A DNA stretch of 64,000 nucleotides, from the NCBI GenBank assembly GCA_008933995.1, contig WARS01000032.1:3179001-3243000 (forward strand). The letters are read 5' to 3'. Below the pieces are notes generated by a model, which saw only the letters and a list, made by a program, of their open reading frames with translations, ran no database searches and had not been told where the DNA came from. The position numbers were made by a program, and so were the translations under genes. Below are positions 1-64,000 of the stretch, in pieces (within the stretch, counting starts at the first letter, position 1; every line of letters starts with the position of its first letter). Source of the DNA: Datnioides undecimradiatus (taxonomy: Eukaryota; Chordata; Actinopteri; Lobotiformes; Datnioididae).

Positions 1-96
1 GTGTGTGAAAGAGAAAGAGAGAGAGAGATCAAAGTTGATTGTTCAGTCGGCTTCAAGTGAATATTTTTGTATTGCAGACTCTTGCTCTAAGGGACC

Positions 97-153
97 ATGA
101 ACTCATCGGCAGGTGCAGGAAACTATCGCAGGGGATCGGCCAAAGGAGAAAAG
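97..153 (+). CDS. dpp6: dpp6 alternative first coding exon, a-type (MNSSA N-terminus)
   Basis: This exon encodes a 19-residue cytoplasmic N-terminus, MNSSAGAGNYRRGSAKGEK, and ends in phase 0 at AAG|GTAATG. It therefore joins in frame to the shared exon starting GAC CTG at 48828. The ATG has A at -3 and a TAA lies in the same frame at 88-90, so this is the first usable start. The beginning resembles the MNQTA motif of mammalian 'a' variants of DPP10 and DPP6, reported to give fast N-type inactivation of Kv4.2. The basic tail (R, R, K, K) fits such a blocking peptide, but function here is inferred. A pyrimidine-rich tract ending TTGCAG at 72-77 could be a splice acceptor, which would make this the second exon of a transcript with a noncoding exon upstream of the window. 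Confidence 0.75.
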
Positions 154-1529
154 GTAATGTACATTTTAAGCCTTCTCTTTTCACTGCTTGTGCACATCTA
201 GCACAAGGCATTTCTTTCCTAACCATTAGGCTTAAAAATCCACCTTCGCCAGTTGGCACAGTGTTGTTGTTGAAGTACTTCTGAAGGCGCACTGATGCGC
301 GAGGAGACGATTTCGTTTCCGTTTGCCTTGGACTGAAAAAGAAGACGATGATAGTCGTGTTACGTGCTGTGGAGATGGCGAGGTGCTGCTGTCTTCTGGG
401 TCTTTTATCTTGATTTTAAACTTCGGGTACTTTTTTTCGATCAGACTCGGAGTTTTCTTCCTGTGTCTGACAAATGTTTTCAAAATGTCAAGTCGGTATC
501 ATCTTCAGTGCAGGATCACTTAAATCAGGCATTTTCTGGAGACAATAAGTGCCGCTATTTTACAGCAAATCACTCTTCTGGTTTCAAGGCAAAAACTCTC
601 CATAAAAAGTCTCCTCGGTGGCAGTTTTTTCCACTTGCTTCCAGGAGTTAAGACTCAATAGACCAAATCATTTGATAAGATACTTGTTTACAAAGTTCAT
701 GGACTAAATGGAGTGTCTGTGTTCAGCTTGTTCAGTAAAGCCAATTAAGTTGTCCTGATAAGAGTGTGGTTACCCTTTTCTATTCCCCTGAAGCTCTGAC
801 TTGATGTTTTACCAACTTTTACTCTGCACATCTGCCAGATTGTGTATTACCTCCTTAGGTTAGCTGTGTGGATTACTCTTTTTTTAATGTTCTCATAAGG
901 AAAACATCACAAATCAACCCACAGGAGTAAAAAACGCATTGTCTGCCAAACAATGCCCCCACAATAGCACTCCCATAATGCCATTTCCGAGCAGCACTCA
1001 CAACAGAAGAGATCCAAAGTTAACTTGGGTTACACAGGCAGACGCATCGATTGCAGTTTAAATAGGGGACAAAATGTGGTGACGCATGAATCAGTTTCCC
1101 TGTATGTGTTACTCTGAGGAGCGGCTGTGAAATATTTAATTGTGACAAATCTGTCTACCTCTAGGGGGCATGTTATCCCAAACAATGGTTTTTTTCAGCT
1201 TACAGGCTGTGTTGAAGGCTATTTATAGCTTTTTTTCAAACATACAGTGCCACTAGTTCAGTTTTAAATCTTTTTTGATTTTGATTGAAGAAAAAAAAAA
1301 ACCGTTTTCATTGTCACCAATGTGCTGAGAACAACGGTGGAAAGCTCTGTGTCTTCACTGAATTCATTTAATCCCATTAAGGCCGCTTGTTTTGTTTCAT
1401 TTGTGTAATTCAGTCTTGTCAAATGTGCATGTGTGGCTGCATTCTGTGTGGACTCACACCTTTGTCAGTGCTCCTGGGTTGTCATAGCTCAGACTTTGAC
1501 TGACTCTTGATATCATGCTGGAGTGAGTT

Positions 1530-1545
1530 TGCCCTCTGCTGGAGG
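1530..1545 (-). promoter_or_regulatory. CTCF-like motif
   Basis: On the minus strand this reads CCTCCAGCAGAGGGCA, which fits the vertebrate CTCF core CCASYAGRKGGC. It is a motif match only, made by eye; occupancy is not shown. Confidence 0.35.
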
Positions 1546-2209
1546 CACAAAGTCACACACTGAGTGGAGATCAAGGTTCCTTGCTAGTTCCTTCCCTATT
1601 TGTCAGGATGTCAGACTTTTCTCTCATTAGATCAGTTTTACAAGCCTTCAGTCAGTATCTTTCACAGAAATTTCACTGCGATGAGAAGCTCTTACCTCTA
1701 TACATTCCACATTTCTGCTGACACCACTTACAGCTCTGTGCTGTGAAAGCCCCCAAAATCCTGAACACTGAAGTTTCTGTGACCAAAGTCTGACTATTTA
1801 AGGAATCACAGGCTCAGGCTATTAAATTCTACTATAATCTGTGGTCAATTTGCATAGAAAAGAAATCATTAAGTCTGGCTGTGGATATCCGAGCTGCCCT
1901 CCTTCTCAGAGGATAGGGCGAATTGGGAAAAAATGCAGACATGTCTTCACTGAAACTCATTATGCCTGATTTGGTTGTTATGATCCTGCCCTGAGAATGG
2001 GAGAGCTCTGACTTACTGAGACTTACAAGTTAAATCTACAGAGATACATTCATAATCATCATTTTCTTTTTTTCTTCTTTTCTCCTGGCCCCTTTCCTCC
2101 TCTTGTCTTTACTTTGATAAATGTATTTAGTAATTGCAGCGATAATCGACATGCACTTTGTTGGTATATTAACTTTGACCAAGTCACAGCGGTGAATAAA
2201 CAAGTCAAT

Positions 2210-2440
2210 TTTTAAGTCAATTTTATTCATACAGCCCAGTATCACAAATCACAAATTTGCCAAGAGGCTAGGCAGTCTATATTTCTTAGACACTCGATGT
2301 GGACAAGGAAAAACTCCCCAAAAACCTCTTTAGCATGGAAAAAAATGGAAAAACTTCAGGAAGAGCAACATAGGACTGGTCTCTCTCCTAGGATGTACTG
2401 AAATGCAAAATGTGTTGTGTGTGCAGAATAGCTCCACACA
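2210..2440. repeat. degenerate teleost interspersed repeat
   Basis: The block contains an imperfect start (AATTTTATTCATACAGCCCA), then ATCACAAATCACAAATTTGCC, then GAAAAACTCCCCAAAAACC and CAGGAAGAGCAACA further on. This order of phrases is familiar from a common interspersed repeat of percomorph fish genomes. Its class is not determined from this copy, and ends are approximate. A short direct duplication, AAGTCAATTTT, is seen at its left edge. Confidence 0.6.
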
Positions 2441-5400
2441 CAACATAGTAGGAGATCCTGATGTGAACATCTGAAATGAGGCAAAATCACAGGCCACCCG
2501 TCATTGCAGTCATCTTGTTTCAAGTTTTTAATACAAGAAAATATTTGATTAATTCACAACACATCATTTCTCAATTTCAGGTCATTTTTAGAAGTTATTA
2601 TGATGTTTTGGTAAGTTGTAACAAGAGAGAAGCTGTAGCTCGTGATGGGAAATGCTCTAAGCAAAGCACAAAGATAATTATTCAAGGTTAGTGGTTCTTA
2701 TCAGAGCTGTACATGTAATATACTAAATGTACATGTTCTACTTGAAAGATGCCACTTTCAGTTCACAAGTTCATAAAAGGTCACCGCATCATCAGGTTGA
2801 TGACTGTTATACTGCATTAGAATTTTCCGGTGTTTGTTGTTACATTAAGTTACATTACAGTAAGCTGTCATTGGTGCTGTTGTAGTGAAGGGTTTTTGAT
2901 GTTTCCTGTGAAAGATTATGTTCACTGAGGATGCACAAATCCCAATATCATGGTGTGTTAGGACACACTGGTGACATCAACAACCTTTCATTCATCATTT
3001 TTATTCAGAATTCAAGATGCATCTTGGGTCTATAATTTTAAGTGCACTTGAATGAGATGGAAATGTTACTCAGCATCATTTAATCTTATTTAGATGTGGT
3101 CCAGACTGAATCAGAGGCCTCCATTTGTTCCTCCTACACCACTAGTAGAAAGCAGACTTCATATTTTTTGCCTTACGGTGACTTGTCTCATCTGTTGCGC
3201 TGGCTGCCTCTGGTGTTGCCCGTTGCCTGACGTTTTCGAGGCCAGTACGTTTCTCCTGAGTCTAGACTTCCATCATTTGCATTTACTGTGAGACTGAAAG
3301 GCTGCTGACAGTACTCTCTGTTTCCAAGATACGGATGGTATTGTTTCACACTGCGGAGATATCCATGTTGCAGCTGCTGTCTCAAATGTTCAGGCAGACA
3401 GTTGTTAAAATGTTTTCCATAAATGCATCGGTGGGGTCATGCTGTACGTTATTATCCAAGTATGTTTTGCGTGTTGTCTGGGAAGACGATCATAACTTTA
3501 ATCTGTTTGATCAGTTTCGTTTTGAGTGAACCTGTATCAGAGAGTCTGTGTCAAAGATTTACTGGCACCCTGAGCTGAATGTTAAGGTTCCCTGGAGTAG
3601 ACTTGTACAGACAAACTTTCACAGAAGCGATTTGTATGCAGCAGGAATATGTACGGATGAAATGCTTTTCAAAAGCATTCTGTATTCATCTAGTGAGCCT
3701 CTGTGTTTCTGCATTGAACCATTGCACTTTGAATCGCCTGCTTAAAAATGTTTGTATTGCTGCCCACAGCCACTATTAGCCGTCACGAAATGACTTTCAT
3801 TTTCCTGATGGGCGCATACACACACATACTATGTGTACATCTCGATACCATCTGTTTATTTTATCCAATGACCGTACTGAGAGTGATAATGCAGTGGCAA
3901 ACAATAGCACTTTGTTCAATGAAATGAAATTCGGAGACAGAGAAACAACCAGGGATGCACGGCAGCAAGGGACAGCACCATTCAACAGCAGTCATTTGTC
4001 ACCACTAACTGTTGTGCAGAGGGTTTGGCTCTCCAGGGAAGGTTTGCTGTAGATGAGAGCCATGTTTATGAAAGCTGCCCAGGTCTTCGCAGCTCCTGGC
4101 CACCCTCAAGCACCTAAAGTTCTTCATCGCGGACACAATCATACTCTTGCATTGCTCCCCGGGGTGCAGGTTTCATCTGTACCTGTCTCCTGTAACAGAT
4201 GACCTGATAGAGCTCTGTCTGTAGTGAAGCAGCTTGCATCTTGCTGATAAAGACACATCATATGCCCGAGACGCACGTATTCTTGGACTCATTCCTATTC
4301 TGACAAACAGCGTTGTGTTCTCTATTCATATCTTTGCACCACTGCCCTTCCCTGAGCTCAAAGAGGGGCTGGTCTGAGAAGCATACCAAGTACAGCAGTG
4401 TGAATCTTTGGGATCCACAGGGAAGAGGTCTGGTGGAGGATGCTTGGAGCCTTTGAGTCGATTAGCCAGGGATAGGTACTGTGGTCTGGCTGAAGGTCAA
4501 GATCAGAGCTGGGCTGAGGACATAAAGGTTTGACGGTGTCGTGGGATGTAAAGTTGTGAATTGAGTTTAGATTATACTTTCACGCTGCACTGTGGTGCAA
4601 GGAGAGACACACTAATGCACATTTCTCCACATAAATCCTTTGAATATCCATTTGGGTTAAGACCTCAGTCCTGTGGGTTTTGTCCAGTCTTGCAGCAGTA
4701 TTGGAATCATTGCTGCTCACAGATAAAAACCAATAGGAACACGCTATTAGGGATGATTTGCTTCTTGCATCCCCTACAGAGCTGTTTGTTGTTCACCACC
4801 CTTATTTATTGATCACTTTATGATTTAGCAATTTAATTCAGCAGCTGTAGATACCAGTAAGGCCTTCACTGTTAGATAAGCCAAAACCTAAACTGATGAT
4901 TTCATTATCCCTGTGGTATCTGCTAACAAACCAAGCTTTCTCTACGGCTCTAGAGAGCCACACAAGGCTCTTCCCTCCGAACATGCTGATATGTGTGGTT
5001 TAAAAGACCCAAAACGCACATTGTCATTGGAACATAAACTAATATGTCTCCTTCAGTTTTTCCATGCCATCGATCATAGACTTTATTAATCGCGTTGTTT
5101 TGACATCAGCTCCTAAAATGCTTTAATGGCACCTCAGATTCTGCAAAATCAGCAGGAGGTGACAGATGGAAGAAATTAGTAAATGAGTTTAAGCGTCGCT
5201 GTGTAGTAAAAGTAAACAAGTAAAGAAACTCAAGCCGTGCATTGTAAATCTTCTGTCAGCATGATAAAACACCACATCAACCCTCTGCTTTATGGCAATA
5301 ACGGCGGTGACCTTTTGCGCTAATTGCAATTACAGTGACTTACTGTGAGCCAGCAGTGTTCATGATCGTTGGAGTGTATGTCATGGCTGTAAATGTGACA

Positions 5401-6931
5401 AAAATGAATGTGGGAGATGACCAATCAGGGGCTTGTTTAAAGGACCCTGGGAAAATGCCATGGCACAGAATCAGCTTGTTAACAGCAGTGGCTATAACTA
5501 CAACCACCATGTCTTGTATTAACTCAAAGGACTTTATTATTCCCCGGTACAGTCACCAGAGCAATTACTCTCTCAGATGAAACCTTATCTCCTGTCGTGG
5601 GCATGCAAATATGAACTTTAGCTCATCTTTGTCCCCGGTCTATGGAGTATGGCTTTAATGTTGGCCTGATGAATACAAAAACAGCTCCAAATGTGCAGCG
5701 GTCCTCTTTTGTTCTCATCTTTGTAATTTAAACTTATGCTGTCTCGTGTTGTGTGATTACACTGCCTACCTATAACTAAGTGCAGCTCTTTATCAACTGC
5801 TGCTGTCATTTCGGGTTTGTCGACAATGTGCAAATCAAACATGTAAAATATGAGCTGAAGCCCTGCAGTCATTAGTGATAAACTGCCGCTGCTGCAGGGG
5901 GAAGACTCTGGCTTTAAATGGGTCCATGAGTCACAGTCAAAAAGAAATTCAGCTGACTTTAAATATAAGTATTTATGAAGCGCCGTGAAACCTCAACTCA
6001 GTTCCTGCCACAGGGTATAAAACACACCACTGTCCGTGAAATAAGAACATAGGCATTTCAGCTTTTTTTTATTCACATTTCCAATGAATAATTGGCAAGG
6101 TCATATTAAGATGGTGCACATTTTGCTCATGAATGTTAAATTAGATAGCAGCTTCCATAGCCGTGAAGTGTAAAACTTGAGGCACTGTTCTGCAATGAGA
6201 TGGTGCTTTAATGACCTTGCACTAGATACATCTTCAATGTATACCCACAGAATTGCAGAATCTTGATTTCACACATACACACGTAAACTGCCGGACAACA
6301 ACATCAATACAAGCCATGATTCAGCCCAAGTCCATACCTGACCAGGGATTGAGTGAGGGTAGATTCACTGCTTTTGAGGCCCTCTGTGCATGATTTTGCT
6401 GAATGAGTTATGAATGCTTTGCACTACAAGACGCCTGTGCTTGTCTTCTCAAGGTTCTGTGTTTCTTGCCTGCGGCTTTTGTCACATTCACTTGAGCAGA
6501 ATAGATTAAGAGAGGAGAGGACGGTTTGGATTTTCATTGAGATAGGACCACATCCAATTTTATAAAAAGCAATTCATTCCTTTTCATTCCTTCTTTCCCA
6601 TAGCTCCCCATGCTGTGGTTTGGTTGTATAAACTGGTTACTGGGTCTTAGCCTTGGGATTCAATACACAAAGCACAAATGCCACATAAATAAAGCAGCAG
6701 TGTGGCTCGTGCCAGGCTTCTGTCCTGTTAGCATGGTTTGATGGGTGTGTGTGTGAGTGTGCGTGAGTGTGTGTGAGTGGTGGAGGGATGTATTTTATGA
6801 TGTGGAAGACAGGCAGCATAAATATTTCTCGTGCTTAATCACAAGCCAGCTGCAAAGACTACTGAATTGATCCATTTCTTGGTAATATGTGCACACACTC
6901 AGATTGGAAAAACACGCACACATGCATGCGT

Positions 6932-6934
<3 letters not shown>

Positions 6935-6967
<33 letters not shown>
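6935..6967. repeat. (CA)n microsatellite
   Basis: This is an uninterrupted CA dinucleotide tract of about 33 bp, preceded by mixed GCAC/ATGC alternation. Shorter TG runs flank it at 6740-6780 and 7039-7053. Confidence 0.95.
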
Positions 6968-6970
<3 letters not shown>

Positions 6971-7159
6971 GGGAAAAATGCCTAGCAGGCAGTATTGGTA
7001 CTGATGTGTTGAGAAACTATTTGTGTTTATATATACAGTGTGTGTGTGTGTGTCTAATTTACTTACACTATTGAACTCTCCACCTTCGCTGGCAAAGTCT
7101 TGTTGAGAGAGTGTAAGTGTGTGTGTGAGAGAGGGAGGAAGTGAGCAAGCCAAAGGAAC

Positions 7160-7538
7160 GAGCGAGAGAGAAAGAGAGTGAGGATGAGAGAGATAAGTAG
7201 CGTTTGGAGCAGCCTCAGTGGCAGAGATGCCCCCCCAACCCCACCTACCTCCTATCCCACCCTCACACGCCCCCTGTGGAGGCGATGCCAGTGTCTGTGT
7301 GATTGATTCACCCTGCGAGAGAGGGAGGGGCTCTGGTCGGGTTCCTGGACCCCCGGGTCATCCTCTCCCTCTCCCTTAGCTGTAGGGGAGGGAGGGAGGA
7401 AGGGAAGAGAGGAGGAGTGTGTGCGGTGGGGGGTTGGTGGTGGTGGTGGGGTACTTCTCAGACACCTCTAGCAGCTCCAACTTCACAGCACAAAGGTGTG
7501 AGCACAGCAAGGCGGGAAGACAAGTGGCACTTTTCACC
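7160..7538 (+). promoter_or_regulatory. possible promoter/5' UTR upstream of the 7.5 kb candidate exon
   Basis: The stretch changes from AT-rich intron to GC-rich sequence, with C-runs (7228-7265), GGGAGGG-type GA tracts (7318-7415) and a GTGG run (7425-7450). This composition resembles TATA-less promoters, and an ATG in good context follows. No TATA box or definite initiator is seen, so the call rests on composition and position. Confidence 0.3.
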
Positions 7539-7595
7539 ATGTCTGTCCTCATAGCCACCCAGCTGAAGATAGACACCAGCACTGCTTCCAGAAGG
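7539..7595 (+). CDS. dpp6: candidate dpp6 alternative first exon (MSVLIATQL N-terminus), unrecognised isoform
   Basis: ATG in good context (CACC before it, A at -3) opens a 19-codon frame, MSVLIATQLKIDTSTASRR, that ends in phase 0 at a strong donor, AGG|GTAAGG. Spliced to 48828 it would read ...[18 protein letters not shown]. Length (19 codons) and phase equal those of the a-type and S-type exons. It follows a GC/GA-rich promoter-like stretch with no earlier ATG in frame back to at least 7419. I do not recognise this N-terminus from mammalian DPP6 or DPP10 isoforms with any certainty. Unlike the a-type tail, its start is hydrophobic (VLIA). It could also be a chance ATG-plus-donor; transcript data would decide. 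Confidence 0.5.
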
Positions 7596-8341
7596 GTAAG
7601 GGGCCCTTTTAGCATGCATGGCACGCTGTGGGGGAATGTCTGTGTTTATGGGTGAGTCTCCTGCTCCTGACAGAAAAGGCTGCTGGCTGTTTTTGATAGC
7701 AACTGGACAGGCAGGAAGGAAAGGAGCAGCGGGTCCCGACGTCCCTTCTGAGGATCTTGATGGACGGACGCTTCCCGTTTTAATTTCAAGTGCAGACTTC
7801 TAATGAATGGTTGGTAACATATGCTGCAGAGAATGCTTAGTGCCTCATTGTTATTCTTTGTGATATGTTGCCAGTTAATGACTTCAGTGGGAATCGGCCA
7901 TCATGGGGGAAAAGTTGGATAAAAGTACGTGTGTATTGTTGTGTGACATATCTGGATTTTCAGAATGATTGGATTGCATTCCTCGTAGGCATGTTCTGAA
8001 TTTAAACATTTTGTTTACACCCTGCTTTTGTGAAAATCATTCAGATGGCTTTGAGGTCAGCTAATTGCTCATTCTTTGGCTAAATGCTGACTTAATGCCG
8101 CACTCATACTTGCATGCAAATGAGCTGCAAGGGAGATTGATGAGGAGTTAGAAGTTCCAGGTAACTTTTGTTGTTCTCAAGCTATTAAAGTGTTGGAAAA
8201 TGTATGAATGGACACAATTTGAAGGTAATTATCAGTGGTTAGCTGCTCTTATAAGATGAAAGAATAGTTGTGTCATTGGATCCAAATCTCTCTACTGCAG
8301 AGAAACACTTAAGTTTACTCTAAATATAGATACTTAAACAT

Positions 8342-8481
8342 CATATGGAATATGAATATGGTGTTATGGGGCGTTTTGTAGCAGCAGTAGTTGAGAAGGT
8401 TTGAGGATGCATAGATGATTGTAGAGCCATATGGAATATTAAATGACTAAACCAGTGTTATGGGGCATTTTGTAGCAGCAG
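8342..8481 (+). repeat. imperfect tandem duplication, two units
   Basis: CATATGGAATAT followed by GGTGTTATGGGGCGTTTTGTAGCAGCAG (8342-8386 region) recurs as CATATGGAATAT followed by AGTGTTATGGGGCATTTTGTAGCAGCAG (about 8428-8481). The second unit carries about 9 extra bases inside, and the intervening sequence differs. It looks like an old local duplication. Confidence 0.7.
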
Positions 8482-9598
8482 AAAAATCCTGCAACCAATA
8501 ACTGAATGAAAAAAGAGCGGGAGAAGCAGGGTGGTTTCGATTATGTCTCACACTTCACTTGCGATAAGCTCCTTCATTTCATTTATCATGCACATGTTTT
8601 GCTGCACATGCTATTTATCTATCCACACACAAACGCACATGTGACAATAAATTCCTGGTGTTTAGTCTGCCCGCTCCTTATCTTGTTCTCATTCCTCTCT
8701 CTCCTCCTCATCATCTGCTGCTGCCACAATCCATGACTGTACTCTGCTGCTCCCCTCAAACGTAGCCACAGTCTATTCTACCACATCAGCCAGCATTAAA
8801 CTCCATTTCCTCAGTGACTTATCTGCTACCATTTCAATTTGGGCTCAGTACATAGCTTCTCTTCATCCGTAATGCACTGGAAGATTCAGCACTTATTCTC
8901 TGTAGAGGATAATAACGTGCCAGTTCCAACAGGCAACATGCTCAGCTGGTTTCAGTCCTGAAAAGCAGTTAACAAAGTTGAATTTTACACTCTACACAGC
9001 GGAAAATGAGTTTAGAGCAAGTTAGAAACGAGCACTTGTGAGGACATTTACCATAATTTTTTGTAATTTGTGGTGGGATTTTTATAAAAATATCATATGA
9101 AATGCTGATATACACAAGACTTAGTATGTGCTTATTCTGGCAGTATTCGCATATTATCAGGTAAATATGACCTGAGCTGAATTCAGTGACTGCCTGTGTG
9201 ATTTGTGGAGGTTTTCTGCTTTTTGTGCACTACGGGCCACGATTGTAATAAATTGCCATGACTTGCAGCACACAGTAATTGAATTTGCCATCGTTACATG
9301 GCCCAAAATGAGCTGAGTGCTGTTATGTAGTGTTAGGGTGTAATTCAGTGATAAGGAATGTATTCCGCTGCACAGTCCTATTGACTTTGGCCTTCAGTGA
9401 GGTATAATTACATTTTGATAAATACTGACAGAGGAAGATGTTTCTACCCTGGGAGCAATGGGTGTTATATCTAGACATATTTAATTTATAATGGGTAAGA
9501 ATGTGACATGTGTCATGTGACATGTACTTTTACACCCTGACTTTTGTTCACTTTGATTTAATAGAATATAGACATTTATCAATCAGTCTATATACTGT

Positions 9599-9622
9599 AT
9601 ATATATATATATATATATATAT
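9599..9622. repeat. (AT)n microsatellite
   Basis: A run of about twelve AT units between TATACTGT and AAAGGTATC. Its length may vary between individuals. Confidence 0.95.
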
Positions 9623-12600
9623 AAAGGTATCATTGATGGATTTTGTCCCTCCTTATTTTACTACTTTTTGAGGATAATGATGCTTTAAGAACTACAGGTC
9701 CCATAAATTCAGATCTCTCGAGGATCCAAACAGGAAGTACAAATGTTGCCATGGGGTTAGTTTGAGCCTTGGTTTTTCATTGGCTTACATTTGTTTACAT
9801 ATTGGCACAGTGGCACCATTAAAAGTATTAGTAGAATTAGCTATTAGCAGTTCCTGTTTGCAATGTGCCCACATCTGTACAGCCAACTATCAGTGGATTA
9901 CTTTTATACTCTAATGAAGACTTATCATGTGGTGATTTTCATGGAGGTTCTCAGTTATAAGCAACTTCTTTTTTTGTGATTTGTAAGTGGATTGGTTACA
10001 TCCTCAGACAGTACATGTGACACTGTATCTAAAGTGTGTCTGTTATGTTTGCATTTATTTTTTGACTCACAGAAAGTCCAAAGTTATTTCTTTCACCTCA
10101 TGCAATTTGATCTATATGGATTATAATGATTTAAAGTGTGCATTTGAAGTGTGGTGACTGCACTAATTGGGTAAATTCGATGTATACAACAACTCAGTTC
10201 AAGTGAATTTATGATGATTTTTAATCAATAGGAGAGTAAAATGTCTATGGCCTAGTAATGTGTTTTGGGCAGCTTTAAGATGAAATATGTGTCCAGTCCA
10301 CATCAAAGCAGGGGCATGTAAATCCAACACAAGCAGCAGGATGATATAAAAACTTGTTGCCCTGGCTGGCTCAGCTCAGCATCAAGGGAAATCATTAGTG
10401 TCCAGCTAATGCCAAATGGAAAATGGTGGAAAATTATGTGATCATGGTGGGCTGTAACTAAATCCACTCTGTTACATGCATGTAGGAAGGCGCTGTAATT
10501 TCCTTTTTCAGCCGAGTGATGTTCCGAGGAAATTAGATATTACGGCACTTCCACCAGATATTGACTGATTGATCTGTTTCCTCTTCCATCCAATTAATTT
10601 GTGTGTCATTTTGTTGTGGTGTGCAGCATGCTGATGGAAACAAGTTAACCTATGGTGGCATTTCAGTTAATGCATGCATATTTATGTGTGCATCAAAAGT
10701 GAACTGCATCCTATGTGATATTATGACAAGTATGATTGCATTGTGGCACTGAGCTGCGCCTGGAGCTATTCACCCCACTCACCTGTGTTTTGCGTACATT
10801 TGCAGAGGCAGGAGCAAGTCACACATGTGCAAGTCACACACAAGCCTAAAGGCATGAATCTCAAATCTGTAGCAAGATACTGTGGCGAGAAACAAACAAA
10901 CCAAGTTGAACCAAGTTCAACATTAACAAAAACTGCTGCAGATTGCTCATTTTCATTGCTCAAGACAAATGTTGCACAACACTGGAAACCAGTTTAAGTG
11001 TGTGTACAGCCCAGAATGGGTCTTATGATTGTCCTTTATATTAACAAGTCTTTTCTAATAAATGCACAATTGATTCACAGCCAAGACCTAACCTTAACTT
11101 TGGCTTTCTAGTCAATGTTTAACCAGCCAATTAGTTTGTTAGAGACACATACTCACGTAGGTCGACCTTTTGTTGGGGGTTTTGTGGTGAGGGATGAAGT
11201 CTCAAGTTATGAATATCAAGTCAAAATCAAGTCTTTTATCAGTGTTAATCAAGCAAGACTTTGGTCTGACTCGAGTCATGCAGTTTTCTTAAGCTCTGAC
11301 AGAGCTTTTACAGCTAAAAAAGGGAACTCACCATTTACGTTTGTCAAACTTCTTAGTTCTACTTAAGTCTTTTTTGCTAACACAATAAAGTGACTGTATC
11401 TTTTACACAGTGGTGGGATATGACCTGCAGGCTGCCTCCGAGTATGCCAGCACTCTGTGGAGCATGTGAGCACCAGTATTTTGGGATTATTACATTTCAG
11501 CAATGAAAGGAAAACAAATGACTTCCTTCTGGCCATTACATAATAAGATAACATCTGTGCATTTTCAGTTGAATTCGTTGGTAACTTTTGTGGATAAATC
11601 GCTCACTGGGATCAAAAGCAAACTCACTCAGGGGAGCAGAGCTTCATAAGGCCATCACTCACAGCATCACGAAGTGCATTATGTCTTCAGATTAAAATGC
11701 ATCTGTTATAAGCTTGAAATATAATTACGGTGTCCCACATCTCACCTGAAGTATGTTTTGGCTTGTACCAGCTCCAGCAGCCCCATTAGCTACCCGCAGA
11801 GGTATTAGGTATGCTGCAGCTATCATCATCATTATAGCTGTTATTACATGCCTCTCCAATTTTTTGCCTCTTATAACACAGAGCTCGGCTGCAGTGATGT
11901 TAGCGAGAGGCATAGCTCCAGTCAGCTGCTGTATCTGTGAGGAGGCGATAGGGGAGTCAAGCTGAGCCCAGGCCTCCCGGCACGGTCCTGAGGGGAGCGT
12001 TAAAGCAGCCAGGCGGTTCACAATAGCTCCCCAACAAGGTGAGGGAGATTGGAAGACATCTATCAGAGGGGCTGGGATGGATGTCAAGTGACTAGGACCT
12101 ATTTCCCCTGGGGTGCGCAGACACAGGAAGGGCATTTATGAACTAGAGAAACAAATGATGACAGGGACCAAGGCGAGCCGACATGTAAGAGGAGGCTGTT
12201 GGAAGCCCAGATGCTCTGCCTGCAACATAAATCTCTGCTGCAATTAAAAAGCACACAAAAGCACCAAGCAAAGTTGTGGTTCAATTCATTTGTGAATCAT
12301 ATTCAGTCAAAGGAAAATTGATTTGAAGTGAAGAGAGAGGGAGGGATAGGGACAGACTTTAATTAGGCAAAGACAGTAATGTCCTATGTCCTTGTTTTTG
12401 AATGAATGTCCAAACCTTTGAAATCAATATTCTGTATTCCAGATACATATCCTATTATAGAGGTTACATTCATAATTCAAGCCATGAATCAATGAGCCTC
12501 CAGCAGTTCTTTCAGAGCTAGAGATGACTCACCATTTGTAAAAAAAAAAAAAAATTAATTGAAACTCGCTCTTTGTTCAGCGTGGAATATAGAATATTTT

Positions 12601-13399
12601 CATTTCAGCTGTTAGAGTCTGTCAGCCTTGAGTACGCTTTGCAAATGATTACAAAAATGTTTAAAAAAAACTTAATTTGTCTTAATGGGAGATGCAAAAC
12701 AGCGGTGTGACAGAATGTGTGTGGGGTTATCTGGAGCCATGCTTCAGTGCTGGTTTTGAAGTCATACCCCTGTGAGGATGACCTATTTCCCAGAAATACA
12801 GTTCGGCCTCGTTGGAGTGATAGTTTGAGCTGTCGCACTGAGAAGCTGAGGGCTGTTCGCCTGTGGCATTCATGACAGGGATGGCAGAGATTTTAACACT
12901 TCGACTCAAGGGCCCTTCTTCCCTCCCCTGCACTACATATAAGCCAATATTCTGCCTTTACCGAGAACTGCATTGCTTTGGCCTCTGTGAGGATTTCAAG
13001 CATGAAATCACTTGCAATGTGCACAGAATAACATAAATGATGTGGCCTGACTGAAAATATGTGATATAAGGAAGGAAAATGTATAAATTACATGGATGGA
13101 GGAATGCTTTAATGGTCTGAAGTATTACTGTAAGATTGGATATTAATAAAAGTATTTATAGGACTTGAAGCAGCTGCAGAGGAGAGGTTAGTTTATAAAA
13201 ATACTTATATTTTATTCTGTTTTTGCTGCATGCTGCCGTGTTTTCTGGTTATTTTAGGAAGTTATTGATCTCCACTTAAGCTTTACACGAATCACTCGAT
13301 TTGTAAGAGCTGGATTTTCTCAGCCACGGTGAGCAAAAACAAGCACATTTGTTGTTTTACACCTGCCGCCAATCTCTTTAGAGGTGTGTGGTCTGACTG

Positions 13400-14245
13400 C
13401 CCTAATCCAGTGCGCCACAGAGAGGCACTCGAGCTCCGTCCTGGGACCACATGCATTCATTTGAGAGAACAAAATATGTGACCCCCGTTCAACAAATCAT
13501 AAATGAATGCGACTTGTAAATCGGCGGTTTTAAATGAAGGTGACTCCAGGTGAAAGTCGTGCAGTGCTGGTCCATGTTTGTGCGTAAAACAGCAGCCAGA
13601 GCAGAGCGGTGACAGTAGCGCTACAGTAAAGCTGCTCTCTCAGTGCTGGTCACTTCTCATGCAGAGCGCGTCTGCGGAGAGTACCGCCGGGCTCTCTGCG
13701 TCCTTCACACTCCTCACGCGTGAGGACTGTCCGCCAAAAACAGAGCCGAAAGTGTCGAAACATTATCTTTTGCTCTTTTATTTTGTGGACAATCGGGCCG
13801 GAGTGTGGTGGGGGAATCGAGTATCTGATCGGAAACTCGGCGCATCCGCCTGCTATCTCGCTGTAAGGAGGCATCAGGAAACTGAAGAGGGGAGACAACG
13901 TGTTGTGAATACAGATGAGAGCAACTATTGACACCTTCAGCCCACCAGCCTACTGTGCGCCTGGACAAAGCTAAAAGGACATCGCTGCGAAGGATTCAGC
14001 TTTATATCGGTCAGTTGAGGCTGTGAGTCATCCACTATCCATAGATGCTTATTTACTAGCTCAGTGTCTTCATCTTATCTTTTTTTTTTTTTTTTGCTCC
14101 ATCCTGGAGGTGAAAACTGGCTGCCTGCCATCGGTTCTCCTCGAAGCGCACAGAAAACCAATAGATCTGCCCCCGAATCAGGCGAACCCCGTCTGACATG
14201 CTGTAAGTTTTTTTTTTTTTTTTTAATCTGGACTGGACCTCTACT
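13400..14245 (+). promoter_or_regulatory. probable promoter and 5' UTR of the L-type exon
   Basis: The region has a higher GC and CpG content than the surrounding intron (for example 13590-13720 and 13780-13880) and leads directly into the L-type ATG at 14246. Two poly-T runs (about 14079-14095 and 14208-14224) lie inside it. No TATA box at a convincing distance was found. Open frames in this stretch appear to be by-products of its GC content. Confidence 0.4.
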
Positions 14246-14437
14246 ATGGCTTCGCTGTATCAGAGATTCACCGGGAAGATCAATACGACCAATTCCTTCC
14301 CGCACCCACCTGAGGCCAGCCACCTTCTCGGTGGACAGGTTGCAGACGAGGAAAACGCTGCGAAGACCCCTCAGCAACTCGCCGATGGCCGACCTCACGT
14401 CCACTACCGCAAAAAATGCTTGCAAGAGGATGAGGAT
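14246..14437 (+). CDS. dpp6: dpp6 alternative first coding exon, L-type
   Basis: This exon encodes a 64-residue cytoplasmic N-terminus. It begins MASLYQRFTGKINTTNSF and continues with PHPPEASHLLGGQ, matching the start of mammalian DPP6-L (MASLYQRFTGKIN..., PPEASHLLGGQ) nearly residue for residue for the first 31 positions. The rest (about residues 32-64) is acidic and Gln-rich and ends QEDED, like the DEED end of the mammalian exon. It lacks the Gly/Ala-rich insert of mammals and so is shorter. The ATG has A at -3 and G at +4. The donor is GAT|GTAAGA, phase 0, giving EDED-DLVGS after splicing to 48828. This is the strongest evidence that the gene is DPP6 rather than DPP10. Confidence 0.95.
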
Positions 14438-14514
14438 GTAAGACACTTATGCTTTATTTGACAATATAACCCCCCCATAGAAAATGGGGGATGTATAGAT
14501 AACCCCTTTCAAAG

Positions 14515-14539
14515 ACACACACACACACACACACACACA
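14515..14539. repeat. (AC)n microsatellite
   Basis: A run of about twelve AC units starting 78 bp after the donor of the L-type exon. Confidence 0.95.
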
Positions 14540-17500
14540 GTCTAATAGAGTAAACCCCTGGAGTTATGAAAGCTCTCTTTACTGGTAACACAGGGCGATG
14601 ATAAAGTTTAAAAGGTTTTATTCTGTGGCAGCTGCACTTTGACCTGAATTTTTGTTTCGTTGCGTTGTTGTTGTCAAGCTGTCTTTTGAATCAGCTGGAT
14701 CAACACCTAACAGGGCCTGTGGAGGCTCATGTGGCCACTGTTTTGAATGTTTTTCAGAGCAGCCACATCATTGGCAGGTGTCTACCAGATGAAGATGACG
14801 GTGCTGTGACAACGATCACTGTCTGATGTGATTGTGTGTGAGTTCCTTTCCTGGCGCTGTCTTTGGTGCTGAAATTGCTAAGATTTTTGCCAGGTTGGGG
14901 TCAGAGACTCTGGTGATGTCTGAGATGCTGTTTTTGAGTGAGGATTTTTAAAACTTTGATTTTTGGTTTTGTGTGCTGGTCACCCAGTAGGCTGTTACTG
15001 TACTGGAGACAGATAATCTACATTTAGTCAATGGCGAAGACATCTAGGCATTTTGGATGAGCTCTGAGTCTTTGACCTACTTCTTAAGCTTACAGTTCAT
15101 GTTTTGTGACATTTCCACTTTTTGGGATAGCACTCCTGTTTTCTTTTTAGGCTTCACTTATCAGGGATAGTTGCTTTTGCTTGGTTTGATATATAAAGTT
15201 TTGTCATGTTGTTGTAGATATATCATTGCCATTACTGTTGTTTGGAACATTTGTCTTCATCTGTGACCCAGAACTGAATTAAGCTCCCTCATGTCAGACA
15301 GTCTATGACCCAGTATTGACCAGTTTCTGTCCCACTTTGAGTTGCCATTTCTAGGCGGTTTCCAACTGTTTCTTTGTCAGAGTATGCAAGTACAAAAAAT
15401 GCAGAAAATCAAATACAAGTTAAAAATCCTCCAAATTAATCACACGAACACACTTCTCTGATATACAGTGCTTTATTCTCCTCCATCCTCACAGGCCAAT
15501 ATTCACTGATGAGCCCCCCTGGAGTCAAAGAAGAGAAGCCAACAAGCGAACACAGCTGCTGTAGTCTTTGTTTTGCCTGACCCCTTGTGTATTCTCTCCC
15601 TCCATGCGTGGCTGATAAAGAAACTTGTTAATACGGGTGTCGCCTGTTTGCAGATGACATCAGTTCAAACCTTCAGCGAACACAAGTATACTTGACTGGC
15701 CTTTTATCTTTAAAAAGCTGCCCACAGTGCGATGTTCCCCTGAATTATTGATGTCTGTCACATCAAGAATCAAGTGATAAGGTTATGGCAACAGGCTGAA
15801 TGCTGACACTGCTCGAGCTGTCAACAACAACACCTGAGCTAGACTCAGTGCTTCAGTGCCAACATTTTCCTCATTTCATTTGTGTTCATTTTGTGAGGTA
15901 CTTCATCCCTGGAATGATCTTCATCAAACATCATGATCCTCTTTGGCAATTAAGTCATGGGATTGCAGTTTAAGAATGTGCGACCGCGAGCTGTAATTGT
16001 GCTTTCTGGTTCTCCAAAATATTTATGAGGTTTGCCCTGTTAACCTTGAGGTCACCTTTAGTCCTGATGTCCCCCCTGTGTAGTGCTAGAGCATGAAATT
16101 GCCTTTAGCCTCAGGAGATGAGGACACCATTTCACGGATTGCTATTTCTAGCCCCTTTCTCAGTCAAAGTTTTGAGCATGCTATTGTTGTTTCCATTTAT
16201 TTTGCAGTGGAAAAGGGCAACAATTGACTTGGAAATGTCATGAATTTCATTAAATTACCCAGATATTTACCTGCGCGGTTGTTCTGCCTGTTTTCAATAT
16301 CCCTCAGCTCCAGATGCAGGTTGGGCTGCTTTTATCACCAAAGCAGGTTTTAAAAAAATGAAATAATTACCTTTTTTTGTAAACAACGATTTAATTTGTT
16401 TACTGCGGCGTTCTTCTGAGCTCTCAAGCTTACAAAATGCAGTCAGCGCATCTTCGTTTCTCGGAGAGGTGTGTGTGAGTGTGCGTGCATTGAGGGATTG
16501 ACTAATTGTTGCCATGCTCTGTGTGTAAGCAACAGTATTTTGTTGAGTTTAAGTCACACAGGGAGACATCAGCAGTACTTCTTTCTCCTCCTCACTACCC
16601 TTTACTGCAAATAGAATCTTGTGAGCGTCCCTAATTGATTGTTGTTGTATGTAAAGGTGAAATACGCCAACATTTCACCTTCAGACTGGAGCCCAGGGCC
16701 ACTTTTCTGACCAGACCTGTATTGACTTTTCCTTTATGCACAGCATGACCATGTTAACATTTCTCTCTGTTTGTGTACTGATAATGAAAGTTAGCACGTG
16801 ACTCAGCACTGCATAGTCTACAAACGTACATCGCATCACAAAGTAATCATTCATGCATGTTTTCTCAGTACATTGGAGGCTCAGCTCTTCCTCACTTAAA
16901 ATGTTTGACTTTATTTTGTAATTCAACTCAACAAACAGACCTCAGTGAAACACAAGACGACAACTTACAGGAAACCACTAAAGAATCATTAAAAGAACAA
17001 ATCTTTGCACATAATCTAATAAAAGACCAATTCCAAGAAAATTAGATAAACCAATAAGCATAAGAAATATAAATGAAATTTATGGACCAAACAACTGATT
17101 GATTAATTGAAAAATTATAAAATTGATTGTAATTAAGACATATCCTCCCTCAAGCTACGTCTCAGTGCTTTAACATGGACTGTACTTTAACCACTGATTA
17201 CAGCAGCTTATTGTGATTTTGCGACGGCCACTGTGAATTCATGTTTAACCAGAAGCACCAGTCATTAGTGGAAAGCTCATTTCCCACAGAGCTTCCTTAA
17301 TCTGAGAACGCCATGCTGTTCTATAATGCATTAGTCATTTTATTCTTCTCCTAAGCAACAGATTTTTGATTAAAAGTACACTGGAAATGTGTTGTAATAT
17401 TATTTTTAATGGGCTGCTTCTGCTTGAGATTTACCTAATGACAGGGAGAAAGTGCTATATTCTTCCCTGAGGAGGCTGGTGGCAAAGACAGTGGTTTTGA

Positions 17501-17864
17501 AACATCAAGGTTACACAGGCTGCATCCCTGGGGATGAACACAAAGAGCCATGAGCAACTCTGATTTCTCTTCAGAGATTACTGGAGGGTTTTTATAGCAT
17601 AACCACTGTATTTCATGGCGTATTCTTGGTTGTACATTGCCTGCCTTCATCTTGTAAGGCGTCTTTACACCTGCGTGGCTGTCATCTTTGAAATTAATTT
17701 GTTTAAGTTCTACGTTGGTAAAATTGTGCATTATCAGGAGCAAATTCCCAGTCTGCATAATTGTGTTATCCTGTTTTGGATTGCAGGAAATTTGAGTTCA
17801 AAAGGAGTGAATCATAAATCACAGACTGAGTGATTTAATTTACACTGGATACTACTGCCCAGGG

Positions 17865-17866
<2 letters not shown>

Positions 17867-17937
<71 letters not shown>
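17867..17937. repeat. (CA)n microsatellite, longest in the window
   Basis: An uninterrupted CA tract of about 71 bp. Tracts this long are usually polymorphic and can adopt Z-DNA under negative supercoiling. Confidence 0.97.
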
Positions 17938-17940
<3 letters not shown>

Positions 17941-20900
17941 GCCTGTCCTCATATGCACTTAACTGTGCCTTCTACTTAGAGATACTCCAGATCTGAGTAA
18001 GACAGTTTGGCCCGGTTCCCAAGTCTTAGTTTAGCTCAGTGCTTCCTTTGAGGTCCGGAGCTCAGATAAATCAGCCAGACGGAGCTCAACAAGAGCAGCC
18101 AGATAAAAGAAAGAGCGGGCAGCGAGATGTGATGGGCCCTCCTCATTATCTCTGTGGCCGGGCTGCTTCAGGTGATGACTGCTTCACTGAAGGCTGCCAC
18201 TTGCTTTGTTACCTGCCACACTCATCCAAAATGATGGTGTGTCCTGAGAAGCCCCCACCCCCTTTCTCTTAAAACATAGTCCAGTGCAAAAAGCCTGACA
18301 TGCTTTCAAAGCAAGTGTTTGGGGGCAGTTTTATGGCTTCATCAGAGTCAACAGTTGGGAGATGACAGGAAATGAGAGGAGAGATAAATGGTGACTGACA
18401 TTCAACAAAGGTCCTTGGCTGGATTCAAATCAGGAATTTTGCATTTCATGGTCACTTTAAACAGACAGGCCATTAGGGAACCCACTTGCATTGGGTTTTA
18501 GTTATGTGGTCACAATTTACCTTCTGTTTTATTTGACAGTTTTACTTGTGGTAGTTAACTGTAATATCACACACAAACATATAGTACACACATAAATCTG
18601 TAACTTGATCCTTGTAAATTTCACATAATATGCATAAGTTAAAAAAAAAATACACACATCTTCATTTCTTTCTTTTTTTGACATATAACCTTCAATGATA
18701 TAACCTTTAAATTGTCAACAGTTTCTATATATATAGCATTTCTGCACTAACATTAGCATTCATATCATGTCAGGTCTAATATTATTAAATATAAATGAAT
18801 GTGTCTAGGTCCAGTATTGACACTTGTTTTAGCTCTGTTTTGGTGTCTGGGATTAATATGGATGTTCAAAAACTATTAGATGCTGAAATGATCCATGCTG
18901 CTGAGGAGAACTATAGCATTAGTGATACAGCATCACTATTACCTCTGTCATGTCGTGTAATAATGTAATCCACTGTCCATAAAAACACCGATAACAGCCA
19001 TGGGTCCTGGCTGGATCACAAATGACAAATTTTGGCAAAAATGCACAATACGTTTGGAAAACCAAGTTCCAAACAGATAAAAGACAAACAATGAGATGAG
19101 AAATGAGAAATCAGATGAAGGAAGGAAACTCATCACAAGGTTACTGACCATTCAAACCTACATGTAGTAAAGGGTACACAAGGCAAATGTGTTGTCGCCC
19201 AGTGCGGCTTCTCCCCTCAGGACAGCACAGCATCCTCAGCAGGACCTCTTGCTCTGCGTTGCCATGGTTGCAAAGGTGGAGAGGGTGAGGCTGTAAGCTC
19301 TGGGAACACACACACACACTGCTGCTCCTTGCTGGTGGCTCTGACTGCCATCTGGAGATGACGCAGCTCTCACATTGCACACTGAGCGTGCGTGATGTGA
19401 CATGTTGTGTCCACTGTAACGAGCAATGACATGTTCATCCCCTCCCATTCTAAAAACAGTCATGTTAAATGTTGAATGTTGACTATCAGCCTCTCCTCCT
19501 GTTGCAGTTTAGTTGCCGCTGACAGACTTATTCACTGTCGACTTGCTCTGGGCTTTTTTGCTTCTCTGCTCCCAAAGGGGGGCCACAACAGGTCACCCAT
19601 GCCCCTCCCATGCACCTCAAAGTTCTGCTCTGTTGACACACCATCGATCATCACAAGCCACTCTACCCTTCCCCCATCACGTCCTTAGACTTGTCAACAG
19701 TGCGTCAGCAGGCCGCTGCCTTGCTGGGAGACCATCCCTCTTCCCCTTGATGATTTACTGTATTATTACACAAGCTGACAGTGGGTATTAGTCAGTGTTT
19801 AAATACAGAGAAGCCTTATTGCTCCCCGATGAGACGAGGATCCTGCAGAATGGTTGATGCTGAGATTTTTAACTCTCTTGTGGTGGATTTTCTGCTCTGA
19901 AGATCATGTGAAGTAACAAACACATCATCGTCTGTCATCAAGACTCCGTGCAGGCATTTTGATACAAGTTTTATTCGTATCACATTTTAAATCCGCTCCA
20001 CTTTTCACAGATAATTTCATTTTTACAGTAGCTGTGCGGTTGAAATTTTAACTGATTAAATATTCATGGAGTAAAAAAAAAAAAAAATCACTCCTTTTGT
20101 CAGCCTTCGCTTTTTGATCTTCTGCTTCTTGATGACAGTCGCATCCCCTCTCTGCTTTTCACAGGAGATTAGCTCACTCCACAGATGTAACTTCACTGTG
20201 GATCTTAAAGATTTCTGCAGCTTTTTTCAACTTTATTTGAGTGTGGGGCTAAATATAAATGTCTTTTAACCCAGCTCGCTCCCATTTCCTTTTCTCCCCG
20301 TCTTCTCGTCTCTGTTTTTATTTATAAGTTTTGCCTCTTTCAGGCATCCTTTCAATGTTTTTCTTTTGAGGATTAGCTTTATTAGTTGCATGGTTGATAA
20401 TCAGCAGTGAAGCTCTTTTAGAGGGAGGAAAGAGCAACTATTGTGGATCAAGCATTAGTTTACTCTTTTGTCTGCGATTTATTACAATAACAGAGTTTTT
20501 ATCCCGTGGACTGTGTCAGTTCATTGATGTTTAAAATGCCAAGCACATGCAGGAAAAACATTTTGTGCACTGTGTCTGTTTTGCCACTAGAGACTGTTGT
20601 ATTCCAGTCAATGCACCAACTCAACACTGTACTGTACCCTTCAACATACAGTATAGTAGATGAGCTGGGGCTTTGTTTCTTGTGAGGACAGACAGGATAC
20701 TGGCCCCTGCTGTACCGTGAGTGCCAATAAACCCTGAAAATTGTACTTGTACCAAGAAAAACAAACAAACACAAACTCAAGTCGCTATGGTTTCCTACAC
20801 AGCTTCTGTAACTGAAACCAACCAGCTGCCACAGATTAGAGTGTCTCATCCAGATCCAAGAGGAGGAACATAATGTCACCTCTCACTGGGATTGGAAAGG

Positions 20901-21840
20901 TTACACAGTCACCTCGCAAAATCAGCCTCACTGAGGGATTTCTGACCTGTAGACTGCAGCATCACTTAATTGCAACATTTAATTCAAGAAGGGGAAAAGA
21001 TCAAATTATAATATGGGTTGCAGGGTTGGAGTGTGCAGTGAAACCAGAAGGAGCATTTTAGCTGTAGCTGCCTTGTGTTCTGTTTATGGGTCTTTGCGCA
21101 AGGCACTGTATCTCTGCTGAAACTGAGACTCCTCCTCTGTTACTGTGCAGCAGCGCCTCAACTTCACAAATGTTCAAGTTTCTAATCAAAAAAAAAAAAA
21201 AAAAAGAAATCCAAAGTGGATCATTAATAATGAAGACAGAACTTTGAAGCAAGTGAAGGAAATTTCTCCTATAACGTTTCTGTCAGCTTGAATTAGAGCA
21301 GCAGAGCGGAGTTGCCATTTCTCCCGAGTCGTCTCACACTCTCTTTTTTTCTGGGCTGAGACCAGGCAGCAGTAATCTGTTGTGTCACACGGGCAGATTC
21401 CCTTATCGACCACGCCATGATACAGCAGCGGCACAACCCTGGGAGACACATGCACGCACACAGACACACGCACACACACGCACACACACACACAACATAA
21501 TTTAACTGGTCCATCAACACACAGAATGGCTAAAGAAAGGCAGTGGTACAAAGTCAAGAGGGTCATGTTTCAGCTTAGCAAATCCTTAAGGGAAACGACA
21601 GCAGAAGCAACAAGTAGGTGTAGCCTTTAGACACTTGTAGCAAAAGATACTCAAATATCTTGTGTTAGCGTTTCGATCTCTGTCCTTATGCTTGAATATC
21701 AATCTGCCTGTGGGCTCAGAATGAAGTTGTAGGCTTTGTAGCAACACCACCAGCTCCTTTGGCTGTTATTATTGTAATGCAACCAATCTGACTACAGAGC
21801 TAAGATGATATATATTTACATTTCTGCAGGGAGTTAGGTG

Positions 21841-22017
21841 GGAATATTGATACAGCTGTCATATCTGTCATTTAAAGATGAAGCTACAACTTTAGCAGTT
21901 CCTTAGCAGGTTAGCTTAGCTTAGCAGAAAGACTGGAAGCAGGGGGAAACAGCTAGCCTGCCTCCAAGACAAAAACAAAAGCCACCTCTCTCATTCACAT
22001 TTTGTATCTTGTGTGTC

Positions 22018-22053
<36 letters not shown>

Positions 22054-22262
22054 ACCATGTGAGATATATAATGTGTTTACTTTAGATGTGCAGGCTCATT
22101 TTTATATTTGTCTTTGGACACAGCCAGGATAGCTGAATCCCCCTGTTTCCAATTTTTATGCTAAACTAAATTCACCACTGAGCTACGGGCTGCTGGTGGT
22201 ATTGCCATATTTACCTTACAGATATGAGAGTGATATTGATCTTCTTCTCAGCAAGACAGAGA
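21841..22262. repeat. foldback (long inverted repeat) element of teleost type
   Basis: The left arm (about 21841-21965) includes TTAGCTTAGCAGAAAGACTG and GCAGGGGGAAACAGCTAGCC. The right arm (about 22121-22262) carries the imperfect reverse complement, including GGATAGCTGAATCCCCCTG and CCAATTTTTATGCTAAACTA. The outer parts also pair: CATATCTGTCATTTAAAGAT on the left against TACCTTACAGATATGAGAG on the right. The roughly 155 bp loop holds a TG microsatellite. This resembles a very common non-autonomous fish repeat; it encodes no protein. Confidence 0.75.
22020..22051. repeat. (TG)n microsatellite inside the foldback loop
   Basis: A TG tract of about 31 bp in the loop between the two inverted arms, following an imperfect CTTGTGTGT duplication. 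Confidence 0.93.
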
Positions 22263-22349
22263 ATATAACTACTCCTGTTAGTACAGCTCTCTGAATGATT
22301 TAATCACCCATATTACTGCAGCCAAGTTTCCTCAACATAACACAAACCT

Positions 22350-22990
22350 TACCAAGTAAAAGTATTTAAGTATTAAAGTAAAACTTAAAGTGTCAAGAGT
22401 GGGAAGACTCATACTGCAGAAAATGTGTTTAACTATTATGTACAATATGTTATATTTTATATGTATAATATATGATGTTTTTGGCTTAATATTTTGACTG
22501 TTGCATTAATATGCATACACACTTATGTCATAGCAGTGCATGGTTAAGCTAACTTTCAGTACCTCGTATACCGCTGAGTAATTTAATTTACAGCAAAGAA
22601 TTATATTCTATGAGATCATCATATGGCATAGCTGTTCTATGAGAACCACTTATTTCCAAAAAGTTCTAAGCCCTGTTGTCAGCTTTGTGACTGTACACTT
22701 TCCAGCTAATCCAAGAGGGGGTTTGAATAGTTTATTTAGCTTAAAACTTAGTACAATTTTCTCAACCCATGAAGGAACACAAAATCCTTCTGTTTATCAG
22801 AAACATTTCAAATTCAGCAACTGCCAAATTCAGAGGTGCTTGGTTAATCTGAAAAGTAAATCTGTTGTACAAATGTAGCAGAGTAAAGACCACATTTGCT
22901 ATTTAGATGATGTTGTAGAGAAGAAGTTATAAAATGTAAATATTAAGGTAAAGTTCAAGTACCTTGAATTTTTACTTAAGAACTCAGTTA
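22350..22990 (+). repeat. degenerate teleost interspersed repeat, forward copy
   Basis: The start, AAGTAAAAGTATTTAAGTATTAAAG, then CATACTGCAGAAAATGTG, then TATATTTTATATGTATAATAT, then TCTGAAAAGTAAAT, and finally AAGTTCAAGTACCTTGAATTT follow the order of a common fish repeat. A related copy in the opposite orientation is at 45690-45970. The middle (about 22630-22840) does not fit and may be an insertion. Ends are approximate. Confidence 0.65.
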
Positions 22991-23319
22991 CATGCTACTG
23001 CCATTGCATGATGATATCTTTGTATTTGTATTCGACTGAATGCAGGAAAAACAAAGGCGTAACTAATAACATTAACAATGGCTATGTTGCAGTTAGTGGT
23101 GTCAGTAATCCCTTAACACATCGCTACACCAGAAAGAAACACTGAAATAAGAAGCAACCATTATGAATGTTTGACAACAAGTCAACATGTGTGCTGTGAC
23201 ACCCATCTGTTGGTATTGGTTCACTCACAGAATGATGCCAGGGCGGACCCTGTCCTGCCTCCAGGCTCTGGTTTAGTCTCCTGATGAATAACACATGAGA
23301 TAGGTTTTCATGTTGCATC

Positions 23320-23355
23320 CTCGCCAGACCTTCCTGTGCATTCTGGTCTTGCGAG
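23320..23355. repeat. short hairpin, possible transposon remnant
   Basis: CTCGCCAGACC (23320-23330) and GGTCTTGCGAG (23345-23355) are inverted repeats with a single mismatch around a 14 bp loop. The arm sequence is reminiscent of terminal parts of small fish transposon derivatives, but only this fragment is present. Confidence 0.4.
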
Positions 23356-25735
23356 AAGCAACGGGAGAGAAAAGTTTTGTCCCTCCAGCCATGAAGGTAG
23401 GTTTGTAGCTTGTTACTTCTGTTTAGAAAGCTCAGCGTGCAGGTGGCCGGTCAGTCTCAGCATGGAGTAACAAGTTGTTTGCTGCAAAACAGAACTGGTG
23501 GTGTGTAGTAGGGGTGTGTGTATATGTGCTACGTTACCTCTTGTGTACAGGCACATGTAGGTCATCGTCATTGTGGAGCTTTTTCTGTATGTACACGGTC
23601 GTCACCATAAATTTTTCTGCTGGTCCTCTAAGCCTGGAGTCGGGAGGCTGAATGAGCCTCAGAGCTCCGGGGACGAGGGAAGAAGATTGCTTTTCCCTGC
23701 GCTGGGAGCTGAGCGCTGACTTCAGTGATGATGTTCCGTGTGGTGCTCACATGGAGCAGAACAGAGATGGGGGAGATAATGATTGTTTGGAGTAGCGGAG
23801 GTGGAGAGAACGGGGCGCGCTATTGAGTGATTCACTATTCTGAAGTTGGCAGCCTGTCAAATCGCACCCCACCAAAGACAGGAGAGCCGAACCGCAATGA
23901 TTGATGTTCCTCCCCTCACCAGATTGGCTGTTGCATCATGGGAATAGAAAAACTTTTATTGCTGAATGTGTTTAGGAAGACGTCTTGCTGCACTGACATT
24001 ATGGCTTATGTGTTGAGACAAACATACACACCATATCGGCTTCACTGGGAAAGCTACTATATTTCTGTCCCTCCGTCAGTCTGTCTGCCTCTGTGCCAGC
24101 TGGATATGTAATAACTTCTCATGATGTTTTATTGTTGGACGGACCTGAGCAGATTCAATTTTAATTACAGTTATATTTTAGAGCAGACACACTCTTGTTA
24201 CATTTGCATTTATTGTTTTTTTTCCAACTTATGGTAGTCATGCAGACAAATCAATACTTCATAAAGTCGATATAGTGACTGTTTACACCAACAGTTATAT
24301 ATACTCATCAAGCATTAGCATTTATTATCAGCCGTACTTGTGTCCATCTGATGGATATAGAAGTCTAATATTCTCACTTTTTCAATATCCTCTGTTTCTA
24401 CCAGCTGCTGAGGGATATATCTTGTTCTTGAGCTGCTTAACACCCGGAGCTTCTTAGCTTTTTTGCTTTGGCTATGAACAACTCTGATGAATGTGGAGAA
24501 ACTGAAATAAATCATCAAAACTGTGAGGTATAAAACCAAAACGATGAACTTAAAGATAGAACTTTTTTATAGTCTGCAGAGCAGTTGGAGAACTCAACCC
24601 CTTCTTATGTTGCACCCATACCGCAAGAACGGTATAGCTCTCAAAAAGCTTAGGGTTAATGATCTTGAGGGACATAAGTACACATTAAAAAGCATGAACA
24701 AGTGCAACAGCAGACACAGACATTTATAAAGACCCCATGTAAAATGTTTGCCTTGTAAACAACAGCTTGTAATGGTAGCCCTAGAAATGGACCAGAGGTG
24801 ACATTCAGACCTGTTGTTGGTCTGCTACGGTCTGGTGTCGTAGCAGTATTGTTGCCATACCAACCACTGGACAGTTTACGTCACTTCAGTGTTCAGATAA
24901 AAAAAGCCCTTGGCTGTCTGCTGTCCTTGGGGCAGCTCCTCTGAGCTGTTAAGAAATGGCTGATCTGTGGGTTCAGCACTTCTTTTTGTCTCCGTTTATG
25001 TAGTTTGTATTCATCTGTGCTGTAACATCACGACAAGTTTGTGCTTCCTGAGCTGTAGTTTGTTGTTTACAGACAGCAGAATTTTCGACAGGTAGAGAAT
25101 CAGGCAGCAGTCACATTAAACTCTGCATTTGCCATTCCTGCAAAACCTTGAGGACGCAGATAGGGTGTGCACTCAGTGACGTCTTACAGGTATTACCTTC
25201 ACATGGTCACCGTCTTCGTCTCTTTGACCTCTCAAGACTTCATGAAATTCTAGCCTGCTCCAGCATGTAGCTGTGTGTGCAGCGCTTTTATCAATCCGGA
25301 AGGGTGGTATTGTGAGTAAATTGCTCCTGGGAGAAAAGCAGAGGGGAGACAGGATAAACAGCCCTGGGTAAAAAGCGCCATAAAGTGGCCCAGCTCTGCG
25401 TGTGGTGTGTAATGCTGATCTGTGCTGAACGGCAAAATGCAGCTAATGGCCAAGGTAAGTGGTTCAGTGCTGATTGTTGTGAAGGGGCCCCAGTGCTTTG
25501 GCTTCATCCTCCTCCTCACGCTCCTTCGAGGTCGTGTTGCAGGGATTAGTGTGGCTGTCAGCGGCTGTCGGACACCCTGTTCTGTGTGATTCTCCCTCAG
25601 GACTCCGATGTGACCTCCTCTGGTGCAACAGCAGCGGTGTCGAGTTCTCGTTGGCATTCTGGGGTCTCCTTGATGACATGGTTTTCACTTGAGAAAGCAG
25701 GGCAGTGTTTCACTTAAAGTCCATGCCAACCTCAG

Positions 25736-25736
<1 letters not shown>

Positions 25737-25771
<35 letters not shown>
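25737..25771. repeat. (CA)n microsatellite
   Basis: A CA tract of about 35 bp followed by CCCACCCACA. It lies 186 bp upstream of the 26.0 kb candidate exon. Confidence 0.95.
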
Positions 25772-25773
<2 letters not shown>

Positions 25774-25956
25774 ACCCACATAGGCATAGAACTTAAAGCT
25801 GGGATGCTGACTACGGGACTATTCTCACTGAGAGCTGAGGTGTGTCTCGTTTACGACCGGGTCATTATTCACTGTCTCTCCCTGCATCTGCATCTGCACC
25901 ACTCCTCACTCACCCCTTTCTATTGCTGACACCCCACATGCATCCACTTCGTCACA

Positions 25957-25998
25957 ATGAAAACACGCAAGTTGTCCCGGGTGGAGAGACTGTGGAAG
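25957..25998 (+). CDS. dpp6: candidate dpp6 alternative first exon, short basic N-terminus (MKTRKLSRVERLWK)
   Basis: ATG with A at -3 opens 14 codons, MKTRKLSRVERLWK, ending in phase 0 at an ideal donor, AAG|GTGAGT. Spliced to 48828 it reads ...[15 protein letters not shown]. The peptide is strongly basic (K, R, K, R, R, K) as expected for the cytoplasmic side of a type II anchor. Mammalian DPP6 has additional short isoforms (called E and K in the literature); this may be one of them, but I cannot recall their sequences well enough to assign it. An upstream ATG at 25938 is in another frame and in a weak context. Confidence 0.6.
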
Positions 25999-28099
25999 GT
26001 GAGTGTGTTAACATCTCTTGAATGACACTCTAACTCATGTTGCGCAGTTTGTTTCTTGTTTATCATTTGAGGCTTTTTAGTGTCTTTCTTCTTTCTAATT
26101 ATACATTTTAATCAATCTGTTATTGAGCACTTGAAGGACATTTTCTAAAGAAATTACAAGCTGTTTCTATGCTTGAGGAAGTGTCTGAGCTGTTTATTTA
26201 TTTATTAAGCTTTCAAACTGTCTGATGATATAATGAGCACTTCAGATGACAGCCCAGTGTTGTAAGTTGTTGTTGCTACAATTCGCTGCAAAATCACAGT
26301 CATTATATCTAAAAACTTTTCAGCTGGTAAATTTAAACACCAGGCTGTCTCTGGGGACGTGCTGAAGGGCAACTTGGTGTTGTAAACATATATTAAATGG
26401 TACTACAAAGTAGTTTTTAAAAGGTATTATAGAGTGAAATAGACAAAACTCTCAATACATCTGTACCTGTGTGTATAAATGAAATTTAATATGTTTTTCC
26501 TCCATGTTTTGCATTATTGCTGCAGTGAGATGTAAAGTCTAACACTAGACACACAGGATCCAGCACAGAAATATCTTAATGCACTTTCCTTATAGGCATT
26601 AATTGTGGTTAAGCAAAGGCTGCACTGTAATGCACATGGAGTGCTTCCCGGGGGCCATCGTGCATTATCAGCTTTTTTACTACGATACATATTTAATATA
26701 CACCCCTCTAGACAAAGTTGGACCTCAACAACACAAACATCTATTATGGAAAAACTGTTGATGGGAAGAGGTAAAATCAAGTTCGCAATTAATGTTTCTA
26801 ATGAAAATAAACACTTTTTATGAATCTTAAAGCATCAGTTTGCTTAAACTAGCTGCAAGCTTTGCTTTAGATCTGCTGAATCTAGTTTCTGAATGCACTT
26901 GTGAATCTCAAGGGGAAGACAAAACTGAATTATTTCACCAAAATGGCTCAACTTTTTTTTTTTTTTTTTACTTGTGTGAGTAAATCTGGAGCCTTCTGGT
27001 TGCTTCAGAGTTTAAGAAAAAGACAATGAAATCACAACCTTCCTGAGTTTAGCCCTTTTTAGCAACCTCTACCTCTATAGCGTCTTCTCTCATGTAAGAG
27101 AAACAGCATCAGCAGCATAGAGACAGAAAAATGAAAAATACATTTTCTGCTTGTGTGTCCCTAAAATTTTTCTCTAGTTGAATGCTGAGTTTGTGTGAAA
27201 TAAATCATTTTGACCATTTTTATAATAAATCCCTTTTCTCTTTATGTAAAACCTGAAAATATTTTCGCTGACTCATAACAAAATGTTTCCAATCAAATGT
27301 GATTTGTCTAACTAACCTCACGTAAAAACAAACTCTAAATGTATTGAAGTTAGTCCTTCTCTCCTTCCTCCCAAGCTAATAGCATGGGGAAGTGAGTGAG
27401 GAGGTCCTACATCTCCACACCTCTCTGAAGATTCATATTACATACCACAGCGTTGCTGTTATTGCTAAGGTACTCCAACCATTTCAAAAATCTGTCACAC
27501 TGTAGAAGACTTCTCCAATTAAAGTTTAATGTAGCACCCATAAGCTGACTTATGTTTACAGATGACATGTTTTTTGTTGTGCACATATGCATTTGTGGTG
27601 CATTTAGCTGTAATGTCTCATCAAATATGTAGCAATACATATATCTTGCCTGGTTGTTTGGACGTTTAACTTATCAGTACCGCACAGGGAGCGCGAGGCA
27701 CTGTCTGGCTTTGATAGACTCAGGCTACAGCTTAGCAGCTGTACTGATCTAGCTGTGCATCCTGGGGTTTTGTCCTTGTGGCTTTCTTGATGCCTGAAAT
27801 ATGCATTTGTTTTGACATGATGTGAGTTTGACACAAGAGTTTCAAAACTCCATCCAAATCCCCTGAGAAGCTGAGTTCTGGCAGAGAGCTGACAGTGTGC
27901 AAGCTGTCACAGTACATTCATGAATTCTGTGTTTTAAGGATAATCGTGCTGCTATTGCTATTACTGCTGCTGCTACTACAACAACTATTACCACCGACAG
28001 TTCTAATAAAAGGTGCATGGTTTCAGTTTTTAGCCAAATTGTTCCAGACTGAAATGCTACCACGCAGTTTGGCGCACTCACATCAGTGAGTGAATAGCA

Positions 28100-28310
28100 T
28101 TGACATCAGATCAAGCTTTGATATGGCCACTTAATTGTAAGGCCAAATACAAAACAAATGACATTCTCATCAGCCCTTAGCTGTACTTTGTGTTTGTTAT
28201 CATGCTAACTTAGCTAAGATGGTCACAGTGTTAGCGTTGTCATTGTTAGCATGCAGAGGTGAGCATGTATCTCAAATCCTCTCAGAAACACTCGCGTGGC
28301 TGTGACCCTA
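28100..28310 (+). repeat. degenerate teleost interspersed repeat
   Basis: AAGGCCAAATACAAAACAAATGACATTCTC, then CAGCCCTTAGCTGTACTTTGTG, then CATGCTAACTTAGCTAAGATGG, then GTTAGCGTTGTCATTGTTAGCATGC follow the order of a fish repeat known for repeated GTTAGCATG words. Another fragment of what looks like the same family is at 41890-42003. Class and exact ends are undetermined. Confidence 0.6.
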
Positions 28311-31300
28311 AAGGATGTTTTTAAAAGATCAAGTTAAAGAGTTGTTTCTCTTGTTAGTTTTGGTTTTTGAGATGAAATGAGATGTTTTTGTTGTTTATTT
28401 AAATCAAAATATTGAATTTTTTGAAAAATTACCAGTTTCTTGTGTTTCTTCAGAGATCTCAGAGACAGATATTTCTGGAAGACTAAAGACTGTCTCTGTG
28501 ACTAGATACTGGAGTTTCTGAGGTATGTGAGAAGACAAAGTTGTCATTTGGATGAAATGGCCCTTAAATGCAAAGTTGGTGAATGTTAGAATGTTGAAAC
28601 GACAACAACACAAGAGTAACATAAGAATTATTCTGACTGGATTTGATTTCAGTCTTTATCTGTGTGTATGAAGTTCTAATAAAGAAAGATAGAGAGAATA
28701 ATTAAACATAAACTAGATTGGGAAATTTTTTGCTGGTTGGCGAGGGTCCTTTGAGACGTGGAAGAGCATGATGATGAAAACCTTTTCAAATCTGCAGCGA
28801 ATGGCTCACGATGAAGCGCTATTCATTCAGATGCTACTAATTTGCCTTTAATCACTCCCCTCGGTATCTTTACTACTCCATTCTTAAGAAGAATAGAACA
28901 GCACTGATACATTAATTATCCTATAGTCGTACATGATTCATTATCATTTCCTTTTTGGCCCACTGAATCACATTTTTTTACACCTGCAGCTTTTGTTTAT
29001 TTGATGATTTGTAACTCCCTGATCTGAATATGTGGCACATGTTGCTACTAATTCCTTGTTTATTGCCCTTGTGGCTGTATTTCATCTCCAACTAATTTCC
29101 ATAACAACTTGCCAAAATGCAGTGTTATCTTTAAACTTTGTTCGTCTTTTCATTTTATGACCCTCTTGTAAGCCATTGATGAGCACACATAAAGTTCATG
29201 AGGCTCGTAAGTCTGTTTTTTTACGAGAACTAGATCAGCAGATGGGTTAATGCTCTGTAAATGCATGCTGACTCACCCTGCTTGTCTCTTTCTGTATACA
29301 TGCCAGCTGCCCATGTGCTACACTTAATGAGCAACTTTACTGTTTCCTTTGTTGACTGATGATTTCCTCGTTGGTCTGTTTTATTAGTCAAATCCACTCA
29401 GCTTTGGTTTGCAGTTGCATAAAGTCGCCTTTGGGTGTTTTTGTAAATTACTGCAATCTTCAAAAAGACACTTTGATGAGATAGACTCAACAGGGACACT
29501 TAGATGCTGTAACTTTCTTAAAATTACTTATAATAATAAGAATAATTTATGTTTATTACATGTGCTCTGACCAGCTCACTCTACCCCAGTAAGTCACAGT
29601 AAGTGGTGGTGGAAGAATGCGTTTTGTGTTTTGTTTTTTTTAATTTCACCTAGGTGCTTGATCTTCACTGAGCAGAGTGATGAAGTTCAAGAGTAGACAC
29701 ATTGTAACATTAATCATCAGACATCACATGTGTACTTGGAGCCCTCAGTGCACATTCACCCCTGTGAAGCAGGAAACCTCTGAAATGAAAATACATGGAC
29801 ATTTATAGTAAGAGATAAGGTGATTTTAATAATATTTACTCAGACAGAGTAAATATCAGAGACAAATTCAAAGTTAAGTCTTTCTACATTTTGTAAAACA
29901 CATGTAGAGGGGATCTGCCTACGACTATATATAATATGTTTTTATGTGAGAGGTTGAAACACTAAATTGCTTTGAGAAGGATAATTCAAAATAAACAAGA
30001 TATGATGTGTGAAACCAGCGATGGGGTGTGAATATTATGAAAACTGTAGGTGCTAACCTTGTGTTGCATGTAGCCCGAACAAGCCCAATAAAACCTGGCA
30101 GAAAATAATACAAGTATTGTAAGTTTTGGTGTAAATGAACTGTAGGGGAAGAGACGTGTTCGTTATTTCCATGGCTACATGTTGTCTCAGGCTTCTTTTT
30201 GCAGGCTAAAGCATGCTAGATTTTAGTGAATTATACTCCTAGCAGCCGTGAAGCGAGGTTATCCGTTGTGTCCATGGGAACCTTGTGTAACACCGGCAAT
30301 ATATGAAGGGTTGAGGGTTTGCATGTTCTATAAATGGACTACTGAGACTTACTGTGGAGGCCAAACTGGGATCACACTGTGAGCCTCCATTATTGGCAAC
30401 CTGTAGTACTGTTTTCCTCACTGTTATTTCCTCCAGTGCTGCAGTTTTTTCCTTGGAAGAGTCCAATTCTGGTCCCTGAGGCTGACAGACAATGATAGTA
30501 TAGATATTTTATTACTGTTTAAGTTTAAAGGTTTTCAGTGAAAAAAAAGAAATCAGTTCCACGCTGGTCTGCGGGTGTTATGCAGTCAAGATAATCTTTT
30601 CCCTCAGGAGAGAGTCTCAGGTTGAAAGTTTGTGAGTGCGGGCTGTGGAGAGCTGGTGGGATGTTGTTCTTTAGGGTCCACAGGAGGAAATGTTTTGGGT
30701 TTCTGCACATGAAATCATTTTTATGGAGCCAACAGCAACACAGTCAACCTAGGAGCACAAAAAACTACAGCCGTGATACTGAGTCAGTCAGTGGAGGCAA
30801 TGTTATTATGCTGACACTGTATGATGAAACGCATCAAATAATCTTTGATGGTCTTATTTCTCTACAGACATCATAAAATGTTGTTTAAATGATCAAGAAT
30901 ATTCTGTGCAAAGGGTCCTTTTAAAAATGCAACTCAAATAAAACAGCGAAGGCATTTCATTCATCAAGCAAAAAGCAAATACTTAAACTGGAAAAAGTCA
31001 TTTTCATTTTAAAAAACAGGACATTGTCTTAGAAATGTCGAAATACTCAATTTTACTGCAAGATTTGAAAAATTGTTTTCATCATGTGGGAATCAAGTTG
31101 GTGGGGGAAGGATTTAATTGCCTCCTTTATCATCATATTATATTTAGTGTAAATGACAGCAACCAGTTGTAGAAAACATGTCAGCTTTCTGAAGTAAATT
31201 ACAACTAAAAGGAAGTAAATGAATGCAAAAGACAAACCTGCTGTAACACACAAGCCATACTTCTATGTGAGGAACATGGCATGTGCAGCTTCAAGCACTG

Positions 31301-31562
31301 TACAGCACCCGGCAACATGGTATAACAGTAAAAACTATAAAACAGTATTGATCTGATGCCTATGAGCTTAAACCATGAACGTACAGTATGTAATACAACA
31401 CACAACAGGCTTAGTGTCATTGAATAATGTGAACCAACTGTAGCAAGTAAGTTTGCCAGCAGGGCAGCTGGCCCCCAGAAAAACAGTTAAGTATTGATGA
31501 GGGTCAAGAAGTAAGGCTCAGAGGCGAGAGAAGGATACAAAGTTAATGTAATTTCTTATAAC

Positions 31563-31566
<4 letters not shown>

Positions 31567-31614
<48 letters not shown>
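31567..31614. repeat. (GT)n microsatellite
   Basis: An uninterrupted GT tract of about 48 bp. Confidence 0.97.
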
Positions 31615-31615
<1 letters not shown>

Positions 31616-33903
31616 TAAACAATTCCAGTGAAGACAATGGCAGATTAATTGTTTCCCCCTGAAAGTTGTCTCTTGGTAGAAGACCAATAATGAGTCTGAT
31701 TAAAGACTTGTGGACTTGTTAATTACCCTTCTCTAATGTCCAGACAGTGAAAAACTGCCTCCGCCTGCAGTCTGAAAACTTCTCTGCCTTTTTTATCACT
31801 CTGCGACACATGTAGGCGCGTTTTCTCAGGGCCGAGGCGGTGACCTTTAAGTACAGTAATGATCTGTGATGAACCATGAAACGCTGCCCACATGCCAGCT
31901 CTTATCCTTAACCTGTGATTTACAGCTGCAGCACAGCGGGCAGGAGTGGAGATGCAAACGGCAGTATTTACACTCAGACAGGCAGGTGTGCTGACAGTTG
32001 GACAGCTGAAGGAGTCACGGCAGGCCGGAGGGCGAAGGGGACGTGACTGATGATTGAGTTGGCTGGCCTGACAGCTGGCAGCACGGCTGAATAGAAACAG
32101 CTTGTTCCTAAATCAGCAGCCATTGTTGATTGATAGGATTTCATTGGCACTGTGCATGAGGATAATCTATAATTACAGTCATTCAATAGAATTTTTACTT
32201 TGCATGTTTTATTAAGTTTTTCAGAAAGGCATCACTGGCATCGGTTTGGTCTGAACGCTGAACATCTTTAGACAACATAATCAAAATGCTGAGGTCCAAG
32301 TCCCCCTGACATATAGGACACTAGACAATGTTGCAATGTTTGAATTATTTGTATTTGTCGGTCCTGGATGATTTGGTGACACCCATAGTTGCCACGGTAA
32401 CAGCAGGAGCTGTGTAATGCCACGGCAAACACTCATTGTGAGACATAAAACAAAAGAGCAACTGGTGTTGTCATGATAACCAAACAACCAAACAATCTCA
32501 CATTGTTTTAATAAAGTCAGTCAATCATAATTTCCACCCCTGCCCACACTGAGAGTTGTTTTGCACACAATGGCAAGTGAAGTCACCTTGTGGAGGACAT
32601 GGGGGTGTGCTGCCTGTTCTCTGTAACTCATCATCCAACAGCTTGCTGTGGCTCCTCCATCACTCCATATCATTAGATTCATGTAGTGAAACTGATCCCA
32701 TGACAAAAATGGGCATGTCTTGTTTTGTAGAAGCATTTTTGATCAGCCATTAAAGTTTTCAGATTAACTTTATTTCCTGTGGCTGCTGCACAAAACAAGC
32801 TGCCCTAACTTTAGCCAGTTGGGTTGACTTAAATGTGAAGCTGCAGCAGTGACAAGTTTTCTTTGCGTTAGCAATAATTTAACAGAGCTGTGGTATGACT
32901 GTGAGCAGAGTGAAGGATAAACATCGAGGCTGTCATCAATGAGATAACTGGATTAGATGCATGCACTGTTTTCCTGTGATTCACAAAAACGTCAAATCAA
33001 TGACTCCATGACTCCCACTGAAAATTACTTTACAGAGAGAGATCATTTCTTAATAAAAAGACATTGAATTGCAATTGCTGGAAGAAAATCCAACCCAAAC
33101 AGGGTTTGATTTCATTAAAAATACTTTTTTGGATTATTGGATTATTATTTTAACATTTAGACCTACCATGGTTTAATACATGTTTAAAGCCACCAGTATT
33201 AATACTCTGGTGAGGAAATACAAAATTCTTTATCTATTATAATATTATTTGGTGTAAAAGCAGTTTAAAAAGCAAATACTGCAGCAGCCCATAATAAACT
33301 ACGTTCAACATGTTGGTGTTTAATTGTCTTTGGCTGGTAAAATCTCAGCGGAGATTCAGAGGAAATGACCTCAGTGTCCACACTGACAGCTAAATCTCTT
33401 CCCAGTTGAGTATAAATGCAAAAAATTGTTTATGTAAAAAAAAAAAATCTATTTTTTAAATCCAAAATCATGGGTTGCTGATTAATAATGCATGAAACAT
33501 TCACAACATCACTACAAAAGCAAAAAAAAGTCCCACACAACTGACTCCGCACCTCTCGGACACGGTTTAGACTAAATGTGGAAATGATCGGCTTTTGCAA
33601 AGGTGAAATTTATTGTAATGCTGTTGTGCTGCTTTGCATTAGATTGCACAGGTGTTGATGATATTATGTGTGTCCTTTGCTCATCAGCGTAGCAATATTG
33701 TGCCGTCTGTATGCCGGGAAAAAAACCCTCAGGGAGGCATTTGTACAAAAACGGGGCAGATAATGGTGCGCTGCCTGGCATTGTTGGTTTTAAGTGGCTG
33801 TGGCTGTGGCTGTGCGAGGCTTTCTGCTCTGTTTGGACTGTGGAGAGCGAGCAGCTGATAATAGTCGGTTATCAAACAAAACTGTCCCGGCCTTTGTTAT
33901 GTC

Positions 33904-33905
<2 letters not shown>

Positions 33906-33940
<35 letters not shown>
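33906..33940. repeat. (CTGT)n microsatellite
   Basis: A tetranucleotide tract of about nine CTGT units, followed by a short CT run. Confidence 0.95.
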
Positions 33941-33941
<1 letters not shown>

Positions 33942-36839
33942 ACTGTCTCTCTCTCTCTGTCTCTCTTTCTGCCTCTTTCATCTTTCTTTTCAGTCTTCAC
34001 TAGCTGGAGTGATGGCCATGAGTAGCTGCGTTGATCAGGGTTTCAGACTTTTATATTCTCTATTAACGATCTTCCTCCATAAGAAAACATTTCCTCACAT
34101 TATTCAAGAGAATCTTTTTTGTCTTTTTTAATAACTGCATGGCCACACTAAGTCTTCATTATAAACACTAATTTGTGTCAGTGCTTTTGTAAAGAAATAG
34201 AAAAACAAGCCCTGGTGTGAAAAACAATTAAAAGGGGAATTGCCCTGTGACAAATTTGATAAATATGTATTTTTTGTTAAAGATAAAGATGTCAGACAAC
34301 TTGTGATCACTGGGGGGAGCTAGCATGCAGTTGAAGACATTCATATTGTTTTTTGACAGCTGAATAAATGACTGTTTGTTAGCCCCCTAGGGGAAAAAAA
34401 CCCCTTCAACAGTACTACACACAGCAGTTTGATGCAAACTGATTGTTTAAGGGACAGGATGGAAGGACAGGATATATTTGACAAGTGCTGCCTAGAGATG
34501 CCATCTCAGGCAGCACATAAACCACCAAATGATAAAACAGAATATAAATGAAAATGATGTCAATTAGCTGATAAAAATGAGTGGTTCAAAGGAAACCATG
34601 TGTTGTACAAACAAATGCTCTGCTGGCACGCTCTGACCCCACACGGCTGCCTTTCCTTTGCTTCTCCAATTAAGCCTGATTGTCTGCTGTTTCTTTGGAG
34701 GGTAATTGTTGCCAGAAACCTACGTGCATCGTGTTGTGATGATCAATCTTTGTACCCCTCGCTGCGTTTAGGTTCCTTCTCGTGTTTATTAGAGCTTGGC
34801 TGGCCCTCAAGCTCTCCCCGTGTTCATTTTTTCTTTAATGCAGTGTTTATCTTGTAAATGCTGCCTTGTTGCTTTTCACTTCTCTTGAAGCTTTATTCAC
34901 ATTTTTTGTGTGCCTAATTGTCAGGAGTGAGGTGAGTTTCATCTGTCACTGAGCGACTGTGAAAAGCACTTGTGAGTGGAAACAGACAATAAGGAAATGT
35001 AAGAGACTGTCACATGGTTGAGGATTAAACAGTAGTGTTGAATAATGAAATGTGTTTAATACAGTGCACAAGCTTTTTGTTTGAATTCGTTTGTGAGAAT
35101 GTATTCTGGTGAGAGGTAAACAGGCCCTCTGCTCATGTGTCAGTGGAGCTGTCCACAGCAGTGGTGCTGAAATGAGTCTTGGCAGTGAGCTGGTCGTGCT
35201 GCTCCCTCAGGCCATGTGTGGAGCTGCACAGTGACAGCAGTGCCAAATGCTGTGTTCGATGCGGTGTGCGGCCTTTTAACGTCAATTTATCCTGCCAGCG
35301 ACGTTTGTGTGTTTTATCTGCAACATTAGAAAAACAATCTTCTTCTGCATCCAAGTTCTTCTGTCGAAATACTTTTTCTATGTCGAGTCTGTATCAGCTT
35401 ATGGCTTCTTTACATTATTCTTCCATTTTTCCCAATTCTTCCTGATCCTCTAATGTTTAGAGGGACAATGATGAAGGCCAGTATTGGGCTTTCTAGATTC
35501 ACAACCCTATGATGATGATGATGTAATATGCTGCCATTTATCTTAACAGTTATCTGTTTTGCTATTAATTCCATTTTTTGCAGTTGTGCTCATCCAAGCA
35601 CTCGCACACTGCAGTATTTAATGTAATGTCCTTTTTCTGAATACTGGTGCTCTCTATTGTTGTTCAGCTGCTACAGTGTAAAATAGGAAACAGTGCAAGT
35701 AGAAATAGTGTACAATCCAAAATGTACACATCCAAGCCAAAAAATATACACAATCTTATAAGTGGGAGTTGATTATAGTATTTTTGTGAGTGAACTTAAG
35801 ATAAAGGAATTGTTGTGATGTTAAAAATAAGCTTCATATATTGTGTAGATTTTTTTAAAACAACGTTTAATGTACCATGGTCATGTCATGGTCCAAGCCA
35901 GATTCATTTAACACACTCTGGTACCAGGCAGGCTAGATTGGTGCATCCATACTTACGGGCTAATGGACTAACGGGCTTCTGTAGTGAAGGCATCACGTTA
36001 TGTGACAACTATTTAATTTATTTTTTTAAACTGAAACATTATGTATTTCTACAAAAACTGTCAAATTTTGTTTTTGGCATGCGGAAAGATTCAAGGGAAT
36101 CCGCAGGATTCATGGAACACTATAGACTACTTTGTAATGTGCACTTGATGCCCCAAACAGTGGTGATGATGTTCAAAACAAGAGGATTAATCTGAAGAAA
36201 CTTTCTGAAAATGCTGGAGAAAAATCTAAAAAATGTAATTATAATCAAATTAGTTTTTCCAGGTGTATCCTGGCCCGATAACGGCTACTGGTTTCCTAAT
36301 CTGACTGCATGATCTGGCAGCGCTTCATGTCTTCATGTACATAATTTCTAAGTGAGTAATGAATGAAGATGTAATTGGAGAATGAGCTGGATCGTGCAGT
36401 TTAATTTCCTGAAGCAATCATAACATTTCATGATTTACTGCATCATTTATTATTATTATTACCGTGCAGTCTCAAGATTTTAAGATAAATGGACACTTTT
36501 AAGTTTAGAGTGTGCTGTGTTTATTCTGGCTAATTTATAGACCCACAAATGACTGTGAGAGAACTCACCTTCACCTGAGCATAAATTACCCCTTGAGGTG
36601 ATGGTAAAGGTATTAGACTGCCGACATTACTGTAACAAGGGAATCTTTCCCTCATGCTGGTGCCAAAAACATCCTCCTCTCTGACTCACATCACAGAATT
36701 TCTCTCTGTCTTTCTTATCTGGGATTGTTCAGTTCCTTTCCCTCCAACAGATGACTGGTTCAAAAGGCCAGGAGCTCTGCAGAGACTGTGCATGACTTCT
36801 GAACAAACGCACTCTCCAGAACCACAGCGCTGCATGTGT

Positions 36840-36888
36840 GAATGCACGTGCGCGCGTGCGTGTGCGTGCGTGCGTGCATGTGTGCAGC
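36840..36888. repeat. alternating purine-pyrimidine GTGC tract
   Basis: Imperfect repeats of GTGC/GCGT (for example GCGCGTGCGTGTGCGTGCG). GC-rich alternation of this kind is a good Z-DNA former. Confidence 0.7.
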
Positions 36889-37839
36889 ACAAATAGTCAG
36901 ACAAGCTGTGCTAACAAGAGTGTGGATTGTGTGTGCACAGAGATGTGACACACGGTGAGAGAGTTACAGCACAAACAATGTTTTGTGAGGAACTGGAACT
37001 ATTTCTGCTGTATGTGGGAGGACGGTAGCACTGCTTCTCAAGAGCCAGGCCAGCAGCAACCCTTTGTTTTATTGGCAGACAATACAGCAGCATTGGCATA
37101 CAGTATAGTGGAGTAAATATGAGTTTCTTATGGGCATGGACACACTTTGCAAATCTTTCCTCTTCCTACTCCCCAAACCTGCAATGCACAGAACACTGTC
37201 AGTCATGAATGTACTTTAACATACAAAAGAACTGCACTGTTACCTGAAAGTATTTTGTTCTGCTTGCATTGATTCCTGTTTCCATTTCCTGTGTAATGGA
37301 CTTGCCAGTAATGAGTGCCCACAGTGATCTGATTCAAACTGACAGGTCTCCATATTATCAGTTGCTATGAGCTCGGAGTTGAGCGGTAGGGAAGTGGAGC
37401 CTGGTACGACTAAATATAGGACCAGGTGGAAGGACAAAACCTTGAGCTCTCCTTTATATCACGGAGGAGGGGTGGAAAGCATCACGGAAATGGAAATGAT
37501 AAAGCTTTTCAGCTTCGGAGAAGTCAGAGAAGAGTTTGGGGTTGGGGGGGGGTTACCACCTGGAGCGGCTACGTTTGGTTAATAAAGACGTTTCAGGTCT
37601 GATTTTTTTGTCGTTTCATCTCGCTGTAAAACTGAAAACTGCACCATACGTTTATGAGGAAAATAATGGAAACAACAACTTGTTACGCAGTTGACTCTAA
37701 CACAAATCCTCCAGCACCACGATTTCTTCTCTCATTTCTGCGCTATTTAGGAGTGAGGTTCACTTATTTAGCAAATAACACGACTAAAAAATAAAAAACA
37801 AACAAAAAAAAATTAGGTATATGATTGAGATTTAGGCAA

Positions 37840-38008
37840 CCACTGAGCTGCGGGTGATGCCACTGCCGCTCTGAGAGGCGATCTGAACCTCCCACATCGC
37901 GGCGGTCCACGGTTTCCTCCTGCACAAATCAGCTGAACCCTGCGCTGTCTGCACCCACGGTCTCTTCATTGTTGGAGCAAATCAGTGGATATCCTTGAAC
38001 GCTTTGTT

Positions 38009-38047
<39 letters not shown>

Positions 38048-38142
38048 CTGCGCCTCTCTCCGCTTCATTATTCTGCACCTGTCAGCAGCGGACGCCAGCG
38101 CGCGCTCCTCTTCCCTCCTTCCTCTCCTCTTTATTCGCCGTC
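37840..38142 (+). promoter_or_regulatory. probable promoter and 5' UTR of the S-type exon
   Basis: The sequence becomes CpG-containing (GCGGCGGTCC at about 37900, GACGCCAGCGCGCGCTCC at about 38090) and carries a CT-rich pyrimidine tract at 38012-38044, ending just upstream of the S-type ATG. Its composition contrasts with the AT-rich intron before it. The transcription start cannot be placed. Confidence 0.45.
38012..38044. repeat. (CT)n microsatellite in S-type 5' region
   Basis: A CT tract of about 33 bp lying 100 bp upstream of the S-type ATG, possibly inside its 5' UTR. Confidence 0.93.
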
Positions 38143-38199
38143 ATGACTTCTGCAAAAGACGCGAGCGGGCCGGTGAAGGCGGCTCAGCAGCAGGATCAG
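38143..38199 (+). CDS. dpp6: dpp6 alternative first coding exon, S-type
   Basis: This exon encodes a 19-residue cytoplasmic N-terminus, MTSAKDASGPVKAAQQQDQ, and ends in phase 0 at CAG|GTAGGA. Mammalian DPP6-S starts MTTAKEPSASGKSVQQQEQ, of the same length and the same pattern, including the QQQ-D/E-Q end directly before the shared exon. The ATG has G at -3. The exon sits in CpG-rich sequence typical of a promoter. It is closest to the shared exon, about 10.6 kb upstream, which is also the order expected from mammals, where the S promoter is the most downstream of the well-known ones. Confidence 0.93.
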
Positions 38200-40468
38200 G
38201 TAGGACCCGAGGCGAGCTGTTCCCGTCTGTCTCCGTGTTTTTACGCTTTTTACGCTGGGGTTGCGGTGCACTCCTCACCGAAAAAAGAAAAGAAAATACG
38301 CCAACGTAGGAGAGCTGCGGTGAAAAGAGTTGCTTTTTGAACAAGATAGCCCAGATATTCGGCCCAGCTTGCGTTTCTGCCACTGTCTGTTTGACTTGTT
38401 TGAATTTCTTGTCTCGAAATGGTCTGGGGCTGCAGTTTGAGGGCACGAAACAACAAGTTCCAAACTTCTGCCTAAATATTTAATGAACTCCTATTGTAAC
38501 CTCAGCCCGCAGGTGTAGCATCTATACCATAACAGCCTGTGTGGTGTCCTGTTTTCATGAGCAATTTGACTTTGTGGAAACAGCTTCTGGTTTGTTTGTT
38601 TGTTTGTTCGTTGATGTTTGAGGGACAAAAACTGATTTTGTTTGTTTTGTTTTGAAGGTTCTGAAATAAAGACAAAAGTTCGCATAGCCAAATGAATTTA
38701 AGAGATGTGGGTGGGGGGAGAAAGACAGAGAGTGGGTGTTAATTGCTCCTGCATTGTTCTGTCAACTCATTGAGTTTAAATTGTGCTGTGCATGAGGCCA
38801 CAGGGAACACTGTGAAGTGATGTAACGGCGTGTACACGATCCACTTCTGGCTTTACATAACTGAGCTCCCGGCAGTGATATCATAATTTAGGTTGAAGGG
38901 TGCCTCACAGAAATAAACTGGTGTTTGCTTGCGTGAAGTGAGAGCATCTTGACAATAAATATAGTTGCGTAACAGTTGTTGATTGTTGAGTACTTGGCTC
39001 TTACAGTAAATGTTTCAAAGGCTACATTTAACGTGAGAAAAAAACAAAAAGCTCTATTTCAGTAGTCGAGGTGAAGGTTCTTCATTAAACATAATTGTTG
39101 CATGGGGCAGGATGTATATGTGAAAGTGGGGGAGGTTTCACTAAGGTACTGGTCCTTGTTTTCTCATGCACACTTTCTCTCTTGTGTCTTGAATGCAGCC
39201 AGGACTTTTGAATATTTTACGTGTAAAGTGTTTATTTTCCACGTTCTATTCATACATTCATGAAAGTGGGAGTGCAGAGTCGACAGCGGTACAGCAGATC
39301 CTTAACCACGTTCAGATCAGAAAAAGAGGTGGAGGGTTTGCATGAGCTCTTTTGAAGGTTGAGAGGAAATCAGATGTCAGACTTGAAAAAGGAAGCACGC
39401 ATATATGCTCATCTGCACATGAGGGTAACCCACAGTTTTCAGGAGGCACATGCAACAATTATTTCACCTTTGTCAGTGAAAAAGAGGAATGCATCTTTAT
39501 TCCCTCTGAGACGGCCTTGACTTCTTCTCTTTTCTCAGTATGCCCAGCTTGTGCAAACACCATTTCCTCCTGGATGGGGAGCTTGGTGGAAAATATACTC
39601 TCCCCCCCATCAGCGCCTCAGCAATGACCTTGCTCGTTGGTAATATCAGTTTCAAATGCGAATGCCAGCCAGCGTGTCTACTCCTTTAATGATGTGGAGA
39701 CAGAGGCAGAGAGAGAAGAGAATACGGTAGCATAGGAAGCTAAAGAAGCACATCTGAGATTTGAACTCCTTAGCCCTCTGGACTGCAACATCTCTGCTGC
39801 TGACAGTAGAGGGTTTTGATGCACTTAGGCAATGTGTTGCACTCGGCTCCTTATCCAGCTTGGATCTGAAGATATATGTGAATAAATCCAAGCTATCTCA
39901 TCTTCTTCTCCATTAAGGCATGCTGCTGTCTTCATTAGGACCGTCATTACAGGCTTGGGAAATGCACCATATTCTTTATCTGATACACAGTCACTGTCAG
40001 TAGCTTTTGTTGAGCCTCTGCTGCAAACAACCCCTGCACATTGTTGCTTATTTCGATACTTTAAAGGCAACTAGGGAAACTGCCACCACACAATGTTTTG
40101 CTACTCTAAGTCTCAGATTGTTGATCATATCTCCTCCATGACTGACCTTGCTGCTTTCTTCAACTTCAACTCATTGTCTCGTTCAAGGTAGCAGCAGGGT
40201 AACAGTGGGGGCTGGTGTTGTCATCTAAAACACAAGTGCCCATCCAGACTGAGGGGATCATAGGTGACTCATGCAGTACAGAAAGACCTCTCATTAATTG
40301 GATGAGATTTGCAGACCTACAGTACATCCAGTGTCTAAAATACCCCCCCCATGCTATATCTATTTGGTCCACACATAATTATTCTGAGAGGATAATAGGT
40401 CTCTTATGTTCTCTTAAACTCAAAATGGATTTAATTTTCTAGGACATTTGAAGAAAACATTCAAGTTT

Positions 40469-40518
40469 AAAAAATAAATAAATAAATAAATAAATAAATT
40501 AAAATAAAATAAAATAAA
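40469..40518. repeat. (AAAT)n then (AAAAT)n tract
   Basis: About seven AAAT units followed by three AAAAT units, a compound A-rich microsatellite. It could be an old poly-A tail of a retroposon, but no retroposon body is recognised next to it. Confidence 0.9.
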
Positions 40519-41889
40519 GAATGAAAAACACAGCAAGGGTTACTTCCAGCTGATCTGCACTTGAGTGATTCAGCTCCAGTCGTGTTGTTGTGTGCTGCAG
40601 TTCTTCTGATGATTAAAAGATACTGTGCCAGTTTGGTCCAGAGGCAGGCAGTAATTCATATCCTCCTTTTGCTCATTCTTGCCTTTTTCGAGTCAATAGA
40701 GTCTGCAGGAGTTAACACCGCCTCAGTCTTACTTTTCTTATCACCCTTGCAGTTCCACATACTCAGTACCGCATGTTATTAATTCGTACAAAGACCAACA
40801 AAACGCCACACAAAGCCACAGAAACATCTACTGATAACTTGATGTTGAGTCTTTTTTTTTTGTCACAACGACTCACTGTTCTCCACTTTTATGGATCTCT
40901 TCACACACATCCTGATCTCAGAAGCATACGCTCAAATATTCATTTATTCTACACAGATTGGGCGGGATTTCCTTCCCATCTGTTTTGGGGATTATTTCAA
41001 ATAATTAACTACAGAAACGGTCACCCAGGAAATCAACACACTTTCAATAATGGCAACACACCACAACACAGATATATCAAGACACACTGGTTGCCGTGCT
41101 ATGGTTTCCTTTGTCAGGGTAACATTATAGATGAAAATCTGGAGTTGCCAAATCACAGGCTCATTAATGTGAACTGCCCAGGCTGCAAATGTTAAACAAA
41201 GACACTATTAAAACAACAAGAACAGTGTGTTTTGTTAGGATGGTATGATAATATTTGATTGTTGTAGTCCCACCACTCTGTCTCAGTGATCACTTTACTA
41301 CAGAGTGAGATTTCAAGCTTCTCAAACTTGCCTCTGATTTGAAATTAAAACTCTTCATCCCCACCTGATGCTAAATGTTGGAGGACTGCACTGCTGCACA
41401 AATGAGCAACTGGCTGTGGATAAACAATTAGCTCCCATGCCAAAGTTTGAAAATGACAAAGCAGTGGTGACGTTATTAAATGATTTTGCAGAAAGCTTTG
41501 TGATCACGTAACCAATTACTTTCTTTGTGTCTTTGCTGTAATTACTGAATTATTCCTTTCTACCTTTTTTGCTACCAGATAGAAGATTCTGCTGTTTGTG
41601 TTTCTGTTTGTTTTATAACCTCTTGCACACACACTGAGTGTGTTTCTGTATGTTCTTAGCCAGATGTTGATGAATCCTTGACTTGTTCCATGATGTTTAT
41701 GTTTACGGCTATAGGGTGGATTGTGATGAAACCACATACAGACATTAGCGTCCCCGATATGATGAAATATATTGAATTTGAAGAACGCTGGATTTTTCAT
41801 GTAGCTCCTTTATCTGGTCAAAATTGTATGTTTAGTGATCAAAAGCCTGGAAAGCTAATTGACATTTCCCTAATTTCCATCGTCATCGG

Positions 41890-42003
41890 CTTTGTGATAA
41901 GTGCTAATTAGCAAATATTAATGTTCAAACACCCTCTGCAAAAATAAAGCATGGTAAACATAATACCTGCTCAACATGAGCATGTGAGCACGCGAGCATT
42001 ATT
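41890..42003 (+). repeat. degenerate teleost repeat fragment
   Basis: GTGCTAATTAGCAAATATTAATG, CATGGTAAACATAATACCTGCTCAACATGAGCATGTGAGCA follow the middle part of the family also seen at 28100-28310, carrying a different portion of it. Confidence 0.55.
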
Positions 42004-42070
42004 TGATTCTGTATGTTTGTTCTTGTTTGAAATCATACTAAAAGACATCCAGGTAGAGACAGACAGGTGT

Positions 42071-42131
42071 CACACACACACACACACACACACACACGCT
42101 CTCTCTCTTTTTTCCACACACACACACACAC
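42071..42131. repeat. interrupted (CA)n microsatellite
   Basis: Two CA tracts (42071-42098 and about 42116-42131) separated by a CT run. Confidence 0.92.
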
Positions 42132-45100
42132 GCTTAGAAGATATAGAATAGAGCCCTCAGAGCGCCTCCCACTCCAGTCTGGTAATGTATCCGTTCTGAC
42201 AATAAGACGAGTGCAGCACTTATGATATTTTTAAATGAGACACGCTGGCTGGGTGTAATTTAATTTAAGATTGTCAACATACAGAATACTGTAGCTGACT
42301 GGAAGAATTTAAGTATCTGTGCCATGGAAGAGAAAAAGCATCTCATCAGATATTGAATAATTTATTCCCATGTGAAATCAGATAATGGAATAAAAGGCAG
42401 CGACCTAAATCATTTAATATTATTTTGACTTGTTGTGAAAGAACAACACAATGCACTTGTCTTCTTCTCACTTACCATACCAATATATCAGTGGTGCTAC
42501 TAGAAATACTACTGCGAATTACAACTGCAACCATCACCAACACCATCACTGCTACTACTACTACTTTTCATTCAGAAAAGTACAAAACTTTCAATACAGT
42601 ATTTGTTCAAAGCTATACTACTCAGTATTTTTATTTTTACAATCTGTGTACTCTGAAAGGAGTTGCTTGATAAACCTACAGAGAATTATTATCCACATCT
42701 CCTCAGCACTGTAGAGAGCTTTAGCAACTTTCAGCTCATTGTTTTGGTTTTACAGCCTTCCCTGGTTTAGTTGACTCTTATTAATTCAGCAATAATGCAT
42801 GAGTGGTCAATCTCATTAACTTAAAGAAGGAAATCATACTGCTCTAAAGAATTCAAACTTAAAAACCTTAGATTTAATTATAATGTGACTCGAGCTGGAC
42901 TCCATCATCTAACACCAAGAAGTCTGCTAAATTTGGATTAGGAAAAATTGTTGGGTGATTGTGTTTCTTTACTGCAGAGTTGTTCTCAGTTAAGTGGAGC
43001 TTTGCAGAAGGATTTATAACTGCTTTGCTACTTGCTGGCTGATCACAGTGCGGAAGGTTTGAACTGTTTTGCTGTAAAGGTACCTTTGCAGGTAATGATA
43101 AAGTTCCTCAGTGCTTTCATTTCTCTTTTGTTAAGCAACTGCTAAGAACACCACTGGTGTTAAACATAAGCTTTAATGTGGCTTTAATTCATTAATTATT
43201 CTCAAATTACAACAGCAACAAAACTTTTTTCTGGTTTTTCTTCAACACCTTTCCCATTTATTTCAATACATGCCACAATATGATGTGTAATTTACTGCAC
43301 TGTTTTTTGAGCCATATGTGCTGATCTACAGAGTTTGGTTTACAGGGAACCCAAAGAGCGTGCGGACATGTACTGATTCGTGCATGTGCTTAATTCGAAT
43401 TTTCTGCTTACCTTTGCTTATCAGCGTTGATCTCTTATCGACAAACATGTCTGCAGGTTACAATAGCTCATCCAAACAACATTCAGCTTTCCTTGTGTGA
43501 CTCCGGCTCAGAGTAACCCGTGTGTTACACATTTTCCGAAGTGGACAAAGACAGGCTGGACAGACAGAGAAAGGCTTGTGCCCTACTATCCATGGACCAA
43601 AAGCCAGCTGGCATGAATTCTTAATCTCACTCATGAATGCCCATAATTTATTGATGCTGTTCCAGAGGAAAAGTTTACCCTCATGTCCAAAGGCTACTGC
43701 CTCACTCTCGAGTTTTACTGTTGTCAGACAGCGACTACGTTACAGCAGAGTGATATATCATGTGTCGAGTGTCCGATGTCTTTAGTCAGCTGAAGTTTGC
43801 TTTCGTTTCAAATGTCTCTGCTCCCCTCGTGTCATATTTGAGAGTGTCTTGTCTTGTTTTCTGACTCCTGAGTTAATTTTCATGAGCCCCACGGGCACAT
43901 TTCCCGCATGACACTCAGCAGTAATGTTAGTCCCCACTGTACTGTACAGCAGCCGGCACCATTTTCACTGCAAATCTGACTCAAATGACTCTCTTGGTTC
44001 CCTTGGAAACCAGGTGCTCAGAGATCAGGAAAGATCCATTTCACACTTCAGCAGCGAGACAAAGAGATGGTCAGACAAAGGGAAAGTGGGAGGGAGAGAG
44101 GATTAAAGAGAGAGAGTGGGGGGGGATAAAGGAAGCTTGACCTCAAAAGATGCTTCAATCACATAGCCCCTTTGTCATGAAATAGAATGAAAATAGAAAC
44201 AAATGGATTGAAAAAAATGCGTTGCTTCCTCTCGTGGGACTTTCTACCCTTAAGAGTCATCAGTGCCAAAATGCACACGGTCTGTTTAGATGCTGCGTCT
44301 GCAGAGACGAGGGTGAAAATGGCTCCGGTTCTCATTTATTGATGCAGCTTTTATTGTTATCAGCTGTAAGGCATGCATGGCTGCTCTTCACACAGGCTAA
44401 CAGAGGTAGATGGCTTAATGCAGACAGACAGTAATATTTCACTGTGTCTGAAAACCCTGCCAAAGGTCAACATTTGCCTCCTTGCACAGATGCACTTTTT
44501 GCCTTGTTAAGAATTCCTAAGAGAAGCCAGCATCCAGGGGATACTGAAGTTTACAGCACCAAAGTTTGTTATAAACTTAAACACAGTGAGCATCAGGGAA
44601 AACAAATGATCTCATCTGTAGCTGGATCCTGTACGTCTCTTTAGGGTTTTAATTTGCTGGAAACAACGGAGGTCTTGATGATTTTCATACATTTTATGTG
44701 AGTGAATTCAGCCTTCAGAGTTTGGAGCTCCCTGTTCATTTGTGGTTGAGTAAGTGGGTGAAATGTTCCACATTTCACACAGGGATAAAGCAGTCTGCAG
44801 GGATAAAGCAACCAGAGCAAAGACACTGTAATAACAGTGGATTGTCAGTCTTCTGCCCTCAGCTAAATGTGTCTATTCAGCCTATGCAGCAGTTGTAAGA
44901 CAACTGTGACATTGTATATTTCCCTGCTCATTACCCGGTTTCCTAGCTTATCACGTTTTCATATTTACATGTTATACACTGTGTAAGTTATGGTGTTAAT
45001 GTTAAGCAGTTAATACGTTACCTGCTGACTACATAGCCATCCATTAAGTCATTTTTGTATCTTTCGTTCTAGTTTCACTCCAATTCAATGCTGTCATCCT

Positions 45101-45689
45101 GACTTATTTACTGTGAGAGAAGTCATTAAAGGAGCAAGCACGCTCACTTCCTGGCTCTTGAAAAGGAGTTTGGCTGGCTGTTTATCTATGTTAACACTCC
45201 AGGAGTAAAACACATAGGGAGAACAGTACAGTCAGTGCTATTTTAAAACACACGGTGCTGCTTTTGAGTCGAGGTTGTTAATACATGGATTCAGCGTGGG
45301 AGCAGGTTGTTGTGTCTTTAAGCAGGAAGACAAGACTTTAATTAATTAACCAAAAGAAACAAAATCCAGGTACTTGGTAGAAACAAGTTTTAGAATTAAA
45401 AGAAGGTTTAACCAGTGAAACTTCCTCAGGAATTTACTGACACTGATGTGGTTTTTGATCACCAAAACCTTTCAGAGAGTGTTGGCATATCAGCTTCATT
45501 TTCAAACTCAATACTTAATGTTTTACCAGAGAATTAAATATGATAGTCTCATCATATTACTGCAACAGAAGCCAATGGAGAAGCCTCACAAAAGATTAAA
45601 AAAAACAGCCTGAAAATGATGCAAAATCATGGTCTTGTAAGATTTAACTTTTTTGGTAAAGACAACAAAATACATGCATACAGCATGGT

Positions 45690-45970
45690 AACTGTAAGGA
45701 CATTTACTCAAGTATTGTATGCACAATTTTGAGGTACTTTATTTGAGTATTTCATTTAATGCTTTATTTCTACTTCACTATATTTCAGAGAATAACAGCT
45801 GTAACCTGTACTACACTATGCTGATTTGACAGCTTTATTTACTTGTATCGTCAGACATCCAGGGTAATAATACAGAATGTAATGTAATAATCTGTGTGAT
45901 AAATATTCATCATTACAATAATTAAGTTACCCTGCAGTATATAAAGTGCTTAAAATTAGCCATCATACCT
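45690..45970 (-). repeat. degenerate teleost interspersed repeat, reverse copy
   Basis: GGACATTTACTCAAGTATTG, then TTTTGAGGTACTTTATTTGAG, then TTCTACTTCACTATATTTCAGAG, then GACAGCTTTATTTACTTGTA, then GCAGTATATAAAGTGCTTAAAATTAGC are the reverse-complement order of the family at 22350-22990. The two copies lie in opposite orientation about 23 kb apart. Ends are approximate. Confidence 0.65.
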
Positions 45971-46070
45971 TAGACAAGTGAGGGTTACAAATTTATACAT
46001 CAATAATCCCTTCATTCAAATCAGGTTTCACTTTTTTAAATGCCTACTTAATTAGAGCTGCTTGGCAAAG

Positions 46071-46106
46071 CACACACTCACACACACACTCACACACACA
46101 CACACC
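46071..46106. repeat. interrupted (CA)n microsatellite
   Basis: CA units interrupted by CT (CACACTCACACACACACT and so on) over about 36 bp. Confidence 0.9.
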
Positions 46107-48791
46107 TTTTCTATTTGTGTATTAGGGGGGTCTGTGTCTGACCATTTTTGTAATGTTCCTAAACTGACAATCTGACATTGGCAGCCACTTCACGCTGTGA
46201 TTGGCCAGCTGAGCGGAGGTGAGAAAGCAGCCAGGGTTTGAACTTTTCTCTCTGGCTCCCTTTTTCCATTCTTGACATTTCTGTCACTTTAAATGTGAAC
46301 ATGCAAGTACAACACTATGAATGACCTCCACGTTGTTATTCTCATAATGTCTCCAAATCATATTCCTTTATTTACACATGAAAAGCATTTGCTTTCAAAA
46401 TGGTCGGACAACACATTGTATAAACTTCTGTATGACCATGAACCGATGCTCAGGCAATTAAACCATCTTTGTCTGACACTAACAGGGGTTTCAAACTGCC
46501 TGATTCAGATGTGAAAGCATAAAAAAAAAGTAATTTGCAGCTTAACCTACAGTAACTATTGTCAAACATCGTGTCTGCAACAGCTTTGGCTAATGCAGTG
46601 AGTGGTTTAAATGGCAGCGACAACCGTCCTGACAGCTCTGTTGACCACTGCTTAGCTTGTCTCTGCAAGCACCATAAACATCGATCACGTCTTTCTCAAG
46701 TCGGTGTCATGTATCCAGGAATATTGACACTGAAGGTTAATGGTCGTATCCATTTCAACTGAATGCTGTTTTTATTGAGGATTTCACAGCGAAAAAGGCA
46801 AACGTCCCACAGTATTTGATTGTTTATTGATTTGAATTGTGGAAAAGCTCCCTGACCTCTGATTGAATAATTGGGTGTCTGTTTACAGAAATGCCAAGCA
46901 CCGGGAAGCTACTCCTGCTTGTCAAGTTGTCTGCATCCTACATTTCCTCAGTCTGAGTTAGCCCACAGGGCCTGTGGGAGATGTATTTAAGATGTGAAAA
47001 GTTGGCTGTCTGAAATAATTTTACCTTATGCCTCTTGTGCTCCAGTACAATGAGCATGCTGAATTTGTCACGGGTGGAAAAAAACCCCCCACTGGTACTG
47101 AATATTTACTCACATGCCTCCCAGGCTGGCATCAAAGTGTCAGGAAATATTCTGCTGAGAGACACTTTTCCTCTGTTATGTGGCGCAGATCCAGCTGTCA
47201 CATTTATAGATCTGTGCCTCTCTGTCAGGTACAGGCTGCACTGAACTGGATTCTGGACTGGACTGCACTCAAATCACCTGCCCGCGCTAAATGCTTTTTC
47301 TTTTCAGTGCAGATATACAGAAAAAACAAGTAAGCAGATGCAGAAACAAGGCTGTTATCTGCATGCCTGTCAGACCATCTTATTGTTTTATCTCTGGCTC
47401 GGTCAGAGGTCTGCAGTGATTGTTGATATCAAAGCAACCTCAACAGCATGTCTTTCCCATTAGAGTATGATAACACAGGGACATTAATATCTCATGAATC
47501 CACTATACAAGTTCATACACCTTATCGTGAAAATCCTTACCTCTGCAGCAATAAATCAGCTTATTGATGTGCCTGCTGTTTTTCTATGTGTGCTCACTGC
47601 CTTCAGTATTGATTCGCCTCGCTGGGAGACAAACTGTGCAGAGACAGTAGCTGCACAGGCAGTTGAAATGCACACACACACACTCACACACACAGGTACA
47701 CCTTAAACATTTAAACAAAAGCTAACTTGCAATGAAGCAATCTAAAGTTTTTAAAAGATTAAAAAAAGGATCATCTCTTTCTAAGAGTTGAGGCGCTTGT
47801 TTCACTCTCACACATGCGCACACCCCTCATTAACTTGTGGATGGTTCACTGAGCTGCAGCACTCTGTATAACTTCTTAATGTAGGCTGACAGAGACCAGG
47901 TCTAATTGGTAACAAGGATATCAACAGCTGGACTGATACGGGTGGCTGGAGCTGCTCTCATCCTTCACTGACTGTGACCAGAGAGATTAATGTGCATGTG
48001 TGTGTCTGTAATTAGACAGGAGTTACACTCGACAGAAACACTGGTTTCTGACCTTAACACAGCAATAAATAGTGAAAGTCAGCCCGGAGATCAGGAAGGT
48101 GACCTTCATCTGCAGATAATCCAGAAAACTGGCTGTTCCTGTTTCTTTGTAATGGACACGCTACGTTAAGGACTGGATAATGTGGTGTGTTTGTGCAAGC
48201 CCCAGCAGTTGAATCACAGAGTAAAACTCCCCACTGGGGCTTGTAGATGAAAAAAGTTTAGGATCTGTATGCTGGAGTATCGGCCAGTCTTCAGGGGCAA
48301 CCTGATTGCTGCCTCCCACACTTCTGCAGTTAAAATGCTTTGTATGTCCTGTGTTTTTTTTTTTTTTGCAGTATATGTGTTTCAAATAGCGCTGATTAGC
48401 CATCTACCATCTGCTGGGCTCCGTGAGGAGAGCAGCTCATTATTGTTCCTGTTGCGTCTGCATTGGAGCCGTAGCTCCACTCCAGCTATCAGGCGAAGCT
48501 GTAGGGACTCTTCGTATACGAGCTGCAGGGAGCAGCTGGAGGATGTAGTGTTACTGCACACAAGAGCCTGAGTTGTCAGCATCTGTCTGACAGAGAATGA
48601 GCTGTCCTCTGGCCAGTCTCTGGCTCCAACTGTGACAGCACAAAATACATCAGCCTTATGCACGATGAGATCAAATGCTGTGCAGCCACGTTAAAATAAA
48701 ATACCTAAAGGTCATTGTTCTGGTTGATCCAGCCTGTGGAGACAAATCACTGTTACCTCACTGTTTAAAATGTGATATTGTTTGCGTGTGA

Positions 48792-51098
<2,307 letters not shown>

Positions 51099-51197
51099 GT
51101 GAAGATGACAGCCTTGCCCTTAAGAAGAAAGTCACTATAGAGGATGTTTTTGGGCTAGACCTTCAAATCCATGAACCAGATGCCAAATGGCTCAGCG
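51099..51197 (+). CDS. dpp6: dpp6 shared exon 3: juxtamembrane stalk
   Basis: The first codon is completed across the junction (C+GT, Arg), then the exon reads EDDSLALKKKVTIEDVFGLD and LQIHEPDAKWLS, ending in phase 1 at G|GTGAGT. It encodes the extracellular stretch linking the helix to the beta-propeller. Mammalian DPP6 has AEDNSLSQKKKVTVEDLF and KIHDPEAKWIS at this place, so KKKVT-ED-F and the H-P-AKW pattern are conserved. DPP10 lacks the KKKVT motif, which supports DPP6. The Arg at the junction replaces the Ala of mammals. Confidence 0.96.
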
Positions 51198-52770
51198 GTG
51201 AGTGAGCAGTTTGGCATTTAGCATCTACCTCTCATGTCAGAACACAAAACATATCCAGACACTTTGTGACAGGCGTCGTCGTTGTCCACATCTCAGAAAT
51301 GTACCATCAGTGTCAAAATCTGACTTGCTTTCCTTGAATTGTCCATATAGTCAGAATAGTTGCTGTTTATTGTGACCATTGCAAAATTTCCCAGAAAAGA
51401 ACATAACTCATGAAACCTCAAAACCCATCGGCTATCATCTGATGGTGACTTAGCCTTTGTGATCAATGACCAATGTTTCAGGGCTTCAAATGTAGCCAGC
51501 AACATTTGACTTCCTTCTTTGTGCACCAGTCATTGTTTAGAGTCTGATTAATAACTTGAGACGTGAGGATGGAGCTGGGGAAACTGTTACATTTCTATAA
51601 ACTGATGTCTGCATATGAATGCAAAAAAGTTCAAAAGTGATGATAGCCAGTGAGTCTAGAGATTTACTGGAGTTTAGCCAATGCTTTCTGCCAGGCTGTT
51701 TACCTGCCTGCAACCAAATCCAACTCAAATTTGATTAGTCAACACTACTCAGACTACAAATGGAAACCAGATTGCTTCATATACCAAAATCTTGTCCCTT
51801 GACTACAGATTATATATGCAGATATATGTTTACAAATGACAGAGTATTTAAAAATACACTGTAAAAATAACTTCTGTCTAAAGCTCTACAAATATTATCC
51901 AAGAAAAAGTTGTTAGGAATATTTAAAGGTAGAACCCTTAAATCATTATACAAAGTAGTAAATTTTATTGAGTAGTAACTGTTTCTTTTGTACAGTCTGA
52001 CAAAGTAGAGCAATGGCACAGGGCTAAACACCAAAAAAATAACAATCAAGTGTAAACAGAAGCCATAAAAACATAAAAAGCATCTGATAGTAAAGCTTTG
52101 AATTCCCAAAGGGAAACGTAGCTTTTCTGTACAACCAAACCATGTAAAGGTGTATAATACCTGAAGCTCCACTAAGATTAATGTATGTACATACATGGGA
52201 TATCTAAGGACAAGTATTTACTGGATAACAAAAGAGAAGAGATGTAAGCTTTAAGAAGCTTTATCAATGAAAACGAGCAATGAAACATAAAATACACTTT
52301 GTCTCATGAAACAAACACACTTTTTTAACTTACCTGTTTCTAAAGGTGGTGTAAATGTAAATGTACCTCTGTGCAGCTGTGCACATGGAGATCTCTGCTT
52401 TTGAAAACACGAAATAATGTAAAAAACATTACGTTTATTAAAAAAACATCAGAGCTCTATTGGGATTATTTTTTACCATAATTGCCATCATTCTCTTTCA
52501 GAAAGGACACAGATGGTATGTAACATCATGTAGATGCATATGAACTCAGAGATTTTTTTTTTCTTGTCTCTGTGGCAAACAAAACGCTCCAATTTCCAAG
52601 CTCATCTGGTATGCTCTACAAATTCAGCATGTTGTGTACGAGGCATTCAGTAAGATGGTCTAAATTGAACAGATGTACAATAGAGTGGGTTTGCTGTGGC
52701 CTCTCTAACCTTGACAAAGTAGAGTAGTGAGCTGCCACCTGAGCTCATAAATGCTGGATCAGCTGACTCA

Positions 52771-52783
52771 GTGCCCCCTGGTG
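52771..52783 (-). promoter_or_regulatory. CTCF-like motif
   Basis: The minus strand reads CACCAGGGGGCAC, a close match to the vertebrate CTCF core. It lies in intron 3; occupancy is unknown. Confidence 0.45.
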
Positions 52784-53328
52784 TTCAACAGGAAAACTGC
52801 TGGACATATGTTTCAGCTTCTGCATGAGAAACTGAGTCAGTCATCCCTGATTCTCAGACGGATGATTGGATTTAAGTGTGAACTGTCTGAATATGTGGTA
52901 TTCTGTGTTGGCAAAACGACTACTACAAATGGAACTTGTAGTTATTAATTACACTTGATTCTTGAGTCTCTGTTCATGTTTTCTTGTCTATGAATGTGTT
53001 CATTCATCCAAGGGAGTAAAATGCTTTCTTACCAAACTTTTCAAGTTAAAAAGCTCCCCAGTTATCAAACTAAGAGGACACGGTAGAGGTACTTTTGTTT
53101 CTGGTGTTTTTCACTGTTTGAGTTGATATACAGAGCAAATATTGTTAACCAAGCTATATACTTTTATATTGTCCAAAAAACACAGTGTTCCACTTACAGT
53201 GACAATTTGTTGTCAAACACCTGTTTCCAAAATTAAAAATGATCTAATAGTTGCTTTGGTTCTGATGTTTTTTCTCCAGGTACTCCACCAATACCAAATA
53301 TTAAATGTTGTCATAACTCCAGCCATCT

Positions 53329-53331
53329 ATC

Positions 53332-53365
<34 letters not shown>

Positions 53366-53380
53366 CAGATAGACAGATAG
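53329..53380. repeat. (GATA)n/(GACA)n microsatellite
   Basis: About ten GATA units ending in mixed GACA/GATA units, over about 50 bp. Confidence 0.96.
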
Positions 53381-55299
53381 AATCATGTTTAGATTTGTAT
53401 ATGCATTCCAACCCCACTTTCTCTTGAAGCATTCAACATTGTCAACCCTGTTCATTCAATACAAAGAATTATTACATAGATATTGTCAGATTGTATTGTT
53501 GTTGACTTTATAGTTTTTTGCAGTGTTAGTTGCCATTTTATTAAAAAAGTTTCAGTTGTAAAGTAAACAATAGGTCAAGCAAGTTCAGCATCTCTCACAA
53601 CACCCAGACTGTCACATACAGATTGCTCATGCATGAATACACCTGCTTGCATGAATACATTTGAATGCAGCTGCATCTAAACATAAATTCACATCATCAC
53701 CTGCAGACGTGCCAAGTCAGGTCTTGTGTGAGAGACACGTTACGACCTTACATCTGTCCTTTTGTTCTACTGTGCAGACTGTTCCCCTGATTACGTACAT
53801 TACCAGCTTATTAACATATAATTAGTTAAGTTCCTGTGTTTCTGTGTCCTTCATTCACCACCATGATGAAAACGTCCTCAGCACCTGACGAAACCCTGGC
53901 AATCAATTGTGTGACATTGCATCTTGTCAGTTAAGTTAATGCAATCAACTCCCATTTGCTGCTAATGACCTTCTGATAAGAAACCCAATGGGACACCCTC
54001 ACACTTCAGTAGTCCTCATCAATATTTTGTGGGCCTCATTCACAGCAGTGTGTAATTGATCCCCGTTGCTCTTTGATCACCGCTTGCCTCAGTAGTCTTT
54101 GGACTCACCTCTGAGTTTCTCACATAGACTCACATCCAAAGACAAAGGATTCAACCTTCAGACTGAGCTCTAAAACAAAGAACTGCCACAGTCTGTGTGA
54201 CGCATTCATATTTTTTAGATATAAAAGGATATAATGTTGTCCAACAATGAAAATGAGGTATCAAGGAGAAACATCTGTGGTGAAATCTACTAATGAAAAT
54301 CAGCTTTGACTACAGAGGGAACAAAAGCACCATCTTTGGTAACTGAATCACCATCACTTCTTTTATTAGTCCCAGCTAAGACTGGCTCATGAAAGTGCAA
54401 AATTACAGTTTTCCATCCTCAAGTCAGTATGCGCTGACATTCTCAACTCTTGTTTGTGTCCCTTGTTGCTAATAAAACAGCAAAAAAAAAGTGAAACAGA
54501 ACAGACTGTGCAGGTCTACAATGTCTTCACTGGCAGGTGTCACTAAATTCATTGGCCAAGACACTCCAGCAATTACATTTATGAAGCATTTCTTTTGCCA
54601 TTTTTAACAAAAATGTTTGGTAAGATGACAGATTTCAGATATTTCTGCTGAAATCTTTCAGTTAACTTCAATCTGATATTTAAGAAGAGATTATTTATAT
54701 TCCATGGTGATTAAAACCACCCAAGCTTCAAACATACACAACAGTGTTAAGTCAGTGTTTTCAAATTCAAAGCAATCATGCCATTTAATTGAATTTTTTA
54801 AAGAAGCAGAGACTGTTTTGTTGTCAGGATGACAAGGACAGCAGCATTATTACAATCCACAGGGCAGACATGCTGTGCTGAGTGCAAGCCTGGATGTATT
54901 ACACGTACCCCTGTTAAAGACTCGTTTTCACTGGCAGATCAAATTATGGGAGGCCTCAAGAAAGATGTAGCAGTTAGCAAATTAGCCAGCATTAAACGGA
55001 ACAGCAAGGGCTAGTGTGAGGGGTTAACTGCTGAAATTTAGGCTTTTTAGCATTTAACATTTAGAAATGTTAAATACTAAATTACAGACAATTTAAATTA
55101 CCACTTTTTCAGTGAAAATCAGCTTCATGAGGTGATAATATGTCAATATTGTGTTCACAGCCTCAAAGTGGCCACAAAAAAAAATCAGTTAGTGTATGTT
55201 TCATAGCAATACAGCACAAGACACTGTGTATATAGTAAGCACAGAAACCCTTTGCCAGCATAGTTTCTACCATCTCTTGTTTGTATTTGTCATTTACAG

Positions 55300-55394
55300 A
55301 CAATGAGCTGCTGTATCGCACAAGGGATGGAGATGTAGTCAGGCTTAATGTTGACACAAAGGAGAGAACTGTTATCGTGCCAAAACAGTTGTTT
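55300..55394 (+). CDS. dpp6: dpp6 shared exon 4: start of the beta-propeller
   Basis: It begins with the two bases completing Asp (G+AC), then NELLYRTRDGDVVRLNVDTK and ERTVIVPKQLF, ending in phase 0 at TTT|GTGAGT. It aligns with mammalian DTEFIYREQKGTVRLWNVET, the first strands of the eight-bladed propeller, with the pattern D-E--YR---G-V-R-NV-T kept. The Asn-Thr-Ser-Thr glycosylation sequon that mammals have just after this point is replaced here by DTKERT, so that site is absent. The acceptor (TTTGTCATTTACAG) and donor are both strong. Confidence 0.95.
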
Positions 55395-55509
55395 GTGAGT
55401 ATCATCTTATTACAGCATTTGTTTTTACTTCCTGGCATTACACAGCCAGTACAGCAGCATTCTCTGCTGCTGTGTAATGACTGCGAGTTTTGTTTTTGAT
55501 CCCATCCAG
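55395..55509 (+). other. intron 4 (115 bp)
   Basis: A minimal GT-AG intron, with donor GTGAGT and acceptor TCCCATCCAG. It holds only splice signals. Confidence 0.93.
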
Positions 55510-55584
55510 GACAGATCCAGAGCTGCCAAGTACCAAGTGTCTCCAGACATGCAACATGTGTTGTTTGCCTTTGAAGTGAAGCCG
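55510..55584 (+). CDS. dpp6: dpp6 shared exon 5: beta-propeller
   Basis: Twenty-five codons in phase 0 at both ends: DRSRAAKYQVSPDMQHVLFA then FEVKP. It corresponds to mammalian SLRAIRYEISPDREYALFSY then NVEP, with the S-P-D turn of the propeller blade conserved. The donor is CCG|GTGAGA. The following exon continues the same blade. Confidence 0.95.
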
Positions 55585-55671
55585 GTGAGAGACCCTCTGA
55601 GTGCTGCCTCGCGCTGTGTTATTTTATCAAAAGTTGTCCTTCTTTAACTCTGATGTTGTTTGTCTCTGCAG
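55585..55671 (+). other. intron 5 (87 bp)
   Basis: A very short GT-AG intron with acceptor TTTGTCTCTGCAG. It holds only splice signals. Confidence 0.93.
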
Positions 55672-55724
55672 ATCTACCAACACTCCTATTTGGCCAAGTA
55701 CATTATTTACAGCCTTGTGACACA
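55672..55724 (+). CDS. dpp6: dpp6 shared exon 6: beta-propeller
   Basis: It encodes IYQHSYLAKYIIYSLVT plus two bases of the next codon, ending at ACA CA|GTAAGA (phase 2). IYQHSY is identical to mammalian DPP6 (DPP10 has IFHYSY). The second half, YIIYSLVTQ, is closer to the DPP10 form (YVIYNIHTR) and to DPP4-like enzymes than to mammalian DPP6 (YVLSKIPHG). This 53 bp exon is well delimited by strong splice sites. Confidence 0.95.
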
Positions 55725-56185
55725 GTAAGACCCGCTTCTGTTGTGTTTTCTTTTCACTGTCTGTCTGTCCTCTTCCCCTGATAGATCTGAGGCTTAATAA
55801 TACAACCTCTGCCTAACCCCAGGTAGACAGGCCACTGACGTCAGCCCCCGTTTGCCAGCTTTATCTTGGCCACTTTGTGGGAATGCATTTAAGTTCAATT
55901 CAGTTTTGCGTGCTGCATTCAACCTGGCCTGTTTTTAGCTTTTCATCCATCTATGTCTACTTATTTCCCTACTGTTCTGTATTTCATACTGGGCCAAGCA
56001 AAGTCAGCTTGTGCTAAAAAAAAGGATGTGGATGATTGATGAAGCCTACAGTGAGGGAACAAGCCAAAAAAAACACACTACTTCCTCGCACCGACTGCGT
56101 ATTTGTATATAGATGCACGCTGTGCATTGTACATGTATCGTACAGACATACACTGCAGTGATTCTTTTATGTGTTGTCTCCACAG
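55725..56185 (+). other. intron 6
   Basis: A 461 bp GT-AG intron, with donor GTAAGA and acceptor TGTTGTCTCCACAG. No feature inside is supported. Confidence 0.92.
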
Positions 56186-56267
56186 GGAAACATGGACTTT
56201 GACTCCTCCTGAAGTGCATGAAGCTGTCTTGCAGTTTGCTGGATGGGGACCCCGAGGCCAGCAGCTG
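56186..56267 (+). CDS. dpp6: dpp6 shared exon 7: beta-propeller
   Basis: The first base completes Gln (CA+G), followed by ETWTLTPPEVHEAVLQFAGW and GPRGQQL, ending in phase 0 at CTG|GTAATG. PPEV, LQ-AGWGP-GQQL are conserved with mammalian DPP6 ([21 protein letters not shown]). The start ETWTLTPPEV resembles DPP10 (EVWELNPPEV) more than mammalian DPP6. Overlapping longer open frames on either strand are shadows of this exon. Confidence 0.96.
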
Positions 56268-56620
56268 GTAATGAGGCCACAACCTCGAGATTACACTCTC
56301 TGAATACTGGCATGCTGGTGGAGATCTGCCTGGCATCGCAGATGAGGCGTCATCACGATTTATGGTTTTTGTCGCGGTGTAACAGATAAATGAGGTTTGC
56401 ATGTGCCACAATGATAGCTTTAAGAGTTCCGGGGCCAACTCCCCTTGATTTGACCTTCATCACTGTCACTGTGAGGCCAAATAATTTTTACTTTCACAAC
56501 TTCGTGACAACGCACGAGCTGGTGAGAGCCACAGTGGCAGATGGCATCTCGGTGGCACAACCCGGGGCTTGGACAGGGCTGTGGCTGCTGCAGGGGAGAA
56601 AACACATGGCACTGACTAAA

Positions 56621-56622
<2 letters not shown>

Positions 56623-56664
<42 letters not shown>
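56623..56664. repeat. (GT)n microsatellite
   Basis: An uninterrupted GT tract of about 42 bp in intron 7. Confidence 0.97.
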
Positions 56665-56665
<1 letters not shown>

Positions 56666-58337
56666 TATGTATTTGTGTGGACACGTGTGTCACCCACCAT
56701 GTTTGGGGACAGATTTTGTAAAACGCACCAGTTATTGGAGACAGTTTGTCCAGTTGGGCAAACAAAATAGTCTTCACCAAATTGGTTTCACTGCAATTCT
56801 ATTTGGCATTTCTATTTGTTCATTTTGCTTGTCGGTGTATAGGTAATATTGCCTCTATAACATGAGGAAAAAGCAGTTTTTTTTTAAAAAGCAAAATGTT
56901 TTGGAGCTTTGAAAAGCTGAAAGCTAAGAGTGCAGAAATCATTACTGGACAAAGCCTGCTCAGCCATTCGTCCTTGAGTTCGACAGTTAGTTCTTCTATC
57001 TTCTTCTATCAAAAAGTTGCTGCTTTTTGTTTATTTTCAAACCTTTTACAAAGTTGCACAGGCAAATGTGGTAAAATTGTTCAATTATTATAAATTCAAC
57101 AGCAGCAGTGGTCCAACAATTTTTGGTGGATTCAGTAAACCATAATTTCAAGTTTTGAATTAACTTCACTGGAGGTCAGCTGCATCCTACTGTAGCTCGT
57201 TAGACCGTGGAAAATACAAGTACTGTATGTTTACATGAGCAGTGATTCAGATGTGAAAAAGCGGTACATTGACACAAACAAACCCCAGATGACCTCAGAA
57301 AAGGCAAAGGCAAGTTTCAGTTCAGTTTAGTTCAGTTTATGTCCTGTGGAAAGACTTCTCTCCCAGGAAGAGCAGCTTTATCTGTGGTTTAAGAACATTC
57401 CCAAACAGGATTTATGTTTATGTTGAATGACCTCATACTTTGTTACTCATCCATCATGTGCAAATGAGTGTCAGTAGAGAGACACTATGTCTGCGTAAGG
57501 ACTGGATCGGGGTGAACGGAATGTGACTGCAATTGTCATCTGTGATGAGAAGGGGCCTTAATCTAGAGGTTCTTCCCCCAAACCACAATGTTTGTGGTGT
57601 CTTAACCTACAGCAAGTTGTTTCTGTGACTTAACCTAAAAAAAAAACCCCAAAATACTTTTATCATATTACAAAAAGAAGTTTCCATTGGAAACCAATGG
57701 GCTTGAAGCAGAGAGCCACAGACGCAGCAGGGAACTAAGAGAGCATTTAGAGACAATGGACACAGTTATTTTTGGTGTTTTTGTGTGATTTGTTGACAGT
57801 GAGAACGATAGCAGCCTTATCCCTTAATAAGTTAAAGTGTCATTGTCATCTTAATGCAATACGTTTTTATACCTTGTTGACTTTGAATTAGTCTGTTTGG
57901 ATTGCAGTGCTTAGACAACAGGCAGCCCCGTGTTTCATCAGCTATTACTTCAAAGCTTTCTCTTCTTCCATAATTGCACTTATCGTATCATTTGCTTAAA
58001 TTACAGATACATTGCTGTGAGAAAATATTAACATTTCAAGTGTGCGATGAGACTTTGCCTGCAGAGGGAAGAAAGCAGATTAATTTGCATATGGTAATAG
58101 TGTACCTGATTGTTCTTTTCGTAATGCTGTTACTGTAGCTCTGCGTTTGATTTAATGAGCAGCTGAGGTTATTTGAGAAAAATGAGATGAGCTCTCGTCT
58201 TTTGTCTCCGTCTGACCCGACGATATCGGACGTGTTTTCTTTTTTTCTTTTTTCAACACTCCTGAATGTTATGATTTTCCAAGCTGATCAGAATTGGGGC
58301 AATTTATCATCAAGTACTTCATCAGCACATAAAGATG

Positions 58338-58390
58338 AAAGGTGTGTGTTTGTGTGTGCGTGCATGTGTGTGTGTGTGTGTGTGTGTGTG
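58338..58390. repeat. (TG)n microsatellite, imperfect start
   Basis: TG units with a few T and C interruptions at first, then a clean tract from about 58366 to 58390. Confidence 0.93.
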
Positions 58391-58536
58391 TTCGTGGCTG
58401 TATGGCTGTGTGCAGTGAAGCATCAGATGTACAGTGAGAGGAGAGGGGGGATGAATCCTGCGCCGCTCCCCTCATTAAACAGCAAGCAATTACTCTACCG
58501 TGACAAAGCAATCAGTGAGGCTGGGTCAACACACTC

Positions 58537-58551
58537 ACGCACACGCACACG

Positions 58552-58584
<33 letters not shown>
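58537..58584. repeat. (CA)n microsatellite
   Basis: CACG/CACA units followed by a clean CA tract; a further CACG/CACA-rich patch lies at 58710-58750. Together with the TG tract at 58338-58390 it forms complementary arms about 150 bp apart. Confidence 0.93.
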
Positions 58585-59040
58585 CTGAAGAAGAGGTTAT
58601 ATTGACATAAAGCAGGAGGGGAAAGAAGATAGGACAGAAAAAATGAAATGAAAATAAGAAACCAAATTAAAGTATCATGTGACAAATATTACAAACACAA
58701 CTAAAACCACACATGCACGTGCACGCGCACACACACCCACAAACACACACAAATAAGAAACCCTGCTATTCTAGCTTCACAGGTATCTTTGAAGTTGCCA
58801 CTTTCATCCCTCCACCCTTTTGAACAGACTGTTTTCCAGCCTTTTGGTTACTCTGTGTTTTCTCTCATCTAAATCCCTTGAAGATTGAAAAGTCATCAAA
58901 TGAGTGAACAAAAGTCAAGAGATCGCTGCCTGGATCACAAAATATTCCAGCTGTCAGAGGCCGTTCAGGATCATTTAGGACTTAACGCCATAATAAGTCC
59001 CTTGTACCAGTAAGCTGCATCTCATTTGGTGTTAATATTG

Positions 59041-59100
59041 TTAAAGATAAAAGATTCCTTTATTAATCCCACACCGGGGAAATTCCAATGCCACTGAAAG
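59041..59100. repeat. small teleost repeat fragment
   Basis: AAAAGATTCCTTTATTAATCCCACACCGGGGAAATTCCA is a phrase frequently met at the ends of fish retroelement copies. Only about 60 bp are present and the class is not determined. Confidence 0.45.
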
Positions 59101-60170
59101 CTGAAACAAGTTTTGAGGTTGGGTTTTCAGGCAGCTTTGGCCAAGGTGTAATTGAAAAAAATTAGAATACAGAGAATTTATTGACTCTTTGAAGGTTGTC
59201 TGTGTTTTTCGATGTGTCCCGTGGCAGTTTTGCAACATTCGCCAACCACCAGCTTCCTTTGCTTTACACGGCCCTGCATTGATCTGTTTTCCTCAGATGT
59301 TGATCCCACAATATAAAACTTTGATTTTCTCAACTGCCGCCATAGATCAGATCGAAAAGGGGCTACGTCTTTCTCTTTTTTGATACCAGCGCCGGCGATT
59401 TGAGGCTTAGATTTAACTCAAGAGGTTTCAGCTGACAGCCACACGACCGGAGCTTCCAATACAAATCAGTCCCACATTCATCCCCCTCATGCTGGCACCA
59501 AGTGAAGCAGCGAAAACACTGGAGTGGATTGACAGAGGGTTTTAAGTGTCATACACTCATCTGCCAGCGGTGTGTCTTAATTCCTTCAGGCAATAACATA
59601 GTTGGCTCTGAGGGCTTAAATCAGTAGGCCAACGTGCAGTTTAGCTCAGTCATTGCACACCCCCAGCAGACAGCATAATGCCTCAATGAACAGAGGGGGA
59701 AAATGGTGTGCTTGTGCATGACTTCAAGGATGTGTGTTTGTGTGTGTCTGTGTGAGCGCACACCTTCAGGGCCTCAGCCAGCTCCAGCTCCTTGATTGGC
59801 GACAGAAAGGGTTTCACACTGCTTTGGAGAGGAATTGAGTTCCAACTGTAATTAGGCAAATATCCATTAATACAGCGCTTAAGGCAGGTGTTGACTGAGA
59901 CTGTATTAGCTCATAAGTGTCATTGAGTGGGTGGCTGTGTTTCTATCTGGATTAAGATGAAGTCGTGTTGAGATAAGAAGCCACAGGTGGGTGCACTGCA
60001 CTGTAGATAGAGAGATGGGACAAGCACGGGCTGAGGAAGAAGTCCCAGCTTTGCACCGCAGAAAATGTAAAGTTAAGTGTGAGCCTGGCAGCGTAAACAT
60101 ATTGAATGTAGGCTACGTACTGTGATACAGAGACAGATGATGGTTCTCCCCTCTGCCTTTCTCTATCCAG

Positions 60171-60291
60171 ATCTTCATCTTTGAAAACAACATCTACTAC
60201 AGAACAACAGTGGAGAGCCGAGCAATCCGCCTGGTTTCCACTGGTAAAGAGGGCGTCATCTTCAATGGCCTTGCTGACTGGCTGTATGAAG
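60171..60291 (+). CDS. dpp6: dpp6 shared exon 8: beta-propeller, last exon in the window
   Basis: It reads [20 protein letters not shown] then [20 protein letters not shown] plus one base, ending in phase 1 at GAAG|GTAAGA. Mammalian DPP6 has [20 protein letters not shown] then [20 protein letters not shown], so the exon matches over its whole length. The DWLYEEE region of active relatives (DPP4) binds the substrate N-terminus; DPP6 itself is not an active peptidase, though the residues that decide this lie mostly downstream. The acceptor is TTTCTCTATCCAG. A Cys after NNIYY in mammals is Arg here. Confidence 0.97.
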
Positions 60292-60769
60292 GTAAGACAA
60301 CTACAGACACAGTCCAGGATAATGTCATGTTGCAAATGGTGGACTTAAGATGACACAAGAGTAATTTAATTAACTTTAATTAACTTTCAGAGCAAACAAA
60401 ACTAAAGGGATTGAGTGAAATCTGACCAATATGCTGCATTAATTTAGAGGTTACACAGCACATATGATTGGTCTGTCTGGCATTACAGTCCAGCTTATCT
60501 TAAAGTTGTTTGAAAGGATTCTGCGTAGGTTGTATTTTACTACATATACTTTGTAATAGGCCTTCCTCGGGCTGTTGTCTCAAACATCATCATACACAGC
60601 AGTGTTGGCTTATAGTTGGTAATCTGTGGGCAGTGGAATCAAGCTGGAAGCAACTCATCTTGTCATCTTTTAAATTGATTTAGCAAACAGTTGATTATTC
60701 GCACATCCAGCAAACATGGAGCAACATCAACATTCATTGTGTCATGCTCCTGTCCACCTGATGAATACT

Positions 60770-60860
60770 GGTCAAATATCTACTCTCTTTCAGCTCTTTA
60801 GCTACTAAATGCTTCTCGATGTTCACCAGCTGGTGGCTAACCTGAAAAACCAAAACAATA
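60770..60860. repeat. possible teleost repeat fragment
   Basis: CAAATATCTACTCTCTTTCAGCTCTTTAGCTACTAAATGC followed by GATGTTCACCAGCTGGTGGCTAAC resembles a frequent fish interspersed repeat. The assignment is by memory and the ends are uncertain. Confidence 0.4.
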
Positions 60861-63302
60861 AGCTTAGAGATGTTAAAATGCTAATTGGGGATTACAGAAT
60901 AGGATGATAATACTCTGTGGCTTTGTCACTGCGAGCAGCTCCTTTCATATACAAGTAACCTTGTGATTTGTTGTTGAATAAAAATATTGATTACAGCTAC
61001 TTTAATTGGATCTGCGGTACCAGGGGTACACCAGGGGTGCACAGTGCATACAAGGTAAATTTGAAGACCATTTTGATGCAATCTTGTGACACCTGCCCCC
61101 ACCTGGAGGCATGCTGGGTGTTTGTGTGCCTGATTCCATTTGAAAGGGCACAGCTGGCTACATTTCAGTGCCCCTCCTTCTCCCGACTTCCCATAGCTCG
61201 TCTTTGTGTTCAGGCAATTTTAATTAATTCATGTCTGCAGCATTGCAATCTCTCTCAGCAGATGTTCAAAAGCCAGCATACTTGTTATTTAATATGAGAC
61301 ATTTTCTGATTACTGCATATGTGAGACAGACATTCCAATTACATATCACTTGGATATGGTTTTGTTTATGGATGTGCTGCCATGTTTGAGACTAGTTTCT
61401 CCACTGTGCATTCATTTACAATGAAGTTTATGCAGTGGGCTTCTTGCTTAGTAAGTGAAGACTTCTGTTTCTGCATTGTTATAATTAGTAATTTTGGATT
61501 TATTCAGAGTTCGGTTTTAGATAATAATTGCAGTGTGATTGTATAATGTAATTGCAAAATGCCACTTATTATGAGACGAATTCTGTTATAGCGCATGAAC
61601 TGCTTCAGGGTCGGCTCTAATCGGTTTTTCATTAATGGGATTATTCCTTTGTCGTAGACACAGAACATGACATGAAAGAAGTAATCCACTTTCAATGCTA
61701 AAGAAAGATTTGTCGTGCTGTGTTTTCCTGCTATGTTTCACGGATTTATCAGTGGATAACAGACTGTCTCACAAAAACTGAGCCCATGCAGCTGATTGGT
61801 TGCACGCACACACATCATTCTATGTTAAACAGTGTGTACTGCATTGTTGTGTGCACATGGTTCAAGGTGAGGCTGCCTCATTCCTCTCAGGTATTCAGTG
61901 TTCTGCAGTCAAACATCCTCAACCTTGAGCAAGTGAATTTAAATCTTATCGTGAGCAGCAAATGTTTCCAGCGTAATATTTTAAATGGTCTGTTTAAAGA
62001 GGTAAAATGGGTGATTTCAGATGACCTCTAGAATCTGGATCCACACATTCAATGATATATAATCTTTTTTTTGTTCTGCTGCAATTAATGAATTTCCCAG
62101 AAGGCTCGTTTTAATCTGATGGCCCCCGAGCCTCTTAAACATTTCCTTAAAATTTCCACTTACAGCTTTAAATGTATGCATGAAAGTAACATGTATACAG
62201 TCTGAATCTGCTCGTTGCCCAGGTCATTGACGTTACAGTATACCATGAAGATATTGTTGAATTATTCAAACATGACAATGTGCCATTTCTATGGCTCACC
62301 AATTACATCAAATGGAATATTTTAGTTGATGGACTGAAAATTTGTAGATCAAATGCTTCACATTTCTGTGAAACACTGAGATCCTAACAAAAATTTCAAA
62401 TGCGGTCCTGCGGTTTTAAACAATGCCTGGCCGAAAAAAAAAAAAATATCTGCAAGGCTTTGATGTTGATCAGAGCTAATAATTATTCCTCACTTGTCAC
62501 AATAACCATCAACAAATATGTGAGCTCTAACTTTGATCAAGAGATTAAAGATAGTGAAGTCGTGGGATTGAAGTGTGGATGAATGTTTCCTGTACAGCGG
62601 TGTGTTTGGGAGATGAAGGAGATGAAAGAAGTTGTAAACCCATGTAAGTTCGTGGGTTTGCATCTTTTCTTTTCTGTACATGTGGGGTTCTCTGCCTTTT
62701 CCTCTGCTGTATGTTTGCCTCTGACAGCAGTGATTGTCATGCTCAGAAGAAAGTGTCACAACGATCTCACAGCTGATCCGCCACACCCCAACACTGATTG
62801 ACCACAAGGGAATGTGCTAGGGCAAGAAACACAAAACCACCTTTTTGTAGCATACAGAAAATATTAATCTCTTTGTCTTGTATGAACTGCAGATTAGTTT
62901 GAAACCTAAATGTGAACAAAGAAACAGTATTTAAACAGCAACATGCTGGGAGTCTTATTAAATGCTCCAACCTTCATGGATAAAATAAATTCTATGCTCT
63001 GTCTTCCCTCTGTTATAGAAAAAAACTGTTCTGGCTGATGTTTTGTGGGCACAGGCCTTGAAAATCCTGCTGCACTGCAACAAACTAGAGTGAGAAATCC
63101 ACTAAATGCTGAGAATTTAACACTGAAGTCTTTTACCCAGTATCACCCTGTTTACAGTAATGTGAAAAAAATAATTATAGAATTACCACATCAAGTCCAC
63201 ATCAAGGTTGAGCAGATCAGTTTTGTCAGGAAAGGGCTGGTTTTTGGGTCTCCACATGTGGGTACAGCAGAGCGCGAAGTGTGTGCTTGTCATAGAGCTC
63301 TT

Positions 63303-63317
63303 CTGCCCCCTGCTGGA
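63303..63317 (-). promoter_or_regulatory. CTCF-like motif
   Basis: The minus strand reads TCCAGCAGGGGGCAG, an essentially full match to the vertebrate CTCF core. It is a motif call only. Confidence 0.45.
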
Positions 63318-63475
63318 TGAAAATCACTGCTGAAAACAAGAAACCTGTTACAAAGGAGGGAAAGTGTTTTTACAGGGAAATTATAAGCAAAGCAAACATC
63401 TGTGCCTTTCAAAATAATCAAAATTTCCTTGTGAGGATGTATTTTTAGGGCTGGGTCTCTCTTGTTTTTGTGGAT

Positions 63476-63518
63476 CTTCTTCTTCTCCTTCTCCTTCTTC
63501 TTCTTCTTCTTCTTCTTC
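63476..63518. repeat. (CTT)n polypyrimidine tract
   Basis: CTT units with two CTC interruptions over about 43 bp, ending CTTCAGGG. It resembles a splice acceptor by composition, but no matching coding sequence follows. Confidence 0.9.
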
Positions 63519-64000
63519 AGGGAGCATCAGTAATTTTGAAAATTCATAACAAAACAACCGTATGTTTTACAGTTTTGTAACCTGCATAAAGATGTAGGCC
63601 CAATTGAGCAGAACTGTTCAGGTGCTCTAAGCTGCCAGGAATTATGAATTTGCTCAACAGCATCTTCAAATCCTCAGATTTTTGACTTATTAATTATCAC
63701 AATGCATGAAATTGCTTTGGTGTAAACAGTACTGTGCAGCTACTGCTCACTAATTCATTCTTCAGTTTCAATAAATTTTGAGGTTATAGTTATGAAGTGT
63801 ATTGAGTTTTTGATAATATTTTGAATTTCATCCTCATGTTACATATTGCAGTCAATAGAAATTCATCTTTAGACATCAGTTTCTCAGTTATGGATTTATG
63901 GAAAATTATGGCACCCTGGTTATACATCACAGTGGGATGTTATCTGTTGTCTTTCACCTGGTTACCTGAAGCTGATCAGGTCACTCAAGAAATCATGACT

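Follow-up and report, generated by a model that had tools for sequence, protein, structure and literature searches.

A probably inherited array of alternative N-terminal exons in one of two DPP6-like genes of Datnioides undecimradiatus

Results

A DPP6-type anchor exon and part of its core

The window, by which we mean the whole stretch of 64,000 nucleotides analysed here, carries on its + strand a common exon 2 (48828..48942) that encodes the juxtamembrane and transmembrane segment, starts in phase 0 and ends in phase 1. Its acceptor lies at the 98th percentile among the AGs of the window, and its peptide is identical to human DPP6 at 35 of 38 residues, including the letters SLIVTS. When the PDB was searched with exon 2, all eight matched sequences were named DPP6 (best E 6.2e-16), in a database that may hold no DPP10 anchor. 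A common exon 3, which opens the ectodomain, was located by tblastn of the human DPP6 core at 51099..51197 (+ strand), with the donor GTGAGT at 51198 and an acceptor that is likewise at the 98th percentile of the window. Further core pieces were found in the same way on the + strand between 55296 and 60290, at 55296-55379, from 55519 on, at 56181-56270 and at 60171-60290; these coordinates are the extents of the tblastn matches and not exon ends. The human DPP6 core, DPP6a and S peptides and the DPP10a peptide used as references throughout were working versions of these sequences. With an anchor exon closest to DPP6, the gene is assigned by its sequence to the DPP6 rather than the DPP10 type, in agreement with the preliminary description; human DPP6 chains are matched by exon L as well as by exon 2. 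Rfam and tRNA scans gave no match, and the 128 and 14 pattern stretches retrieved as possible relatives from genome-contig and viral-contig collections, respectively, yielded none that tblastn confirmed.

Five candidate N-terminal exons upstream of the anchor

Upstream of exon 2, five segments of the + strand open with ATG, run without a stop to a GT donor in phase 0 and can be joined in frame to 48828, an anatomy proposed earlier that we recovered unchanged on re-reading and re-translation. Exon a, of the DPP6a type (coding part 97..153), reads MNSSAGAGNYRRGSAKGEK, then GTAATG, and has 19 codons. It is followed by exon x (7539..7595; MSVLIATQLKIDTSTASRR, then GTAAGG; 19 codons), exon L (14246..14437; MASLYQRFTGKIN...EDED, then GTAAGA; 64 codons), exon y (25957..25998; MKTRKLSRVERLWK, then GTGAGT; 14 codons) and exon S (38143..38199; MTSAKDASGPVKAAQQQDQ, then GTAGGA; 19 codons), which is nearest to exon 2.

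The earlier identification of a, L and S as known mammalian types holds. Exon a scored 35 against human DPP6a, versus 12 for the next ATG-donor candidate, and one of 5000 shuffles reached 35; against DPP10a it scored 13 and fell outside the top four, with other candidates scoring up to 18. Exon L together with exon 2 matched human DPP6 chain 7w6t_I from the first residue of the chain (E 4.3e-35), and exon S scored 49 of 92 against the human S peptide (next candidate, 26). Exons x and y are N-terminal types unmatched to a, K, L or S, and neither ranked in the top four for any of the a, S, K, L, DPP10a and DPP10d peptides; the segments at 7539 and 25957 were also rejected as exon K.

In order to judge this anatomy, we counted the phase-0 ATG-to-donor segments of 10-100 codons within positions 1-48827, using a working set of splice-site weights. 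At a donor score of at least 4 there were 65 distinct ATGs on the + strand versus 74 on the - strand; at a score of at least 8 there were 10 on each, and at a score of at least 10, one and five. Since such segments occur at chance level, the anatomy of the array is by itself no evidence. When the 10 candidates of the + strand with a donor score of at least 8 were ranked by donor and start context, y came first, S second and x fourth on that strand. The donor of y is the strongest of the five (12.2 of 12.5), and those of a (6.9) and L (6.39) are modest.

Homologs of the array in a second DPP6-like copy

A search of the genome (581 Mb) with exon 2 returned four loci, namely the window contig (C476), C389, C468 and C483. 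SLIVTS is present at C476 and C389; C468 and C483, whose exon 2 is homologous to that of the window, carry SLITMS instead, and we take these two to be DPP10-like. Within this one genome we compared 164 kb of C476 (C476:3079001-3243000, the window plus the 100 kb upstream of it) with 170 kb of C389. The C389 copy holds exon a (9675481; MNQTAGATNAYRRCSKGGK), exon K (9695145; MKEKSLIETAKMQGNVM), exon x between K and L (9724951; MSMLIATQQIDTTTSKM, then GTAAGG), exon L (9736117; 82.6% over 86 bp versus window L), a match to exon y between L and S (donor at 9757464; RKPSRVESAKRFWR, then GTGAGT), exon S (9783980; MTTAKEGNAPSKAAQQQDQ) and exon 2 (9816573; 81% versus that of the window, and identical to human DPP6 in its residues). 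Except for K, this is the order found in the window.

All donor peptides of the two + strands were compared with each other (67 x 186), and the nine best pairs were listed. Once pairs built on translated microsatellites are set aside, L (167), S (67), x (47) and a (46) remain; y is not among the nine. The top pairs listed for the three control combinations of strands had scores of 53, 43 and 51 if repeats are included, and of roughly 42, 40 and 44 if they are not. The raw scores of a and x are barely above the repeat-free controls, and it is by their order and their full-length fit, more than by score, that both stand out. The array exceeds chance through its counterpart in C389, where homologous exons follow one another in the same way. 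Chance as an explanation of the whole was rejected on the same ground, since homologous pairs in matching order exceed it although the anatomy does not.

The preliminary description had staked its array on conservation of each ATG and donor in related fish; we followed this conservation in C389, the second copy in the same genome. Exons a, x, L and S keep both, and y keeps its donor and 8 of its last 11 residues with a different ATG. Among the codons that changed between the copies, the synonymous ones number 13 of 17 in the first 31 codons of L, 8 of 14 in S, 6 of 11 in x and 3 of 6 in y. The remark that three of the five exons are exactly 19 codons long is correct as a count (a, x and S), and both a and S have 19 codons in the two copies. 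It was rejected as a design rule, because x has 17 codons in C389 and exon a has 20 in a published alignment, as given in part of PMC3968176.

CpG content and sites upstream of the exons

For each exon we took the observed/expected CpG ratio of whichever 600-bp stretch covering it was richest in CpG. In the window it reached 0.84 for a, 0.83 for L and 0.93 for S, versus 0.30 for x, 0.41 for y, 0.42 for exon 2 and a mean of 0.31 over the 164 kb; the stretch at S has the highest CpG count among the 600-bp stretches of the window. In C389 the values were 1.12 for K, 1.11 for L, 1.06 for S, 0.53 for x and 0.89 for exon 2, with a mean of 0.46, and a CpG peak at 9675151 (0.95) adjoins exon a. CpG richness is an imperfect mark of a promoter, since exon 2 of C389 is also rich.

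These values bear on the earlier proposal of a promoter-choice switch, with one promoter for each first exon. The part concerning a, L and S is consistent with their CpG-rich peaks, whereas the CpG content around x and y is at background level and a may follow a leader. Alternatively, x and y, and possibly a, could be internal 5' exons reached by transcription that starts upstream, the choice among them being made by splicing more than by promoter. We consider this somewhat improbable, although several observations agree with it in addition to the missing CpG peaks at x and y. In C389 an acceptor at the 99.9th percentile lies 11 nt before the ATG of exon a, and a donor (7.4) lies 116 nt before it; in the window, two acceptor-like sites above the 99th percentile lie 153 and 159 nt upstream of x. 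Sites of this kind also arise by chance, with some 0.6 of them in the top 3% for every 300 bp; the acceptor of window a (at 76-77, 19 nt before the ATG) is at the 91st percentile, that of C389 x is at the 95th, and window y has none in the top 5%. In mammalian DPP6, moreover, alternative mRNA initiation is described in a passage of PMC3366920. On C476 a donor (10.5) also lies 265 nt before the ATG of window exon a, and the weak acceptor at 76-77 suggests that this exon may start at 78; perhaps exon a is the second exon of its own transcript, and the leader lies just outside the window, on its upstream side.

Exons x and y

The peptide of x scored 45.5 against its homolog at the corresponding position in C389, whereas the highest score of any unrelated peptide among 648 candidates was 21.5, and none of 20000 shuffles of x reached 45.5 against the C389 x peptide. 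When all 1706 C389 donors were used, the local score of x was 47, and again no shuffle equalled it (0 of 200). Between the copies, 6 codons of x are identical, 6 synonymous and 5 nonsynonymous, and the DNA comparison of the surroundings aligned 64 bp, over the exon only. Since the tails are alike as protein while the DNA around them aligns only over the exon, x probably has a function. Strongly supported by the C389 homolog, x is a candidate N-terminal exon. A genome search with the short peptide returned only window x; this search is insensitive, as it missed the existing C389 homolog.

The case for y is less sure. Among the 1706 C389 donors, its best local match (score 33; next, 27) ends exactly at a strong donor that lies between L and S. 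Without anchoring, 38 of 300 shuffles of y attain 33 when all donors are used, and 10 of 300 do so when the set is limited to the 266 donors of the + strand in the L-S interval. Anchored at the donor, in a test devised after the match had been seen, y scores 33 versus 20 for the next of 263, and shuffles reach this value in 0 of 300 trials, and in 0 of 100 against all 908 + strand donors. The start codon of y is not conserved in C389, where the frame has Met codons further upstream. The two y sequences are probably homologous.

It could still be argued that only a, L and S are real, and that the ATG-donor segments x and y occur in a large intron by chance. Such segments number no more than chance predicts, x and y are without a CpG peak, and y is missing from the best unanchored pairs listed. 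Given the score and position of the x homolog and the donor-anchored match of y, we nevertheless hold this explanation to be improbable.

Exon a is altered and exon K is absent in the window copy

Exon a differs between the copies at two published features, both present in C389 (MNQTA, Cys14) and neither in the window, which has MNSSA and no cysteine. According to passages of PMC3366920 and PMC9409431, the MNQTA motif belongs to the N-type inactivation exon of DPP6a; PMC9409431 further describes conservation of the exon 1a motif between fish and humans, and an altered fast inactivation of DPP10a when the motif is mutated. A passage of PMC3968176 gives the conserved Cys13 (Cys14 in Fugu) as a redox target, and reports that C13S leaves inactivation itself unchanged. 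These passages tie MNQTA and the cysteine to N-type block and redox control. Without MNQTA and the cysteine, window exon a is predicted to be redox-insensitive and, probably, to block more weakly.

Exon K of C389 is identical to human chain 7ukg_I at 14 of 17 residues (E 2.7e-27 together with exon 2). By the order in C389, a window K would be expected within 154..7538, and this interval holds no K-like peptide: with stop-containing frames left out, no ungapped 17-residue stretch of the + strand scores above 16, versus 82 for K against itself. Over the 164 kb of C476 the corresponding maximum is 25, and a 12-residue K peptide reaches at most 26 of 59 on both strands; as a yardstick, the last 12 residues of human K score 52 against C389 K. 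A genome-wide K pattern with at most one mismatch had no match on C476, and had matches on C389 and C495. The C495 match was rejected as exon K, there being no GT at the expected place of the donor. Of five open frames tested on the other strand, one, about 77-78 kb upstream, carries FYRN and PHD-like domains and is presumably KMT2C/D-like; because another gene sits there, a K beyond the 100 kb fetched is unlikely. K belongs to the published DPP6 set and is reported from teleosts in a passage of PMC3366920. From its presence in humans and in these teleosts we infer that K was lost in the window copy, and not gained elsewhere.

The missing K, the altered a and its weak donor (6.9 versus 10.5 in C389), together with an exon 2 that has left human identity at three residues where that of C389 is identical throughout, might suggest a decaying duplicate whose array is out of use, which we judge very improbable in view of the open exons 2 and 3 with their acceptors, the further pieces found for part of the core and the prevalence of synonymous changes in L.

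Discussion

The genome has two DPP6-like genes, and the window very probably contains the 5' part of one, with an inherited array of exons a, x, L, y and S upstream of a common anchor exon, in which K is missing and a is altered. From the sequences we infer the following mechanism. Each of a, x, L, y and S would splice in phase 0 to the common membrane-anchor exon, and promoter and 5' splice choice would set the short cytoplasmic tail of a Kv4 auxiliary subunit. The array would be inherited, as its homologs stand in the same order in the second copy (y less surely), with K in addition. Since its exon a would have lost the redox cysteine and, from the pore-blocking motif, two residues, the window copy would probably show N-type inactivation that is weaker and blind to redox state, would lack the K-type slowing of recovery, and may lean more on S, L, x and y.

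The preliminary description of alternative N-termini able to join one membrane-anchor exon is retained here, with corrections: K is absent, exon a is altered, and promoter-proximal status is not supported for every segment. The gene is of a known kind and ordinary in kind; the x and y pair, the missing K and the altered a of the window copy are new to us. Mammalian DPP6, with its forms a, K, L and S (in part of PMC3366920), likewise places variable N-termini on a common exon 2, shares the a, L and S types and has S nearest to exon 2 (in a passage of PMC3973911). It differs from the window in having K and an exon a with MNQTA and Cys, and x and y are unmatched to a, K, L and S in a comparison made without the DPP6D sequence. 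DPP6D is also named as a mammalian form in PMC3973911, the one source among the literature searched to do so, and no sequence of that exon was found; x or y, if present in mammals, may correspond to DPP6D.

Neither x nor y was found described in the literature searched, which covered DPP6 N-termini and fish dpp6 isoforms, with automatic fish gene annotation outside its scope; exon x is probably functional, in a role that this literature was not found to describe. We suggest tentatively, at slightly less than even chances, that the x and y forms predate the duplication and were kept in both copies, and that the copies divided the inactivation tools, one keeping a and K while the other lost K and disarmed a. 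If so, Kv4 currents in the neurons of this fish would differ by which copy is expressed. According to a passage of PMC3366920, DPP6 N-termini govern the inactivation and recovery of Kv4 channels. A pair of copies, one with the known inactivation tails intact and the other without K and with an altered a, would offer a natural test of the role of each tail.

The two copies also differ in extent. The mammalian first-exon region spans a much larger distance than the array of the window, and the array had been described as compressed into 38 kb. This compression is partly a trait of the window copy, since exon a and exon 2 lie 48.7 kb apart in the window and 141 kb apart in C389 (C389:9675481-9816685).

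Additional sequence features

The fourth exon-2-like locus of the genome (G000:C483:3423494-3423562, stretch L004) carries SLITMS, and its start is diverged, reading EFVDVSPPQ. On C389, the contig that holds the second DPP6-like gene, a 12-residue frame resembling exon K (LIKIAKMQQNAM; score 38/59) was observed on the - strand at C389:9724050 (L025); it lacks a donor, runs in the opposite direction to exon x and precedes that exon by approximately 0.9 kb.

Upstream of the window, approximately 77-78 kb from its first base, an open frame on the - strand of G000:C476 (L007:1917-3137) encodes FYRN and PHD-like zinc-finger domains, and is presumably KMT2C/D-like; four further long - strand frames near it gave no Pfam matches. 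Within the window, positions 23301-23900 are rich in CpG (observed/expected 0.60) and contain no matched exon.

Outside the identified exons, an 82-bp stretch of C476 (L009, window coordinate approximately -54546) is 78% identical to C389:9722522-9722603 (L025), and could be either a repeat or a conserved element.
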